The position numbers were made by a program, and so were the translations under genes. A DNA stretch of 64,000 nt from Dokdonella sp. (GTDB lineage Bacteria; Pseudomonadota; Gammaproteobacteria; Xanthomonadales; Rhodanobacteraceae), in the NCBI GenBank assembly GCA_019634795.1, contig JAHCAR010000001.1, forward strand, positions 372,001 through 436,000, written 5' to 3'. A model generated the notes under the pieces. It was not told the DNA's origin. It saw nothing but the letters and a program-made list of their open reading frames with translations, and did no database searches. Of this stretch, positions 1 to 64,000 are shown piece after piece. The stretch's first letter is position 1; each line of letters starts with the position of its first letter.

Positions 1-24
1 ATCCGGCCGGATGAACGGTTTCAA

Positions 25-100
<76 letters not shown>

Positions 101-104
101 ACAT

Positions 105-130
105 GAAAGCCCGGCTTAGGCCGGGCTTTC
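105..130 (+). terminator. Rho-independent-type terminator after tRNA-Ala
   Basis: A perfect 11-bp stem (GAAAGCCCGGC / GCCGGGCTTTC) closes a TTAG loop directly after the tRNA 3' end. The descending arm ends in CTTTC followed by TTGTG, which acts as the short U-rich tail. On the other strand it could also stop transcription of the M48 peptidase gene, whose stop codon lies 22 nt away. Confidence 0.8.
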
Positions 131-151
131 TTGTGCTTCTCGCCCAGGCGC

Positions 152-2026
152 TCAAGACGGCGCGGGCGCGCCGCGCAGCCGGGTACCCCGGATCAGGCGC
201 AGCTTGCGGCGAAACCGGTAGTACTGGCCATCGGTGCAGATGACGAGAGTCTGGCCGGGCAAGGAAACCTCGCGCTGGATCCGGTCCTGCAGTATTCCAC
301 CGCCCGGTTTGGTCCAGAACCGGTACCAGGGTTTGATCGAGAAGGCCAGCAGGAACAACGGCTGCTCCGGAAAATGCCGCATCGGCTTGCGCGCCAGCCA
401 GACCTTGCGTGCGCCGAGTCCGGTCACCTGCTCGTGCAGCCGTGCTGCTGTTTCGGCGTCGAGCCCATGGGCCACAAGTCGGTCGCCCAGCGTTATGCCT
501 TGTCTTTCAGCCTCTGCTGCATCGAGCCGTTGTTGCCGGTCCCAGGCAACTTCGTGGGCCGCGCTGGCCTTGTCTTCGAGACCACGCGCGTGGAAGAAAT
601 CACGCAGGGCGACATGTCCCGGAACGATCGCCTCATCATCGAGTGCAATGGCCTTTTCTACCAGGGCGATACCTGCCTCATCGTCGTTGGCCAGCAGCCG
701 TGCTCCCAGCCAATAGTTGAGCCCGGCGTGATCGGGCGCGGCCGCAAGGCGGTCGCGCAGGATAGCGATGGCGGCGTCGCGTCCCTGCCCGTAGGCCTCC
801 TCGAGATTGGCCCGTTCGATGACTTCCTCAACCGTCAGCGAACCTGCGCTTTCGGGCTTGCTCAAGGTCCAGAGACGGTTGCGCGCGGTCGAGGCTTCCG
901 AATAGCGCCGTCTCCAGTCCTCGCTGATCTGGAACTGCCAGCGGTCGTCCAGCTTGGCTATCAGCGGGTCACGCAGGTCGCCGAGCAGAAAGTCGGCACT
1001 GGCGCCGGACTGCGGAGAATTGAATTTCGCATCGGCGCCGATGGCGCGCAGGCGATCGACCAGGCCCGGATGCGTATCGGTGGAGTCAGTGGGCTGTGCC
1101 AGAGCGTCGCTGGTCCAACGCGTGATTTCCTCCGCGCCGAGTTCTGTCGTCAATGCGCCGCCCAGGGTTGCATGAGGCGAAAAGGACGGCTGCGGCGTGG
1201 TGTCGGCTTTGGCATACACCTGAGGCCAAAAATTATTTGCGAGATAACGGCCAACGACGGCGGTCGTGGTCAGCGCTTCCGCCAGAGTTTCAGGCGAAGT
1301 CGCGCGAGCGGCCGCGGCATCCGCTTCGTACTCGTTGGCTCGAGCCAGCGGAAAACTGTAGGCATTGAATCGCGGCACATACCATTCGAAGAATCGACGG
1401 AACAGCACCATGCCGCTGCTGCGCGTAGGTTCCAGTTCATCGAGCAGCTGCGACCAGATCCGCCGCAACCGGTAAAGCCAGTTCCCGAATCGCGCATGCC
1501 CTCCGGCCAGATGGCCGAATTCATGGGCCAGGATGGCGTCGAGTTGCCGCGGCGATACACTTTTCAGCAGCGGCATGCCGAGCAGCAAATAGTTCGCATG
1601 CCAGCCCACAGGTCCGAGCCGCGGGACCTGGACCACGCCTGCATTGAACTCGTCGGTAATCAGCACGCGGTGAAATCGCGGCGCACGCAGCTTGCGTCGC
1701 AGCTTGTCGAGACGGTCGAACAGGGCCGGCGCGGAGCGACGGGTCACGGCAAGGCCGGGCGGCGCATTGATGTCGACCCAACACGAGCGCACTACCAGCC
1801 AGACGAACGGTGCAGTGACGAATAGCAGCTTCAGTCCCAGCGCCTTGAGGTAGATGACGGAAAGCACCGACGCCGCCAAAAGCAACAACAGCAGGACGAG
1901 CATGCCCGCCAGATAGCCGTAACCGAGCAGGGCGAAGCCCAGCACGCGCAGCCGGTAGAGCCGGGGGTGCACTTTCGAGTAGGCATCGAGGCGAGCAACC
2001 CGCTCGTCGAACTGTTTCCGATCCAT
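152..2026 (-). CDS. M48-family membrane zinc metallopeptidase with C-terminal TPR-like region
   Basis: A 624-residue protein. Residues 27-80 hold two hydrophobic segments, so the enzyme is anchored in the inner membrane. The zinc-binding HEFGH motif lies at residues 168-172, inside LDAILAHEFGHLAGGH, and a downstream NEYEAD motif supplies the third ligand, as in M48 (HtpX/Ste24-like) gluzincins. The C-terminal 200 residues are helical and TPR-like (for example GLNYWLGARLLANDDEAGIA). I start at the internal ATG of MDRKQFDERVARL; the in-frame codons upstream encode nothing conserved. M48 membrane proteases usually serve protein quality control or processing at the envelope; the substrate is unknown. 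The neighbouring genes on this strand do not form an obvious pathway with it. Confidence 0.88.
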   Translation of the reverse strand: MDRKQFDERVARLDAYSKVHPRLYRLRVLGFALLGYGYLAGMLVLLLLLLAASVLSVIYLKALGLKLLFVTAPFVWLVVRSCWVDINAPPGLAVTRRSAPALFDRLDKLRRKLRAPRFHRVLITDEFNAGVVQVPRLGPVGWHANYLLLGMPLLKSVSPRQLDAILAHEFGHLAGGHARFGNWLYRLRRIWSQLLDELEPTRSSGMVLFRRFFEWYVPRFNAYSFPLARANEYEADAAAARATSPETLAEALTTTAVVGRYLANNFWPQVYAKADTTPQPSFSPHATLGGALTTELGAEEITRWTSDALAQPTDSTDTHPGLVDRLRAIGADAKFNSPQSGASADFLLGDLRDPLIAKLDDRWQFQISEDWRRRYSEASTARNRLWTLSKPESAGSLTVEEVIERANLEEAYGQGRDAAIAILRDRLAAAPDHAGLNYWLGARLLANDDEAGIALVEKAIALDDEAIVPGHVALRDFFHARGLEDKASAAHEVAWDRQQRLDAAEAERQGITLGDRLVAHGLDAETAARLHEQVTGLGARKVWLARKPMRHFPEQPLFLLAFSIKPWYRFWTKPGGGILQDRIQREVSLPGQTLVICTDGQYYRFRRKLRLIRGTRLRGAPAPS

Positions 2027-2140
2027 GAAAACCCCGGACGCTGCAATGACCGGCTGCAATTTTGGCAAATGTCGTGGCAGCTGAACAGTCGTCCAGCCGC
2101 ACCGCATGATGGCGCGCGATCCCTATTCAATCGCTGTTGA

Positions 2141-2341
2141 TCAGGACTCTTCGGGAATCAGCAGCCAGAGGATCAGGTAGACGAGGATGCCGGGAAATGC
2201 GGCCGAGATCACCGAGACGATCACGAACAGCACTCGAACGAGGGTCGAGTTCCAGCCGAAGCGGCGCGCGATGCCGCCCATGACGCCGGCCAGCACGCGG
2301 TCGCTGCGTGAGCGGGAAAGGGTTCGCGGTGTGGTGGACAT
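2141..2341 (-). CDS. PspC-domain small membrane protein
   Basis: A 66-residue protein that is almost entirely one PspC domain. A basic N-terminus (TLSRSRSDRVLAGVMGGIARRFGW) is followed by a hydrophobic segment, LFVIVSVISAAFPGILVYLI, ending LWLLIPEES. The motif 'GVMGGIARRFGW' is the family signature. PspC proteins sit in the inner membrane; in enterobacteria PspC helps sense membrane stress and releases PspA. No pspA or pspB is nearby, so here it is a stand-alone copy of the kind frequent in other bacteria. The length suits a single-domain protein. Confidence 0.88.
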   Translation of the reverse strand: MSTTPRTLSRSRSDRVLAGVMGGIARRFGWNSTLVRVLFVIVSVISAAFPGILVYLILWLLIPEES

Positions 2342-2514
2342 GGGGCTGTGCTCGTTGCCGTAAGGTATGCGGACAGTTTAATGGCCCAAACATGAAGGAT
2401 GGCTCGCCGTCGCGCTCCGGATAGCGGCGGGGCCATGCGCAGAGCTCGCGTAAGCGCCCGATCCATATATTTGGCCGACGCTTCCTGGGCGCAACCGATC
2501 ATGTTCCACGGCGC

Positions 2515-3000
2515 TCACTTGAGCCTGTTCTGCGGCGTCAGTCGCAAGCCGAGTTCATCGGTGGAGGAGAAACCCCGACGCATATAAAGCGAGCGCGAGC
2601 GTGGGCCGGAATGAAGCAGCACGCGCCCGGCGCCGAGCTTCTGCAGGTGGCCGATACAGGCGTTGAGCAGGGTCGCCCCGCCGCCGACACCGCGGAATTT
2701 CGGTTCGACGAACAGAGCCCACACATAACCGATGCGCCGAGCTTCGACGCGCAGGAGAGGCGGAAACCGGCGCTCGACGAGATGGCAACAGGCGCTACCG
2801 ATGGCAAGACCGGCGTTGACCAGCACGAATCCGGCCAATCCACGCCGTTGCCGGGCCTCGGCAATGAACGCGGCGAATTCACCGCGCCAGTCTTCCGCCA
2901 TGTCAGCCTCCGACACGCCCAGTTCGAGCCAGTGTTGCCGATAGAAGGCGGCGAGCATCGCATCGTCTTCGGGTGTCGCTTCTCGAACGGCAAAGGCCAT
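2515..3000 (-). CDS. GNAT-family N-acetyltransferase
   Basis: A 161-residue single-domain protein. The N-terminus FAVREATPEDDAMLAAFY is a typical GNAT beta1-alpha1 start. The acetyl-CoA-binding motif A is visible as VEPKFRGVGGGATLLNACI (R/Q-x-x-G-x-G/A variant 'RGVGGG'), followed by a C-terminal YMRRGF element (LYMRRGFSSTDELGLRL) that closes the fold. The acceptor substrate cannot be told from the sequence. It ends 14 nt before the downstream gene boundary region and lies just after the small zinc-ribbon gene on the same strand (gap 13 nt between 3000 and 3014), so the two may be cotranscribed. Confidence 0.85.
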   Translation of the reverse strand: MAFAVREATPEDDAMLAAFYRQHWLELGVSEADMAEDWRGEFAAFIAEARQRRGLAGFVLVNAGLAIGSACCHLVERRFPPLLRVEARRIGYVWALFVEPKFRGVGGGATLLNACIGHLQKLGAGRVLLHSGPRSRSLYMRRGFSSTDELGLRLTPQNRLK

Positions 3001-3013
3001 CAGGGTCTCGGGA

Positions 3014-3217
3014 TCAGGAGATGAAGAGATCGAAAATGCTCGAGAGCTGGCTGCGATCGGCCTTGTAGAACTCGGTCAGCCTGCAGCGCGTGCATGTCAC
3101 GCTGGTGAACTTGCGTCCCTCCACGTCGAACAGCTTGCCGAGCAGACCTCCGGCAACGTGCATTTCGCCGACTTCATAGCTGCTATTCCCGCACTTCACG
3201 CACTGGAAATCTGCCAT
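3014..3217 (-). CDS. Small zinc-ribbon protein (pfam09855-like, DUF2082)
   Basis: A 67-residue protein with two cysteine pairs: CVKC near the N-terminus (MADFQCVKCGNSSYEVGE) and CTRC near residue 45 (SVTCTRCRLTEFYKAD). This is the arrangement of the short 'nucleic-acid-binding Zn-ribbon' family. The start is fixed by GGAGG five bases before the ATG of MADFQ; an ATG four codons upstream actually contains that Shine-Dalgarno sequence and is rejected. The final residues (SQLSSIFDLFIS) are also typical for the family. Function unknown. It is followed on the same strand by the GNAT gene. Confidence 0.85.
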   Translation of the reverse strand: MADFQCVKCGNSSYEVGEMHVAGGLLGKLFDVEGRKFTSVTCTRCRLTEFYKADRSQLSSIFDLFIS

Positions 3218-3409
3218 GGGATCCTCCATCCACCAATCGGAAAATGTGTCCGGGCTTCATTCTCTCAGGATCGACCAGGGTCGTCGTCCATCCACCGTCA
3301 CGCTGTCATCGAAGCGGAGCGATCAAGCGATCCGTCATGTGCCGTACAAACCGACGACGTCGCGAACCTGCGATTCGATGCAACTCGCGGACGGCGCTGC
3401 GAATGCCGT

Positions 3410-4033
3410 TCAGCTCTCGTCGGATGTCGTTCCTGCCGAGCCATCTGCAGGCCCTTTATCGAAACTGTTGCGAATGCGTTCCAGTCCCTGCCGGTAGGCC
3501 TCGGCGTCGCCGAATTCGAAGAAGCGGGGGTAGCGCTCGTGAGCCGCCACGATACGGCGGGCGTGCTTGATCGGACACCAGTACTGTTCGGTCCTCGCCG
3601 CCACCTCGCGCAGATAGGCGGCAACCCCGTTGCCGTAGGAGCAATAAAAGCAGTTGAAGCGCTCGATGGCGTTCAGATACGGAAGGTCGCCGCGATCGAA
3701 GGCCATGTAGTCGGAACGACGGGCACGCGGAATACCGTAGATCGGAAAGCAGATCCACTGGTAGACAGTGACGAACAGATCCATCAGCAGGAACGGAATG
3801 AATCCCGAATAGATCAACGGGGCGGTCAGGGCGACGCTGATGCGGCTGTGACGCAGGAAGCGCCAGAGTCCGAGACGGGCGAGCCGCTGCCTTTCGAGTA
3901 CTTCGCGGGCGAAGCGGACGCGCTTGTTCTCGATGAGGAACCCGATTTCCTCGCGCTTCTTCGCGAACTCGGCCTGCAGCTCCTCTTCCAGCGCACGCAT
4001 GCGGGCGAGGATTTCATCGATGTTGGCATTCAT
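3410..4033 (-). CDS. Conserved two-TM protein with FNCFYCSYGNG motif, function unknown
   Basis: A 207-residue protein. Residues 1-50 are helical and charged (DEILARMRALEEELQAEFAKKREEI), likely a coiled coil. A hydrophobic region follows (SVALTAPLIYSGFIPFLLMD and LFVTVYQWICFPIYGI), suggesting one or two membrane segments. The conserved-looking core has paired cysteines in ERFNCFYCSYGNGVAAYLRE and a later WCPIKHA, which could bind a metal or form disulfides. The start at MNANIDEI is chosen because GGAGTT precedes it. I recall similar uncharacterised proteins in proteobacteria but cannot name a function. It stands alone between the zinc-ribbon gene and a divergent lipoprotein gene. Confidence 0.72.
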   Translation of the reverse strand: MNANIDEILARMRALEEELQAEFAKKREEIGFLIENKRVRFAREVLERQRLARLGLWRFLRHSRISVALTAPLIYSGFIPFLLMDLFVTVYQWICFPIYGIPRARRSDYMAFDRGDLPYLNAIERFNCFYCSYGNGVAAYLREVAARTEQYWCPIKHARRIVAAHERYPRFFEFGDAEAYRQGLERIRNSFDKGPADGSAGTTSDES

Positions 4034-4242
4034 TCGAACTCCAGTCGTTTCGAAGCAGCGACACCCCGGCGGGGCCTCGCCAGGCGGCAGGCATGCTGTG
4101 CCGGCAAACCGCCGCAATCAACACGTTCATGGTCGGTGCAACGGCCTGCCGAACCAGCATACGCCGCTTTCGAGACACGGGTCGGCGGCCGCTGCTGGTG
4201 TACGCTATGCGGCACCGGGAAATGTCGCAGGAAGGGTCGGAG

Positions 4243-5400
4243 ATGGTCCGCAAGGGTCTGCTACCAATCGCGGCAATTTGTCTGGTACTGATCGCCTGCA
4301 TGTCCGGCAAGCCTCCTGCGGACTTTCATCCCGAAGCAGCCGCGCAGCCCGATCCCTCCGATCCGCAATGCCCCGATCTCGATGGAAGCTATGACCTAGC
4401 TGGCAGCCCGCTCGCCAAGGCCATAACCGACCGAGCACCACCGGATTCACACGGCCTGCCGATCCTGCTGACCTTCAAGCGGGGCGTGACCTCGACCGAG
4501 GCCTGGTGGGTCGTACCGCGCGACCGCCTGCTGGAGTGGGCCGCGACCGAACGCGAAAGCAATCCTGCAGCCTACGCACGTTGGCGGGATCTCGTCCTGC
4601 GCGGCAAGTTGGCCGGAGAGCGCGCCTGGGACCGTGATGGCTATCGCGACGCCGTCGCCGAACTCGGTCCGCCGGCCCCGGTTTTTGCCGGTATCGTCCG
4701 CTACACCTGCGAAGAGAACTGGATGCGCACGCATCCGCAGCCATCGACCTATCGTGCCGATGCCGATGGGGACAATAGCGAGACGGAAATCTGGTTGGCG
4801 CGCGATCGCAGCGGAGACCTGCTGGTCAAGAATCTCGAATTCAGCCTAAAGGCGTTCCATGTCTGGGGCGATGCCACCAGTTTCCTGCGCACCTCCGGTC
4901 GGGCGAACTGGTCGAGAATCCCCGTGCAGCCACACGCCCCTGCGGAACGCTTGACCGAGGCGGACTTGCCCGAGGCGACAGCGTCCGGGCTCGCGGACGC
5001 ACTGAGTGTGCCGACTTCCTGCAGCGAGATGCCCGCACGACTCGTCGAGCTATCGAACTACATCCTCGGCAATTCGCCAGCCGGCGTCGCCCTGGCTTTT
5101 TTCGGTCCGCTCGAGGAGGAAGAGCAATCGATGAACTCCCCACCGCATTGCCGCGGCCAGATCCTCGAACTCCACTTTTCCGGCGATTCACCCGAGACGC
5201 TGGCCTCGATCGACGGGATCCTGATGGGCGAAACCCTGGTTCGCAGCGTCAGCGTGCTTGTCGGCGATGACGACAAGCCCGGGCTACGCAAGCTCAGAGT
5301 CGTCCTGAAGCAGCGAGACAGGCCGGGCCCGTTGTCCACGTGCAATGCGACGGATGCCCCGGATTCGCTTCGACGTGCATGTCACGCTGCCAAAGGCTAG
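4243..5400 (+). CDS. Predicted lipoprotein, function unknown
   Basis: A 385-residue protein. The N-terminus MVRKGLLPIAAICLVLIAC has a lipobox (LIAC) with the lipidated cysteine at residue 19, so it should sit in the outer or inner membrane facing the periplasm. The rest has several cysteines and many acidic residues but no domain I recognise. The start at 4243 is supported by GGAAGGG and GGAG upstream and by the signal sequence; the reading frame is open further upstream without meaning. Its stop lies 74 nt before the ATG of the next gene, a secreted beta-helix protein on the same strand, so the two may share a transcript. Confidence 0.7.
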   Translation: MVRKGLLPIAAICLVLIACMSGKPPADFHPEAAAQPDPSDPQCPDLDGSYDLAGSPLAKAITDRAPPDSHGLPILLTFKRGVTSTEAWWVVPRDRLLEWAATERESNPAAYARWRDLVLRGKLAGERAWDRDGYRDAVAELGPPAPVFAGIVRYTCEENWMRTHPQPSTYRADADGDNSETEIWLARDRSGDLLVKNLEFSLKAFHVWGDATSFLRTSGRANWSRIPVQPHAPAERLTEADLPEATASGLADALSVPTSCSEMPARLVELSNYILGNSPAGVALAFFGPLEEEEQSMNSPPHCRGQILELHFSGDSPETLASIDGILMGETLVRSVSVLVGDDDKPGLRKLRVVLKQRDRPGPLSTCNATDAPDSLRRACHAAKG

Positions 5401-5474
5401 GCAAATCGATGCCCGGGGGCGGTTCGACGGTCCTTGGGGAGGGTCCCAACGTATCCGACTCGGAGGCAAGCAGC

Positions 5475-6770
5475 ATGATCCCCATGCTTTCGGCTGAAAG
5501 GTTCGGCCGGCTGGCCGGAACATTCCTGATTCTCTGCGCTGCCCGGTGCGGAAGCGTCCTTGCCAACGATGTGCCGGTCGCCGATACCGGCGCGCTGATT
5601 GCGGCGATCAACGCCGCCGCACCGGGCGACCGCATCCTGCTCGCCGCCGGCACCTACCAGGTCAACGTCAACCTCAATTGCACGGCGGCCGGCACGGCCG
5701 CCCAGCCGATCGAGGTGCGCGCGCCCACGCCTCGCTCGGTCCTGATCCGGTTCGCCAATGCCAGTGGCGTCACCGAAGGCTTCAAGGTCAGCGCGCCGCA
5801 CTGGCATTTCGAGGGGCTCGATATCGAAGGCGCCTGCGCCAGCGACTCCGACTGCGAACACGCCTTCCATCTCACCGGCAATGCCGACTTCACGATCCTG
5901 CGCGACAACCGGGTGCGCGATTTCAATGCGCAGCTGAAAAGCAACACGGCGTCGCCGGGGAGCGGGCTTTTCCCCGATGACGTGCTGATCGAGCGCAATG
6001 CCTTCTACGACACGCGCGGCCGCAACACCTCCAATCCGGTGACCAAGCTCGACGTGGTCGGAGGCCGCCGCTGGATCGTGCGCGCCAACACGATCCACGA
6101 CTACCAGAAGCTCGGTGGCGACACGGTCAGCTATGCCGCCTTCCTCAAGGGCAACTCGCGCGACGGCCTGTTCGAGCGCAACCTGGTCATCTGCCAGCGC
6201 GACTTCAGCGGCGGCGTGCGTCTCGGGCTGAGCTTCGGCGGTGGCGGCAGTTCGCCGGGAGGCATCTGCGAAGACGGCAGCTGCACGCCCGAACACCAGA
6301 ACGGGGTCATGCGCAACAACCTGATCCTGCACTGCCCCGATGTCGGCATCTACCTCAACAGTGCGGCCGGCTCACGCCTCGAGCACAACACGCTGTACGA
6401 CACCTCGGGGATCGATGTGCGCTTTCCTGCATCGACGGCCGAGGTCCGCAACAATCTGCTCGGTGGCCAGATCCGCAACCGCGATGGCGGCACGAGCACG
6501 CAAACCGGAAACCTGTCGCAGGTCGCGCTGGACAGCTTCGCCAACTGGTTCGTCGATCCCGCGCAGGCCGACTTCCGCCTCGTCGATGGCACGGCCTTCG
6601 TCGACCAGGGCGTCGCCGCGCCGCTGGTGCTGGACGATTTCTGCGGCAACGACCGCAACGACGGCGCACGCGACATCGGCGCGCTCGAATACGACGCGGA
6701 CTTCGCCTGCATCACGACCACCGGCGGCGGCCTCGGGGAATCCATCTTTGTCGACGGCTTCGATCCCTGA
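5475..6770 (+). CDS. Secreted right-handed beta-helix protein with IFVDGFDP C-terminus
   Basis: A 431-residue exported protein. A signal peptide (RFGRLAGTFLILCAARCGSV, then LANDVPVAD) is followed by repeated PbH1-like rungs such as DVLIERNAFYDTRGRNT, RWIVRANTIHDYQKL, GVMRNNLILHCPDVGIYLN and RLEHNTLYDTSGI, the pattern of right-handed parallel beta-helix proteins (chondroitinase B / pectate lyase class). The domain ends with DDFCGNDRNDGARDIGALEY, the usual closing motif of such helices. The last residues, ESIFVDGFDP, carry the C-terminal motif shared by seven other proteins here. GGAGG lies eight bases before the chosen ATG. No catalytic residues of a known lyase are evident, so it may bind or cut polysaccharide, or be structural. 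Confidence 0.82.
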   Translation: MIPMLSAERFGRLAGTFLILCAARCGSVLANDVPVADTGALIAAINAAAPGDRILLAAGTYQVNVNLNCTAAGTAAQPIEVRAPTPRSVLIRFANASGVTEGFKVSAPHWHFEGLDIEGACASDSDCEHAFHLTGNADFTILRDNRVRDFNAQLKSNTASPGSGLFPDDVLIERNAFYDTRGRNTSNPVTKLDVVGGRRWIVRANTIHDYQKLGGDTVSYAAFLKGNSRDGLFERNLVICQRDFSGGVRLGLSFGGGGSSPGGICEDGSCTPEHQNGVMRNNLILHCPDVGIYLNSAAGSRLEHNTLYDTSGIDVRFPASTAEVRNNLLGGQIRNRDGGTSTQTGNLSQVALDSFANWFVDPAQADFRLVDGTAFVDQGVAAPLVLDDFCGNDRNDGARDIGALEYDADFACITTTGGGLGESIFVDGFDP

Positions 6771-6784
6771 TCGTGCGCAAGTTT

Positions 6785-6830
6785 CCGGACCCGTCATGCA
6801 GAGCAATCGACCCGGTCCGGACGGGTCCGG
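6785..6830. terminator. Long hairpin between convergent genes
   Basis: An 11-bp perfect inverted repeat, CCGGACCCGTC / GACGGGTCCGG, with a 24-nt loop lies between the convergent beta-helix gene and katG. There is no clear T-run on either side, so its action as a bidirectional terminator is an inference from position and stem strength. Confidence 0.45.
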
Positions 6831-6882
6831 TACCGGGTCGAATGGACAAGGGACGTGAGCCTGCGGCACCGCCCCAAGGCGA

Positions 6883-9652
<2,770 letters not shown>

Positions 9653-11011
9653 ATGACGCGCGACCAGGTACCCACGTTGCAGGAATTCGTCGAAGGTCTG
9701 GAAAAGCGGAATCCGGGCCAGCCCGAGTTCATCCAGGCGGTCAAGGAAGTCGCCGAAACCGTACTCGAGCATATCCGCGCAAATCCGAAATACCACAAGC
9801 ACCAGATCCTCGAACGCCTGGCCGAACCGGATCGGGTGATCTCCTTCCGGGTCTGCTGGCACGACGACGAAGGCAACGTGCGCGTCAACCGCGGCTACCG
9901 GATCCAGAACAACAATGCGATCGGCCCGTACAAGGGCGGTATCCGCTTCCATCCCACCGTCAACCAGGGCGTGCTGAAGTTCCTCGCCTTCGAGCAGACC
10001 TTCAAGAACGCGCTGACCGGATTGCCGATGGGCGGCGCCAAGGGCGGTGCCAACCTTGATCCGAAAGGCAAGTCCGATGCCGAGATCATGCGTTTCTGCC
10101 AGTCGTTCATGAGCGAGTTGTACCGCCATCTCGGCGAAGACACCGACATACCAGCCGGCGACATCGGCGTCGGCGGGCGCGAAATCGGCTACATGTTCGG
10201 CCAGTACAAGCGCATCACCAACCGCTATGTCGGCGTGCTGACCGGCAAGGGCATGGAGTTCGGCGGCAGCCCGATCCGCATCGAGGCGACCGGCTACGGC
10301 GCGGTCTACTTCATGGAAGACATGCTCAAGCGCATCGGCGAAACCGTGGAAGGTCGGACCTGCCTGGTGTCGGGTTCCGGCAACGTTGCCCAGCACGCAG
10401 TGGAAAAGATTCTCGCCCTCGGCGGCAAACCGGTCACGCTGAGCGACTCCGACGGCTTCATCTACGACAAGTCAGGCATCACCACCGAAAAGCTCGCCTA
10501 CATCAAGGAGCTCAAGAACAAGCGCCGCGGCCGCATCGAGGATTACGCGAAGGAATTCGGTGCCGAATACCATGCCGGCAAGCGCCCGTGGTCGGTGCCC
10601 GGTGAACTCGCCTTTCCCTGCGCGACACAGAACGAGATCACCGGCGAGGATGCCGGCGTGATGCTCAAGAACGGTGTGGTCGCGGTCTCCGAAGGGGCCA
10701 ACATGCCCTCGACGCTCGATGCGGTCAGGCTGTTCCAGGGCGCGCGCATCATGTTCGCGCCGGGCAAGGCGGCAAATGCTGGCGGAGTGGCCGTCTCCGG
10801 CCTCGAAATGAGCCAGAACTCGGCCCGGATCACCTGGAAGGAAGCGGAACTGCAGCGCCTCCTGCGCGACATCATGCAGGAGATCCACGATCGCTGTCAG
10901 CGCTATGGCGGCGTCGCCGGGGACGACAAGTACATCGACTACGTCAAGGGCGCCAACATCGCCGGTTTCGTCAAGGTCGCCGATGCGATGATCGCCCAGG
11001 GCGTGGTCTAG
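9653..11011 (+). CDS. gdhA: NADP-type glutamate dehydrogenase
   Basis: A 452-residue enzyme that reversibly aminates 2-oxoglutarate to glutamate, close in length to E. coli GdhA (447). The glutamate-binding region reads GPYKGGIRFHPTVN and the catalytic lysine lies in LTGLPMGGAKGGANLDP. The coenzyme-binding Rossmann motif is GRTCLVSGSGNVAQHAVEK, and the hexameric-type C-terminus ends VKVADAMIAQGVV. The start is supported by GGGGAGATC before the ATG. It stands alone and is divergent from katG. The gene gives the cell an ammonia-assimilation route besides GS-GOGAT. Confidence 0.97.
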   Translation: MTRDQVPTLQEFVEGLEKRNPGQPEFIQAVKEVAETVLEHIRANPKYHKHQILERLAEPDRVISFRVCWHDDEGNVRVNRGYRIQNNNAIGPYKGGIRFHPTVNQGVLKFLAFEQTFKNALTGLPMGGAKGGANLDPKGKSDAEIMRFCQSFMSELYRHLGEDTDIPAGDIGVGGREIGYMFGQYKRITNRYVGVLTGKGMEFGGSPIRIEATGYGAVYFMEDMLKRIGETVEGRTCLVSGSGNVAQHAVEKILALGGKPVTLSDSDGFIYDKSGITTEKLAYIKELKNKRRGRIEDYAKEFGAEYHAGKRPWSVPGELAFPCATQNEITGEDAGVMLKNGVVAVSEGANMPSTLDAVRLFQGARIMFAPGKAANAGGVAVSGLEMSQNSARITWKEAELQRLLRDIMQEIHDRCQRYGGVAGDDKYIDYVKGANIAGFVKVADAMIAQGVV

Positions 11012-11024
11012 ACTCCTCTCCATA

Positions 11025-11063
11025 GGAAAAAACGTGGACATCGCGATTCGGCGATGCCCACGT
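11025..11063 (-). terminator. Rho-independent terminator of the PA2169-type gene
   Basis: Two 6-bp helices separated by one A-C mismatch (ACGTGG-a-CATCGC pairing with GCGATG-c-CCACGT) close a 6-nt loop. On the minus strand the hairpin is followed at once by six T residues (11032-11027). This is a good intrinsic terminator for the gene ending at 11155; on the plus strand it also lies just after gdhA and could act in both directions. Confidence 0.75.
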
Positions 11064-11154
11064 CTGCTGGTCAGGTTTCACGTTCGGAGCCTTGCGAACG
11101 TAGCGGCTGTCGATATCGGAACCGCGCCTGGCGGCGCCGGAGATCAGCAAGCGA

Positions 11155-11631
11155 TCAGTGCCGGGCCTCCATGGCCCACTTGCGATCGCGCAAGGTATCA
11201 TGGTGCGCCTGCACGGTCGGCAGGTAGCTGCGCAGCGATTCCTTCAGTTCCTTCGGCGCGGATTCGCTCTTGATCACGTCGTGGAAGGCTTCCATGAGCT
11301 GGTCTTCGCCCTTCTCGAGTTCGCTGACATAGCCGTAGTCACTGCGCTCGCGACCCATGCTCTTGCGCACATCGTCATAGATTTCACGGAGTGCGCCGCG
11401 GAAAGTTCCGGCCTCGGCCGGTCGCGCGCCTTCCGCCCGGACCTCCTTCGCCATCGAGCCGACCAGGCCGTTCTTGGAACTTGCCATGTGGTCGAAGAGC
11501 TTGCGCAGATCCGGATTGTCCACCGCCTTGGCAGCATCCGAATAGAAGTTCGCACTGTCGCGCGTCGCTTCGATCAGGTCGTTGAGGGTTCCGATTTTCT
11601 TGATGCGGATTTCGTTCTGGTTGGTCGTCAT
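11155..11631 (-). CDS. PA2169-type four-helix-bundle protein (DUF2383)
   Basis: A 158-residue all-helical protein. The sequence (EIRIKKIGTLNDLIEATRDS then DSANFYSDAAKAVDNPDLRK) and the regular spacing of acidic and histidine residues (LFDHMASSKN, LMEAFHDVIKSE, TVQAHHDTLRDR) match the ferritin-like PA2169 family, DUF2383. Members are often found beside stress genes, but no enzymatic role is established. The start MTTNQNE is set by GAGGAG seven bases upstream; the ATG eight codons earlier (MANQRSN) is rejected because the Shine-Dalgarno sequence lies inside it. An intrinsic terminator follows at 11025-11063. Confidence 0.85.
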   Translation of the reverse strand: MTTNQNEIRIKKIGTLNDLIEATRDSANFYSDAAKAVDNPDLRKLFDHMASSKNGLVGSMAKEVRAEGARPAEAGTFRGALREIYDDVRKSMGRERSDYGYVSELEKGEDQLMEAFHDVIKSESAPKELKESLRSYLPTVQAHHDTLRDRKWAMEARH

Positions 11632-11838
11632 TGGATTGCTCCTCTGATTGGCCACGGATTCACACTGCGAGATGATCGTTTTCGTGGAAGGTGGACGCTG
11701 GATTGCACTGGCAGCGTCCCAAGGCTACAGGAGCGGCAGTGAATGCGGCGTGACCCGGATCCGCAAGTTTCACCACTTGTATCTTTTGTCTCGAGTCTGC
11801 GACGAACTCACCAATGGATCGAGCGGTGTCGCCGGGGC

Positions 11839-13149
11839 TCAATCGAAGCCGCTCGCGAATATCAGGTCAGGCGAAATCTGGTCCGCGCCGATGTCCGAGC
11901 CATTGACTCCGGCCGTGCGCGACTGGCCGTCGAAGTCGTCCGCGGCATCGGCAAGCGCGGTGGCATGAGCGATCGCAGGCGATGCCATGGGCGTGAGATG
12001 CAGATCGCCACTGGCGGGATCGACGAACCAGTCCGGCTGCGCGCTGCCGAGATTGTTGTCGAGCACCGGCATCGCGCCGTTTCTCGGCAGGATCGCCGCG
12101 TCGAGCAGGTTGCCGGTCACCTGGACGCCGGTCGCGCCGGCGTAGCGCACCTCGATCGCGTTCGGATAGCGCCCTGAGGTCAGCGCCGTGTTGTTGAGGA
12201 GCCTGGCGTTCGGTGAGGTTACGTAGATCGGCACGTCGACGGCATAGCTTGCGGCCGGGTTCATGCGGATGAAGTTGTTGCGGACGATGCCGTTGAAATG
12301 ATCCGTGGCGCTGACCAGCCCCAGCGCGATTCCGCGCGACGAATCGATGATCGTGTTGCGTTCGACCAGGGTATCCGCCGAGCCCTGCCAGAGCAGGATC
12401 GAAGGTCCGGCCAGGCTGAGGTCCTGGCAGCGGATGTCGTGGATGAGGTTGTCGCGCACGATCCAGCGATCGGCGCCGACACCATCGATGGCATTCGTGT
12501 AGCAGCTGCCGGGTGGCGAACCTTCGGGATGATTGACCGCCCCGTTGGCCAGGAACAGCTCGGAGTATTCGATACGCACGTCGTCAGCGCCGGGCACGCC
12601 CTTGACGATCTGCTGGCCGGCATCGGAAAGACGCAAGTGGTAAAGGCGTATGTCGTGCGCACCCTGGTCGCCCTGCACGGCGACCGCATGGTAGTAGACG
12701 TTTCGCACGCTGAGATCCGCGATCACGACATCGCTGGCGGTGAATATCTGGATACCGAAAGGAACGACTGGATCGAGCATTCCGGCACCTTGTATGACCA
12801 CATCGGCCGGATTGCCGGTCGCGCCGCGGATCTGGATGTGCGAGATCGACGCCGCGCCAAAGCGACCGACCGTCAGGCGGCCGTCGACTCCGTTCGGAAA
12901 TGCGACGCTGGCGAGATCATAGGTGCCCGGCGCAATCACGATCGCCCGGTTGCTGGCGAGATTCCAGCACGCGTCGGCCAGGGCTTGCGCGGTGGATACG
13001 CCAACGACGGAAAACTCCGGCCCCGGAGGCGCCAGGCTCGGCGCCTCATCGGGCGTCCTGGCAAAGGCCGCAGCTCCGAACAAGAGCACTGCTGCGAGCG
13101 TCAGGCCAGCAACGATTGGCAGGGGTGCCTGGCGAGGGAAGTCTGCCAT
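11839..13149 (-). CDS. Secreted right-handed beta-helix protein with DLIFASGFD C-terminus
   Basis: A 436-residue exported protein. The signal peptide is PLPIVAGLTLAAVLLFGAAA followed by FARTPDEAP. The body has a leading 'ALADACWNLASNRAIVIAPG' strand and many PbH1-like rungs (DRWIVRDNLIHDIRCQD, DTLVERNTIIDSSRGIALG, NGIVRNNFIRMNP, ARLLNNTALTSG), the arrangement of a right-handed parallel beta-helix. Near the end DDFDGQSRTAGVNGSDIGAD is the same capping motif as in the protein at 5475, and the last residues are DLIFASGFD, the shared C-terminal motif. Start: AAGGGA eight bases before the ATG of MADFPRQ. Role unknown; cell-surface or secreted polysaccharide-binding is plausible. Confidence 0.8.
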   Translation of the reverse strand: MADFPRQAPLPIVAGLTLAAVLLFGAAAFARTPDEAPSLAPPGPEFSVVGVSTAQALADACWNLASNRAIVIAPGTYDLASVAFPNGVDGRLTVGRFGAASISHIQIRGATGNPADVVIQGAGMLDPVVPFGIQIFTASDVVIADLSVRNVYYHAVAVQGDQGAHDIRLYHLRLSDAGQQIVKGVPGADDVRIEYSELFLANGAVNHPEGSPPGSCYTNAIDGVGADRWIVRDNLIHDIRCQDLSLAGPSILLWQGSADTLVERNTIIDSSRGIALGLVSATDHFNGIVRNNFIRMNPAASYAVDVPIYVTSPNARLLNNTALTSGRYPNAIEVRYAGATGVQVTGNLLDAAILPRNGAMPVLDNNLGSAQPDWFVDPASGDLHLTPMASPAIAHATALADAADDFDGQSRTAGVNGSDIGADQISPDLIFASGFD

Positions 13150-13615
13150 GGAAATTCCCTTAAGGAGTGCTTTCAGCCTAGTCCGACGATTCGACCATTT
13201 CCGTGACCCGATCCGCGCGGACCGATTGTTCGCCAGCACAGCGTGGAAGACTGATCGAGTCATGTGCGCGACATGATCAGAGTTCGTCTTCGACCACCTC
13301 CGGGCCCCTTGGCATTGCAGCAACCGTCGGGACATCCGGACGTCGAGGGCTCTCCACGCATTGGACTCACATCGGCCCGTGCGGAACCGAACCGATAACT
13401 CGACCATGGACTTCGATCGCTTTCGGGCCTGGCCCGGTATTGCCGAATGAACACTGTCCCGAGCGTACTTTCGCGCGAGCTTCGGCAACCCGGATCAAGC
13501 AACCTGCGTTGACAGCCCGCCGGCGACCTGTTTTATTGCCCTGTCGGCGGATTTGACGCGAACCCGGCCCAATCGGCTTGACTCTGACAACCCAAAGATT
13601 TGCAGGAATTTATAG
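13150..13615. other. Divergent intergenic region upstream of two secreted-protein genes
   Basis: 466 nt between the divergent starts of the beta-helix gene and the IPTL-CTERM-like gene. A dyad at 13251-13280 is listed separately. A TTGACT box near 13577 precedes the plus-strand gene but has no clear -10 at the right distance. I see no gene here. Confidence 0.55.
13251..13280. promoter_or_regulatory. Palindromic dyad, possible operator
   Basis: CTGA-tcgag-TCATGT-gcgcg-ACATGA-TCAG. The inner TCATGT/ACATGA arms are perfect with a 5-nt centre and the outer CTGA/TCAG arms pair after a 5-nt bulge. It lies 102-131 nt upstream of the minus-strand beta-helix gene, a position suited to a regulator binding site. 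The regulator is not known. Confidence 0.3.
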
Positions 13616-14461
13616 ATGAAAATTCTTACTCATGCTATCGGCACTCTGGCCTTTACCGGCCTGCTTCTCGCCGCTTCCCCGGCAATGTCCGCCGTCAATG
13701 CCCAGGCATTGGCATCCAGCCCCAGTGTCGCCCACGAGCCATCCGGTGCCGGCTGCGACGTGGTCAACTTGCAGGGCTCATTGGCTTCCGGCTTCCTCGG
13801 GTCCGTCGAAGGACAGACCGTCATCGCCACGTGGATCGACCCGACCGGCAGCGGCGCGGCTGGTGACCCGGGTTGCGGTGGAACGTTTTCCGGTCAGACC
13901 TTCAATCTCACCAACGTGAACTTTACTCTGGCCGACGGAACCGCGTTCGGGTCGCCAGGCGGAGAAACCGGCATCGGCACCACGACCTATACCGTAGCGG
14001 CCTATTCGGCGGCCACACCGGGAGACCCCTCGAGCGGCCCCGGCGCGATGCTCGGCAGCGTGCAACAGGTGTTGAACATGGACGGATCGGGTATCTACTC
14101 GGTCGATGCGCCGCTCACCGTCAACGTGACCCAGCCGTTTTTCGTACTGATTCGCTTCGACGACTTCAATCCGGATCTGGAAGTGACATCCGCACTCTGG
14201 GACGGTGTCGCCAGGCCGACAGGCCGTCAGTGGGTTTCCTCCGACAACGCTGCAACCTGGACGGACTTCACCACGTTCTTCACCAACGGCACGACCGGCT
14301 GGGTGGATGTCACGGCCAGTGGCACGTTTGCTCCAGTGGGTGGTCCTCCGGCGCCGGTTGCGAACCTTCCTTCGCTGGGCACTTACGGTGTAATGGCCCT
14401 TATCGCTCTGCTGGTGCTGTTCGGTGGACGCCAATTCGCGGCGGCGCGGCGCCGGCGCTAA
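13616..14461 (+). CDS. Exported protein with IPTL-CTERM-like sorting domain
   Basis: A 281-residue protein with a signal peptide (KILTHAIGTLAFTGLLLAAS, cut near PAMSA). The middle is beta-rich and low in charge, with a cysteine pair (GCDVV and PGCGG) and no domain I can name. The C-terminus, residues 251-281, has the three parts of a proteobacterial exosortase signal: the motif LPSLGTYG, a hydrophobic stretch VMALIALLVLFGG, and a basic tail AAARRRR. The motif resembles IPTL-CTERM (usually IPTLSEWG), associated in other species with an exosortase (XrtH). No exosortase gene is in this window. AGGAA lies upstream of the ATG. A GC-rich hairpin follows the stop. Confidence 0.8.
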   Translation: MKILTHAIGTLAFTGLLLAASPAMSAVNAQALASSPSVAHEPSGAGCDVVNLQGSLASGFLGSVEGQTVIATWIDPTGSGAAGDPGCGGTFSGQTFNLTNVNFTLADGTAFGSPGGETGIGTTTYTVAAYSAATPGDPSSGPGAMLGSVQQVLNMDGSGIYSVDAPLTVNVTQPFFVLIRFDDFNPDLEVTSALWDGVARPTGRQWVSSDNAATWTDFTTFFTNGTTGWVDVTASGTFAPVGGPPAPVANLPSLGTYGVMALIALLVLFGGRQFAAARRRR

Positions 14462-14495
14462 GCATTTCCGCATGACATCCTGAAGGCTTCCCCCG

Positions 14496-14513
14496 CCCCG
14501 CACGGGTGCGGGG
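14496..14513 (+). terminator. GC-rich hairpin after the IPTL-CTERM-like gene
   Basis: CCCCGCAC-GG-GTGCGGGG forms a perfect 8-bp stem 35 nt after the stop codon. There is no T-run, so termination is likely only if assisted; the call rests on position and stem strength. Confidence 0.4.
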
Positions 14514-14719
14514 GACTGCCTGAAGGGAATCCGAGCGTCTTTCGGACCACCCTCCCCTCGTACCTATCATTCATATCGCCTCGGCGACCTCCGAGCCCGC
14601 CGCAATGTTTGCGCACCTGCGGTTCGGTGTGTCGCTCCTGAATGCCTCGATGCCGCGCTCGCGGTGCCGTTTTCTAGATGCCCGGAGCGACAAGACAGGT
14701 CTGCCTGTGGCTGCAGTCC

Positions 14720-14745
14720 AAAAGACCCTGACCCAAGTCTGGGTC
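14720..14745 (-). terminator. Weak terminator after the DUF3828-like gene
   Basis: GACCCA-AGTC-TGGGTC, a 6-bp stem, lies 6 nt beyond the stop at 14751. On the minus strand it is followed by AGGGTCTTTT, giving a short T-run a few bases after the stem. Confidence 0.4.
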
Positions 14746-14750
14746 GGTGG

Positions 14751-15614
14751 TCAGTTCAGCAGGCCGCGAAGCGTCTCGCCGGTGCCGAGGCGCAAGTCAT
14801 CGAGATGCCAGGTACCGCCCTCGCGCCGCATGACATAGATCACCGTCCGGTCACGATAGGCATCGGAAAACCGCACCGGCACGTCCGCCGTGCCATCGGC
14901 CATGAGCGCCGTGCCGACGCTGAATCGCTGTGGATATTCCTGGCTGTCGGTAAACGGATCGCCGTCGATGGCCGGGACCTCATCGGCCGACGTCGGCCTG
15001 GCGAAATACTGCGACATGGCCTCGTCGAGTGCGCGGCTGAACCAGATGCGCTGCGCCTTCAGGTTGGACGGCGTGAATCCCATGTCGCCGCCGAAATGGG
15101 CTTCAAGCAGCCGTTGCACCCGCCCCTCCGGGCTGTCGGCCGAGGCCAGCGTCCCGGGCGAATGGCTCAAGGTCAGGATCTGGTTGTCCAGCGCAAGCAG
15201 CATGTTTTCGGCATCGACCCGGTGGAACTCGAAAATGCCGCTGTCGCAGCTCAGGCTCACTCCTGCAACAGGCAGGTGGGCGATGCCGAGTGCCTGCGCG
15301 GCCTCCAGCGCTGGTGCCGGCAGATTTCCCTGGAACAGGCCTTCGGCAGGATAGCTTGTCGTCTCACGTACGGCGTTGCCGCAGCGCAATACGCCCGGGC
15401 CTTCCACCGACCCGGCCTTGAAGTTTACGGCCTCGCCAACCCAGTCCTGGAGAGGCGGGCGGGTGGACTCGCCCGGCGCCCAGGGTGCGCCGATGACTCG
15501 CGTGATGCGCCATGTGGGCGCGAGCGCATCGGGGGTCGCTGCCGGAGCGGACACGGATGACATGCAGGCGACTGCGACGACCGCAGCGACACGGAAAAAT
15601 CCAGGTCTTTTCAT
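14751..15614 (-). CDS. Exported protein with DUF3828-like C-terminal domain
   Basis: A 287-residue protein with a signal peptide (MKRPGFFRVAAVVAVACMSS, cut near SAPAA). The N-terminal half is a beta-rich region with the cysteines LRCGNA and LSCDSG. The C-terminal third, from IWFSRALDEAMSQYFARP through DGDPFTDSQEYPQRFSVG to VIYVMRREGGTWHLDDLRLG, fits the DUF3828 pattern: a helix, a DGDPFT-x-x-Q motif and a closing G-x-W-x-x-D-D-x segment. Such proteins are periplasmic and of unknown function. Start: GGAG just upstream of the ATG. It is the only gene between the IPTL-CTERM-like gene (convergent) and the OGT-like gene on the same strand. Confidence 0.7.
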   Translation of the reverse strand: MKRPGFFRVAAVVAVACMSSVSAPAATPDALAPTWRITRVIGAPWAPGESTRPPLQDWVGEAVNFKAGSVEGPGVLRCGNAVRETTSYPAEGLFQGNLPAPALEAAQALGIAHLPVAGVSLSCDSGIFEFHRVDAENMLLALDNQILTLSHSPGTLASADSPEGRVQRLLEAHFGGDMGFTPSNLKAQRIWFSRALDEAMSQYFARPTSADEVPAIDGDPFTDSQEYPQRFSVGTALMADGTADVPVRFSDAYRDRTVIYVMRREGGTWHLDDLRLGTGETLRGLLN

Positions 15615-15803
15615 GGCGCTCCAGGGCGTTTGTCGGGCGGGTACGACGGAGGCTGCGCCCGCGGGTCCCACGAAAGTCTTCCGCGGGCTGCAGGTGGGAG
15701 GATTCTGCCACTTATCCGGGCTGGCGATGCGACGAGTGGTGCGCCTGCACTGCGACGCCTCGGGCTCGCCGGAATTCTCGCGCAGGCGCTTCCCCCGACC
15801 CGA

Positions 15804-17552
15804 TCAGGACGGCCGGCGGACCAGCGAGTCAAGCCGCGCTTCGAGTGCGGCGACGAATCCCGATTCATCGCGAAGCGGCGATGACTCCATTCGGGCGCGA
15901 AGACCCTGGCGCAAGGTCTGCAAGCGTTGCGGGTCACGACACAAACCGGACGCAATGCGGACATAGGCCTCGCCGTCATCTGCGATCAGTTCGGCCATGC
16001 CGAGTCCGTCGAGCACGCTGGCAACCATGCGTCCTGCATGCGTGTTGCCGCGCAGAGTGACCACCGGGACACCCGTCCACAACGCACAGCAGGCAATGGT
16101 GTGGCCACTCCAGGGAAAGACGTCGAGCAGGATGTCGATGCGGGCAAACACCTCGAAGAAGCTCTGTGCGGGATCGGCAAGATGAAGCATCTGCAGGCGT
16201 CCCTTGCCGACTCCGCACTCGCCGAATGCGACTTCGAGCCGGCGCTGATGCCAGGCATCGAGCTGATCCCTTGCCAGCAGCAGCCGGCTGCCGGGATTTT
16301 CGAGCAGTATTCGCGCCCAGCTTCGGATGACCTCAGGGTTCAGCTTCTCCAGCTTGTGCAGGCAACCAAAGGTGATGAAGCCGTTTTCCGCGAACGGTGC
16401 AGGCTGGACTTCCGGTGCATGCGCCGGCGGACGAAAGCAGGCGAAGCCGTCAGCGAGCCGCAGCAGGCGTTCGGTTCCGAACGGCGTCTCGCCCTCGGGC
16501 GCTGTGCAGCCATCCGCGATCCGGTAGTCCATGGCCGAAAGTCCGGTCGTGTTCGGATAGCCGAGATAACTGATCTGGCAACGCGCGGGCCTGGCCGCGA
16601 ATACGCCGAGGCGGCCGTGCTCGGTGTGGCCGGCCAGATCGAACAGGATGTCGATTCGGTCCGCGTGGACCAGCGATGCAACGGCGTCGTCGGATTTCCC
16701 GCAGACGTCACGCCAGTTCGGAACCAGGCCCTGCAGGCGGCCGGTCACTGCGTCCGGTTGGCTTACGTCGGAATAGCAGAAAACCTCGAAGCGGTCGGCA
16801 TCGTGGTGCGCCAGCAGTGGCTCGAGGAAGTAGTTGACCGCATGGGCGCGGAAATCGCCGGAGAGATAGCCGATGCGCAGCTTCGCTCCCGGTTCGGGCC
16901 AGTCCGTCGCTGCGCGCACATGCCCGAACATCCCGCTGGCCACGCGACGGTGCTCCTCGGCCACTTCGGCCGGGTCGGCATCGGGCAGCAGGTTGAGCAC
17001 ATAGAGCAAGCTGTTGGCCGCGGCCCGATAGGTCGGCCGAAGTGCCAGTGCCCTGCGCAGCGACTGCACGGAGTCCGCGAGTCGCACCTGGTCGAGTTCG
17101 AGCATGCCGAGATTGAACCAGGCCTCGGGCCAGTCCGGATCGAGCCGGGCCGCTTCGCGGCTGTGCACGAGGGCGCGGTCGTGATCCGCCGTTTTCGACA
17201 GGACCGCACCAAGGTTCATGTGCGCGCCTGCGTAGTCGGGCCGAAGGGCCAGGGCCCGCTGCAACTGCACGACGGCACCGGAAAGATCCCCAGCCTTGTG
17301 CAAGGCATCGCCGAGATTGTTGCGAAGGACCGGCTGATCGGGCACTCGCTCGACGGCCTGGCGGATATAGGTGACGGCCGCGGCATGATCGCCCTGCTGA
17401 TGGCAGGCCAGACCGAAAAGATGCAGGGCGTCGGGATTTCCCGGCTGCGATTTCAGGATCGCCCGGTAGAGCGTCTTCGCCTGTTCGAGCTCGCCGGCCC
17501 GATGATGCTGGGTGGCCCGGCCCATCAGTTGCTGCAGCGATGACGCACTCAT
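15804..17552 (-). CDS. TPR / O-GlcNAc-transferase-like (SPINDLY, GT41) protein
   Basis: A 582-residue protein. Residues 1-190 are about five TPR repeats (HRAGELEQAKTLYRAILKSQ, NNLGDALHKAGDLSGAV, NLGAVLSKTADHDRAL, NLGMLELDQVRLADSV). The rest is a GT41 catalytic region in two Rossmann halves: LRIGYLSGDFRAHAVNYFLE, where the histidine fits the catalytic His of human OGT (DFGNHPT), then FITFGCLHKLEKLNPEVIRS, whose lysine fits OGT Lys842, and FPWSGHTIACCALWTGVPVV with NTHAGRMVASVL, the UDP-binding end. It should move a sugar from a nucleotide sugar to protein side chains in the cytoplasm; donor and targets are unknown. It is divergent from the BNR/VCBS gene. Start MSASSLQQ chosen by conservation; no strong ribosome-binding site. 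Confidence 0.88.
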   Translation of the reverse strand: MSASSLQQLMGRATQHHRAGELEQAKTLYRAILKSQPGNPDALHLFGLACHQQGDHAAAVTYIRQAVERVPDQPVLRNNLGDALHKAGDLSGAVVQLQRALALRPDYAGAHMNLGAVLSKTADHDRALVHSREAARLDPDWPEAWFNLGMLELDQVRLADSVQSLRRALALRPTYRAAANSLLYVLNLLPDADPAEVAEEHRRVASGMFGHVRAATDWPEPGAKLRIGYLSGDFRAHAVNYFLEPLLAHHDADRFEVFCYSDVSQPDAVTGRLQGLVPNWRDVCGKSDDAVASLVHADRIDILFDLAGHTEHGRLGVFAARPARCQISYLGYPNTTGLSAMDYRIADGCTAPEGETPFGTERLLRLADGFACFRPPAHAPEVQPAPFAENGFITFGCLHKLEKLNPEVIRSWARILLENPGSRLLLARDQLDAWHQRRLEVAFGECGVGKGRLQMLHLADPAQSFFEVFARIDILLDVFPWSGHTIACCALWTGVPVVTLRGNTHAGRMVASVLDGLGMAELIADDGEAYVRIASGLCRDPQRLQTLRQGLRARMESSPLRDESGFVAALEARLDSLVRRPS

Positions 17553-17853
17553 GAATGCGCGGCGTAGCTTCTGAAGGACTTTGGATTGTGCATCAGCACA
17601 GTCTAGCCGACGCGGCAATGATCGAGGCAGCCGAGGCAGGACAAGCGACGGAGATGATCTCTGCCTGACGCCGATGGCGCGCCCAACCAGAAAGCGGAGG
17701 GGAAATCACCCAGCCCACGATTTGGCGCCGCGAAACGGGGGAAGATCGCCCCGAATCCCGAGGCCCGGACCGCCGAATTGCTGCAACCCGGCGCCCGGTT
17801 CACGGGCGCTGTCCGCTGTGGCTTTTGAAGTCGCAGACTCAAGGAGTCCGGTC
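17553..17853. other. Intergenic region OGT-like / BNR-VCBS gene
   Basis: 301 nt between divergent starts. It holds a hairpin GCGCCCG-GTTCA-CGGGCGC at 17791-17809, in the likely leader of the downstream secreted-protein gene, and its AAGGAG site. No gene or known riboswitch is recognised. Confidence 0.5.
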
Positions 17854-20800
17854 ATGCCCATCGCCCCTCACATCTCCTCGATTGCAGCTGCCCGATGCGC
17901 ACGCGCGCAGCCCAGTCGCAGACCGCTTGCGTTCGCAGCGCTGCTCGCCACCCTGGCGGCCATGCCGGCAGCGGCCCAGTGGACCACGGAGAGTCCGCTA
18001 CCGACCCATCTGCAGATCCACGGCGTCGCTGCGCCCGCACCGGGCAGGATCCTGATCGCCACGGAAGACGATTCTTTCGACGACGGCGGCGCCCTGTTCG
18101 AATCGGGAGACGGCGGCGGAACCTGGACCCAACGCGCCATTCCGGCCAATCTCAGCGACGGCCTCAATGGCATCGTCTTTCTCGACGCCCAACGCGGCTG
18201 GGCCTGGGGCAATGTCAACTACCGCACCGTCGATGGCGGCGCGAGCTGGCATGAACTTCCGGTGCTCGGCTCCACCTATGCGATGGCGTTCGAGACACCC
18301 GATTTCGGCATCGCGTCCGGCAATTTCGGCAGGCTCATCAGTCGCGATGGCGGCCTCAGCTGGCAAGCGTCGCCCGCGGACATTTCCGAATATTCCTTCG
18401 CCGATGCGCAGACCGCGCTCGGTGCGTCGGCGACTGGCCTGTACCGGAGCACGAATGCCGGCGCGTCCTTCGCAGCGGTCCTCGCGGGCGACGCCGACGA
18501 CGTCGAATTCCTCTCGCCGACGGTCGCCGTGGCCATCGTTGACGGTGCATTCAGGCGTTCGAACGACGCTGGCCTGACCTGGTCCGCCGGCAGCAGCGCG
18601 CAGGGGCGCAACCGGCTGTTCGTCGTCTCCGAAGACATCGTGTTGGCCTGGGGCCGGAGCGGAACGTTTCCCGATTACGACGACCGCCTGTTTCGCTCGG
18701 CCGACGGTGGCCAAAGCTGGTCGGATCTCGGCGAGGTGATCCCCTCCGACGCGTTCGCCAATGGGCTGGCGTTCACCATTGTCGATGCCTCGATCCTTGT
18801 CGCATCCAATGGAGCCGGCGATCTCTCTCGGTCCGTCGACGCGGGCCTCAGCTGGGCGCAGGTCTATGCGGCGCCAGGGCCACGGCCAGGCTTCCTCGAC
18901 AGTGGCAAGCCCGTGTTCGCAGACGCCCAGACCGGCTACTACGGCTTCGCAGACGGTTTGCTCGTACGGACCACCGACGCCGGCGCAAGCTGGCAGCAGA
19001 TTTCCAGCGGCTCGGGCCAGGCAGTTCTCGCGCTCGACCGATTTTCCAATGGCGACCTGATCGGCGTCGGCGAAGGCGGTCGAGTCCTGACCCGGGCCGC
19101 CAGCGCATCGACCTGGCTCATCCGCGCGACCCTGGGCAACACCGATCTCGTCGCCGTGCAAGTCCTCGGAGCGCAAACCGTCGTGGCGGTGAATCATGAC
19201 GGCCAGCTCTACCGCAGCAGCGACGCTGGCGCTTCGTGGGTGGCAGCGACGACCGTGCCGCCTGGCCTGTCCGCCGCCGCGGACCTCCATTTCGAAACCG
19301 CGATCGAAGGCTGGGTCATCGGCCAGGGATTTGCCGGGGCGGCGCTCTTCCATACGCTGGATGGCGGCGCCACCTGGACGCCGGTCACCGACTTCCAGGG
19401 GAGCTATGCCGCGATCGACTTCGCGGGTGCAAACGGCTGGGCGGTGGCAGAGTTTGGAATCCTCTACCGCACGAGCGATGGCGGCGCTTCCTGGTCCGAA
19501 GTGCAACTTCCGGGTTCCGGTTTTTCCATCCAGGATGTCGACTTCTGGGATGCCGGCACCGGCTACGTAGTCGGCGGATCCGGCTATGCCGCGCGCAGCA
19601 CCGACGGCGGCCTGACCTGGCAAATGCTGCCGGTGCCCGACAGCAGCGCCAACATCACCGACATCGCGCTGATCAGCGCCAACGAACTCTGGGTTTCGAC
19701 GAGCGACGGCAAGCTCATGTACTCGGCGACCGGTGGCCAGAACTGGGCCCTCATCGACTCCGGGTATGCCGGCCTCGGATCGTTGGGCAGCCTCGCCGTG
19801 AGCGCCGAAGGCGACGCCTGGATCGGCGGCTGGCGCGGCCTCATCATGCACTTCGCCGGGCCACCCGGGCCGCCGCTCAACCAGCCGCCAGTCGCTTCGT
19901 TCGACTTCGTGACCACCGGGCTTTCGGTCGCGCTGAACGACAGCAGCAGCGACGCCGACGGCACGATCGCAAGCTGGTCGTGGGACTTTGGCGACGGGAC
20001 CGGATCGACCGAGCGCAATCCGGTCCACGCGTTCGCAACCGCGGGTACCTGGCACGTGACGCTGACCGTGACCGATGACGACGGCGATACCGATTCGACC
20101 TTGCGCTTCATCGTGGTCCAGCAGGGGCCAGGCGGCACCTTCGGCGAATTCACCGAGGTCACGCCGCTCGATGCCCTGTTCGTCACGCCGCAAGACGAGG
20201 ATTTCTGGGTCACCTCCGCCGCGCCGGCCGACTACGATGGCGATGGCGACCTCGATATCGTCGTGCTTGGCTACTACGTGGTCTACAACGTCAGCGCAGT
20301 CGACCAGATGATCCTCCTTCGCAACGATGGACCGCTCTCGCCGACGCAATGGCATTTCACCTACATCGAGGTCCCGCTCGGCTCCCTGAGCGCGGGCGCC
20401 TCGGACCTGGCCTGGGGCGACGTCGACGGTGATGGCGATCCCGACCTGGTCGCCGGCAGCAACGGACAGACCGTGCTCTACAGAAACGACGCCGGAACCC
20501 TTGTCCCGACCGATACCGTGTTGCCCGGATATTGGGAGGACAACGACCAGGCCGACTTCGACCTCAATTCGATCTCGTGGGCGGACTACGACAACGACGG
20601 CGACCTCGACCTGTTGTTGCCGTCGATATGGGACGACACCACGTTCACCTCGCATACCGCACTGATGCGAAACGACGGTGCCCACGGCAGCGGCGGATGG
20701 ATCTTCACCGAGGTCGACGCCGGCTTCGGCGAATCCGATCACGCTCAGAGCAGCTGGGCCGACTTCGACGGCGACCAGGACCTCGACCTGCTGGTCGTGC

Positions 20801-21753
20801 ATCTCGCCCCGCTGACCGGTCGCGGCTACATCCGACGGTTCCGCAACGACGGCAACGGCGTGTTCGTCGGCGAGGACATCCTCGGCTCGCTCAGCATCGA
20901 GCACGGCGAGGCGCAATGGGGCGACTACGACGACGACGGCGATCTCGACATCCTCGTCGCCGGCAACATCCGCGAGACCGATGGCAGTTTTGACACGGTG
21001 CTGCGCATCTATCGCAACGATGCCGAGACCTTCGTTCCGGTCGAGATCATTTCCTGCGTCTTCTGCGAAGGCTGGTTCGACCTGAGCGCCGCGACCTGGG
21101 CCGATTACGATTCGGACGGCGACATCGACATCCTGCTCGCCGGCACCTACAACTCCGGTACGCAGATCGAAGGCCGCGCCAAGGTCTACGACAATGTCGA
21201 CGGCAACTTCATCGATTCAGGCAACCAGTTGCCGGCGCCGCGCTCTTCCGGATTCAGCGGCGGCTCGTTCAGCTGGCTCGATATCGACGGCGAAGGCGAT
21301 CTCGACTATTTCATTGCCGGCTCGTATTTCGTGCCCGGCGGCAACGGCCTCATCGAGACCCAGATGCATCTGTACCTGAACAGCGCTTCGGGACAGAATC
21401 AGGCCCCGTCGGCTCCGACATCGCCCGGCGCGCAAGTGAACGGTGATGGCTCGGTCTCACTTTCGTGGAACCCGGCCACCGACGATCTCACTCCGGCCAC
21501 GGCGCTCACCTATGAGGTGCACCTCTACCGCGAAGGCGTTCCACTTTCGTCGGCGCGGAGGATTCCCGAGCCCGGCAGCCTGCGCGGCGCCGATGGCTGG
21601 ACACTGGCAGGCCTGCCCGATGGCTCCTATATGTGGACCGTGGAGGCGATCGACAGCGCATTCAACGGGGGGCCAGCCGCACCAGCAGCTTTCCGCATCG
21701 GCCCACCCTTGCCCGACCGGATCTTCAGCGGAAATTTCGAAGCGCCTGAATGA
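17854..21753 (+). CDS. Large secreted BNR / PKD / VCBS / Fn3 protein with RIFSGNFEAPE C-terminus
   Basis: A 1299-residue exported protein. Signal peptide: LAFAALLATLAAMPAAA, then QWTTESPLP. Residues about 45-670 are YCF48/BNR beta-propeller-type repeats with the Asp-box form S/T-x-D-x-G-x-x-W (TTDAGASWQQ, TSDGGASWSE, STDGGLTWQM, SLDAGASW-like). About 676-757 is a PKD domain (WDFGDGTGSTERNPVHAF). About 790-1145 has seven FG-GAP/VCBS repeats with the calcium-binding D-x-D-x-D-G-D form (DYDGDGDLDIV, DVDGDGDPDLV, DYDNDGDLDLL, DYDSDGDIDIL). About 1181-1285 is a fibronectin-III-like domain. The last residues, DRIFSGNFEAPE, carry the shared C-terminal motif. AAGGAG precedes the ATG. Likely a surface or secreted adhesin-like protein; partner unknown. 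Confidence 0.87.
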   Translation: MPIAPHISSIAAARCARAQPSRRPLAFAALLATLAAMPAAAQWTTESPLPTHLQIHGVAAPAPGRILIATEDDSFDDGGALFESGDGGGTWTQRAIPANLSDGLNGIVFLDAQRGWAWGNVNYRTVDGGASWHELPVLGSTYAMAFETPDFGIASGNFGRLISRDGGLSWQASPADISEYSFADAQTALGASATGLYRSTNAGASFAAVLAGDADDVEFLSPTVAVAIVDGAFRRSNDAGLTWSAGSSAQGRNRLFVVSEDIVLAWGRSGTFPDYDDRLFRSADGGQSWSDLGEVIPSDAFANGLAFTIVDASILVASNGAGDLSRSVDAGLSWAQVYAAPGPRPGFLDSGKPVFADAQTGYYGFADGLLVRTTDAGASWQQISSGSGQAVLALDRFSNGDLIGVGEGGRVLTRAASASTWLIRATLGNTDLVAVQVLGAQTVVAVNHDGQLYRSSDAGASWVAATTVPPGLSAAADLHFETAIEGWVIGQGFAGAALFHTLDGGATWTPVTDFQGSYAAIDFAGANGWAVAEFGILYRTSDGGASWSEVQLPGSGFSIQDVDFWDAGTGYVVGGSGYAARSTDGGLTWQMLPVPDSSANITDIALISANELWVSTSDGKLMYSATGGQNWALIDSGYAGLGSLGSLAVSAEGDAWIGGWRGLIMHFAGPPGPPLNQPPVASFDFVTTGLSVALNDSSSDADGTIASWSWDFGDGTGSTERNPVHAFATAGTWHVTLTVTDDDGDTDSTLRFIVVQQGPGGTFGEFTEVTPLDALFVTPQDEDFWVTSAAPADYDGDGDLDIVVLGYYVVYNVSAVDQMILLRNDGPLSPTQWHFTYIEVPLGSLSAGASDLAWGDVDGDGDPDLVAGSNGQTVLYRNDAGTLVPTDTVLPGYWEDNDQADFDLNSISWADYDNDGDLDLLLPSIWDDTTFTSHTALMRNDGAHGSGGWIFTEVDAGFGESDHAQSSWADFDGDQDLDLLVVHLAPLTGRGYIRRFRNDGNGVFVGEDILGSLSIEHGEAQWGDYDDDGDLDILVAGNIRETDGSFDTVLRIYRNDAETFVPVEIISCVFCEGWFDLSAATWADYDSDGDIDILLAGTYNSGTQIEGRAKVYDNVDGNFIDSGNQLPAPRSSGFSGGSFSWLDIDGEGDLDYFIAGSYFVPGGNGLIETQMHLYLNSASGQNQAPSAPTSPGAQVNGDGSVSLSWNPATDDLTPATALTYEVHLYREGVPLSSARRIPEPGSLRGADGWTLAGLPDGSYMWTVEAIDSAFNGGPAAPAAFRIGPPLPDRIFSGNFEAPE

Positions 21754-21761
21754 CTGGCGCA

Positions 21762-21792
21762 TCCGGGCGCCCCAGCATCGGCGTCGCCCGGA
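21762..21792. terminator. Hairpin between convergent genes
   Basis: TCCGGGCG / CGCCCGGA, an 8-bp perfect stem with a 15-nt loop, between the BNR/VCBS gene (+) and the universal stress protein gene (-). No T-run is adjacent, so its terminator role is inferred from position. Confidence 0.45.
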
Positions 21793-21798
21793 CCCTCC

Positions 21799-22632
21799 CT
21801 AGTGCGAGAACAGGACCGGAGTCGGTGACTGCCAGAACAGCCCCCGGGTGACGCCGCCGAAGACATGCTCGCGCAGGCGCGAGTGGCTGTAGCCACCGGC
21901 CACCAGCAGGTCCGCGCCCGATTCACCGACGAAGCGCATGATCGCCTGTTCCGTCGTCGTGCCCATCGATGGAATCGAGACGACGTTGGCATGGACACCA
22001 TGCCGGGCCAGATGCGTGGCGATGTCGGCACCGGGCTCCTCGCCGTGATGGGAATCGTCGACCTTCGGATCGACCACGATCACGTCGACCCGAGCGGCCC
22101 TTTGCAGGATCGGCAGCGCATCGTGCACGGCGCGCGTCGCTTCGCGGGTCGGTTGCCAGGCCACGACGACCTGCCGGAATGTCGATTGCGCCTTGTGTTT
22201 CGGCGGCACCACCAGGACCGGCCGGCCCGACCCCGTCAGCAAGTCGGCGAAAGTCGAACTCGCATAGTCGGCGCGATCGACCGCACCCGGGACGATTGTC
22301 AGGTCGGCATGCCGGGCATGCATGACGGCCACGTCGAAGCTCGGCAGCATTGGCGATTCGACACTGCGAACCTCCCAGCTGATGTCTTCCGGGCGCAGCC
22401 GTTCGCGGGTCTTTTGCGCGAGTCCCTCACCACGTGCCCGCTCCACTTCGTGCAGTCGCTCGTAGACATCGGCCGGAAATGTGGTCATCTCGAAGCCGAT
22501 TGGAATCGACAGCGAGACGGTCACCAGCGCAGTGAGATGCGCGTCGTACGCGCGTGCAAGTTCGATGCCCGTTGCAAGCGTGAGATCGTCCACCGCGGCG
22601 TTCGCCAGCGGAACCAGGATGTCCTTGTACAT
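21799..22632 (-). CDS. Tandem-domain universal stress protein (UspA family)
   Basis: A 277-residue cytoplasmic protein made of two Usp domains. Domain 1 begins MYKDILVPLANAAVDDLTL and ends RPVLVVPP; domain 2 begins FRQVVVAWQPTREATRAVHD and ends SPTPVLFSH. Only domain 2 keeps a full ATP-binding glycine signature, GGYSHSRLREHVFGGVTRG. The double arrangement is the UspE-like / two-domain type. These proteins help survival under starvation, oxidative or membrane stress. GAGGA precedes the ATG of MYKDIL; the longer frame upstream is not needed. Neighbours do not suggest an operon. Confidence 0.93.
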   Translation of the reverse strand: MYKDILVPLANAAVDDLTLATGIELARAYDAHLTALVTVSLSIPIGFEMTTFPADVYERLHEVERARGEGLAQKTRERLRPEDISWEVRSVESPMLPSFDVAVMHARHADLTIVPGAVDRADYASSTFADLLTGSGRPVLVVPPKHKAQSTFRQVVVAWQPTREATRAVHDALPILQRAARVDVIVVDPKVDDSHHGEEPGADIATHLARHGVHANVVSIPSMGTTTEQAIMRFVGESGADLLVAGGYSHSRLREHVFGGVTRGLFWQSPTPVLFSH

Positions 22633-22866
22633 TCGTCGGTCCTCGCGGTCGCTGTTGTCCAATTGCATTGGACCGCCAGGCGGACCCATGCGGGTTGACC
22701 TGGGTCAAGCAAACCGATCGTTTTCCGCAGTCTGCACAGCGTCGATCTGGCGGATTTCGAATTTGTCGGCCTGGCGGAGGCATCCTTCAAGGCAAAAAAG
22801 CCATGCAGACCTTATGGCCGACGATCGGAGAGGCATGTTCTCCGTGCGCCATGCCTGGGCCGATTC

Positions 22867-24036
22867 CTATCCTGCCGATCGCGCCGATCCGACAGTTTTT
22901 TCCATGCACGCCTGATAGCGCTGATCCACGCGCGTAGCGAACCACTGCGTCGTCAGCTTGCGCGTGATCTTGGGGCTTTCGAGCCGGATGCGCGGAATGA
23001 GCGCGCGCGCCAGCGGGTGTCCTTCGGTCCGCTCTGCGAGGGCGAAGACGCCACGCCAGGTTCGCGTATCCTCGAATTCGCTACGGTCACCCTTTTCGAG
23101 ATCGCGTCGAATCTGCGCATTGGAGAGGTCGAGGCTCGCAGCCAGCGATCGAACGGCAAGTTCGGTTGCACCGATCTGGCTTGCCTTGTCCACTCGACCG
23201 TGCCGGATCAGGTCGCCATCCAGCACCAGCGGGATGCCCGACGCGCGACTGACCGCATCCTGGAAGGCAGCATTGCGGCTGGCGTAGCGACCGGCGTTGA
23301 AATCGGCGAAGCGATAAAGGAGCTTCTCGTAGTGGGCCGGATAGGCGAGCAGATGGGCTATGCCGAAACACAGCCCACCGCGTCGCGTGAATACTTCATG
23401 ACGGATCGAGCCGTCGACCGGATACGGGTAGGAATGCTCGCCCGCGAATGCTTCGGAAAATGCCACGCTGACCTGCATCGGTCCGCCGGTACGAACCGGG
23501 TTGGCATCGGCAAACAGCCGCTTGCCGAGCGGCACGCTGCCAATCACATCCTCGTAGATGCGGCTCAGCTCGCCTTCGCTGCGAACGGCGGCGATGCGCT
23601 CGTCATAGCGCCTGCCATCGGGCGACTTGATGTGCAAGGCGGCGCGCACGGCAAGTTTCGGTATGTGCAGGTCACCGGCCCGCCGGTCAATCTCGGCACG
23701 CGCAATGCCCGCCAGGCCAGGCACGGCAGGATCGGCGTGGAACGACGACTCCTGCGCGATCACGGCCAGGCTCGCGCATAGGTTTGAGTCATCCGGATCA
23801 ATGCGCAACGCCGAAAACGCGGCGTAGATGTCGATTGCCCAGCCTTGTGCGTCGCGCGTTCCGGAAGGCAGCAAGCGCACGATATTCGCGCGCACCTCGT
23901 CCGGCCGCTGCAGGCTCGGCTGCGGTCCGTTGGGTGTCGCGCATCCGCCGAGCAGGGCGAGTAGCACGGCGACAAGCCCCAGTCGATTGATGCGCCAAGA
24001 AAATCCGCGACGTTCCCGCCGGATGTCCAGACTCAT
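22867..24036 (-). CDS. DUF1615 family lipoprotein
   Basis: A 389-residue protein. The N-terminus MSLDIRRERRGFSWRINRL is basic, then a hydrophobic LVAVLLALLGG ends at a lipobox LGGC, so it is lipidated. The body carries the DUF1615 pattern: AQGWAIDIYAAFSALRIDPD followed by NLCASLAVIAQESSFHADPA, where QESS recalls the lytic-transglycosylase-like 'QES' element, and a later GPMQVSVAFSEAF and SYPYPVDGSIRHEVF. The ES-x-F...GPMQV sequence order is like goose-type/lytic transglycosylase folds, but the catalytic assignment is my inference. No cotranscribed partner is evident. The ribosome-binding site is weak. Confidence 0.85.
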   Translation of the reverse strand: MSLDIRRERRGFSWRINRLGLVAVLLALLGGCATPNGPQPSLQRPDEVRANIVRLLPSGTRDAQGWAIDIYAAFSALRIDPDDSNLCASLAVIAQESSFHADPAVPGLAGIARAEIDRRAGDLHIPKLAVRAALHIKSPDGRRYDERIAAVRSEGELSRIYEDVIGSVPLGKRLFADANPVRTGGPMQVSVAFSEAFAGEHSYPYPVDGSIRHEVFTRRGGLCFGIAHLLAYPAHYEKLLYRFADFNAGRYASRNAAFQDAVSRASGIPLVLDGDLIRHGRVDKASQIGATELAVRSLAASLDLSNAQIRRDLEKGDRSEFEDTRTWRGVFALAERTEGHPLARALIPRIRLESPKITRKLTTQWFATRVDQRYQACMEKTVGSARSAG

Positions 24037-24334
24037 ACGCCACTCTCGTGTCAACCAGTCCGAACCATATGGGGCCCTGCTGCTCGACTGCAATCGCAGC
24101 GTCGGCATCTCAACTTCACAAGTTGACCCGACCATCGACGTGGCGTCATGACACGCCTTGCGCCGCAAACCAGATGAGCAGACCGGCGTGCAAGTCACCC
24201 GGCCCCGATAGTCAGACCCATCACCAATGGGAAGAGACACGGTGCTTGGGCGTCCAAAGACGGCATCAATGGCCATGCGACGCTTTCCACCTTTGCCACG
24301 TCTACGAGAACACAATCACTGCACAAGGAAGGAT

Positions 24335-25228
24335 ATGCCCACATTTTCAGTGCGTCTCGGGACAGGCACTCCACTGTTGCTGGTTGCCGGCCTGCTTGCA
24401 TGCCATTCGATCGCGGCGCTGGCTGAACCGGTTCCACCGTATTCGATTCGCCCTTTTTCCGGCGGAGGCCAAATCGCTCCGAGCAATCGCGTGTTTTCGA
24501 ATCCGCTGGTCGCGCGGGTGCTGGATGCCAACGGCGATCCCGTACCCGGCGTCACCGTTCATTTTGCGGCACCACATTGCCTCTTCGGAGGAGCCATCTG
24601 CTTTGAACCGTCTGCTTATCCGTTCTTTCCCTCCCACGTGTTCGATGTGGCCGTCACCACGGACGCCGATGGGCTCGCCAGGTCCCCGCTCGTCCAGGCC
24701 GGGAACCAGGCGGATATCGGAGAGGGGACGCTGGGTTTCGAATTCGTGGCGACGGTCCAGAATGCAATTCCAACCTCCTTCGCCATCGAAAGCGCCACCT
24801 TCATTCTGCTCCAAGCCGACATGCTGGAGTCAGTGCCGATAACCGCAGGCTACACCGGCTCCTGGTACAACCCGGAACAAAACGGGCAGGGTCTGACCGT
24901 GGAAGTCCTTTCAGGCAATCGCATGCTGGTGAACTGGAACACGTTCACTCCCGACGGATCGCAGCAGGCCTGGCTCGGCGGCGTCGCCGAGATTCTCGGT
25001 AGGCAGGCCGTCACTTTCGCAGTACGACCCGAAGGAGGCCGGTTCGCCGCCAACTTCGAATGGGCGCCGGTCTCGGTCAACTACTGGGGCAGCTTGACCC
25101 TGGTCTTCAGCGACTGCAATCACGGCCGCCTGTTCTGGGCCGGTGATAGCGGATTTGCTTCCCCCTGGGGCGTTGGTGAAGTGGCCCTGACCCGCCTGAC
25201 CTTGCCGGAGGGCCTGAGTTGCCCATGA
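24335..25228 (+). CDS. Secreted protein with Big_1-like domain and SWYNPEQNGQG domain
   Basis: A 297-residue exported protein. Signal peptide region: RLGTGTPLLLVAGLLACHSI, then AALAEPVPPY. Residues about 50-160 resemble a bacterial Ig-like (Big_1) domain: NPLVARVLDANGDPVPGVTV followed by TTDADGLARSP and GTLGFEFVAT. The last ~120 residues hold a module beginning GYTGSWYNPEQNGQGLTVEV with NRMLVNWNTFTPDGSQQAWL; I have seen this 'GxWYxPxxxGxG' module in secreted proteins of Lysobacter relatives but know no function for it. GGAAGG lies just before the ATG. Unlike its neighbours it lacks the IFxDGF tail. It is convergent with the histidine kinase gene. Confidence 0.75.
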   Translation: MPTFSVRLGTGTPLLLVAGLLACHSIAALAEPVPPYSIRPFSGGGQIAPSNRVFSNPLVARVLDANGDPVPGVTVHFAAPHCLFGGAICFEPSAYPFFPSHVFDVAVTTDADGLARSPLVQAGNQADIGEGTLGFEFVATVQNAIPTSFAIESATFILLQADMLESVPITAGYTGSWYNPEQNGQGLTVEVLSGNRMLVNWNTFTPDGSQQAWLGGVAEILGRQAVTFAVRPEGGRFAANFEWAPVSVNYWGSLTLVFSDCNHGRLFWAGDSGFASPWGVGEVALTRLTLPEGLSCP

Positions 25229-25316
25229 GCACGGAACTGGGCCAATTGCGCTTGTGGAGGCAGACTGACTGAGCCACCTGCTTCCCGCCGGGTCGCGCAA
25301 AGCCGCGCTGCGCAAA

Positions 25317-26342
25317 TCATTCCGACGGCATGGCCTGCTCGCCTGATCCATCCGAAGGGTCCGTCGGCCTTCGTGGAATCCGCACGACAAATTCGCTTCC
25401 GCCCTGTGGGCGACTGCGACAGCAGGCCTCGCCGCCGTGATGTCGGGCGATCTGCCTTATCAGAGACAAGCCTAACCCACTTCCAATGTTCTCCTCGGCT
25501 GCCCCGGCCCGGAAAAACGGTTCGAAGACGCGCTCGCGATCGGCCTCGTCGACCCCAGGGCCGGCGTCGGTGACATGCAGGTACAAGGATTCGCCGTCGA
25601 CGCGCAGGCGAACCGAAATCGGCGGCGCGCCGTGCTTGCGCGCATTTTCGAGCAGGTTGCGCACGAGGCGACGCAACAGGCGCGGGTTGCCGGACAGCCA
25701 CTGCGCGTGCCTGTCACCATCACTGGGCGGATAGTCGAGCTCGACGTATTCGAAACGCGCGCACTCCTCGGCCACCAGCGCGAGCAGGTCCAGATCTTCG
25801 ACGGCACCGTCGGGCGCCGGCAAGGCCTCCAGCCGACTGGCCAGGAGGATTTCCTCGATCAGGTCATCCAGTTCGCGCAGATCGAGGGCGAGTTCCGACC
25901 GGCGCTGGTCGTTCGCGGAACCGAGCAGCTCGATGCCCATGCGAATCCGCGTCAGCGGCGTTCGCAGCTCGTGACTGGCGTTGGCCAGCAGGCGCTTGTG
26001 CGCGGCCACCAGGGTTTCGATGCGTTCGGCAGCGAGGTTGAATCCCTCCGCAAGTTCAGCGATTTCGTCCCTGCCCTCGACGATGGCGCGCACGCCGAGT
26101 TCGCCCCTGCCAAAGGCACCGACGGTCTGCTGCAGGCGTGCCAGGCGATGCGTCAACCGGCGCACGAACGGATACGAACCGAGGCCGATGAACAGGGCCA
26201 TGAGCAGGAACAGGATCACCCAAAGCGGCAGCGGCAGCGGCTCAGCCACGCTGTGACGCATGGTCACGCCGAAGAACGCGAACAGGATCAACGCGGCGAC
26301 GAGGACCAGATAGAAGCGATGGAAAAGCGGGAACCGGCGCAT
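25317..26342 (-). CDS. Sensor histidine kinase, CpxA-like position
   Basis: A 341-residue inner-membrane kinase. Two membrane segments flank a very short periplasmic loop (FYLVLVAALILFAFFGV, then MRHSVAEPLP, then LPLWVILFLLMALFIGLG). A HAMP domain follows (RRLTHRLARLQQTVGAFGRG), then HisKA with the phosphoacceptor H124 in NASHELRTPLTRIRMG, the N box LVRNLLENARKHGA, and the G boxes DAGPGV and GSGLGLSL. The start is 7 nt after the stop of the response regulator; an ATG 33 nt upstream would overlap it and cannot be excluded. The tiny sensor loop suggests that the signal comes through a partner, probably the CpxP-like protein of the same operon. Confidence 0.92.
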   Translation of the reverse strand: MRRFPLFHRFYLVLVAALILFAFFGVTMRHSVAEPLPLPLWVILFLLMALFIGLGSYPFVRRLTHRLARLQQTVGAFGRGELGVRAIVEGRDEIAELAEGFNLAAERIETLVAAHKRLLANASHELRTPLTRIRMGIELLGSANDQRRSELALDLRELDDLIEEILLASRLEALPAPDGAVEDLDLLALVAEECARFEYVELDYPPSDGDRHAQWLSGNPRLLRRLVRNLLENARKHGAPPISVRLRVDGESLYLHVTDAGPGVDEADRERVFEPFFRAGAAEENIGSGLGLSLIRQIARHHGGEACCRSRPQGGSEFVVRIPRRPTDPSDGSGEQAMPSE

Positions 26343-26349
26343 CGACGGC

Positions 26350-27054
26350 TCAGTCCTGCGTTCTGGCAAAGACATAGCCTGCCCCGCGCAACGTGAGGAT
26401 CCGCTGCGGCCGTTTTGGATCATCCTCGATGGCTGCCCGAAGTTTCGAAACATGCACGTCGATCGAACGGTCGAAACCCTCCGCCCTCGAGCCATGCAGC
26501 GCATCGAGCAGCCAGTCCCGGCTGAGCACGCGACCGGCGTGCCGGGCCAGCAGGCTGAGCAGGGCGAACTGGTGCGCAGTCAGGGTCCGCGGTTCGCCAT
26601 CCAGCCGTACCTGGTAGGTATCGCAGTCGATCTCGAGCCGGCCGAAGCGCAGCACCGACTCCCCGCGTCCGGACTGTTCCCGTTCCGATCGTCGAAGGAT
26701 CGCACGCAGGCGGGCCAGCAATTCGCGCGGCTCGAACGGTTTCGGCAGATAGTCGTCGGCGCCCAGCTCGAGTCCGACGATGCGATCGGCCGCATCGCCA
26801 CGGGCCGTGAGCATGATGATCGGCAGGGCGCCGAGCCCGGACTGCATGCGGATTTCGCGACACAGATCCAGCCCGTCGATATCCGGCAGGGTCAGGTCGA
26901 GCACCAGGGCGTCGAAGCCGCCAGTCCTGAGCCGTTCGAGGGCGCGACGCCCGAGCGTCTCGCCGTGCACGGAGAAACCGGCCTGGCCGAGATATTCGGC
27001 AATCATCCCGGCCAGGCGCCGGTCATCCTCGAGCAGCAGAACTTGAACCGTCAT
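26350..27054 (-). CDS. OmpR-family response regulator, CpxR-like position
   Basis: A 234-residue two-domain regulator. The receiver domain has the acidic pair E9-D10-D11, the phosphoacceptor D53 (LVLDLTLPDIDG), T83 and K105 (LPKPFEP). The C-terminal winged helix has GEPRTLTAHQFALLSLLARH and ends with the recognition part DVHVSKLRAAIEDDPKRPQR and TLRGAGYVF. It lies between the CpxP/Spy-like gene (41-nt gap) and the histidine kinase (7-nt gap) on one strand, so the three form an operon. It should bind DNA after phosphorylation, likely including its own promoter; the exact regulon is not visible. Confidence 0.95.
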   Translation of the reverse strand: MTVQVLLLEDDRRLAGMIAEYLGQAGFSVHGETLGRRALERLRTGGFDALVLDLTLPDIDGLDLCREIRMQSGLGALPIIMLTARGDAADRIVGLELGADDYLPKPFEPRELLARLRAILRRSEREQSGRGESVLRFGRLEIDCDTYQVRLDGEPRTLTAHQFALLSLLARHAGRVLSRDWLLDALHGSRAEGFDRSIDVHVSKLRAAIEDDPKRPQRILTLRGAGYVFARTQD

Positions 27055-27095
27055 TGCGGACTCATCTGACGCCTGCGGCAGGCGCGCAACGCAGC

Positions 27096-27575
27096 TTACT
27101 GCTCCGCGTGGCCCTTGCGCGAGAACATCTGGCGCTGCTCAGGCGTCAGCGCAGCGGCAGCATCGCCGAGAAACTGCATGTAGCGGGTCGCACTCGCCCC
27201 GATCGCCTTGGCCTGCCCGGCCTGGATGCGCGCAAAGCCGGCGCGGTCGAAATCGGCGGCGGTCAGACTGTCGTGCAACTGTTGCTGACCCTGCTGAAAT
27301 GAAGCCGACATCGCGTCCAGTTCCTTCGCCGCCGCCTCGCTTATCGGCGTAACCGGACAATCGAGCGTGGCCTTGATCGTGGCGCAGACATGCTCGCCGA
27401 GCTCGCGCGCTCGTTGCGCCAGTTCATCGGGACTGCCGGCAATGGAATGCCGGCCGTGCTCATGCATGGCATGCCCCTGCATGTGGCCGGCGTGCGCATA
27501 GAGTCCGGTACCTCCGACGCCGACCAGCGCGCCGACGAGCAGGCCCAGGGAAAGCTTGTTGTTGACGAATTTCAT
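27096..27575 (-). CDS. Periplasmic CpxP/Spy-like protein (LTxxQ family)
   Basis: A 159-residue exported protein. Signal sequence: KLSLGLLVGALVGVGGTGLY, then AHAGHMQGHAMHEHGRHS, a histidine- and methionine-rich stretch that could bind metal. The helical body ends with ALTPEQRQMFSRKGHAEQ, the LTxxQ motif of CpxP/Spy proteins, and also shows 'ELDAMSASFQQGQQQLHDSL'. Spy and CpxP act as periplasmic chaperones and CpxP damps its kinase. Being the first gene of the operon with a response regulator and a short-loop kinase, it likely plays the CpxP role here. GGAG lies upstream of the ATG. The family link is by motif and context. Confidence 0.8.
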   Translation of the reverse strand: MKFVNNKLSLGLLVGALVGVGGTGLYAHAGHMQGHAMHEHGRHSIAGSPDELAQRARELGEHVCATIKATLDCPVTPISEAAAKELDAMSASFQQGQQQLHDSLTAADFDRAGFARIQAGQAKAIGASATRYMQFLGDAAAALTPEQRQMFSRKGHAEQ

Positions 27576-28093
27576 GATCAGCGGCTCCACGAGTTGGGAA
27601 GAATTGCGAAACCCACTGTGGACCCAGCCCATTAGCGCTTGATGTAGCCACTGTTAAGAAGTGCGAAGAACGGCGATTGGCCAATGGCCACTTTCTCAGG
27701 CCGGCAAACAGATCGCGGCGGAGGCAGACCAAGGGCCTGGGCAATTCCGGTCCGCCGGAAGGCCGACGGGCATGCACCATTCATGCGGGTGCCGTTGCCC
27801 GTTTCGTCCTCGAAAATTCCGCTCTTCGCACGGCCGTTCCGTGTCTTTTCAACGCCCCGGGGCAAGCAGGATTGGCCAACCTCGTTTGACTTGACCCCAA
27901 TGTTCGCCTCCGAGCGATAAAGACGGCTGTGAACGTCGCTGGCTGCCAGGGTGCCTGCGCCACGGATGCCAGCATTTCAGCCAGTTCGCCACGAACCCAT
28001 GTTGCAGGCGCGAGGCCGGCGGGACTGCGTCAGTCTGAAACCCGCACCGTACTGCCACCCCGAATGCATTTGTCCAGAAGAGGAGAGCATCCG
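27576..28093. other. Divergent intergenic region of the two-component operon
   Basis: 518 nt between the CpxP-like gene and the Sel1-repeat gene. The promoters of both genes should be here. I find no tandem GTAAA boxes of the enterobacterial CpxR type, and no gene with a ribosome-binding site. The plus-strand start is preceded by AGGAGA. Confidence 0.5.
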
Positions 28094-28939
28094 ATGAGCG
28101 ATCCATCACGGCTTCTTGCAGGAATGTTTGCACTGCTGCTTTTCCCTTCCGACCCGATATTCGCGCAAACGGGACTCGGGGCGGAGGTATCAACCAGCAA
28201 GCCCGCCGCGGGCGGTGCCGATTCGTCCGCTATCGTCGAGAAAATGGGCGGCAATGAAACACCCGACAGTGCCCGTCCGGGACTTTACTTCTTCAACAAG
28301 GCAGTCAAGGCGTTCGAGAAAGGCCAGTACACTTTTGCGATCGAGATGTACGAGGTCGCCGCTTCGTACGCGTACAAGCCCGCGCAATTCAATCTCGCGG
28401 TCATGTATGCCCAGGGCCAGGGCGTTCCGGCCAACTTGCCCCGGGCGCTGGCTTGGGCAGCCCTGGCCGCCGAACGCAACGACAAACACTATGTCGCGGC
28501 ACGCAACGCCATTTCCGCGGCACTGGCGCCGAAACAGGTCGACGAGGCCGAGCTGCTGCTCAAGGAACTGATGCCGAAGTACGCGGATGATGTCGCGATG
28601 AAACGCGCCAAGTCGCGATGGAAGGACGCCAAGCTGGTTGCGACCGGATCCCGCCTGGGATTCGTCGGTGGGCTAAAGGTGGGAGACCCCGGGAATATTC
28701 GAGGCACATCGCAAAAGCACGAGATCACCGACCAGACATCCGCCAGCGTCGGTACAACGGTCTCGGATGTGCTGGGAGGCAAGCAGATCGACGGCTCGAT
28801 CGTCTATCGGGAACTGCTGAAGACCAACTCCCCCTACGATGCGAGGCTCGAGGAACAGACTGGCGTCGTAAAAGTCGGCGACCTCGAGGCCAAGCCCGGG
28901 GAACCACCGGCGTCGACTGCGGAACCCGCGGAGCACTGA
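28094..28939 (+). CDS. Exported Sel1/TPR-repeat protein
   Basis: A 281-residue protein with a signal peptide (PSRLLAGMFALLLFPSDPIF, then AQTGLG). Residues about 75-140 hold one or two Sel1/TPR-like helices: KAVKAFEKGQYTFAIEMYEV, YKPAQFNLAVMYAQGQGVPA and ANLPRALAWAALAAERND, the last being the classical Sel1 'A-x-x-W-x-x-x-A-A' form. The C-terminal part is low-complexity and ends PASTAEPAEH. Sel1 proteins in the periplasm usually serve protein-protein contacts. AGGAGA is eight bases before the ATG. No partner gene is evident beside it. Confidence 0.78.
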   Translation: MSDPSRLLAGMFALLLFPSDPIFAQTGLGAEVSTSKPAAGGADSSAIVEKMGGNETPDSARPGLYFFNKAVKAFEKGQYTFAIEMYEVAASYAYKPAQFNLAVMYAQGQGVPANLPRALAWAALAAERNDKHYVAARNAISAALAPKQVDEAELLLKELMPKYADDVAMKRAKSRWKDAKLVATGSRLGFVGGLKVGDPGNIRGTSQKHEITDQTSASVGTTVSDVLGGKQIDGSIVYRELLKTNSPYDARLEEQTGVVKVGDLEAKPGEPPASTAEPAEH

Positions 28940-29119
28940 GCTGCGGCCGTTTCCGTATCCGAGGATCGGCATCGCCGGCCGAGGCATCGGGAAATTGCCA
29001 ACTCATAGTTGATGGAAGGGTGCGCCAACTGGCGCTCCTGCCATCGGCCGCCGAGCCCGTGGAGTCCTTCATCCAAATGGAGATATGGCATTCCTGGCGA
29101 GCCGGACTGCAAGAGCGAA

Positions 29120-29149
29120 GGGGTCGGGCATCCTCGTGCATCCGACCCC
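29120..29149. terminator. Hairpin between convergent genes
   Basis: GGGGTCGG / CCGACCCC, an 8-bp stem with a 14-nt loop, between the Sel1-repeat gene (+) and the CSLREA-type gene (-). No T-run follows on either strand; the role is inferred from its place. Confidence 0.42.
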
Positions 29150-29203
29150 GACACGCGCGGTCTCGCTTGCACCCCGTAGGCTCCAACCCGCCCGAACGTC
29201 GCG

Positions 29204-32200
29204 CTACCAGCGCAGAATCACATCACCGGAACCGGCCACCTTCCAGGCACCCTTCAACCACTCACCGTCGAGGTAGCGGTTGAGCTGCAGTTCGATCGTG
29301 GCGCCATGCTGGCGTGCGTTGACCACGAACAACGCGTCGCTGCCGGGTGCCGGGGTCGTCTTGAGAATCTGCACGGGGTTGTTCTGACCGGCGCCCCTGA
29401 GACGCGACTCGATCTGCGCACGGCCCAGATGCGCGGCATGCTTCTCGAAAGCCACGATCATCACCGCCGATTCGAAGCCGTCCGCGAAAATCAGGTCGCC
29501 AGAAGACTCGACGGCGCCGACATCGCAGGCTTGAGCGGGATTGCCGTTGACCACGACACCGCGCGGGTTGCCGGTTTGGTCGATTCCGCTGCAACCATTG
29601 AATCGATCGATCAGCGGCGAATCGGCGAATGGCAGGTGGGTCAGGGTCAGACCACCGTTGTCCGCAAGCGAACCAAGGCGCGGATCGATCACACCGGCGC
29701 CGAGCGGATCACCGATCAGGTTGTTGTTGGCGTCCGGGGTACCGATCGGCGCGCCGGTCAGACCCGATCCTGTGTTGTCTCCAACGAGGCTGTTGACCAG
29801 GGTGACTGCGGGATTCTCGCTGTGGATATCAGGCGCAGGGCTGGCCGAGGAATCCGAATTGCGGGCAAGAACAGTCGCGGAGACATTCAGGCTACCGCTT
29901 CCGCTGGAGAACAATCCACCAGCGGCCGGCGCGGGGCTGAACGTGCCGGTGCCTGCCGCGTTATCGATGATGCTGCTGCCCTCGATGCTGACCGCCGATG
30001 TCGAATCGACAGAGACATTGACACCGCCGCCGGCACGCAAGCTGCTGTTCCCCGAAACAGTCGAATCGAGCAATAAGAGATCGGCATTGTTCGAACCCGC
30101 GAGATAAACTCCACCGCTGTTCTGCCTCGACGAGTTGCCCGAAACCGTCGTGCGCGAGAGCGTGACGGTAGCCTGATCGGCGCTGATGAAGGCACCGCCA
30201 CCGCGAGTGTTGGCAGTCAGACCGAGAGGGTCGCCGGCGGCCTGATTGCCCGAGAGGGTCAGTTCCGAGATTGAAGATGAACCCGAGGCCTGTGACAGGT
30301 ACAAGCCGCCGCCGCGAGCCGTGGAATTCGGCCCAGAAGTCACGTCTGCGCCAATGTTGTCGAGGATACGCAGCCTGGAAAGCTCGGTGACACCGCCGCT
30401 GGCTTCGACGTAGAGACCCGCACCGCGACAATCGAGACAGCGCAGGCTGTTCCCGGAAAATTCCGAATCATGGGCGTCCAGCGTGGTGCCCTGGAGCAGC
30501 AGCGACAAGCCGCCACCTCTCGAATCCAAGTTGCTTCCGGTATTGCCCTGAAATTGCGTATCGGCAATCTCGACGATGCTTCCGCTTCCGGCCTGGATCT
30601 CCGCGCCAGCAGAGACATGCGCCTGATTCGAATTGAATGAGGCATCGCTCAGGGAAAAAGTAGAACTTCCCGGAGCTGAAGAGAAAAGTGCACCGCCGGT
30701 ATTGTTGGCCGAATTCGAACTGAATGACATCGAATCGATCACCAGGTTTTCCCGATTCCTGAGGGCTCCTCCCGATTCCGATCCACTGACCGATCCGCCG
30801 ATCAAGGTCATGCCCGACAACGCAACATCGAGGTTGCTCGCGTCAATGCCGTCGTCGATCAGAAAATGCCGCGATGCCGAGTGGGCATCGAGGACAAGCA
30901 ACGACTGCCCGGGACCGATGATCGATACCGGCGAGGCGACAAGCATCTGGCCCATCGTCAATGCATTGGTTTGCGTGCTGGCAAAGACACCCGCATCGAA
31001 CGTGATCACCGATGCATCCGGATCACCGTTGGCGGCCATCACGGCGTCGCGCAGGGTGCACTCGCCGATCGCCGTTCCGCAGAAGCCATCGCCCAGGTCA
31101 TCGCTGGCATTGACGACGAAATCGGCGCCAGCCTGGCCCGCTTCCTGTACCTCGACAGCGCCGATATCGCAGGCCGCCCCGAAGGGCCTGGATTCACCGC
31201 GCTGGTCCTGCCCGCTGCAGCCGGAAAAATGATCGATCGCAGGAGACCCGGGCAAGGGCAGCTGCGTGGGCGTCGAACCGCCATTGTCGCCAAGCGCGCC
31301 CAGCTTCGGCGCGACCGCGAGCAAGGTATTCGTCTGCGTGTTGAAGGTAGCCGTGCCGGGATCTTCAATCAGCGAATCCTGGACGTTGAAGGTCCCTCTC
31401 AGGTCCGCAGCGCGGCTGTTGGCCACGATGGTGCCGATCAATGTGGCCGAATTCGCGTCCACCGCGGAAAGCAGGCTGTTATTGCCCGAGACGGTGCTGG
31501 TGGTCAGGGTAAGTGAACTCCCGGTCGAATAGACAGCACCACCGCCGCCGCTGGAGTTCACGCCATTTCCGCTGATCGTGCTGTTGCTGATGCTCGTCGA
31601 ATTCTGACGCGCATAGACGCCGCCACCCTTGAAGGCCGCCGTGTTTCCGGACAGCGTACTGTCGATGAGGGTCAAATCGCGATAGCGCGACCACACCGCG
31701 CCGCCATCGGCAGCCGTCGAATTGCCGACCAGATGAACCCGATCCAGCTCCAGATTGGCAACGCTGCGAATCGCGCCGCCGCGACCACCCGGATCAGGCG
31801 CACTGCCATCGCCGTTGCCTCCGGTCAGGGTCAGGCCACTGATCATGTTGAGGGTATCGAGTGCGGTGTTGGGCGACGCCACGTTGGCGAAGTGAAATAT
31901 CCGCGACTGTCCACCGGCATCGATGGTCAGCCGGTCGGCGCCCGGCCCGCTGATCGTCGTGGACGATTGCATGGCCAGCTCACCGTTGCTCAGAGTGATC
32001 GTACCTGGCGATGCGAACACGGTCGGATCGAAGGTGATGATTGAAGCATCAACATTGCCTTCGGCGGCGAGAACCGCATCGCGCAAGGTGCACTCGCCGA
32101 CGGCGACTCCGCAGGAGCCATTGCCGGCGTCGTCCGTGGCGTTCACCACGAAATCCGGACCGCCTTGCAGCATCCCCGAACTGGTCGACTGACTGGTTTG

Positions 32201-32293
32201 CGCGATTGGACCACCGGCTGCGGGCGAGGCATTCGCGGCCTGAAGCATCAACAACTGACTGATGGTTGCTGCAAGCAAAGAGTAGCGCGGCAT
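29204..32293 (-). CDS. CSLREA-type beta-helix surface protein with internal IFADGFE motif and C-terminal extension
   Basis: A 1029-residue exported protein. Signal peptide: PRYSLLAATISQLLMLQAAN, then ASPAAGG. It carries two copies of a unit beginning DFVVNATDDAGNGSCGVAVG with ECTLRDAVLAAEGN (a CSLREA-type motif; the second copy is ECTLRDAVMAANGD), each followed by beta-helix rungs (SLTLTTSTVSGNNS, DLTLIDSTLSGNTAAFKGGG, DLLLLDSTVSGNSS). Two closing segments (LGALGDNGGSTPTQLPLPGS and LGSLADNGGLTLTHLPFADS) are of the choice-of-anchor Q type. The shared motif DLIFADGFES lies at the end of the repeats, but 88 more residues follow, ending AGSGDVILRW. Shifting one base would give a stop within four codons after the motif, so this tail may be a fusion. 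GGAG precedes the ATG. Confidence 0.82.
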   Translation of the reverse strand: MPRYSLLAATISQLLMLQAANASPAAGGPIAQTSQSTSSGMLQGGPDFVVNATDDAGNGSCGVAVGECTLRDAVLAAEGNVDASIITFDPTVFASPGTITLSNGELAMQSSTTISGPGADRLTIDAGGQSRIFHFANVASPNTALDTLNMISGLTLTGGNGDGSAPDPGGRGGAIRSVANLELDRVHLVGNSTAADGGAVWSRYRDLTLIDSTLSGNTAAFKGGGVYARQNSTSISNSTISGNGVNSSGGGGAVYSTGSSLTLTTSTVSGNNSLLSAVDANSATLIGTIVANSRAADLRGTFNVQDSLIEDPGTATFNTQTNTLLAVAPKLGALGDNGGSTPTQLPLPGSPAIDHFSGCSGQDQRGESRPFGAACDIGAVEVQEAGQAGADFVVNASDDLGDGFCGTAIGECTLRDAVMAANGDPDASVITFDAGVFASTQTNALTMGQMLVASPVSIIGPGQSLLVLDAHSASRHFLIDDGIDASNLDVALSGMTLIGGSVSGSESGGALRNRENLVIDSMSFSSNSANNTGGALFSSAPGSSTFSLSDASFNSNQAHVSAGAEIQAGSGSIVEIADTQFQGNTGSNLDSRGGGLSLLLQGTTLDAHDSEFSGNSLRCLDCRGAGLYVEASGGVTELSRLRILDNIGADVTSGPNSTARGGGLYLSQASGSSSISELTLSGNQAAGDPLGLTANTRGGGAFISADQATVTLSRTTVSGNSSRQNSGGVYLAGSNNADLLLLDSTVSGNSSLRAGGGVNVSVDSTSAVSIEGSSIIDNAAGTGTFSPAPAAGGLFSSGSGSLNVSATVLARNSDSSASPAPDIHSENPAVTLVNSLVGDNTGSGLTGAPIGTPDANNNLIGDPLGAGVIDPRLGSLADNGGLTLTHLPFADSPLIDRFNGCSGIDQTGNPRGVVVNGNPAQACDVGAVESSGDLIFADGFESAVMIVAFEKHAAHLGRAQIESRLRGAGQNNPVQILKTTPAPGSDALFVVNARQHGATIELQLNRYLDGEWLKGAWKVAGSGDVILRW

Positions 32294-32646
32294 TGAATGC
32301 TCCGGATTCTGGTCGGCCCTGCCGTTGCAGGGAAATGAGAGATGGCGCGGATGCACAATGTACAACAGTTCGAACATCTGCCCAATGCAGGATTTGCTGC
32401 ACCGAGGACCGCCTCGGCAAGTGGCAGGGTGCGCCGGCACGGCAGACGGAGCGGGCGAGTGCAACGAACATCAGGTCGGTGCGCAGCAGGCGGTGGATCT
32501 GCGTGATTCGATTGCCGACCGAAATGCGTCTGTTCAGGCAAGCGGCCACGCACCCATCGTCGGACCCGGCGGAGTTCCCTCGGACTCCCCTGCGCTGCCC
32601 CGATGGCCTGCGACGGAGCTCGCCTCGCGTTCATGGGAGTAGACAG
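32294..32646. other. Divergent intergenic region of two surface-protein genes
   Basis: 353 nt between the CSLREA-type gene and the beta-helix gene on the plus strand. It should hold both promoters. No gene, repeat or known regulatory element is recognised; the sequence is rich in G+C with a few short dyads. Confidence 0.45.
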
Positions 32647-33669
32647 ATGTACCGCTCGGTGGTGTCCAAAGGCTTCGGTCTGGTTGTGATCGTGGTAGCA
32701 GGCCCGGCGATCGCCAGCACTTCGTGCGTCTCGACGGCCGGTGGAATCCAGTCCGCATTGGACATTGCCCAGACCAATGGACAGGACGACACGATCAACA
32801 TCGTCGGTGGCAGCTATTCGCTGTCGGCAGAACTCGACTTCAGTTCGTCCGAGGCGCACAACCTGGTTGTCGAAGGTGGCTGGAACGCGGGTTGCACGTC
32901 GAGGAGCGGTGTGGAAACGCAGCTGAATGGGCAAAACCTCGTGACCGTGCTGGACGTGTTCAACGCCAATGGAAGCATCGATCTCGAACACCTGACATTC
33001 GCAGCGGGTCGTTCAACCGCTCCGCTGGCCGCCCCGATTTCGGTGTCCAGCAATACCGGCGATGTTGCCGTCCGCCTGTGCCAGTTTCTCGGCAATCGTT
33101 CGACCGAAGGATCCGGCGCATTGACGGCGTACACGGGCAGTGGCCACCTCTACCTGGCAAACAATCTGGTGGTCGCCAATCACGGCGCACTTCTCGGCGC
33201 CGTATTTCTCTCACAGGATGCAGGCGAGGGCTACGTGACCGGCAACACCATAGTCGCCAACGCTACCGACACCGCCGATATGCCTGGCGGCCTTGGCATA
33301 GGCGGCAACGGCCACTTCACGCTGACCAACAATATTCTCTGGAACAACGCGGGAACGAATGCCTACGACTTCCAGGCCAACGCCGCGCACAGTCGCTTCA
33401 ACAACGATATCGGCGTACTCGGCAATGGCGTGGCCGCGGACCAGGTCGTGGCTGAACAGTATGTCGATCCGCAGTTCGTCGCCTGTCCCGGCATTCTTTG
33501 CCTGAGCTTCGAACTTGGCGGCCAGTCCCCCCTGATCGACGCTGGCTTCGATACGCCCTTGGGTGGCCAGCCGGCATTGGATCTCAACGGCAAGCCCCGC
33601 CAGCTCGGGCTTCATGTCGACATCGGCGCCTACGAAAGCGAAGAGATCTTCGCCGACGACTTTGACTGA
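32647..33669 (+). CDS. Secreted beta-helix protein with EEIFADDFD C-terminus
   Basis: A 340-residue exported protein with signal peptide VSKGFGLVVIVVAGPAIAST. The body begins CVSTAGGIQSALDIAQTNGQ, the usual first strand of a beta-helix, and has rungs HNLVVEGGWNAGC, SIDLEHLTFAAG, HLYLANNLVVANHGAL, YVTGNTIVANATD and HFTLTNNILWNNAGTN. It closes with LDLNGKPRQLGLHVDIGAYE, the capping motif of the family, and ends at once with EEIFADDFD, a variant of the shared motif with D in place of G. GGGAG lies eight bases before the ATG. It faces the CSLREA-type gene divergently, and the two may be paralogues. Confidence 0.82.
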   Translation: MYRSVVSKGFGLVVIVVAGPAIASTSCVSTAGGIQSALDIAQTNGQDDTINIVGGSYSLSAELDFSSSEAHNLVVEGGWNAGCTSRSGVETQLNGQNLVTVLDVFNANGSIDLEHLTFAAGRSTAPLAAPISVSSNTGDVAVRLCQFLGNRSTEGSGALTAYTGSGHLYLANNLVVANHGALLGAVFLSQDAGEGYVTGNTIVANATDTADMPGGLGIGGNGHFTLTNNILWNNAGTNAYDFQANAAHSRFNNDIGVLGNGVAADQVVAEQYVDPQFVACPGILCLSFELGGQSPLIDAGFDTPLGGQPALDLNGKPRQLGLHVDIGAYESEEIFADDFD

Positions 33670-33716
33670 ACCTCTGCAAGCCTGCCGGTTCTGGCGGCGC
33701 CCTCTGGCCGCTACAC

Positions 33717-33729
33717 CTAGGGAGGGTCC
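33717..33729. repeat. IS5-like end motif CTAGGGAGGGTCC
   Basis: This 13-mer is the exact inverse of the sequence at 21790-21802 (GGACCCTCCCTAG), and shares CTAGGGAGG with the ends of the MITE at 37181-37472. It lies just after the beta-helix gene. A second end has not been found nearby, so it may be a decayed or chance copy. Confidence 0.35.
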
Positions 33730-33888
33730 TGCCCGCTGAATCGATACGGCGATCCAGGGCACCCCGGATTCAACGGCCAAACGAAGCCAGAGGCCGGGTT
33801 TCCCGATACCAGGCAGTTACGACTCCTGCGAACCCGACCCCTCGGGCGGATTGGGCCGGCTCCCCTACTTTTGCGTGGCCGATACGCC

Positions 33889-34878
33889 TCATGTTTCGAA
33901 GCCATCCGTGAAGATCTGATCGAATCGCTGTCCTTCCTCGAATCTCAGATTCAGGAAATTGCTCGACGTCGTACGCGGATCCACCGTTCCGGTACCCGGA
34001 TTCCACAGGACAAAGCCATCCACCTTTACATTCGGCGGCAGCGAAATCTCAGCACGAAGAACGAAGTCGGTGAAATTGACAATAACCACGTTGGCCCAGC
34101 TTGGCGGAGGATCTGCCACCACGGAATCCGAACATGCACGCACCAGGGCTCCCGCAGCAACATTCAGATTGAGGAGGTAACTCAGCCCTGAATCATCGAA
34201 ACCACGAATCTGCACGGTCGCTGCAGTACTCGATGTGTTGTATAGGTCAAGGCAGGTCGCGTTGCCGTCGCTGTCCTGGGGCGCGAAGTGCAGGACCGAG
34301 CCACGGGGAAGATTTGGGCTGAATCTGAGCTTGATCGTGTTGACCGATGTACGTGGATCGTAAGTTGAGGTTCCAGTATTGGCGATGAATCCATCGATCT
34401 GCACGCCTGCGGGAAGCGACGCACGGACATACGCCGTGAAGTCAGTGAAATTGACGATGACCGTGGCCGCCCAACTCGGTGGCGGCGTTGCGACCAGCGC
34501 ATCCGAGCAGGCGCGCACCGCCGATTCAGCCGGAATCGGGACGTTCCAGATGCTGGCCAGAGCTCCCGCTGAATCGAATCCGTCAAGAACTACAGTCTGT
34601 GGCGTGTTCGAGGAATTCATCAAGAACAGGCACGTCGTCGACTGGTCGTGATCCGATGGCACGAAGTAGAGCACTTGCGCATCCACAGCCGCCGGCGCCG
34701 TCGCGCTCGATGGCATCGGCGGCGGGACAGTTTCGTCCGAGTCGAACGCCTCACCAGCAGGGGACGGAATCTGAGGCACAGGCCCGACACCTTCATCTGT
34801 TGCCGAGGCATATCCGGGTGATAGTGAACACGCGAAAATAAGGCAGGCACACGCGATTCTGGAAATGAGCACAACCAC
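33889..34878 (-). CDS. Secreted protein with tandem duplicated domain and QIFTDGFET C-terminus
   Basis: A 329-residue exported protein, signal peptide ISRIACACLIFACSLSPGYA. Two copies of one ~120-residue domain follow: VLYFVPSDHDQSTTCLFLMN ... FTDFTAYVRASLPAGVQIDG ... TSTYDPRTSVNTIKLRF, and VLHFAPQDSDGNATCLDLYN ... FTDFVLRAEISLPPNVKVDG ... TGTVDPRTTSSNFLNLRF. Shared points are V-R-A-C-S-D, PPPSWA and VIVNFTDF. The last residues are FDQIFTDGFET, the shared C-terminal motif. The start is uncertain: the listed codon is GTG, and a GTG two codons later has better spacing from GGGGG. Lower apparent G+C than the nearby metabolic genes. Confidence 0.78.
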   Translation of the reverse strand: MVVLISRIACACLIFACSLSPGYASATDEGVGPVPQIPSPAGEAFDSDETVPPPMPSSATAPAAVDAQVLYFVPSDHDQSTTCLFLMNSSNTPQTVVLDGFDSAGALASIWNVPIPAESAVRACSDALVATPPPSWAATVIVNFTDFTAYVRASLPAGVQIDGFIANTGTSTYDPRTSVNTIKLRFSPNLPRGSVLHFAPQDSDGNATCLDLYNTSSTAATVQIRGFDDSGLSYLLNLNVAAGALVRACSDSVVADPPPSWANVVIVNFTDFVLRAEISLPPNVKVDGFVLWNPGTGTVDPRTTSSNFLNLRFEEGQRFDQIFTDGFET

Positions 34879-34991
34879 CCCCGTCAGTTATCGTTCGAAT
34901 TCCAACAAATGCAAAGTCGCCAGTGCAGCAACAGCAGCCAGGAACCCTGCGATCACACGCCTCTCCGACGAGGTGTGCCCAATCTTTGCAG

Positions 34992-36032
34992 CTAGGGCTT
35001 TGGCCGCGGTGTAGTGGCCACGCTCGGAGGCAGAATCGGCAAGGTCACCTTGGGCTGTTCGCCGGTCAGCGCCTCGAGAAAACCGGTGATCTTGTCGACT
35101 TCGTCATCGGTCAGTTTGGCGCCAAGCTGGCTATTGCCCATGATCGCCACCGCTTGGCGCAGATCCCAGACCTTGCCCGAATGAAAGTACGGCTGTGTGA
35201 TCGCGACATTGCGCAACGAAGCTGCCCGGAAGACATATTCGTCACTGGCAGTCTGGGTCACCGCAAAGCGTCCCTTGTCGCCCTCGGGCAGGATCTCGGC
35301 GCCGGGACGCTCGACCACCCCAAATGGCGCGTACATGGTGCCACCCACGTTGATGCCATTGTGGCAGGCCACGCAACCCTTGTTGATGAACAGGGCCAGA
35401 CCCGCTTGCTGATCGGCGTCGAGCGCCTTCGCATTGCCCTCGAGGTAGCGATCGAAGGCTGCGTTCGGCGTGATCAGAGTCGCCTCGAACACCGCGATGG
35501 CCTTGCGCACATTGTCGAAGGTAAGCGGGTCGGCAACACCTGGAAAGGCCTTGGCGAACACTGGCAGGTACCCGGGTATGCCCTTCAGTTGCTCGATCAC
35601 GTGTTCCGGCGTCGTATCCATTTCCACCGGATTGACCAGCGGGCCACCGGCCTGCGCCTCGAGATCCTTGGCACGCCCATCCCAGAACTGGGCAACTTCG
35701 AATACAGCGTTGTAGACCGTCGGCGCATTGCGTCCACCACGCTGCCAGCGATGCCCAAGCGAGGTTTCCTGCAGATCAACGCCACCCATGCCGATCATGT
35801 GGCAGGAATTGCAACTGAGGGCATGGCTTTCCGACAGCCTCGTGTCGAAGTACAGCATCTTGCCGAGTTCCTGCTTGGCCGGCGTGGCCGGATTTCCCGG
35901 CAACGCCGGCGCGGCAGTGGGTATCGGTTTGAACAGACCCTGTGCCTGTTTCAACAACGCGGGCTGCGCGGATACCTGGCCCGTTGCCAGGCATCCCAGG
36001 GAAATCAAAATCGCAATGGTGAGCTCACGCAT
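34992..36032 (-). CDS. Dihaem cytochrome c peroxidase (CcpA/MauG family)
   Basis: A 346-residue periplasmic enzyme that reduces hydrogen peroxide with electrons from cytochrome c. Signal peptide: RELTIAILISLGCLATGQVS. Two haem c motifs are present: C74-x-x-C77-H78 (CNSCHMIGMGG) and C220-x-x-C223-H224 (CVACHNG). The N-terminal pattern KQELGKMLYFDTRLSESHAL and the central VNPVEMDTTPEHVIEQLKG, then YFHSGKVWDLRQAVAIMG, are those of bacterial CcpA enzymes. AGGAGATC precedes the ATG. It acts in peroxide defence outside the cytoplasm, complementing KatG inside; the neighbours are secreted proteins, not electron carriers. Confidence 0.95.
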   Translation of the reverse strand: MRELTIAILISLGCLATGQVSAQPALLKQAQGLFKPIPTAAPALPGNPATPAKQELGKMLYFDTRLSESHALSCNSCHMIGMGGVDLQETSLGHRWQRGGRNAPTVYNAVFEVAQFWDGRAKDLEAQAGGPLVNPVEMDTTPEHVIEQLKGIPGYLPVFAKAFPGVADPLTFDNVRKAIAVFEATLITPNAAFDRYLEGNAKALDADQQAGLALFINKGCVACHNGINVGGTMYAPFGVVERPGAEILPEGDKGRFAVTQTASDEYVFRAASLRNVAITQPYFHSGKVWDLRQAVAIMGNSQLGAKLTDDEVDKITGFLEALTGEQPKVTLPILPPSVATTPRPKP

Positions 36033-36239
36033 GCTGATCTCCTGCTTTCATCAATCCATCAGAAGGCCGGAGCGGACTGCCCCAGGCCGATGGCCGCTTC
36101 GACGTACGATTGGACCCAGGCGCCGTTTCGACCTCTTGCACTGACAGCAACCCGCCGACTACCACCTCTGGCGATTGGGCGGCCGTAAGCTGGTCGCCAT
36201 CCGCCGGCAATTACCGAGCGAACTGCCGAAAGCCGGCAA

Positions 36240-36791
36240 TCAATCGCCGTTCTCGTCTTTCGTCGGCGTAGGCGAAGGCGCAGGCGCAGGCGGTTGCCCC
36301 TTGCCACCCGGACCCATGCCCGGACCCATGCCTTTACCGGGACCCATGCCTTTGCCGGGACCCATGCCTTTGCCGGGACCCATGCCTTTGCCGGGACCCA
36401 TGCCTTTGCCGGGACCCATGCCTTTGCCGGGGCCCATGGCACCACCCTGACGCAGCGGCGCGTCGGGCAAGGTCACACCTTGATCGGCGGCGCGCTTCTT
36501 CATCTGCTCATGATGTTGCAGGCGCAGAGCCTCGCGTTCCTGGTCGGTCTTTGCACTGCGCATCTGCTGCTGGAACGCGGTGCGCTCGGCGGGTGTCATC
36601 AACTGCCATCCATAGACCTGAGCACCCTCGGCAACCGGCGCCTGCGCCGGTGTGCCGCTTTGCGGCTGAGTGGCGGTTGCGGTCGTGGCTGATCCTTGGC
36701 CATCGGTGTTTCCCTGCTGATCGGCCAACACCGGCAGTGCAAGCATCAACGAAACCGGGACGCCCAGCAGGAGAGTGCGTTGGATGCGCAT
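36240..36791 (-). CDS. Small exported protein with six MGPGKG repeats
   Basis: A 183-residue protein with a signal peptide (MRIQRTLLLGVPVSLMLALP, then VLADQQ). The central part, from WQLMTPAERTAFQQQMRSAK to HHEQMKKRAADQGVTLPD, is helical and looks like the small periplasmic 'MTPAER' proteins of Burkholderia/Xanthomonas, distantly Spy-like. The tail is (MGPGKG)x6 followed by MGPGMGPGGKGQPP and PAPAPSPTPTKDENGD. The repeats are exact 18-nt copies except one base in the last and one in the first, so copy number probably varies by slippage. AGAGG lies upstream of the ATG. Role unknown; the methionine-rich tail could bind copper, which is inference. Confidence 0.72.
   Translation of the reverse strand: MRIQRTLLLGVPVSLMLALPVLADQQGNTDGQGSATTATATQPQSGTPAQAPVAEGAQVYGWQLMTPAERTAFQQQMRSAKTDQEREALRLQHHEQMKKRAADQGVTLPDAPLRQGGAMGPGKGMGPGKGMGPGKGMGPGKGMGPGKGMGPGKGMGPGMGPGGKGQPPAPAPSPTPTKDENGD
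36330..36437. repeat. 18-bp tandem repeat, six copies
   Basis: Six back-to-back 18-bp units (plus-strand form GCCTTTGCCGGGACCCAT) within the coding region of the MGPGKG protein. The unit nearest the gene end has A in place of G in TTTACC, and the first unit has GGGGCC. The unit is a multiple of three, so expansion or loss would keep the frame. Confidence 0.95.
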
Positions 36792-37180
36792 GGCAATAAC
36801 CTCTTTGACGGATACGCTGTCATTGGATGAATGGTCATTTAATGCTGCGCCGGACGACACCGATGATTGTTGATCGAGATCAACAAGGCAGGTTCCAGAG
36901 ATGCGTCGAAAAGCCCATGAAGCAGGACTCGCCGCCGGCTGCGACACACTGTCGCAACTGGACCGGCCAAAGGGGCAAGCCGCGACAGCCAGGATCTCGG
37001 GATACAGACATCCAACATCCCGACGATTTCCCGCCCCATGAATTGTCGATGTCCTGCTGATGCGATAAATGGTTGCCGCCACCATGCGGACATGAGCGAC
37101 CAGGTGCGCTTGGCGAATCGGAATCCTGGAATGGCTTCGATGTATTCGAACTCTCGAAGCCTCGCGTAGAACGGCAAAAT
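36792..37180. other. Intergenic region upstream of the MGPGKG gene
   Basis: 389 nt from the start of the MGPGKG gene to the MITE. It should hold that gene's promoter. No gene, repeat or known regulatory motif was recognised. Confidence 0.45.
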
Positions 37181-37472
37181 CTAGGGAGGCTCTGAACAAG
37201 TGGCACAACCGTCACGACGCCTGCCTGCGTGCAGATCGCGGCGCGCCGACGCATACAGACTGGCCGTCCTTCAAGGCGGCGCAACAAAGAGCTGCGCGCA
37301 GGCAGGCGTCGCCCAAGCGATTGATTCAATGGAACGCGGGTGGCGTCCAGAAGGCCCGCCACAGGCACCACGCGGCTCGTCAAGGCAACCAGCCTTCACT
37401 TCGCCACGCAGCACCTGTGGCGAGCCTTCTGAACGCCATGACGATTGCGCCACTTGTTCAGAGCCTCCCTAG
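37181..37472. mobile_element. 292-bp IS5-like MITE with cloverleaf inverted repeats
   Basis: The ends are 34-bp inverted repeats with two mismatches (left CTAGGGAGGCTCTGAACAAG at 37181, right its inverse ending at 37472). Both ends are flanked by CTAG, which fits a 4-bp target duplication, leaving a core that begins GGAGGCTCTGAACAAG, similar to the IS5 end GGAAGGTGCGAACAAG. Inside are two more stems: 37215-37234 with 37292-37311 (19 of 20 paired) and 37342-37368 with 37411-37437. No transposase is encoded. The whole would fold as a three-way junction. Confidence 0.75.
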
Positions 37473-37499
37473 GGCGGCAGACTTCACGTGCATGTGGTG

Positions 37500-39005
37500 T
37501 CAGTCGAAGCCACTCGCGAAGATGACGGTCGGATCGAGGTCGAGCAACAGATCGAGATTGGTCACCGCGTTCGGATAACCCGAGGAAATATGCAGCGTGC
37601 CGAAGCGCACCGTGTTGTCGCCGTTCACGAGCTCGGACAGCGGCACCTCGATGGCATGATTGTAGCCACCGGTTTGTCCGGGCTCATCGAGCATGGCGAC
37701 TTCGCCAGGCGTGAACCCGCGTTCGTGGGCCGGGTAGCCGTTGAGCTGGTAGCGCAGGCGCCCCGTGCCGAGGCGGATACCATCGATGTCGTAGCCCTGG
37801 TAGTAGCCATTGAAGACCAAGCGCGCGCGAATCGCGTTCGCCAGCGACACATCACGGAACACAAGTGGCGCACCGAGGGCCCCGACGCCGTCGGGGATGA
37901 CATAGCCGAGGCTGAGCCCGGGGTGCTCGATCGTATTGATCGTACCCGGCGGAAATTCGTCAATGGTCGTGAAGGTCGCCGGTACGCCTGCCACCGGAAC
38001 CTCGTACTCGCGAGTATTCGCGAGCACCGGGCCGTCGAAGCCGATGTTGTCCCAGTAGGTGTTCCACGAGCGCAACGGACGAGGCAGGCCGCCGAAGGTG
38101 ATGCCGTACTTCCAGGTCGCATGGTTGTGCGCGAGCAGCGAGACGTAGCCCCGCGAGAATGGCAGCGGCGTATCGAAAACGACGACCCGGCGGCTCACGA
38201 GCGGACCGAACGTCACGCCGTCGGTCGACGGATCGGAGGTCAGCACCTCGATCTGCTGCTGCGACAGCCTCAGTTCGACCCGACACAGGTGTCCGCGCTG
38301 ACGCGGAACCTCGCTGGACGAACCAGCCGGTGTCGTCATGGCGTAGTCGTGCACCTCGTGCACTTCAACCGGACTGCCGATGAAAACCACGATGACGCCA
38401 TTGCGCGGATTCGGCCCGCGGCCGTTGATGTCCCAACTCGGCGTGGGTGCCGGGTCGTCGCTGACGACGATGCTGGTGTAGCCGAGAAGGAAATTCGAAG
38501 CGAGATCGGTTTCGAATGCGATCACTCCGGTTCGGCCTTCAAAATCGAAAGGCTGCCGGATGCGATAGGCATTGCTGCCATAGTTCTGCGAACCGACCGC
38601 CGTCATCAAGTAGTGGCTCTGGATCGGCGGCGACGGATCGCACACCAGCGTATCGCGCGTCGGCATCAGCAAACCCGTCACATCCGCGCGGCACGGTGGC
38701 GGCTCTTCAGGGATGAGCCCGAACTCGGCTTCCCAAACCCAGAACGTGACCCCGTCACCGGTCGACAGCGAGGGCGCATAGCGCGTCGAACTGAAGCGCG
38801 AGCGACTCAACTCATTGCCGCGGCCCCGGTCCGACAAAGGGGCCGGACCGCTTTCGAACGTCTCGCAGAACGCGGGGTCGGGCAAATTGCAACCTGCCGT
38901 TGCCATCGCCGTTTGCGCCGATGGCGCGGCGAACAGGCCCAGCCACAGGAATGCGCCGACAAAGCGCCCCGAGGACCGCGCGGCCAATAGCTCCGGGCTC
39001 AGCAT
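37500..39005 (-). CDS. Secreted protein of unknown fold with VIFASGFD C-terminus
   Basis: A 501-residue protein. The N-terminus MLSPELLAARSSGRFVGAFL runs into a hydrophobic stretch WLGLFAAPSAQTAMA, a signal peptide with a long n-region. A motif PAFCETFESG follows near residue 50. The body is beta-rich, with segments such as TGVIAFETDLASNFLLGYTS and VVFIGSPVEVHEVHDYAM and a later WKYGITFGGLPRPLRSWNTY, consistent with a jelly-roll or concanavalin-like fold, but I recognise no named domain. It ends LDLLLDLDPTVIFASGFD, the shared C-terminal motif. The start is uncertain; an ATG 33 nt upstream (39038) is possible. It lies just after the MITE. Confidence 0.72.
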   Translation of the reverse strand: MLSPELLAARSSGRFVGAFLWLGLFAAPSAQTAMATAGCNLPDPAFCETFESGPAPLSDRGRGNELSRSRFSSTRYAPSLSTGDGVTFWVWEAEFGLIPEEPPPCRADVTGLLMPTRDTLVCDPSPPIQSHYLMTAVGSQNYGSNAYRIRQPFDFEGRTGVIAFETDLASNFLLGYTSIVVSDDPAPTPSWDINGRGPNPRNGVIVVFIGSPVEVHEVHDYAMTTPAGSSSEVPRQRGHLCRVELRLSQQQIEVLTSDPSTDGVTFGPLVSRRVVVFDTPLPFSRGYVSLLAHNHATWKYGITFGGLPRPLRSWNTYWDNIGFDGPVLANTREYEVPVAGVPATFTTIDEFPPGTINTIEHPGLSLGYVIPDGVGALGAPLVFRDVSLANAIRARLVFNGYYQGYDIDGIRLGTGRLRYQLNGYPAHERGFTPGEVAMLDEPGQTGGYNHAIEVPLSELVNGDNTVRFGTLHISSGYPNAVTNLDLLLDLDPTVIFASGFD

Positions 39006-39187
39006 CCATCGACAAACATCCCGTTCGAGTCGGCGCATGGGCGATACCGATTCAACCCGTCCGCAGCGATCATAGATGGACGCGCCTCCGGGTTTGCTCG
39101 CCCCCCTCTCAGTTCACTGATTTCGGACTTTGGCGTCCGCAATTTCAGCGGCTGTAAGAGTTCAGCAGCGGTGCGATGCATGCGGTG

Positions 39188-39649
39188 CTACTGGTTGAGG
39201 TTGAATTCGATCGGCACGATAAGGTATGCAGGCACGGCGACCCCCTTCTTCAATCCGGGATTGAAGTCCCAGGTCTTGACGGCCGTGATCGAAGCTCGAT
39301 CGAGATCTTCGCTGCCGCTCGACTTCTCGAGGGTGATTTCCTCGGGCTTGCCGTCGGCGCCTACCAGCACTTTCAGAACGACCTTGCCTTCTGCACGGTC
39401 GCGCACGGCCTGGACCGGGTACTTCGGTGGTCGCAGCCTGCGATTGGCGAGCTTCTCACTTGGCGCGCGGTCGACGAGTGGAGCCGGCAGTTCCGACGGC
39501 GCGCTCTTGGTGCTGTTGTCGGACGTTACGTTGCCGGATTCAGGTGTGGCCGTCGGTGTCGAACCGGGAACGGGGTCATTGCAGCTCGCCAGGGCGAAGC
39601 AGAGCAACAACAGCGCTCCGAGTCGACGCGTTTGATGAAGGCTGATCAC
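39188..39649 (-). CDS. Lipoprotein with TonB-type C-terminal domain
   Basis: A 153-residue protein. The start is GTG, with GGGGAG upstream. The N-terminus is ISLHQTRRLGALLLLCFALA then the lipobox LASC, so it is a lipoprotein, not a TM-anchored TonB. A proline- and serine-rich linker (DPVPGSTPTATPESGNVTSD) joins the C-terminal domain: RRLRPPKYPVQAVRDRAEGK, VVLKVLVGADGKPEEITLEK, SSGSEDLDRASITAVKTWDF and NPGLKKGVAVPAYLIVPIEF. This is the TonB_C fold with its YP...A..G.V.......G and L....... W.F.P motifs. No ExbB/ExbD is nearby. Anchoring through lipid in the inner or outer membrane makes it atypical. Confidence 0.85.
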   Translation of the reverse strand: MISLHQTRRLGALLLLCFALASCNDPVPGSTPTATPESGNVTSDNSTKSAPSELPAPLVDRAPSEKLANRRLRPPKYPVQAVRDRAEGKVVLKVLVGADGKPEEITLEKSSGSEDLDRASITAVKTWDFNPGLKKGVAVPAYLIVPIEFNLNQ

Positions 39650-39784
39650 GGGACTCCCCAGGTAGTGGGCCCGAGCCTGATTGGCCCGGATATCGCTTGC
39701 TGCACAGGCAGCCGATTCGCTGCCTGTTTCCAACCATCCCTGTGCCAGCGCCCTGCCCTGCCGCCGGGAAGGTACGCGCCCCGC

Positions 39785-40510
39785 TCAGTCGGCTGCCGGC
39801 TGGCTGCCCAGGGCCTTGATGAATGCGCGGATGCGCTTGGCGTTCTTGCCGACGTCGCTCAGGCCCACGCGCGAAACCGAACGCACGTCGATGCGGCTGC
39901 CGGCGGCTTCGGGTTCGACGCGGACGACGATGTCGTCCTTGAAGCCGTACCAGAAGGTCGTGTCGGTCGCTTCGAGACGGCCCGCGGCGGCGTCCGCGGA
40001 GACGATCTCCCAGCCCATGTCGTGGGCAATCTGTTCGACCTTGTTGAAGGCGTCGGCCGGCGCGGCGTCGAGATGCTGGGTGCGGATATCCGGGTAGGCC
40101 TCGGACTGCTTGGCGGCGATTTCGGGTCCACCGTATTCGGCAGGGTTGGCAGCGTTGGCACGCAGCGGCAAGACCGCGACGAATTCGGGCGGACGCTTCG
40201 TGTCGGTGGTGATGTCGTGGATCATCGGCAGGGATTTCGCCTGCGACAGCCCATACAGGGGCAAGGCCGATGCGGCGAGGCCGAGGACCAGGCCGAGAGC
40301 CAGCGTACCTGCGTTGCCGCGACGGGTTCGCGGGATGACGAGGAACAGCAGGGCCAGCACGCCCGCGCCAAGGCCGAGGTAGACGGTCCAGCGCATCATC
40401 GAGAAACCGGTACGGAATTCCCACCAGCCGAAGCGGCTGCCTGGACCGGACGCGATCAGGAGGACCAGGGCAAGGATCGCCAACAGAACGGGGATGCGTG
40501 ACAGTTTCAT
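39785..40510 (-). CDS. DUF1499 family membrane protein
   Basis: A 241-residue protein. Two to three hydrophobic segments: RIPVLLAILALVLLIASGPG, MRWTVYLGLGAGVLALLFLV and TLALGLVLGLAASALPLYGL. The C-terminal half is DUF1499: MIHDITTDTKRPPEFVAVLP, AYPDIRTQHLDAAPADAFNK, EQIAHDMGWEIVSADAAAGR, LEATDTTFWYGFKDDIVVRV and GSRIDVRSVSRVGLSDVGKN. The R-S-x-S-R-x-G-x-x-D-x-G-x-N motif is the family signature. It should be an inner-membrane protein with the domain facing the periplasm. Function unknown. Confidence 0.93.
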   Translation of the reverse strand: MKLSRIPVLLAILALVLLIASGPGSRFGWWEFRTGFSMMRWTVYLGLGAGVLALLFLVIPRTRRGNAGTLALGLVLGLAASALPLYGLSQAKSLPMIHDITTDTKRPPEFVAVLPLRANAANPAEYGGPEIAAKQSEAYPDIRTQHLDAAPADAFNKVEQIAHDMGWEIVSADAAAGRLEATDTTFWYGFKDDIVVRVEPEAAGSRIDVRSVSRVGLSDVGKNAKRIRAFIKALGSQPAAD

Positions 40511-40892
40511 GCGGAGCGTCTCGGTTCACCGGGCAGTGCGCAGTATCGCGCAAATTTGCGGTTGGCGAGAGCGTTGGCGATGAGGATGCGTACGGCGCGT
40601 TCGAGAGAAGCACTGAACGACTTGGCGATCCAGCGGCCAAGGTTTCGGGTCACTCGAGTTGCGTGCGTTCGCTTGGTCATCTTGTCTGCGCAGTCCGATT
40701 CTTTTCAACGGCTTCGGTAGTACCGGAGTTGGATGCCCGTTGCAGATCAAGTTGCGCTTGGTGGTTGGGGGAAAAGTCACTGGGTCCCGGCCTGCGCCGG
40801 GACGACGGCGGGAGGAATGGCAGCCGGGGATCTGCAGCGCCGGGTTGTCCGCGTGGGCGATTCCCGGCGCAGGTTCCAAGCGCGACGACAGC
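40511..40892. other. Intergenic region with repeat hairpin
   Basis: 382 nt between the start of the DUF1499 gene and the stop of msrA, both on the minus strand. It contains the perfect hairpin GTCCCGGC-CTGC-GCCGGGAC at 40785-40804, of the form seen in dispersed proteobacterial repeats (CCGGCCTGCGCCGGGACGACG). A shorter related piece, CCCGGCGCAGG, occurs near 40863. No gene is seen. Confidence 0.5.
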
Positions 40893-41549
40893 TCAGTGGT
40901 CGGAGCTGCCCCAGATCTGTTCGAGTCGCGCGTCGCGGCCGCAGTTGTAGCGGTAGAACTTGTAGCGCAGCGGATTCTTCTTGTAGTAGTCCTGATGGTA
41001 GCCCTCGGCCGGATAGAAGGTCGCGGCGGGCACGATCTGGGTGGCGATCGGCTGGCTGAACTTGCCGGAGGCCTCGAGTTCGCGCTTGCTCTCTTCAGCC
41101 AGGCGCTGCTGTTCGGGCGTGGTCGTGAAGATCGCGGTGCGGTACTGGTCGCCGTGATCGCAGAACTGCTGGTCGATCGCAAACGGATCGATGTTGTGCC
41201 AGTACACATCGAGCAGCTTCCTGTAGTCGACACGGGTCGGATCGAAAACCACCTTGACCGATTCGGCATGGCCGGTGCCGCCGGCGGACACCTGCTCATA
41301 GGTCGGATCGGGGGCCAGGCCGCCGGTGTAACCCGAAGTGGTCGAGATGACGCCGGGCACCTTGTCGAACGGTGGCTCCATGCACCAGAAGCAGCCGCCG
41401 GCGAAGATGGCCACTTCGGTCGGGCCGCTCGCAGGCGCGGCCGCGGACGGCTCGTCGGCCGGGCCGGCACAGGCGCCCATCGCCGTCATCAACAAAACGA
41501 GGCCAAGCGCGGTAAAGCGTGAAACCAGTCGATTCTTCAGAGTGTTCAT
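40893..41549 (-). CDS. msrA: Exported peptide-methionine (S)-S-oxide reductase MsrA
   Basis: A 218-residue enzyme that reduces the S-epimer of methionine sulfoxide. The active-site motif is G52-C53-F54-W55 (AGGCFWCMEPPFD). The other family blocks are TSGYTGGLAPDPTYEQVSAG, HAESVKVVFDP and NIDPFAIDQQFCDHGDQYRT, and the C-terminus has FYPAEGYHQDYYKKNPLRY. The N-terminus is a signal sequence (LVSRFTALGLVLLMTAMGAC) whose lipobox (MGAC) is weak, so secreted or lipidated forms are both possible. GAGGAG precedes the ATG. It starts 2 nt after msrB; the two form an operon for repair of oxidised envelope proteins. Confidence 0.96.
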   Translation of the reverse strand: MNTLKNRLVSRFTALGLVLLMTAMGACAGPADEPSAAAPASGPTEVAIFAGGCFWCMEPPFDKVPGVISTTSGYTGGLAPDPTYEQVSAGGTGHAESVKVVFDPTRVDYRKLLDVYWHNIDPFAIDQQFCDHGDQYRTAIFTTTPEQQRLAEESKRELEASGKFSQPIATQIVPAATFYPAEGYHQDYYKKNPLRYKFYRYNCGRDARLEQIWGSSDH

Positions 41550-41551
41550 TA

Positions 41552-42076
41552 TCAGCTCCTCAAGGCCGGCAGGGCCTGGCCCTTCGGCACGAATTCCAGG
41601 GCCAGCCCGTTGTTGCACCAGCGCTCGCCGCGCGGTCGCGGGCCGTCGTTGAACACATGACCCTGATGGCCGCCGCAGCGCGCGCAGTGATATTCGGTGC
41701 GTGGCCAGACCAGCTTGAAATCGCGCTTGGTCTCGACATGGCCGGCAATCGGCTGGGTGAAGCTCGGCCAGCCGGTACCGCTGTCGAACTTGTTGGCGCT
41801 GTCGAACAACGGCAAGCGGCAGGCTGCGCAGATGAAGGTGCCGTCGCGCTTCTCATCGTTGAGCGGGCTGCTGAATGCGCGTTCGGTATCTTCCTCGAAC
41901 AGCACGTCGTAGGCGGCATCGCTGACCACGCCCTTCCATTCCTCGTGCGGCTTGTTCAACGGCACGACCTTGCCGGACGCCGGCGCGGCACCGGTGTCGG
42001 CGGCCTTCGAACAGGATGGCAGCAGCGGAATGACCATCAGCGCACCGAGATTGCGCAACAGGGAACGGCGATTCAT
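41552..42076 (-). CDS. msrB: Lipoprotein peptide-methionine (R)-S-oxide reductase MsrB
   Basis: A 174-residue enzyme that reduces the R-epimer of methionine sulfoxide. Zinc ligands are C83/C86 (ICAACRLPL) and C131/C134 (YHCARCGGHQGH). The catalytic cysteine is C154, in ERWCNNGLAL; the usual form is RYC-x-NS, so the residues after the cysteine differ. KFDSGTGWPSFTQP is the family's substrate loop. The N-terminus NRRSLLRNLGALMVIPLLPS ends at a lipobox LPSC (C22) and has a twin-arginine-like start. GGAGG lies upstream of the ATG. Its stop is 2 nt from the start of msrA. Confidence 0.95.
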   Translation of the reverse strand: MNRRSLLRNLGALMVIPLLPSCSKAADTGAAPASGKVVPLNKPHEEWKGVVSDAAYDVLFEEDTERAFSSPLNDEKRDGTFICAACRLPLFDSANKFDSGTGWPSFTQPIAGHVETKRDFKLVWPRTEYHCARCGGHQGHVFNDGPRPRGERWCNNGLALEFVPKGQALPALRS

Positions 42077-42391
42077 GCAGGGACCTCCGAAAACGGGATG
42101 GGTTGCTGGCGACACATCGGCGCGAAGCGCGCTGGCACGAGGCATGCGCCCGCAATGAAGGAAAAAGCGCCGGAAGCGGTGCGGTTTTGGGCGGGAGGGA
42201 GCCGCACCGTTCCGGCAACAGACGCAGCCATTCGGCCACGTGGTCATGGTCCTAGACCGGGTCACGAGGACTTTCATTGCATCGATGCATGTCCGGACTT
42301 GCGCATACAATGGACGGACCCGGCGCCGCACCATGGTTTACTGCTGCGAATGCCATTGTTTATTCGACCCCCCCCGGCCACAGGAGTTCAC
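42077..42391. other. Divergent intergenic region msrB / M28 peptidase
   Basis: 315 nt. A TACAAT box at 42306-42311 could be the -10 of the peptidase gene, but no good -35 stands 16-18 nt before it. A run of eight C residues lies at 42368-42375, a few bases upstream of the peptidase ribosome-binding site. No gene is recognised. Confidence 0.45.
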
Positions 42392-43735
42392 GTGCCCCTG
42401 ATCGATGCACCCGTGCCACCTATGCAAACGCCCACGCCGAGCGCACTGGTCGTCGATATAGAATCGGCCGACAGTGCTGCACTCGCAGCCTGGAAACAAG
42501 CCCGCGGCGTTCGCTGGTGGATCGAAATGGGCGATCAGCTCGTCTTGGTGGGAGATACAGGAGAGTTGGGCGCATTCGATGCGAATGACGCGGTGCGTGG
42601 CCGCGTCGAGGGCTTCGACATCGAGCGCGTGCGCCTGCATGCGCGCGGCTGCCAGCGCGACGCAAATACGCCCGGGCGAATGATCGCGCAGGGCGGCCGC
42701 TGGGAGCTGCGCGAGTTCGACAGCGCCGAGCTCGCCCGCGCTGCAGCGGCAGGTGGTGACCACGACGGCGAATGGCAAAGCGCGCAGCCGAACAGCGTGA
42801 TCGCGCATCGGGTACGGCGGCAACCCGGTGGCGCTGCGGCCGATCCCCTGATCGTGCCGCTGGTTGACGCGATCAATCCGGCCCGCTGGTTCGCCGATCT
42901 CGATAGCCTGACCCAATGGGACCGCTCGAGCTACGGGCCCGAACTGCCGCTTTCACGGGCCTGGATCGAAGGGCGCTTCAGTGCCATCGGGCTCGAGGTC
43001 AGCGCGCCGGCCTTCAGCATGCCGGGCAGCGGTGGTGGGCAGATCAGTGTCAACAACGTGATCGGTCGCTGGAACGGAACGCTATTGCCGGACGAATGGA
43101 TCATCGTCGGCGCCCATTACGATTCGCGCAACTCGAGCCTGTCCTCGACCACCAACACGCCGGGCGCGGAAGACAATGCCTCGGGCTGCGCGGGCGTGAT
43201 CGAGCTGGCCCGGGTGCTCGTTGCGAACCGGCCGCAACGCAGCATTCTCTTCATGTGCTACGCCGGCGAGGAACAGGGCCTGTATGGAAGCAAGGCGCAT
43301 GTGCAGGCACTGCAGGCCACGGGCGACCTGGCCAAGGTGCAGGCCGTGGTCACCATGGACATGATCGGCTACAGCGCCGACACCACGCTCGACGTGCTGT
43401 TCGAAAGCAGCGCGACCTGGAGCGCCTATCTGAACCAGTTTGCGGACGCGGCCTCGGCCTATGTGCCCGCGCTACGGGTCACGCTGAGCACGAATCCGTT
43501 CGGCTCGGACCACGTGCCGTATCTGAATGCCGGCAAGAAGACCCTGCTCGCGATCGAGAACGACTGGGACATTTATCCGTACTACCACCGAAGCACCGAC
43601 ACGAGCGATCACGTCGGCGTCAATGCCCAGGCCATGGGCGGGGCCATCCTGAAGACCAGTGTCGCCGTCCTGGCCGAGTTGACCGGTGCGTCGGACCGGA
43701 TTTTCAGCGACGGAGTTGATCCGCTTGCGCCGTGA
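42392..43735 (+). CDS. M28-family zinc aminopeptidase/carboxypeptidase with RIFSDGVDPLAP C-terminus
   Basis: A 447-residue metallopeptidase. M28 zinc ligands are visible: VGAHYDSRN (His, Asp), TPGAEDNASGCAG (bridging Asp), CYAGEEQGLYGSK (catalytic and ligand Glu), MDMIGY (Asp) and GSDHVPYLNAG (His). The N-terminal 120 residues are a prodomain-like region (ALVVDIESADSAALAAWKQA). AGGAG five bases upstream fixes the start at GTG 42392. With that start no signal peptide is seen, which is odd since the C-terminus, ASDRIFSDGVDPLAP, carries the motif of the exported proteins here. A C8 run just upstream could mark a lost or phase-variable signal sequence. Convergent with the WS/DGAT gene. Confidence 0.87.
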   Translation: MPLIDAPVPPMQTPTPSALVVDIESADSAALAAWKQARGVRWWIEMGDQLVLVGDTGELGAFDANDAVRGRVEGFDIERVRLHARGCQRDANTPGRMIAQGGRWELREFDSAELARAAAAGGDHDGEWQSAQPNSVIAHRVRRQPGGAAADPLIVPLVDAINPARWFADLDSLTQWDRSSYGPELPLSRAWIEGRFSAIGLEVSAPAFSMPGSGGGQISVNNVIGRWNGTLLPDEWIIVGAHYDSRNSSLSSTTNTPGAEDNASGCAGVIELARVLVANRPQRSILFMCYAGEEQGLYGSKAHVQALQATGDLAKVQAVVTMDMIGYSADTTLDVLFESSATWSAYLNQFADAASAYVPALRVTLSTNPFGSDHVPYLNAGKKTLLAIENDWDIYPYYHRSTDTSDHVGVNAQAMGGAILKTSVAVLAELTGASDRIFSDGVDPLAP

Positions 43736-43789
43736 TGTTCGCGGACGTGGGTTAGATATGACGGCGCGATCGTAGCGCGGGCGGGTATC

Positions 43790-43842
43790 GGCGCGATGCA
43801 TTTGGCAGATTGACGGAGCATCGCGCCTGGAGGCGCTCCTAC
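43790..43842. repeat. REP-like repeat between convergent genes
   Basis: GGCGCGATGC (43790-43799) pairs with GCATCGCGCC (43818-43827), and the second arm runs on into CTGGAGGCGCTCCTAC to 43842. The latter is a REP variant related to those at 53598, 53660 and 56731. Between the M28 gene and the WS/DGAT gene it could also serve as a bidirectional terminator. Confidence 0.6.
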
Positions 43843-43919
43843 AGGGGGCAAGAGGTGGCGGAGGAAGGATTCACCTGGAGGCGCTGCTGCCTGCGCAGGC
43901 CGGGCGATCCGCATTCAAT

Positions 43920-45383
43920 CTAGAGATTGTGCTGCAGGGTCGCTTCGGCGTCGGCGGCGGCGATGTCCGATTCCCAGTCTTCCATCAGGGTGATCAGCAG
44001 CAGCTTCTCGAATTCCTCGGCGAAGCGCGCGGTGACCGCATCGGGATCGGAGACGCGCTTGGCGTCGCCGATCAGGCCGAAATGGACGCGGCCGTTGTAG
44101 CTGAGGATCGACAGCCCGACCCCGATCGAGCCCGATTGCGGAACCCAGAACATCAGTTCGCTGACCTCGACGCCGGTCAGGTAGAGCGGTTGCTGCGGGC
44201 CGGGCACGTTGGTCGCGACCGTGGTCGCCTTGCGGCTGAACAGTTCCAGCGCCGGTGCCTGCAGGGCCTGCGGGCCCATGCCGAGCGCGCCGAGCAGGCC
44301 GAGCGTGACAATCGCCTGGCGCGAGTTCTTCAGTTCGCGCATGCAGGCAGCGACCCGCTCGAGGCGACGCAGGGGATTGGCTTCGCCGATCGGCAACTCG
44401 AGGAAAACCAGGCCGAAATGGTTTCCGAGCTTCTTGGCGTGTTCGAGCGGGCGCAGGTTGACCGGCACGGTCGCGCGAATGGTCATGCCATCGACGTCTT
44501 CGCCGCGATCGCGCAGGTAGCCGCGCAACGCGCCGCTGGCGCAGGCGAGCAGGACATCGTTGACCGTGCAGCCGAGCGCGCGTCCGAGCGTCTTTACTTC
44601 CTCGAGCGGCATCGGATCGGCCCAGGCGACGCGCTTGATGACGCCGAGCGGGCCCTTGAGTGAAGTTTGCGGGTCGTCGGACAGCAGCAGCGCGTTGGCC
44701 AGCTCGCGGGTGATCTCGCCGCCCTCGCGGGCGACGTCGGCGGCGATGCTCGGGTCGTTGATCATCGCGGTCATCTTTTCGTAGACCTTGGTGCCGACCT
44801 TGAGCGCCTTGCCGAGCCCGGCCTGGGCCGGCTCGAGCATGCGTTGCCAGACATTGCCGCCATCGTGCTTAAGCCAGGTCTTGACCAGCTCCGCCTCCTT
44901 TTCGGGATGCGGCGCGGTATCGGTCAGCGAGAGCATGACCTGGACCAGGGCCAGGCCATCGGCATAGCAATGGTGGATGCGCGCGACCAGCACGCTGCCG
45001 CCGCGATAGTTCTCGATGACGTGGAACTGCCACAGCGGCTTGGAATGATCGAGCGGCGACGAGGCGAGTTCACCGACGAAATTCTCGAGTTCGATCTTGT
45101 CGGCCTTGCCGGGCAAGGCGGCCACGCGAACGTGCCAGTCGAGATCGAAATCGCCATCGGTTTCCCAGTGGGCACCGGAGGGCGTGTTGACCGCCTTCTG
45201 GCGGAAGCGCGGATAGGCGAGGAAACGCTCGCCGAGCAGCTGCTTGATCGCGGCCGGCACCAGCGGCCCGGCGAACATCATGACCCCGGTGATCATCATC
45301 AGGTTGGTCGGCCGCTCCATGCGCAGCCAGGCCGTGTCGACCTTCGACATGGCTTCGCGCCTGCCGGCGTCTGCTTCGAACAT
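43920..45383 (-). CDS. WS/DGAT: wax ester synthase / diacylglycerol acyltransferase
   Basis: A 487-residue acyltransferase that joins acyl-CoA to long-chain alcohols or diacylglycerol, making storage lipids. The active-site HHxxxDG is H137-H138...D142-G143 (ARIHHCYADGLALVQV). Other family blocks are LDHSKPLWQFHVIENY, CTVNDVLLACASGALRGYLR, TVPVNLRPLEHAKKLGNHFG and NVPGPQQPLYLTGVEV. The length fits the family (about 460-490). GGGAGGAGGG precedes the ATG of MFEADAG. It is followed on the same strand by no related gene; photolyase lies upstream, so an operon is unlikely to have functional meaning. Neutral lipids would fit an organism that meets carbon excess. Confidence 0.95.
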   Translation of the reverse strand: MFEADAGRREAMSKVDTAWLRMERPTNLMMITGVMMFAGPLVPAAIKQLLGERFLAYPRFRQKAVNTPSGAHWETDGDFDLDWHVRVAALPGKADKIELENFVGELASSPLDHSKPLWQFHVIENYRGGSVLVARIHHCYADGLALVQVMLSLTDTAPHPEKEAELVKTWLKHDGGNVWQRMLEPAQAGLGKALKVGTKVYEKMTAMINDPSIAADVAREGGEITRELANALLLSDDPQTSLKGPLGVIKRVAWADPMPLEEVKTLGRALGCTVNDVLLACASGALRGYLRDRGEDVDGMTIRATVPVNLRPLEHAKKLGNHFGLVFLELPIGEANPLRRLERVAACMRELKNSRQAIVTLGLLGALGMGPQALQAPALELFSRKATTVATNVPGPQQPLYLTGVEVSELMFWVPQSGSIGVGLSILSYNGRVHFGLIGDAKRVSDPDAVTARFAEEFEKLLLITLMEDWESDIAAADAEATLQHNL

Positions 45384-45480
45384 GCTGCCCTCCTCCCGAT
45401 TGCGCGACCGCTGCGCAGGCGCCGCGGCGCTGTCGCCGGGCTAGCATCCCGGTCCGGCCCGGAAAACGCAACGACCGGCC

Positions 45481-46908
45481 TCAGCCGCCGGCCTTGGGCA
45501 GGTCCTGGTAGGCGGCCAGGGCGCGTTGACGCGATTCGGCCAGGTCGACCATCGGTGGCGGATAGCCGGTCCCCTCGAGGCAGCCGGACTCGGTCCAGGG
45601 CTGATGGATCAGAGAGGCCGGCAGCTCGGCCAGTTCCGGCACCCAGCGGCGCACGTAGTCGCCGTCCGGGTCGAACTTCTCGCCCTGGGTAACCGGATTG
45701 AAGATGCGAAAATATGGCGAGGCATCGACGCCGCATCCGGCCGTCCACTGCCAGCCCTGCGAGTTGTTGGCGAGGTCGGCATCGACCAGGGTGTCCCAGA
45801 ACCAGGCCGCGCCGTGACGCCAGTGCTGGCGCAGGTTCTTGGTCAGGAATGAGGCGACCAGCATGCGTACGCGGTTGTGCATGATGCCGGTCGCCCAGAG
45901 CTCGCGCATGCCGGCGTCGACCATCGGGATGCCGGTGATTCCCTGCTGCCAGCGAGCGATCGCCTCGTCATCGTCTTCGCCCCAGCGGAAATCATCGAAA
46001 CGCGCGTTGAGATTCTTCTCGGGCATGTCGGGGAAGTGGAACAGCAGGTGCACGGAGAATTCGCGCCAGCCGATTTCGCTCAGGAACTTTTCTGCGCCGT
46101 TCGAGCGTTCCGCCCGTCCTTCCGCTCTTGCGCGTTCGTCGAGCTCCCAGGCGATCTGCATCGGCGAGATTTCGCCGAAGTGCAGGTGCGGCGACAGTCG
46201 CGAGGTGGCGTCGCGATCGGGGCGGTCGCGCTCCTGCGCGTAGTCGACGACCGCGGATTCGAGGAAGCGGTCGAGAGCCTCGAGCGCGCCGGACTCGCCG
46301 GGCACCCAGGCTTCGTAGAAACCCGCGTCCCAGCTCAGCCGTGGCAGCAGGTCGAGCTCGTCGATGGTGAGCGAACCGGCCAGCGTGACAGCGGGCATGC
46401 GCTCCGGCACCGGCAGCGGCGGGCGCACCTGCAACTCGGCGCGCGCCTTGCGCCAGAACGGCGTGAACACGCGATAAGGCTGGTCCTGGCCGGTCATTAC
46501 TTCCCAGGGTTCGAACAGGACCGCGGCCTTGAAGCTGCGCGCATCGACGCCGTCGTCGAGCAAGGCCTGCTTGATCTCGCGATCGCGCGCCGTGATCGCC
46601 GGCTCGTAGAGGCGATTCCAGTAGATCGCCGAGGCCCCGGTTGCCTCGCGAATTTCGCGCAGGGCCTGCAGGCTCGGCCCATGGGCAATGTGCAGGGCCG
46701 AGCCGCGGCGACGCAGATCGGCATCGAGCGCTACCAGCGAATGATGCAACCACCAGCGGCTGGCTGCGCCAGGCTGCCACGGCGCTTCCTCGTCCGGCGC
46801 ATGCACGTAAATCGGAATCACGTGTTCATGGGCATCGAGCGCGGCGGCCAGGGCCGGATTGTCGGCCAGGCGCAGATCGCGGCGGAACCAGACCAGGGCT
46901 GTCGACAT
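45481..46908 (-). CDS. phrB: Deoxyribodipyrimidine photolyase
   Basis: A 475-residue FAD enzyme that repairs pyrimidine dimers with light. The N-terminal antenna domain begins MSTALVWFRRDLRLADNPAL; the FAD domain has SRLSPHLHFGEISPMQIAWE, LSEIGWREFSVHLLFHFPDM, WQQGITGIPMVDAGMRELWA, IMHNRVRMLVASFLTKNL, WFWDTLVDADLANNSQGWQW and TAGCGVDASPYFRIFNPVTQ. These are the class I CPD photolyase signatures, including the tryptophans of the electron-transfer chain. GGAG precedes the ATG. Adjacent genes (WS/DGAT, transglutaminase-like) are not functionally linked. Confidence 0.97.
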   Translation of the reverse strand: MSTALVWFRRDLRLADNPALAAALDAHEHVIPIYVHAPDEEAPWQPGAASRWWLHHSLVALDADLRRRGSALHIAHGPSLQALREIREATGASAIYWNRLYEPAITARDREIKQALLDDGVDARSFKAAVLFEPWEVMTGQDQPYRVFTPFWRKARAELQVRPPLPVPERMPAVTLAGSLTIDELDLLPRLSWDAGFYEAWVPGESGALEALDRFLESAVVDYAQERDRPDRDATSRLSPHLHFGEISPMQIAWELDERARAEGRAERSNGAEKFLSEIGWREFSVHLLFHFPDMPEKNLNARFDDFRWGEDDDEAIARWQQGITGIPMVDAGMRELWATGIMHNRVRMLVASFLTKNLRQHWRHGAAWFWDTLVDADLANNSQGWQWTAGCGVDASPYFRIFNPVTQGEKFDPDGDYVRRWVPELAELPASLIHQPWTESGCLEGTGYPPPMVDLAESRQRALAAYQDLPKAGG

Positions 46909-47040
46909 GGATGAGCTTTCTCCGGAGGGAGCGCCTACCTTAGCGTGGATCGGCGTTCCTGATCCAAGCTGCGGTCAGCCAACATGTCCAGGTGCCACGG
47001 TCGCGGCTACCATGTATGCAGGAGCGGCAAGCAGAGCCCA

Positions 47041-47976
47041 GTGAACGAGCAAAGAGCAACAAGCCGGAATCGAACTCGTGGCTGGCTGGTTCCGGCCGCC
47101 ATGGCCCTGCTGGCCGTGATGCCCGTGCATGCGCACGACGAGCCGCAGTTGACCCATGAACAGGCCATCGAGCTGATTCACCGCTCGCAGGTGGCTTCGC
47201 CCTACCGCCTTTCGGAAAAGGCGCGAGCCGGTCGTATCCGCTACACCATTGCGCTGGACAAGGGCGTCGTATGGCAGTGGCCAGAAACCTTCGAACAACA
47301 TGTCGCCCGCAGCGGCGACGGCGTAAGCATCACGATCTGTTCCAGCTGCGGCACGGAACCGGCACCCGATGCACAGTCGCTGCGCCAGTACCTCGCTCCG
47401 AATCGCTGGATCGACAGCGATTCGCGCGAGGTGCTGGCGTTCGCCCGGTCACACGCGGTCGGCATTAGCGTGAAGGGCAAGCGCGTTGCGCGCCAGATGC
47501 ACCTGCTCGAAAAAGCCGTCAAGGCACACATGACCGGCGCCATCGATTTTCGCCGTTACGATGCAGCCAGCACTGCCCTGAAGTCGCACAACGGCGACTG
47601 CACCGAATTTGCCGTTCTGCTCGCGGCCGCCGCGCGGGCCCGCGGGATTCCGACGCGACTGGCCTACGGAATCGCCTACGCAAGCCGGTTCACCGGTGCT
47701 TCCCATGTCTTCAGTCCGCACGTCTGGGTGCAAGCCTGGGATGGCCAACGCTGGACCAGCTACGACGCCGGCATGGGCCAATTCGACTCCGCACACATCG
47801 CACTGGCCATCGGCGACGGTCGTCCAGCCAATTTCAGGAACGTCGTTCGCGTCCTGGCCGGTCTGCGCATCGTCGATGCAGTCGGTATCGTGACCGTGCC
47901 CTCTAACGGCGCTTCGGGTGCAGCTGTGCCGAGTCCGGCTCCGCCGCAACCGCGGCCGCGGCCGCGGCCGCAATAG
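47041..47976 (+). CDS. Exported transglutaminase-like (papain-fold) protein
   Basis: A 311-residue protein with signal sequence TRGWLVPAAMALLAVMPVHA. A central transglutaminase-like domain has the triad C187 (SHNGDCTEFAVLLAAAARAR), H227 (SPHVWVQAW) and D242 (TSYDAGMG). The tail is proline- and arginine-rich (PAPPQPRPRPRPQ). Bacterial members of this superfamily are mostly peptidases or amidases in the periplasm; whether it crosslinks is unknown. The GTG at 47041 was chosen since it gives a short n-region; no good ribosome-binding site stands before it, so the start is uncertain. Its last 74 nt overlap the 3' end of the gene on the other strand. Confidence 0.83.
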   Translation: MNEQRATSRNRTRGWLVPAAMALLAVMPVHAHDEPQLTHEQAIELIHRSQVASPYRLSEKARAGRIRYTIALDKGVVWQWPETFEQHVARSGDGVSITICSSCGTEPAPDAQSLRQYLAPNRWIDSDSREVLAFARSHAVGISVKGKRVARQMHLLEKAVKAHMTGAIDFRRYDAASTALKSHNGDCTEFAVLLAAAARARGIPTRLAYGIAYASRFTGASHVFSPHVWVQAWDGQRWTSYDAGMGQFDSAHIALAIGDGRPANFRNVVRVLAGLRIVDAVGIVTVPSNGASGAAVPSPAPPQPRPRPRPQ

Positions 47977-48433
47977 ATTGCCGTTCCACGGTTTCGCTCA
48001 CCATCGGCAAATCCGGAAGACTGCCATCGTCTACCCACTTCGCGTCTTCGGCCGAGTTGATGCCGCCGACGATGATGGTGTCGTAGACACCATCATCAGC
48101 CTGGTTCTGTAGCTGAATGAGCTGTTCCTGCGGAGCCGACTGCAGTGATTGCAGGGCCGGCGTGGCCTCGTCGCAATCCTGCCCCGCAACGGCCGTACCG
48201 GCCGAAATCATCGCGGCCATTGCAACAGCCATGGCCGGGCTGCGATAGGCGGGGGCCCGATAGGACACGCACAGCGGTCCACGCGCTGCGGCGAACAGGG
48301 CCCGGCGCTGGCGCTCGTCGAGTCCGTCCAGCGCATGCACGTGCTTGTTGCAACGACCGCAGTGGCCGTCGATGCGCAGTTGCTCGACGCGGCTGAGCGG
48401 ACAGGGGCTGTCGATGCGGGGTACGCGGGCCAT
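47903..48433 (-). CDS. Small membrane protein with CxxC motif, function unknown
   Basis: A 176-residue protein. The N-terminal soluble part has CPLSRVEQLRIDGHCGRCNK and HVHALDGLDERQRRALFAAA, then GPLCVSYRAP; the C-G-R-C pair and the preceding C look like a metal site. A hydrophobic segment SPAMAVAMAAMISAGTAVAG follows, then an acidic tail with VYDTIIVGGINSAEDAKWVD and an alanine run (SIAAAAAAAVAAEP). I recall related small proteins in Xanthomonadaceae with 'C-G-x-C-x-x-x-V-x-x-L' but know no function. AAGGAG precedes the ATG. It lies divergently from the A2M gene. The 3' overlap with the transglutaminase-like gene may reflect a stop-codon shift. Confidence 0.66.
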   Translation of the reverse strand: MARVPRIDSPCPLSRVEQLRIDGHCGRCNKHVHALDGLDERQRRALFAAARGPLCVSYRAPAYRSPAMAVAMAAMISAGTAVAGQDCDEATPALQSLQSAPQEQLIQLQNQADDGVYDTIIVGGINSAEDAKWVDDGSLPDLPMVSETVERQSIAAAAAAAVAAEPDSAQLHPKRR

Positions 48434-48583
48434 GGCGACTCTCCTTGTGGACAACGCGACTCTACGCCACGTCGGGCGCCTGTCAATATCGGCGAACGGC
48501 GCCCGTCAAATCCCCGAATTGCCCGAAAGGGGCCACAATTGCGCGGCTATACTGGGCACACAAACCTGGCCGGGGAATCGAAG

Positions 48584-51500
48584 ATGTCGATGTTGCGGAT
48601 CGTTTCGAGGTGGCAGTCACTTGCCGGCGCTGTCCTGATGCTTGCAATCCTGGCTCTCGTCGCGTGCGGCAAGCAGCCGGCCAGCGTGCCCGAGGTGCAG
48701 GGCGAGAAGCCGGTCCAGGCCGAGCCGGCCAAGGCCGCCGGCGGCAAGTTCGAGGTCAGTTCGGCGCGCGCCGAGATGTACCAGGGCCAGCTCGCCCTGG
48801 CCCTCGAGTTTCCGCAGCAAATGACCGGCGCACAGGATTTCGACAGCCTGCTCTCGGTGAGCGGGGCCAACGGCGAGGCGGTCAGCGGCAGCTGGGCGCT
48901 CGACGAGGATGGCAAGACCCTGCGCTTTCCGTTCGTCCAGGCCAATGCCACCTATACCGCGCACATCAAGGGCGAGCTCTCGGCCGTGGATGGCCAGACC
49001 CTCGGCAGCGAGGTCAGCAAGGACATCTTCACCGGCCCGCTCGAACCGGCGGTCGGATTCGCCGCGCAGGGCAGCGTGCTGCCTGCGCGCGAGACGCGTG
49101 GCCTGCCCGTGGTTTCGGTCAACGTCGACGAAGTCGATGTCGAATTCCTGCGCGTGCACGACGACGAACTGTCCAATTTCTTCGCCGCCTACCAGAAGAA
49201 CGCGCGCCGCGGCTCCTGGGACCTCGACCCGCAATACGGCTGGTACGGCCGCAAGGGCAAGCCGGTCGCGCAGATCGCCGATTCGGTCTACGCCAACCGC
49301 TTCGTCCTGCCCGGCAACGAAAACGAGCGCTCGCTCAACTACCTGCCTATCCAGAACATCACCGAGCTGGCCAAGCCGGGCCTCTACTTCGCCGTGCTCA
49401 AGCAGCCGGGGCATTTCCGCGACGAGCAGGAAACCAGCTTCTATTTCGTCAGCGACATCGGCATCCACACCCGCGCCTACAAGGACAAGATGTTCGTCCA
49501 CGCCGCCTCGCTGAAGACCGGCGATCCCATCAGCGGCGTCGAGATCAGGATCATCGATGGCGCCGGCAACCCGGTCGTGACCGGCGTCGCCGACGAGAGC
49601 GGCAATGCGATGTTCGCCTACACGCTCAACGCCGAGCACGTACTGGTCGCCCGCTCGGGTCGCGACGTGTCGATGGTGCCGTTCAACCAGCCGGCGCTCG
49701 ACCTTTCCGATTTCGCCGTCGCCGGTCGCCGCGAGGCCTGGTTCGACGTGTTCGCCTGGAGCGGGCGCGACCTCTATCGCCCCGGCGAGACCGTGCGCCT
49801 GTCGGCGCTGCTGCGCGACAACGACGGCAAGTCGATCAAGCCGCAGCCGCTGTTCGCGAGGCTCAAGCAGCCGGATGGCCGGCTCTATGCCGAAGCCAGA
49901 CTCGAGCCGAAGGACCTCGGCTATTTCGAATGGACGCGGCAGATTCCGGCCGACGCGCCGACCGGGCGCTGGCAGGTCGAGTTCCGCCTCGATCCGGCGA
50001 GCAAGGAGGCGACCCAGAGCCTGACCCTGCGCATCGAGGAATTCCTGCCCGAACGCATGAAGCTCGACCTGGCCACGGAGCAGGCGCAGCTCAAGCCCGA
50101 CGAGCCGCTCAAGCTCGAGGTCCAGGGCGACTACCTGTATGGCGCACCGGCCACGGGCAATCGCTTCAGCGCGCGCCTGACGCTCAGCGCCGACGTGCAT
50201 CCGGTCGAGGCGCACAAGGACTACTACTTCGGCGATCCGCTGATCGAACTGCCCAAGGAAGCGAAGGACGTCGTCGATACTTCGCTCGACGACAAGGGAC
50301 ATCTGAGCGATGAAATCAAGCTGCTCGACGAGGCCAAGCCGGCCCCGGTCGCCGCCGTGCTCTCGGGCAGTCTCTACGAAACGGGTGGACGCACGGTGAC
50401 GCGGACGCTCAAGCGCACGGTCTGGCCCGCCGACGTGCTGGTCGGCGTGCGCCCACTGTTCGACGTCGACGACGGCGCCGGCGCGAATGCCAGCGCCGGC
50501 TTCGAACTGATCCGGACCAACGCCGCCGGCGATCTGCTCGCCGGCGACAATCTCAAGCTGACCCTGGTCCGCGAACGCCGCGACTACCACTGGATCTGGG
50601 ACCGCGAAAGCGGCTGGCACTTCAACTACAGCGAGCGCTTCGAGAATGCCGAAGCGCGCGAACTCAAGGTCGAAGCCGGCAAGGCCACGCGCTTCGACGT
50701 GCCGGTCGAATGGGGCGGCTATCGCATCGAGGTGCTCGACCCGGCCACCGGACTCACGCTGCGCTTCCCGTTCACCGCGGGCTGGAGCTGGAACGACGAC
50801 AACCGCGGCGGCGAAGCGCGCCCGGACAAGGTCAAGCTCGCCCTCGACAAGCAGAGCTACCGCGCCGGCGACACCCTCAAGGTCACCCTGACGCCTCCGC
50901 ACTCGGGGCCGGGCGTGCTGATCGTCGAATCGGACACGATGCTGTACACGCGCAACATCGAAGCCAAGGCCGGCAGCACCTTCGAAATCCCGGTGACCGA
51001 GGCCTGGGAACGCCACGACGTCTACCTGACCGCGCTCGTCTTCCGCGGCGGTTCGGCAGCCGAGCGCATCACCCCCGCGCGCGCCGTCGGCGAGGCCTTC
51101 ATTCCGATGGACCGCAGCGAACGCAAGGTCGCGGTCGAGGTCGACTCGGCCAAGCTGATGAAACCCGAAAGCGATCTCGCGGTGACCGTGAAGGCACCCG
51201 CGCTGGCCGGCAAGAAGGCCCAGGTGACGATCTCGGCGGTCGACGTCGGCATCCTCAACATCACGCGCTTCGGCGTGCCCGATGCGAACGACTGGTTCTT
51301 CGCCCAGCGCCGCCTCGGCGTCGATGCCTACGACCTCTATGGCCGGGTCATCGAAAGCTTCAACGGCGGCAATGCCCGGCTCCGCTACGGCGGCGACATC
51401 GGCCTCGACGCCCTGCCCCAGGCACGCAGGCCGACGGCGAAGGTGCAGACGGTCGACCTGTTCGCCGGGCCGGTCGATCTCGACGCCCAGGGCAATGCGA

Positions 51501-53563
51501 CGGTGCAACTGAAGGTGCCGGACTTCAACGGGACCCTGCGCGTCAGCGCGCTGGTCTTCAGCGAGGATCATTACGGCAGCGCCGACACCGAAACCATCGT
51601 GCGCGCCGACCTCGTCGCCGAAATCAGCACGCCGCGGGTCATGGCGCCGGGCGACAAGGCGATGGTCTCGCTCGACCTGCAGAATTTCTCGGGTGCCGAG
51701 CGCGAGTTCCGCGTGCGCGTCGATGCCGAGCGGCCGCTTGCGGTCGGCAATCCGGAGCGCAAGCTCAGCCTCGCCGACAATGCCAAGTCGACGCTCGATT
51801 TTCCGCTCGACGCACTCGAAGGCTACGGGGTCGGCAAGATCCGCGTTTCCGCCGAGTCCACCGACAAGGCCGGTGATCCGATCCGCGTCGCACGCGAATT
51901 CGAGATGGTCGTACGCGCGGCCTGGCCCAGCGTGCTGCGCTCGACCCCGCAATCGCTCGACTCGCTGGCCCCGGTCACCCTCGGCAGCGCGGCCATGGAC
52001 GGCCTGCTCGCCGATTCGGTCAACGCCCGCCTGACCCTGTCGAGCCTGCCGCCGCTGCCGTTCTCGGCAGCCCTGGCCGACCTGCTCAAGTACCCGTATG
52101 GCTGCGTCGAGCAGACCACGAGCAAGGGCTTTGCCGCGCTGCTGCTCGACCAGGCCACCGCCGACAAGCTGCATGTCGAAGGCCTCGACGACGGCGCGCG
52201 CAAGGCCCGCGTCGAGGGTGCGATCGGCCGCATCGCCTCGATGCAGGCGGGCTCCGGACACTTCTCGATGTGGGGCGGCGACAGCGGCGTCAACACCTTC
52301 ATCACGCCGTATGTCACCGAGTTCCTGCTCGATGCCAGGGACGAAGGCTTCGTCGTGCCCGATGGCATGCTGCAGAAAGCCCTGCAGCGCCTGTCCGACG
52401 ACCTGCTTTCGGGCGGCCATCCCTACTACGCCTACGACAATGCCGATCACCTGCGCTTCGCCGACGAGGCCTGGTCGGCCTATGTGCTGGCGCGCGTCAA
52501 TCGCGCCCCGCTCGGCACCCTGCGCGTGCTGTTCGACAACGAACGCCAGAAATCGCTGACCGCGCTGCCGCTCGTGCATCTCGGCATCGCCCTCAAGCTG
52601 ATGGGCGACCAGCCGCGCGCCGAGAAGGCGGTCGAGGAAGCCTTCGCGAAGACCGTGCAGCGGCCGCGTTGGCTCGGCGACTACGGCTCCAAACTGCGCG
52701 ACACGGCCCTGATGGTCGCACTGGTCGAGAAGAACGGCATGGGCAAGCCCGAATACGCCGCGCGCGTGTTCGAACTGGCGCGCTCGCTGAAGACGGACCA
52801 GCGTGAAGCCGAACAGAACCAGTCGCGCTGGGGCGGCAGCGGTCGCATCTATCTGAGCACCCAGGAACAGGTCGCGATCGGCCGCCTCGGCAAGGTCCTG
52901 ATCAACGACGGCGATGCGCTGGTCTCGGGCACGCTGGCGGTCGGCGCCGAATCCTCGAGCTTCGAGCCGGACCGGATCTGGAGCCGCAGCTTCACCGCGG
53001 CCGACCTGCGCGCCGGCGTGCGCCTGACCCCGCAGGGCACGCCGCCACTCTATCTGTCGACCGATATCGCCGGTGTGCCGCGCACGCCGCCCGAGGTCGA
53101 CGACAGCAAGGTCGCCATCCAGCGCACCTTCTATACGCTCGATGGCAAGCCCTGGGTTGCCGCGCCGCTCAGGGAAGGCGATGCCCTGATCGTCGGTCTC
53201 AAACTCGAAGCGCGCGAGACGATGCCCGATGCGATCCTCGTCGACCTACTGCCGGGCGGCCTCGAGATCGAGAACTTCAACCTGACCGACTCCAAGCAAT
53301 GGGCCGATGTCGTCGTCAACGGCATCACCCTGAGCGATCGCAGCAATGCGGCCGAGGTCCAGCACGAGGAGTTCCGCGACGACCGCTATGTCGCGGCGCT
53401 GAAGCTCAACCAGGGCCAGGAGGCGCACGTGTTCTACCTGGTCCGCGCGGTTTCGCCGGGCACCTACCTGGTGCCGCCGCCGCTGGTCGAAGACATGTAC
53501 CGGCCCGAGATCCGCGGCGTCGGCCGCAGCTCGGTCAAGTCGATCAAGGTGGTGCAGCCGTAG
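48584..53563 (+). CDS. yfhM: YfhM-like bacterial alpha-2-macroglobulin lipoprotein
   Basis: A 1659-residue periplasmic protein thought to trap proteases that breach the envelope. A lipoprotein signal (AGAVLMLAILALVAC, lipobox LVAC, C28) anchors it. A long series of MG (macroglobulin) domains includes HVLVARSGRDVSMVPFNQPA and DVFAWSGRDLYRPGETVRLS. The bait-like and A2M region has VTISAVDVGILNITRFGVPD, LFAGPVDLDAQGNATVQLKV and PDFNGTLRVSALVFSEDHYG, typical of the family. The thioester motif is C1174-V-E-Q (YPYGCVEQTTSKGFAALLLD), with a helical TED domain after it. It is followed by pbpC, as in E. coli. Start: GGGG nine bases before ATG; an ATG six bases later is possible. Cytoplasmic-side partner: none. 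Confidence 0.95.
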   Translation: MSMLRIVSRWQSLAGAVLMLAILALVACGKQPASVPEVQGEKPVQAEPAKAAGGKFEVSSARAEMYQGQLALALEFPQQMTGAQDFDSLLSVSGANGEAVSGSWALDEDGKTLRFPFVQANATYTAHIKGELSAVDGQTLGSEVSKDIFTGPLEPAVGFAAQGSVLPARETRGLPVVSVNVDEVDVEFLRVHDDELSNFFAAYQKNARRGSWDLDPQYGWYGRKGKPVAQIADSVYANRFVLPGNENERSLNYLPIQNITELAKPGLYFAVLKQPGHFRDEQETSFYFVSDIGIHTRAYKDKMFVHAASLKTGDPISGVEIRIIDGAGNPVVTGVADESGNAMFAYTLNAEHVLVARSGRDVSMVPFNQPALDLSDFAVAGRREAWFDVFAWSGRDLYRPGETVRLSALLRDNDGKSIKPQPLFARLKQPDGRLYAEARLEPKDLGYFEWTRQIPADAPTGRWQVEFRLDPASKEATQSLTLRIEEFLPERMKLDLATEQAQLKPDEPLKLEVQGDYLYGAPATGNRFSARLTLSADVHPVEAHKDYYFGDPLIELPKEAKDVVDTSLDDKGHLSDEIKLLDEAKPAPVAAVLSGSLYETGGRTVTRTLKRTVWPADVLVGVRPLFDVDDGAGANASAGFELIRTNAAGDLLAGDNLKLTLVRERRDYHWIWDRESGWHFNYSERFENAEARELKVEAGKATRFDVPVEWGGYRIEVLDPATGLTLRFPFTAGWSWNDDNRGGEARPDKVKLALDKQSYRAGDTLKVTLTPPHSGPGVLIVESDTMLYTRNIEAKAGSTFEIPVTEAWERHDVYLTALVFRGGSAAERITPARAVGEAFIPMDRSERKVAVEVDSAKLMKPESDLAVTVKAPALAGKKAQVTISAVDVGILNITRFGVPDANDWFFAQRRLGVDAYDLYGRVIESFNGGNARLRYGGDIGLDALPQARRPTAKVQTVDLFAGPVDLDAQGNATVQLKVPDFNGTLRVSALVFSEDHYGSADTETIVRADLVAEISTPRVMAPGDKAMVSLDLQNFSGAEREFRVRVDAERPLAVGNPERKLSLADNAKSTLDFPLDALEGYGVGKIRVSAESTDKAGDPIRVAREFEMVVRAAWPSVLRSTPQSLDSLAPVTLGSAAMDGLLADSVNARLTLSSLPPLPFSAALADLLKYPYGCVEQTTSKGFAALLLDQATADKLHVEGLDDGARKARVEGAIGRIASMQAGSGHFSMWGGDSGVNTFITPYVTEFLLDARDEGFVVPDGMLQKALQRLSDDLLSGGHPYYAYDNADHLRFADEAWSAYVLARVNRAPLGTLRVLFDNERQKSLTALPLVHLGIALKLMGDQPRAEKAVEEAFAKTVQRPRWLGDYGSKLRDTALMVALVEKNGMGKPEYAARVFELARSLKTDQREAEQNQSRWGGSGRIYLSTQEQVAIGRLGKVLINDGDALVSGTLAVGAESSSFEPDRIWSRSFTAADLRAGVRLTPQGTPPLYLSTDIAGVPRTPPEVDDSKVAIQRTFYTLDGKPWVAAPLREGDALIVGLKLEARETMPDAILVDLLPGGLEIENFNLTDSKQWADVVVNGITLSDRSNAAEVQHEEFRDDRYVAALKLNQGQEAHVFYLVRAVSPGTYLVPPPLVEDMYRPEIRGVGRSSVKSIKVVQP

Positions 53564-53597
53564 AAGCCATGGGCGCGACGCCAATCGTCGCGCCCCT

Positions 53598-53686
53598 GTA
53601 GGAGCGGCTTCAGCCGCGATGCTCTTCGTCGGACGCAATTCGTTCGACATCAGGATCAGGAGCATCGCGGCTGAAGCCGCTCCTAC
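53598..53686. repeat. Inverted REP pair between yfhM-like gene and pbpC
   Basis: GTAGGAGCGGCTTCAGCCGC and 7 more bases (53598-53624) recur as a perfect 27-bp inverted copy at 53660-53686, 35 nt apart. Each arm also folds alone (GCGGCTTCAGCCGC). This is the REP/BIME form of Pseudomonas and Xanthomonadaceae. It ends 6 nt before the first possible pbpC start and could fold in the mRNA to reduce read-through or protect the 3' end. Confidence 0.85.
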
Positions 53687-53692
53687 GAAAAA

Positions 53693-56089
53693 ATGGGAAG
53701 CCTGATCTCGATGCGAAGAGACGATACAGCCCAGCACATGCATCGTCTGGCGCGGCGCTGGAAATGGCTGAAGCGATCGGTGCTCGCACTCGTGCTGTTA
53801 CTTGTCATCGCCGTGATCCTCGATCGCCTGTTTCCCTTGCCGCTGCCCGACCCGGATCGCGGCAGCACGGTCGTGGTGGCGCGCGATGGTTCGCCACTGC
53901 GGGCGTTCGCCGATGCAGAGGGCATTTGGCGCTACCCGGTTTCGATGGAGGATGTCTCGCCGCTTTACCTCGAGGCCCTCGTTGGCTACGAGGACCGCTG
54001 GTTCTGGCGACATCCGGGCATCAATCCGGTCGCGGCCCTGCGCGCACTCGGGCAGTTGATCGTCAACCGCCGCATCGTCTCGGGCGGCTCGACCCTGACC
54101 ATGCAGGTGGCGCGCATACTCGAACCGCACTCGCGCAGTTTCGCCGGCAAGTTGCGCCAGAGCCTGCGCGCGCTGCAGCTCGAGGCGCATCTGTCCAAGC
54201 GCGAGATCCTCGAACTCTATCTCGAGAACGCACCGTTCGGCGGCACATTGCAGGGTGTCGAAGCGGCCTCCTGGGCCTATCTCGGCCATTCCTCGCAGCG
54301 CCTCTCGCACGCCGAGGCGGCCCTGCTCGTGGTGCTGCCGCAGGCGCCGAGCCGGCTGCGCCCGGACCGCGAGGCCGCGGCCGCGCGCGAGGCGCGCGAC
54401 AAGGTCCTCGATCGCATGGCGACGCTGGGCGTGTGGACGCCGGCAGAAGTCCGCGATGCGCGCATCGAGTCGGTCGTCGCGCGCAGCCTGCAGCCGCCCT
54501 TGAGCGCGGCCCTGCTCGCGCGCCGCCTGCACCAGGCGCATCCGCGCGCACGCCGCATCGAGACCAGCATCGACATCGAACTGCAGCGCAGCGTCGAGGC
54601 GCGCGTCCGCGACTACCTGGTGCGCCTGCCCGAACGCACCTCGGCCGCCCTGCTCGTGGTCGACAACCGCGATCTGTCGACCCTGGCCTACGTCGGTTCG
54701 GCGACCTTCGGCGACGAGGCCCGGCTTGGCCATGTCGACATGGTGCGCGCCTGGCGCTCGCCCGGCTCGACGCTCAAACCGTTCCTCTACGGGCTCGCCC
54801 TCGACGACGGCCTGATCCATTCCGAAAGCCTGCTGGTCGATGCACCGCAGTCCTTCGGCAGTTACCGGCCCGGCAATTTCGACATGGCCTTCAATGGCCC
54901 GGTCGGTGCCGCCGAAGCGCTGCGCCTTTCGCTCAACGTGCCGGCCGTCAACCTGCTCGACCGCGTCGGTGCGGCGCGCTTCACGGCGCGCCTGGCCAAC
55001 ACCGGCCTGCAGCTGCGCCTGCCGCATGGCGTCGCCCCGAACCTCTCGATCATTCTCGGCGGCGTCGGCGCGCGCATGGAGGATCTCGCCGGCGCCTACG
55101 CCGCGCTCAATCGCAAGGGCGTCGGCGGCATCGTGCGCTACACCGCGGACGATCCGCTGGTCGAGCGTCGCGTGTTGTCGGAGGGCGCGGCATGGATCGT
55201 GCGCGACATCCTCGAGGCCAATCCGCGCCCCGGCTATCGGCCCGGCACCTTCGATACCGGTTCGCGCCCACGGGTCGCCTGGAAGACCGGCACGAGCTAT
55301 GGCTTTCGCGATGCCTGGGCGATCGGCGGCACGCGCGAATACACGGTCGCGGTCTGGATCGGCCGACCCGACGGTACGCCCCTGCCCGGCCAGTACGGTG
55401 CGGTCACCGCGCTGCCGCTGATGTTCCAGGTCGTCGACAGCTTGCCGCGCACGGCCCTGTCGCGGGTACCCGAGGCACCGCCGGCGAGCGTGCGCGAGGT
55501 CGAGATCTGCTGGCCGCTGGGCTTCGCCTTCGACGCGGCGAATGCCGATCTCTGCCAGCAGAAGCATGAGGCCTGGGTGCTCGATGGCGTCGTTCCGCCG
55601 ACCCTGCCCGAACGCGATGCGCGCAGCTGGAGCGCCGGACTCGTGCATGTCCAGGTCGATGCGGCGACCGGCCTGCGCCTCGGCCCAGGCTGCAGCGCGG
55701 CGGCCACGCGCGAACTCGATATCGCGCGTTGGCCCTCGCTGGCCTATCCGTGGTTGTCGCGCGAAATTCGCAAACGCTCGTCGCTGCCCGCCTTGTCGCC
55801 GCGCTGCAGCAGCGACGGCCTCGCCGGCAGCGAGGAATTGCGCATCGATGGCATCGCCGACCGGGCCACCGTCGCCCGCGCGCCGAACAGCGACAAGCCG
55901 GCCGTGGTCCGCCTGCGCGCGCTCGGCGCCAGCGGCGAGGTCATGTGGCTGGTCAACGGCCGCCTCGAGACGACGACGACGGGCAGCCAGTCCTTCGAGC
56001 ACAGCTTCGATGAAACCGGCGACCAGACGATCACGGCCATGACCGACCACGGCAGCTGGGCACGGGTCGACGTGCGCGTGCTGCGCTGA
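53693..56089 (+). CDS. pbpC: Penicillin-binding protein 1C
   Basis: A 798-residue bifunctional peptidoglycan enzyme. After a TM segment (SVLALVLLLVIAVILDRLF), the GT51 domain has VGYEDRWFWRHPGI (catalytic Glu) and VSGGSTLTMQVARIL. The transpeptidase domain has the SxxK at S359-T-L-K362 (WRSPGSTLKPFLYGLALDDG), LSLNVPAVNL as the SxN-type block, and WKTGTSYGFRDAWAIG. A C-terminal BiPBP_C domain (RIDGIADRATVARAPN ... SGEVMWLVNGRLETTTTG) completes the PBP1C plan. It follows the A2M gene, which in enterobacteria is its usual neighbour. The start is uncertain: ATG 53693 has no ribosome-binding site, and ATG 53711 (MRRDDTAQH) is a good alternative. Confidence 0.95.
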   Translation: MGSLISMRRDDTAQHMHRLARRWKWLKRSVLALVLLLVIAVILDRLFPLPLPDPDRGSTVVVARDGSPLRAFADAEGIWRYPVSMEDVSPLYLEALVGYEDRWFWRHPGINPVAALRALGQLIVNRRIVSGGSTLTMQVARILEPHSRSFAGKLRQSLRALQLEAHLSKREILELYLENAPFGGTLQGVEAASWAYLGHSSQRLSHAEAALLVVLPQAPSRLRPDREAAAAREARDKVLDRMATLGVWTPAEVRDARIESVVARSLQPPLSAALLARRLHQAHPRARRIETSIDIELQRSVEARVRDYLVRLPERTSAALLVVDNRDLSTLAYVGSATFGDEARLGHVDMVRAWRSPGSTLKPFLYGLALDDGLIHSESLLVDAPQSFGSYRPGNFDMAFNGPVGAAEALRLSLNVPAVNLLDRVGAARFTARLANTGLQLRLPHGVAPNLSIILGGVGARMEDLAGAYAALNRKGVGGIVRYTADDPLVERRVLSEGAAWIVRDILEANPRPGYRPGTFDTGSRPRVAWKTGTSYGFRDAWAIGGTREYTVAVWIGRPDGTPLPGQYGAVTALPLMFQVVDSLPRTALSRVPEAPPASVREVEICWPLGFAFDAANADLCQQKHEAWVLDGVVPPTLPERDARSWSAGLVHVQVDAATGLRLGPGCSAAATRELDIARWPSLAYPWLSREIRKRSSLPALSPRCSSDGLAGSEELRIDGIADRATVARAPNSDKPAVVRLRALGASGEVMWLVNGRLETTTTGSQSFEHSFDETGDQTITAMTDHGSWARVDVRVLR

Positions 56090-56182
56090 CCCGTGCAGGA
56101 GCGGTCGGCGCGGAGGCCACACCCTGCGCTGCGGACAGGCGCGCCGGTGCGTAGAATTGCGGCTTTGCAACGGAGTTCCGGC

Positions 56183-56665
56183 ATGCCTTCTTTCGATATC
56201 GTTTCCAAGCTCGATTCGCACGAACTGACCAACGCCGTCGACCAGGCCAATCGCGAGCTCGACAAGCGCTTCGACTTCAAGGGCAGCGGGGCGACCTTCG
56301 AACTGTCCGATGGCGTCGTTGTGCTCAAGGCTGACGCCGAGTTCCGGCTCAAGCAGATGCAGGACATCCTGCTCCAGCGCCTGACCGCGCGCGGCATCGA
56401 CGTGCGTTGCGTCGACATCGCCGAGCCCGAGGTCAACCTCGCCACGGCGCGCCAGAACGTCACCCTCAAGCAGGGCATCGAGCAGCCGCTGGCGAAAAAG
56501 ATCATCAAGCTGATCAAGGACTCCGGCAGCAAGGTGCAGGCGCAGATCCAGGGCGACCAGTTGCGCGTCACCGGCAAGAAGCGCGACGAATTGCAGACGA
56601 CCATCGCCCTGCTGCGCAAGAGCGACATCGAGATGCCGCTGCAGTTCGAGAACTTCCGCGACTGA
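56183..56665 (+). CDS. yajQ: YajQ family nucleotide-binding protein
   Basis: A 160-residue two-domain cytoplasmic protein. MPSFDIVSKLDSHELTNAVD, then NRELDKRFDFKGSGATFELS, and later LKQGIEQPLAKKIIKLIKDS, SKVQAQIQGDQLRVTGKKRD and LQTTIALLRKSDIEMPLQF are the conserved blocks over the whole length of the family. YajQ proteins bind nucleic acids, and in Xanthomonas a homologue is a cyclic-di-GMP effector that acts on virulence genes. GGAG precedes the ATG of MPSFD. It stands 93 nt after pbpC on the same strand; a shared transcript is possible. Confidence 0.97.
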   Translation: MPSFDIVSKLDSHELTNAVDQANRELDKRFDFKGSGATFELSDGVVVLKADAEFRLKQMQDILLQRLTARGIDVRCVDIAEPEVNLATARQNVTLKQGIEQPLAKKIIKLIKDSGSKVQAQIQGDQLRVTGKKRDELQTTIALLRKSDIEMPLQFENFRD

Positions 56666-56730
56666 CGCGCGACGGCGTCCGGAGCTGGCGCGTCTTCAAC
56701 CGGGATCCTTCTTGCGGAGACGTGACGAAG

Positions 56731-56757
56731 AGCATCGCGCCTGAAGGCGCTCCTACG
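56731..56757. repeat. REP-like repeat after yajQ
   Basis: AGCATCGCGCCTGAAGGCGC then TCCTACG: a REP variant in the inverse orientation, with the internal GCGCC/GGCGC stem. It lies between convergent yajQ and the hybrid histidine kinase gene and could help end both transcripts. Confidence 0.7.
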
Positions 56758-56923
56758 AGGAGTAGCGAACCGGGGCGCGGATTTCGGTGGCCGTCGTTTG
56801 CGCTTCGTTGCAGGAGCGGGAAATCCGGGACTTTGTGTATGATTTTGTAACAAGGGCGATGCGAGCGGCCCTCGGCATCGCCGCTTTCGGCGCGACCAGA
56901 GCTCGGGCGATTTTCAGCGCGGA

Positions 56924-59900
56924 TCAGCGGGAATTTTCGCTGCCGGACTCGCGGGCGATCAGCTGCGCGAGCAGTGAGCGCAGGGCCAGCGGCTTGAGCG
57001 GTTTGTGCAGCAGGTGGCAACCGGCGGCGAGCACGGCGTCGCTGACCGCCTTGCCGTGATCGGCGGTGATGATCACGCACGGAATGCCCTGCGCTGCCGA
57101 GCCCAGCGATTCGCGAAGCTGCAGTCCGCTGACATGGTCGTCAAGATGGTAGTCGAGCAGGAGCGCATCGGCGCCATGGTCGGCAAACAGTTGCCGCGCC
57201 TGCGCCGGGGTCTGTGCAGGGCTGACCTCGGACTGCCAACCGGCCAGCAAGGCCTGCATGGCCTTGAGCACGGCCGGATCGTTGTCGACCACGAGCAGGC
57301 GCCGGCGCGGCAGCGCCTGCACCGGCGGAGCGACGACCGCCGGCGGCTGCGTCAGCGCGGCGGTCATCGGTATCTCAATCGAAAACACGGTGCCGTGGCC
57401 GGGGCGCGAGCGCAGCGAAATGCGGTGACCGAGCAGGCGCGCGATGCGGTCGGCGATGGCCAGGCCGAGGCCGAGGCCTTCGCCGGAATGGCCGAGCCGG
57501 CGAAACTCCTCGAAGATCAGTTCCTGGTCGGCCAGGGCGATGCCGGGCCCGGTATCCCAGACCTCGATCGAGACGTGCGCGCGAAGACGCCGGCAGCCGA
57601 GCAGGATGCGCCCGCTGCGCGTGTGCCGAACCGAATTGGCCAGGAAGTTCTGCACGATCCGGCGCAGCAGCTGCGGATCGCTGCGTACCCAGGCGCTGCA
57701 AGGCACCGCGTCGAGCTGCAGGCCGCGTTCGTCGGCCAGCACGCTGAACTCGGCGGCGAGGCCGCCGAGCCAGTCGCGTAATGGAAATGCCTCCATGCGG
57801 GCCCGGGTCTGTCCACCATCGAGGCGCGAAATATCGAGCAGGCCGCTGAGCAGGTCTTCGGCCGAGGTCAAGGCGCCGTTGATGTTGTCGACCGCTTCGC
57901 GGTACTCGGCATGACCGAGGCGCTGGGCCAGCGCATGCGTGAACAGGTGCGCCGCATTCAGGGGCTGGGCGAGGTCGTGGCTGACCGCGGCCAGGAAGCG
58001 CGACTTGGCACGGTTCGCCTTTTCCGCCTCGCGCCGCGCCATGTCGAGTTCGGCGGTGCGTTCTTCGACGCGCAGTTCGAGCGTTTCCGCGACCTGCATC
58101 AATTCGGCCTCGTTGCGGCGGAACTCGGTGACATCGGTGAAGGTGGCGACGAAGCCGCCGCCCGGCATGGGGTTGCCGCGGATCTCGACGACGCGTTCGC
58201 CATCTTCGGTCGCGAAGCTGCGCTCGGCAACATAGGGCGTCCCGGCGCGCATGTGGCGGATGCGCTTGTGCACTTCTTCATCGACCGAATGCGAAACGCT
58301 CAGTCGATGGGTCAAGTTCCAGCGCAGCAGGTCGGCGACCGGCACGCCGACCCGCAAGAGTTCGGGAGGGTAGCCGAACAGGCGTGCATAGGGCTGGTTC
58401 CAGGCGACCAGGCCGAGATCGCGATCGACGACGCTGATGCCCTGGCTCATGTTTTCCAGCGCGGCCTCGAGCACGCGCTGGTTGAAGCGCAGATCCTGCG
58501 AGGTTTCGCCGACGATCGCAGCGACCGCTTCGAGTTCGACGCTGCGCTCGCGCCGCGCCACGGTCAGCAGCAGGCGTGCCGAGGAGGCGCCGATGACCGC
58601 AGCCAGTTCGTGCTCGATGGCCGCGACCAGCGTTTCCGAGGCCGGCGAGTCGACCTCGTCCGTTCCGAACAGGGCCTGCACCTGCTCGTCGGCGAGGAAT
58701 CGCGAGGCCAGCGCCCGCAGGTCGCCCAGGTCGACGAGGCCGCGATGCCCGGACTTCGCCGCATGCGCGAATCGCGAGGTCGCGACCAGTGCGATTACGG
58801 CCACGTTGGCGGCCAGGCTCAGGATCACCGCGCGCGCGAGCCGGCTCCAGTCGTCGAAGCCGAGCAGGTGATCGGGGGCCAGCCAACCGATGCCGAACGG
58901 GCCCTGGTCGACCCAGGCCAGTGAACCGTCGGCCACCACCGGCAACATCAGTGCATATAGCCAGACCAGGCTGCCGGCGAGGAGTCCCGCACCGACCGCG
59001 CGCGCGCCGAGTTGCGGCCGATAGACGGCGACGAGCACTCCGGGCGCGATTGCCGAGAGGGCCGAGAACGAAACCGCACCGATGTCGGCCAGCGCATCGC
59101 TGGCGACCAGCACGCGGCTGTAGGCCCAGGCCAGCAGGACCACGGCAAGGATGATCAGGCGGCGCTGCAGCAGCACCTCGCCGCGCAGATCGCCGACCGC
59201 GGCCCGGCCCCAGCCGGCGCGCACGCGCAAGGGTGCGATCCAGTGGTTGCCGATCATCAGGCTCAGGGCCAGGGTCGCCACGACGACCATGCTGGTCGCC
59301 GCGCTGAGTCCGCCGAGAAAGGCGACCAGGGCGAGCGTGCCATGGCCGTTGGCCAGCGGCAGGGCCAGCACGTAGAGGTCCGACGGCACCCCGAGCGGCG
59401 CGAGCAGGGCATCGCCGGCGCGGGCCAGCGGCAGGATCGGCAATGCGATCAGCAGCATGTACAACGGAAACAGCCAGCGCGCCGTGCGCACATGCTCGGG
59501 ATCCCGACACTCGACCACGCCGGCATGGAACTGGTGCGGCAGCGTGAATACCGCGAACGCGCCGAGCATGATCAGGGTCGTGAATCCGGCGCTTCCGCCC
59601 GGCGGCGGCACCGGCGATGCCGCATCGGCCGGCACCGTGATGCCGAACCAGACCAGCAGGCCGAGGGCGAGCATCGCGGCGAGCTTGAACAGCGACTCGA
59701 AGGCCATGGCCAGGACCAGGCCGCGGTTGTGCGCGGTTGCACTGGCCCTGCGCGCGCCGAACAGCATGGCGAACAGGGCCATGGCCAGCGCCACCCACAG
59801 GGCGCTGTCCTGCCAGGCCGGCGCCATCAGTTCCTGGCGGCGCGCGAGCATGCCGTAGCTCATCGCCACCGACTTCAGCTGCAGGGCGATGTAGGGAACG

Positions 59901-60277
59901 ATGCCGATCACCGCGATCGCCGTGACCAGTGCGGCAATGGCCGGGCTGCGACCGAGCCGGATCGCGACGAGGTCGGCCAGCGAACTGCTGTTGTGCGCGC
60001 GGGCGATCGCGACCAGGCGCATGAGCAGGCCGAAACCGAACAGGTAGATCAGGATCGTGCCGACGAAGGTGGGCGGCAGCCACCAACCCGAACGTGAGGC
60101 CTGGGTCACCGTGCCATAGAACGTCCACGAGGTGCAGTAGACCGCGAGCGACATCGAGTAGATCAGCGCCCAGTGTCGGGCAAAGATTTTCGGACGTCGG
60201 TCGCCGAGCACGGCGGCGCCGAACAGCAGGCCGAGCCAGAGCAGGCCGGCACCGAGTATTTTCAGGTCAGGCAGCAT
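56924..60277 (-). CDS. SSF-linked hybrid sensor histidine kinase
   Basis: A 1117-residue membrane protein. Residues 1-520 are a sodium/solute-symporter-type (SSF, SLC5) region with about 13 hydrophobic segments (VYCTSWTFYGTVTQASRSGW, GWWLPPTFVGTILIYLFGFG, FAVFTLPHQFHAGVVECRDP, FLGGLSAATSMVVVATLALS). A PAS domain follows (ALENMSQGISVVDRDLGLVA), then a coiled coil, HisKA with H767 (AVSHDLAQPLNAAHLF), the ATPase G boxes DTGPGI and GLGLGLAI, and a receiver domain with D1042 (LLLDYHLDDH). This is the CbrA/NahK-like plan, in which the transporter-like part probably senses a solute or flux. No cognate response regulator is adjacent. Start at MLPDLKIL. Confidence 0.93.
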   Translation of the reverse strand: MLPDLKILGAGLLWLGLLFGAAVLGDRRPKIFARHWALIYSMSLAVYCTSWTFYGTVTQASRSGWWLPPTFVGTILIYLFGFGLLMRLVAIARAHNSSSLADLVAIRLGRSPAIAALVTAIAVIGIVPYIALQLKSVAMSYGMLARRQELMAPAWQDSALWVALAMALFAMLFGARRASATAHNRGLVLAMAFESLFKLAAMLALGLLVWFGITVPADAASPVPPPGGSAGFTTLIMLGAFAVFTLPHQFHAGVVECRDPEHVRTARWLFPLYMLLIALPILPLARAGDALLAPLGVPSDLYVLALPLANGHGTLALVAFLGGLSAATSMVVVATLALSLMIGNHWIAPLRVRAGWGRAAVGDLRGEVLLQRRLIILAVVLLAWAYSRVLVASDALADIGAVSFSALSAIAPGVLVAVYRPQLGARAVGAGLLAGSLVWLYALMLPVVADGSLAWVDQGPFGIGWLAPDHLLGFDDWSRLARAVILSLAANVAVIALVATSRFAHAAKSGHRGLVDLGDLRALASRFLADEQVQALFGTDEVDSPASETLVAAIEHELAAVIGASSARLLLTVARRERSVELEAVAAIVGETSQDLRFNQRVLEAALENMSQGISVVDRDLGLVAWNQPYARLFGYPPELLRVGVPVADLLRWNLTHRLSVSHSVDEEVHKRIRHMRAGTPYVAERSFATEDGERVVEIRGNPMPGGGFVATFTDVTEFRRNEAELMQVAETLELRVEERTAELDMARREAEKANRAKSRFLAAVSHDLAQPLNAAHLFTHALAQRLGHAEYREAVDNINGALTSAEDLLSGLLDISRLDGGQTRARMEAFPLRDWLGGLAAEFSVLADERGLQLDAVPCSAWVRSDPQLLRRIVQNFLANSVRHTRSGRILLGCRRLRAHVSIEVWDTGPGIALADQELIFEEFRRLGHSGEGLGLGLAIADRIARLLGHRISLRSRPGHGTVFSIEIPMTAALTQPPAVVAPPVQALPRRRLLVVDNDPAVLKAMQALLAGWQSEVSPAQTPAQARQLFADHGADALLLDYHLDDHVSGLQLRESLGSAAQGIPCVIITADHGKAVSDAVLAAGCHLLHKPLKPLALRSLLAQLIARESGSENSR

Positions 60278-60349
60278 CGATGAGTTCTGTGGCGAGGCCG
60301 CTTTGCCCGGCTTCCGCGGTACGCGAATTGCTGCACCGACATCCTGCAC

Positions 60350-60511
60350 AAGCCGCTTCCAGCGCGGAATGTGGCTCCGGGGCAGGAGCCACGGTGGGTT
60401 CCGCGAGTGGGGAGTCGACGGAACCTTTCCGAAACCTCGGGCCACGATCGTCTTGGGTCGACGGGCCGGCGGTTCCCCGGGCAGGATTGCACCCGGCGCT
60501 GGAAGCGGCTT
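60350..60511. repeat. Inverted repeat region with REP-like sequence
   Basis: AAGCCGCTTCCAGCGC (60350-60365) is exactly inverted at 60496-60511. Between them is a hairpin GTGGCTCC-GGGGCA-GGAGCCAC (60371-60392). The outer arm continues into GCGGCTTCGGCCGCC, a REP-like stem. It lies in the gap between the hybrid kinase gene and the esterase gene. Confidence 0.65.
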
Positions 60512-60565
60512 CGGCCGCCATGTCGATTGGACGAACCGCGGCTGCGATTCGTCGCAGTCGCGGAT

Positions 60566-61603
60566 TTATTCCAGAGGCGCGCCCAGCGCCGCGGCCGCAT
60601 TGGCGAGCCAGCGCAGTTGCACGCCCTGGCGCGTGTCGTAGTCGGTACCGGAATAGCCCCACCAGTCCCAGCATGCCTTCGGATTCAATGGCGCGTAGCT
60701 TGCGCGGGTCTGAGGATATAGCACGACCAGACGGCGGGCATCGGCCCAACGGTTGTAGCCGGCATCGCGCACGAATGCCTCGCCGACCGCCTCGGCGTTC
60801 TGCTGGCAGCCATGCAAGGCGATGTGCAGTCCGCAGGTCTCGCCGGCGGCACAGGCCTTGGGCACGTAAACATAGCCGGTGTCGGAGAGCATCGCGTCCT
60901 TGCCCTCGGGCAGGTAGGCCTTCTGGTCGAAGCGGCGCAGTTCGCCGGTGGCCGCCTCGGCTGCCGTTGCCTCACCTGGATAAAGGGCCTGCAGGATCGC
61001 CCCGGCGCCGTCGAACCCGCACTTGCCGAGGTAGGGCGATTCACTGGTCTTGCAATCGCCACCCGCCGCGAGGGTCGGAAAAGTGTGGGCCATTTCTCGC
61101 CCGGCATCCTCCTCGACGACGGCGCCGCCGAGCGCACGATACAGGGCCGCGCCGGCCGCGCTGACGGCGCCTCCGACCGTGGTGTCGAGGGCGCCGTGCA
61201 TGACCAGCACGCGATCGCCATCGAGTCCACTCAGCGCGGCGATCGCACCGCTTGCAGCCTTTCGACGGGTGCTTTCAGTCAGGGCGTCGACGTCAGGCAG
61301 CTTGTCGGCGGCCGGATTCAGGCAGCGCGACAAGGCCACCTCGAGACTGCCTTCCGCGCAGCCGTAGGGCCCGCCCGCGAGAAGGGCGACCCCGGCGATA
61401 TGGTCGGAGAAGGCCATATGCGCCTGGGTCGCCATGTACGCCCCGGACGACAGTCCCGATACTGTGGTCCGTGACGGGTCCAGCTTCAGCCCGGGAAGCG
61501 CGGCTGCGGATTGCGGCGAGGAGCAGCCCATCGCCGCGAGCAGGCTCGTGGCGATGGCGCTTGCGGCCAGCAGGGAGAATCGGCTTGCATGGAGCGGCTT
61601 CAT
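60566..61603 (-). CDS. PHB-depolymerase-like extracellular esterase
   Basis: A 345-residue exported protein (signal LLAASAIATSLLAAMGCSSP, possibly a lipoprotein). The lipase box is G50-L-S52-S-G54 (TVSGLSSGAYMATQAHMAFS), with probable partners D140 (VMHGALDTTVGG) and H173 (MAHTFPTLAAGGD), and a later IALHGCQQNAEAVGEAFVRD with NRWADARRLVVLYPQTRASY. The order (box early, LHGCQQN late) is that of the circularly permuted type of poly(3-hydroxybutyrate) depolymerase, for which CWDWWGYSGTDYDTRQ is also typical. The actual polyester or ester is unknown. It follows the TonB receptor gene, whose stop is 18 nt away, so the two are probably one operon. Confidence 0.85.
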   Translation of the reverse strand: MKPLHASRFSLLAASAIATSLLAAMGCSSPQSAAALPGLKLDPSRTTVSGLSSGAYMATQAHMAFSDHIAGVALLAGGPYGCAEGSLEVALSRCLNPAADKLPDVDALTESTRRKAASGAIAALSGLDGDRVLVMHGALDTTVGGAVSAAGAALYRALGGAVVEEDAGREMAHTFPTLAAGGDCKTSESPYLGKCGFDGAGAILQALYPGEATAAEAATGELRRFDQKAYLPEGKDAMLSDTGYVYVPKACAAGETCGLHIALHGCQQNAEAVGEAFVRDAGYNRWADARRLVVLYPQTRASYAPLNPKACWDWWGYSGTDYDTRQGVQLRWLANAAAALGAPLE

Positions 61604-61621
61604 CGGATGATCGCGCATCGA

Positions 61622-63841
61622 TCAGAACGAGTAGCGCGCAGTCAGCGTGTATTGCCTCGGTGGCCCGTAGAAGCCGGTGAAGACGCCCAGTGCCGAATTG
61701 ATGTTGTAGCCGGTGGTGCGATATTCCTTGTCGGTCAGGTTGGTGCCCTGCAAGGAGAACATCCAGTCCTTGCCGGTCCGCCAGATCACGCCGGCATTGA
61801 GCAGGCCATAGCCGCCCTGGGTGATCGGATCCGCCGAGCGCGTCACTTCGGTGGTCGCAACGACGTGGCTCTGGTAGGTGAAGCCGACGCGGAAGGCCAG
61901 GTTGCCACCATCGCCGACGGCGGTGTTGTACTCGACGTTGACCGCACCGGATTTTTCCGGCGCGTTGGTGAACTCCTGCTCGTTGGCGATGTTCAGGCCC
62001 TGGAAGATGTACTTGTCGTAACGGGTCTTCAGGTAGGCCAGGTTGCCGCTGACCAGCCAGCCCTCGGCAGGCAGCCACTGGTATTCGAACTCGAGTCCCT
62101 TGGCCGTGCCCTTGCCGGCATTCGTGAAGTCGCCGAAGAATGCATCGTTGGTGCCGTCGCCATTGCTGTCGTAGGCGGTGAACACCGAGAGCTGGATGTC
62201 CTGGTAGTCGTTGTAGAACGCGGCGACGTTGAGGAACAGCGATTCATCGAGCAAGGACATCTTGCTGCCGACCTCGAAACTGTCGACCTGCTCGTCCTTG
62301 AACGGTTCGGCGGAGCGCGGCACCGCGGTAGCCTGGGCGCGGATGTTGTAGCCACCGGACTTGAAGCCGCGCGAGAACGAGGCGTACATCATCACTTCCG
62401 GCGTGGCCTGGTAGTCGAGCGAGATCTTCGGCGAGGTGTTCTTGAAGTTGATCGTCTTGTCGAAATCCGCGGCCACCGAGATCGGCGTGGTGTAGGTGCC
62501 GTCCGAGTAGCCGCGATTGAGCACGACCGCATGCTTGTCCTCGTCGGTGTAGCGGATGCCGGCGTCGAGCTTGAGGGTGTCGGTCAGGTCGAAGGTCCAG
62601 TCGCCATAGACCGCGATGCTGTCGGTGTAGACGGTCCCCTGGGTGTCGCCGAACAGCAGGTTGAAGAAGTTGTTGAGGACCTGGCCGCCGGCATCGCCGC
62701 TGAAGCTGTAGAGGCCGATGACGCCGCGCGAGCTGCCGCCGGCATCGTAGTTGACCTGAAGTTCGTTGGTCGTCTGGCTGTCGCTGTAGAAGGCCTTGAC
62801 GTCGGCGATCGGCGCCTGGGTCGTGTCGAAATCGATATTGGTTTCGGTATCGGAGGAACGATGGGCGAGGATGTACTTCAGCGTCCAGGCGTCGCTCATG
62901 ACCCAGGTCGCGGTCGCCGAGGCGCCATCCATGCTCGTGTCGTTGACGTTGGGCATGCCGTTGCGCACGTCGTAGCGTGAATCGAGCGGCGGCGCGGTCG
63001 GCACGAAACGGTTCGGCAGCAGCATCTTCGCGCCACGCACGCCGGACTGGTCGTCCATCCAGTCGTAGTTGAAGATGATGTCGAAGGTTTCGCTGGCGTA
63101 GATGCCGAAGCTGACCCGCGCGGCGTTGATCTCCTTGTCGCTGACCGGCTGCTTGGTGACGATGTTCTCGCCGAAGCCGTCGCGATTGAGGCTGGCCACG
63201 GCGACGCGGCCACGGAACATGCCGCCCTCGTCGAGGGCGCCGCCGACCGCGGCCTTGGCGTCGAGCTGGCTGTAGTTGCCGACCGTGATCTGGCCGTAGC
63301 CGCCGAACTTTGGACTGAGCTGGCGCGAGACGTACTTGATCGCACCACCGATCGTGTTCTTGCCGTATAGCGTGCCCTGCGGACCGCGCAGCACTTCGAC
63401 GCGCTCGACGTCGAAGACATCGAGCAGGGCGCCCTGCGGACGTGCGATGTAGACGTCATCGAGGTAGATGCCGACGCCGGGGTCGACACCCCAGAGCGGA
63501 TCCGACTGGCCGACGCCACGGATGTAGGCCGTGACGGTGCTGCTCGATCCGCGCGCGGCATAGATGGTCAGGTTCGGCACCTGGCCGCCGAGATCGCTGA
63601 GATCCTCGATGTTAAGCGTATCGACGCGCTCGGGCGTGAACGCGGTCACCGCGACCGGCACGTCCATCAGGGTTTCCTTGCGCTTGCGCGCGGTGACCGT
63701 GATGCCCTCGAGCTTGGTCACAGCGGCCGACTGGCCCTCGTCGGGCGAAGCCGTGCTCTCGGTGTCCTGGGCGTGGGCGCTGGCGTAGCACGCCAGGCCC
63801 AGGACCACGCTGATGGCCAGACTGATCTTGGTGCGTTTCAT
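61622..63841 (-). CDS. TonB-dependent outer-membrane receptor
   Basis: A 739-residue outer-membrane beta-barrel. Signal peptide: RTKISLAISVVLGLACYASA. The TonB box region is EGITVTARKRKETLMDVPVA. The plug domain has VPNLTIYAARGSSSTVTAYI, then WGVDPGVGIYLDDVYIARPQ and ERVEVLRGPQGTLYGKNTIG. The barrel has many amphipathic strands and ends QYTLTARYSF, with the aromatic final residue needed for insertion. The cargo is not visible. It is first in an operon with the PHB-depolymerase-like esterase, so uptake of hydroxyacid oligomers or another esterase product is a guess from context. AGGGGAATC precedes the ATG. The region 63842-64000 upstream should hold the promoter. Confidence 0.95.
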   Translation of the reverse strand: MKRTKISLAISVVLGLACYASAHAQDTESTASPDEGQSAAVTKLEGITVTARKRKETLMDVPVAVTAFTPERVDTLNIEDLSDLGGQVPNLTIYAARGSSSTVTAYIRGVGQSDPLWGVDPGVGIYLDDVYIARPQGALLDVFDVERVEVLRGPQGTLYGKNTIGGAIKYVSRQLSPKFGGYGQITVGNYSQLDAKAAVGGALDEGGMFRGRVAVASLNRDGFGENIVTKQPVSDKEINAARVSFGIYASETFDIIFNYDWMDDQSGVRGAKMLLPNRFVPTAPPLDSRYDVRNGMPNVNDTSMDGASATATWVMSDAWTLKYILAHRSSDTETNIDFDTTQAPIADVKAFYSDSQTTNELQVNYDAGGSSRGVIGLYSFSGDAGGQVLNNFFNLLFGDTQGTVYTDSIAVYGDWTFDLTDTLKLDAGIRYTDEDKHAVVLNRGYSDGTYTTPISVAADFDKTINFKNTSPKISLDYQATPEVMMYASFSRGFKSGGYNIRAQATAVPRSAEPFKDEQVDSFEVGSKMSLLDESLFLNVAAFYNDYQDIQLSVFTAYDSNGDGTNDAFFGDFTNAGKGTAKGLEFEYQWLPAEGWLVSGNLAYLKTRYDKYIFQGLNIANEQEFTNAPEKSGAVNVEYNTAVGDGGNLAFRVGFTYQSHVVATTEVTRSADPITQGGYGLLNAGVIWRTGKDWMFSLQGTNLTDKEYRTTGYNINSALGVFTGFYGPPRQYTLTARYSF

Positions 63842-64000
63842 GATTCCCCTCTCTGTTCGGCTTCTTGGATTCGGCAATCGGTGACTCCGCGCACGCTCGA
63901 CGGCAAGTCGCGGAGCCGGGCTTTGCGCAGTCTGAGGTGCCGTGCGCGAGCCGACACTTGTACCTTGGTACAGTGGGCCGATCCGGGCCACTCTGCCGAT

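Follow-up and report, generated by a model that had tools for sequence, protein, structure and literature searches.

A short linear motif near the ends of exported proteins in Lysobacterales as a candidate sorting tag

Introduction

Why do eight proteins encoded in one 64,000-nucleotide stretch of Dokdonella DNA (the window) carry nearly the same few residues near their C-termini? The original prediction was that these residues form a secretion or surface-anchoring signal, and sequence comparisons support this reading, as the motif is C-terminal in relatives and belongs to no larger domain. We consider it fairly probable (about 65%) that D-x-I-F-x-[D/N/S]-G-F-[D/E] serves as a short linear sorting tag on exported proteins, with a second type II secretion system (T2SS), defined by a gspC-gspD-gspE cluster and termed T2SS-A here, as the favoured candidate reader. 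For the window proteins, no model of the motif was found in NCBIfam or Pfam, and the listings and abstracts of the literature searched do not name it. A sorting signal of this kind, with neither membrane helix nor folded domain, placed at either protein end and carried by anything from tens of proteins to more than a hundred in a genome, was not found described in the sources searched. If the reading is true, some of the exported or surface proteins of an entire order could be predicted from sequence.

The tag in the window and its genome

A base-by-base check of the window confirmed that all eight predicted tails (8/8 tagged proteins) are present in frame. On the plus strand, ESIFVDGFDP (6738..6767) ends a beta-helix protein (ORF 5340-6770) that matches Pfam Beta_helix and, below cut-off, choice_anch_Q (E=0.0017), whereas the beta-helix-like protein ending in DLIFASGFD (11842..11868, minus strand; ORF 11839-13488) matches both families below cut-off. 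The BNR/PKD/FG-GAP protein of ORF 17581-21753 ends in DRIFSGNFEAPE (21715..21750, plus strand), with N for G. DLIFADGFE (29471..29497, minus strand) lies in a choice-of-anchor Q / CSLREA protein (ORF 29204-32464; choice_anch_Q 108 bits, CSLREA 42 bits) and is followed by an 88-residue extension (29207..29470, minus strand) without a homologue among the loci compared. EEIFADDFD (33640..33666, plus strand; ORF 32266-33669), with D for G, directly follows a choice-of-anchor Q domain (33 bits, over cut-off). The minus-strand tags DQIFTDGFET (33892..33921) and TVIFASGFD (37503..37529) end, respectively, a DUF5719-like protein (ORF 33889-34878; 25.0 bits, just below cut-off) and a protein without a family match (ORF 37500-39038). 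Finally, DRIFSDGVDPLAP (43694..43732, plus strand), with V for F, ends an M28 peptidase (ORF 41519-43735) whose true start is uncertain. Three of the eight tails are thus substituted in the core, and one bears an extension. Altogether, choice_anch_Q matches four of the eight proteins, two of them over cut-off, and a signal peptide was recognized by eye in most tagged ORFs examined, with starts picked by a script on hydrophobicity.

Across the genome that contains the window, a strict DNA pattern for IFxxGF[DE] finds 40 sites and a looser one 64, against none with the reversed-pattern control in either case. An in-frame stop follows within 25 codons at 36 of the 40 strict sites; the four exceptions are the extended window protein, an N-terminal case (L022), an internal one in a subtilase-like protein (L025) and a site in doubtful frame (L021). 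The tag is not strictly C-terminal, as five proteins bear it just after an apparent signal peptide, at the N-terminus. Tandem tags also occur, spaced 33-39 nt apart. Among 40 C-terminal tags selected by peptide pattern, a collection slightly different from the 40 strict DNA sites, D stands two residues before I in 36, and 0-15 residues follow the motif. The consensus is D-x-I-F-x-[D/N/S]-G-F-[D/E], about nine residues, nearly always at the protein end.

Bodies and modularity of the tag

As had been proposed, the tag is not explained by kinship of the proteins: the bodies of 90 tagged proteins match 45 NCBIfam and 48 Pfam families, and in their alignment only the I, F, G and F columns of the tag are invariant. 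Some bodies are of types familiar from other sorting pathways (choice_anch_Q in 19, CSLREA in 2, rhombotarget A in 1). At locus L059, two M28 paralogues are 67% identical and only one is tagged; because tagged and untagged paralogues can be neighbours, the tag is an add-on. Alignments of tagged/untagged paralogue pairs stop just before the tag, and the window's M28 peptidase aligns with an untagged relative up to a point 8 residues short of it, which, together with the unrelated bodies, excludes a larger conserved domain in each protein. For L078, a tagged M28 relative modelled with AlphaFold at modest confidence (mean pLDDT 61, 7 sequences), the last helix spans residues 421-441, no secondary structure follows, and residues 453-457 fall below pLDDT 50, which weakly suggests an exposed tail.

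Distribution and the R variant

The tag is nearly limited to one order, Lysobacterales, and is patchy within it, with up to 145 sites per genome; in relatives, as anticipated, it recurs as a C-terminal feature. Genomes with at least 10 GF-type hits are called tag-rich here, so that R-variant genomes count as tag-poor. In one lineage, genus g33, the tags throughout have R in place of G (IFxDRFE), the sole alternative core tested separately; IFxxRF[DE] matches there number 49 in G037, 20 in G009, 14 in G058, 11 in G029 and 7 in G104 (reversed control 1, 0, 1, 1 and 0, respectively). Reading of 12 R-type sites placed the end of 11 no more than 6 residues from the stop and one site at the N-terminus. 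By pattern count alone, G150 has 13 R-type matches (control 0). Replacement throughout one lineage is what co-evolution of the tags with a single common reader would produce, and in the search for such a reader the genus could serve as a natural exchange of specificity.

Genes that track the tag

The original prediction proposed a search for a gene whose presence follows the tag. T2SS presence in general was rejected in this role as nearly universal: 47 of the 48 genomes examined, all 24 tag-rich ones among them, have a GspD match over cut-off. In a secretin tree, the type A secretins of 23 of the 24 chosen tag-rich genomes, together with those of G009 and G230, form one clade (83/89) separate from the Xps-like type B; a second, B-like secretin scored in 22 of the 24, and the tree includes 14 of these. 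Among 398 genomes surveyed, such tracking was borne out: exosortase H (XrtH) is found in 88 of 89 tag-rich genomes, the exception being an 85% complete MAG (G173) and one positive (G138) resting on a weak match (E=9e-7), and T2SS-A in 80 of 89, after exclusion of 34 divergent relatives (about 440-620 bits) and with G153 and G177 counted as core. XrtH is the tighter correlate. Neither system occurs in 230 of the 309 non-tag-rich genomes. These counts ignore the relatedness of genomes, and shared ancestry may inflate them, the co-losses amounting to perhaps three events for XrtH and five for T2SS-A. Pfam PF09721 was rejected for scoring XrtH presence because it gave no match in 8 of the 24 tag-rich genomes where the dedicated profile A2 succeeded.

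The nine tag-rich genomes without T2SS-A (G048, G063, G097, G118, G123, G167, G178, G182, G212) include several incomplete MAGs, and in G123 the system survives only as a contig-end fragment. Real terminal tags persist in the absence of T2SS-A in G063 (3 C-terminal and 1 N-terminal among the sites read), G097 (6 C-terminal) and G171 (3 C-terminal). Conversely, G257 and G335 possess T2SS-A with 1 and 0 tag matches. T2SS-A is therefore neither necessary nor sufficient for tags at the threshold used. XrtH, for its part, occurs in 75 further genomes with fewer than 10 GF-type matches, including tag-poor f8 genomes and the tagless genera g5 (G053, G269) and g31; it had no match in the other f1 and f2 genera or in the nearly tagless G019. 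The tagless G053 and G007 bear XrtH without T2SS-A, and two f7 genomes (G006, G017) have both systems, yet only 1 and 2 tag matches. Neither XrtH nor T2SS-A suffices alone for tags.

Candidate mechanism and alternative readings

In the proposed mechanism, a signal peptide would carry the tagged protein across the inner membrane, the protein would fold in the periplasm with its tag exposed at either end, and one shared envelope factor would bind the tag and send the protein to or through the outer membrane. Crossing, folding and binding by a single shared factor are together very likely. The reader may be T2SS-A, perhaps acting via a PDZ-like end of GspC, a preference that is tentative and short of an even chance; the remaining weight would fall on an XrtH-linked surface system or another receptor. 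The PDZ matches of two GspC proteins lie below the Pfam cut-off, and PDZ-like GspC ends are also present in the tag-poor G257 and G335. PDZ binding of a free C-terminus is ill-suited to N-terminal tags or to tags with as many as 15 residues between them and the stop, and to our knowledge the T2SSs of other bacteria function without such a tag. The boldest version, in which one of the two T2SSs directly reads a portable linear secretion tag, at either terminus and on dozens of unrelated folded proteins, and reader and tags changed specificity jointly (G to R) in a single lineage, appears rather doubtful; T2SS signals are generally regarded as structural and composite. If a T2SS does read the tag, how these systems pick folded substrates would become testable with one short peptide.

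It is possible that the tag is instead a docking motif for another outer-membrane or matrix receptor, separate from T2SS-A and XrtH, for neither candidate machine fits all genomes, and use of either terminus, sometimes in tandem, suits a short binding peptide. However, no receptor candidate emerged among 148 clustered sequences, the largest untagged clusters (14, 9, 8 and 8 loci) being an apparent sigma factor and long ORFs, possibly shadow frames. Gene-neighbourhood clustering around tagged loci likewise gave no clear dedicated partner, many clusters reflecting shadow ORFs or same-genus synteny.

Retention of tagged proteins at the cell surface by XrtH, or by one of the few XrtH-anchored IPTL-CTERM proteins, is unlikely despite the near-complete co-occurrence with XrtH. 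IPTL-CTERM matches (profiles for IPTL-CTERM / exosortase H: TIGR04174 / TIGR04177) occur in 21 of 27 XrtH genomes vs 0 of 5 without XrtH, and one protein (L122) combines the tag with an IPTL-like helix and basic tail. Exosortase signals, however, continue past the motif into a membrane helix and basic tail, where the tag leaves 0-15 residues; there are the tagless XrtH genera, and seven XrtH loci revealed no dedicated partner, four having aroB-like neighbours by eye.

A quality-control or degradation tag for a periplasmic protease is very improbable: PDZ proteases such as DegS do read short terminal peptides, but the number of sites per genome, the secreted-type bodies and the N-terminal cases speak against it. 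A DNA-level repeat, a common-domain remnant or chance, suggested by the shortness of the motif and the common bodies of some tagged proteins, was rejected as next to impossible, given the empty reversed control, the I, F and G codons whose synonymous positions vary while the residues stay constant, the unrelated bodies, and the paralogues with and without tag.

Comparison with known systems

IPTL-CTERM signals resemble the tag in being C-terminal on varied exported proteins, and XrtH accompanies the tags, but they have another motif with its own helix and basic tail and number 0-8 matches per genome vs tens of tags here, which may also be N-terminal. No IPTL- or PEP-CTERM match was found in the eight window proteins, nor among the matches listed (25 of 45 families). 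The GlyGly-CTERM, likewise a short terminal motif on T2SS-secreted enzymes, includes a helix and basic tail that the tag lacks, and one tagged body is of the rhombotarget A type; Vibrio VesB, according to PMC13393428, is a GlyGly-CTERM/rhombosortase protein that uses the T2SS. Rhombosortase was rejected as partner, as it does not track the tag (over cut-off in 3 of 48 genomes and in none of 24 tag-rich ones, just below in the tag-rich G113 and G150). The earlier distinction from PEP-, IPTL- and GlyGly-CTERM thus stands, as does that from LPXTG, the tails read showing no LPXTG motif, helix or basic tail.

The C-terminal domain of the T9SS is also a soluble secretion or attachment signal on varied bodies, but it is a folded domain of ~70-80 residues in Bacteroidota, compared with about nine here; invariant columns are confined to the tag, and no such domain was among the matches listed (25 NCBIfam, 25 Pfam). 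The beta-signal read by BAM is a short C-terminal motif with aromatic residues as well, yet it belongs to beta-barrels, whereas the tag sits on beta-helices, propellers and enzymes. Among T2SS exoproteins, the signals described in two sources (PMC7949064, PMC12369372) are several loops together, as in the composite signal of Pel3 (PMC7949064), or an Ig fold, rather than a linear tag; the likeness is that these, too, are folded proteins exported from the periplasm, and that a GspC PDZ domain, that of EpsC, can select one T2SS substrate (PMC12369372), a precedent for T2SS-A as reader.

Occurrence of the Tag in the Window and Its Genome

The original prediction held that eight window proteins share a C-terminal motif that could be a sorting tag; all eight tails were found, in frame, with the core substituted in three of them (N or D for G, V for F). 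Across the genome of the window (G000, 3.87 Mb, 85% complete), the strict pattern I-F-x-x-G-F-[D/E] occurs at 40 places versus none for the reversed control, and a wider pattern at 64 places versus no controls. All 40 strict sites were read; in 36 of them an in-frame stop comes no more than 25 codons later. Forty C-terminal tags picked by peptide pattern give the consensus D-[L/R]-I-F-A-[D/N/S/H]-G-F-[D/E]; the initial D is present in 36 of them, and 0 to 15 residues follow the tag. One window protein bears an extension of 88 residues (29207-29470) after an otherwise normal tag, with no homologue among the loci compared.

In 40 sites, the invariant isoleucine is encoded by ATC (33) or ATT (7), the first phenylalanine by TTC (32) or TTT (8), and the glycine by GGC (32) or GGT (8), the only two codons that the pattern admitted. 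The second phenylalanine is TTC in all 40 sites versus TTT in 12 of 13 sites of Marinicella loci. Such codon variation at invariant residues points to selection acting on the protein.

Protein Bodies and Position of the Tag

When 90 tagged proteins from G000 and named relatives were aligned, the tag was their sole common part, with I, F, G, and F invariant and a mean column identity of 7%, which bears out the earlier claim that kinship of the proteins does not explain the motif. These proteins matched 45 NCBIfam and 48 Pfam families. Among the 25 families inspected per database, the bodies include choice-of-anchor Q (19 of the 90), reprolysin-type peptidases and beta-helices (seven each), delta-60 repeats (six), GSDH (four), GH44 and M28 (two each), as well as MauG-like, beta-lactamase fold, and rhombotarget A bodies. 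The choice-of-anchor Q domain, which scored over the cut-off in two of the eight window proteins and below it in two more, owes its name to the different anchors that follow it in different organisms; the same kind of body thus bears another tail here.

Alignments of tagged and untagged relatives run to just before the tag, and that of the window M28 protein with the Tahibacter soli locus L059 stops 8 residues ahead of it. Two M28 paralogues of T. soli (L059) are 67% identical, one with the tag, and a tagged/untagged pair in L010 shares 39% identity; many "untagged" partners in the paired list carry near-tags (FANGFN, FYDGFN, ADDFE). Judged from these comparisons, the tag is an add-on to protein bodies. 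It also stands right behind an apparent signal peptide (L022, L116, L138, L211, L307) or internally (L025, L028 as GYE, L122, L130, and, in the window, the protein tagged at 29471-29497); the copies in L021 and L127 are in doubtful frames. The 439-residue ORF of L122 has an IFxxGFE tag and, about 60 residues on, a C-terminal IPTL-like helix with a basic tail. Tandem tags 33-39 nt apart were seen at G036:C1:871659-871720 and in G071, G098, and G010.

Several neighbours were noted by eye: an apparent sigma factor in eight loci with tagged proteins (L032:2758-3474; relatives in L047, L049, L056, L070, L071, L079, and L127), near which more conserved ORFs could represent a kinase or else shadow frames, and an apparent RND-type transporter in four (L058, L069, L072, L082). 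In the window itself (48149-56089), a bacterial alpha-2-macroglobulin adjoins a transglycosylase/transpeptidase with a BiPBP_C domain.

Taxonomic Distribution and the R-Variant

At least 10 matches (tag-rich) were found in 89 of 398 genomes of the order Lysobacterales, with a maximum of 145 (G279); reversed controls were mostly 0-2, reaching 11 in family f9 (G028, with 37 matches). A stricter pattern gave 0-2 matches in each of 271 other genomes of the class versus 54 in G000. A scan of named-species genomes returned at least 116 stretches with the tag, and the matches listed bear the titles Dokdonella, Tahibacter, Marinicella, Pseudofulvimonas, Rudaea, Pseudolysobacter, Rhodanobacteraceae, Lysobacteraceae, Lysobacterales, and Xanthomonadales, or unplaced Proteobacteria/Gammaproteobacteria; one MAG is titled Xanthomonas, and a MAG titled Alcanivoracaceae accounts for two stretches. 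The name given here to the order rests on these titles.

In genus g33, exosortase H (XrtH) is present and GF tags are few, and the form IFxxRF[DE] occurs 49, 20, 14, 11, and 7 times (G037, G009, G058, G029, and G104, respectively; controls 0-1). Arginine was the sole alternative residue tried on its own, chosen on the model of Wenzhouxiangella-like tails. Twelve R-type sites were read: in 11 the stop is at most 6 residues away, and the twelfth stands behind a signal peptide. G139, from another genus of the same family, has 29 G-or-R matches (0 controls) versus 3 G matches; G150 has 13 R-type matches (0 controls), counted by pattern only, and G036 has 7 (3 controls). A pattern open at the G/R position, with D/N before it, gave no matches in 13 of 13 XrtH-less genomes or in the XrtH-bearing genera g5, g31, g43, g49, and g55, and no controls in 40 genomes. 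Since one substitution extends over tens of unrelated proteins, the R-type tags would be best explained by a single reader that changed with them.

Genes Tracking the Tag

The search for a gene whose presence tracks the motif, proposed in the original prediction, returned XrtH in 88 and a core second type II secretion system (T2SS-A) in 80 of the 89 tag-rich genomes; these co-occurrence counts and the Fisher values ignore relatedness, and the latter are not relied on.

XrtH occurs in 163 of the 398 genomes, and 10 of 10 members tested matched TIGR04177. The one tag-rich genome without it, G173, is a MAG of 85% completeness, and G138 was counted on a weak match. Within family f2, XrtH is present in the three tag-rich genera and in no others. 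Among the 75 XrtH genomes with fewer than 10 GF matches, some carry the R-variant and others (g5, much of f8, f7) are nearly tagless. Rhombosortase scored over the cut-off in 3 of 48 genomes, all three tagless; in one of them, G230, only some 1 kb separates it from a divergent gspD of the T2SS-A type (L327, G230:C47:11000-30000, about 9051-12332), which suggests a GlyGly-CTERM/T2SS locus in that genus.

With a type A profile, a core T2SS-A was found in 126 of the 398 genomes; of the 309 genomes that are not tag-rich, 230 lack both XrtH and core T2SS-A. Scores show two T2SS secretins in 22 of 24 tag-rich genomes chosen for this comparison; G113 has type A only, and G123 has one plus a contig-end fragment. 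A tree built from 60 secretins groups 25 type A rows (from 23 tag-rich genomes, the R-variant G009, and the tagless G230) into one clade (83/89), well apart from the Xps-like type B, and the best structural matches of type A are T2SS secretin structures. In both GspC proteins tested, the T2SSC domain scores over the cut-off and the PDZ match falls short of it; among 18 ORFs taken from upstream of gspD, 15 show a PDZ-like end by eye and three are the wrong ORF. A trx and an rhlB motif were seen in 9 of 20 type A loci. Near the T2SS-A cluster of G000, a protein (L216:15571-16911) ending in the near-tag DQIFASGFQ adjoins another long ORF.

Independent co-losses with the tag, counted by taxonomy, number about three for XrtH (f1 crown, f2 crown, and G019) and about five for T2SS-A (the same three, g5, and part of f8). 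The tagless XrtH genomes G053 and G007 are without T2SS-A. Counter-cases exist: G063, G097, and G171 (f8) have real terminal tags without T2SS-A, G257 and G335 have T2SS-A without XrtH and are tagless, and in G230 and G368 T2SS-A is of a divergent form and tags are absent. G006 and G017 have both systems and almost no tags.

Proposed Mechanism and Relation to Known Systems

A tagged protein would be exported on its signal peptide (seen by eye) and fold in the periplasm, after which one common envelope factor would bind the exposed terminal peptide. A tight turn in the x-[D/N/S]-G core could bring the two phenylalanines next to each other. T2SS-A is our favourite candidate for this reader, because T2SSs handle the export of diverse folded proteins, because it seems to be lost together with tags most often, because its GspC ends PDZ-like, and because of parallels described in two studies: in Vibrio, VesB needs the PDZ domain of EpsC (PMC12369372), and GlyGly-CTERM with a second signal directs proteins to the cell surface (PMC13393428). 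In the same lineages, XrtH may provide the attachment to the surface, or it may only have a history in common with them.

The tag in the window proteins is covered by no model in NCBIfam or Pfam and was not mentioned in the full-text literature searched, mostly papers outside subscription. In a study of Pel3, its signal is a composite of several loops and substrate recruitment is termed elusive (PMC7949064). As the original prediction had argued for PEP-, IPTL- and GlyGly-CTERM and for LPXTG, the tag does not fit the C-terminal sorting families tested: a defining feature of each is missing, so we assign it to none of them, though its mode of action may yet resemble theirs.
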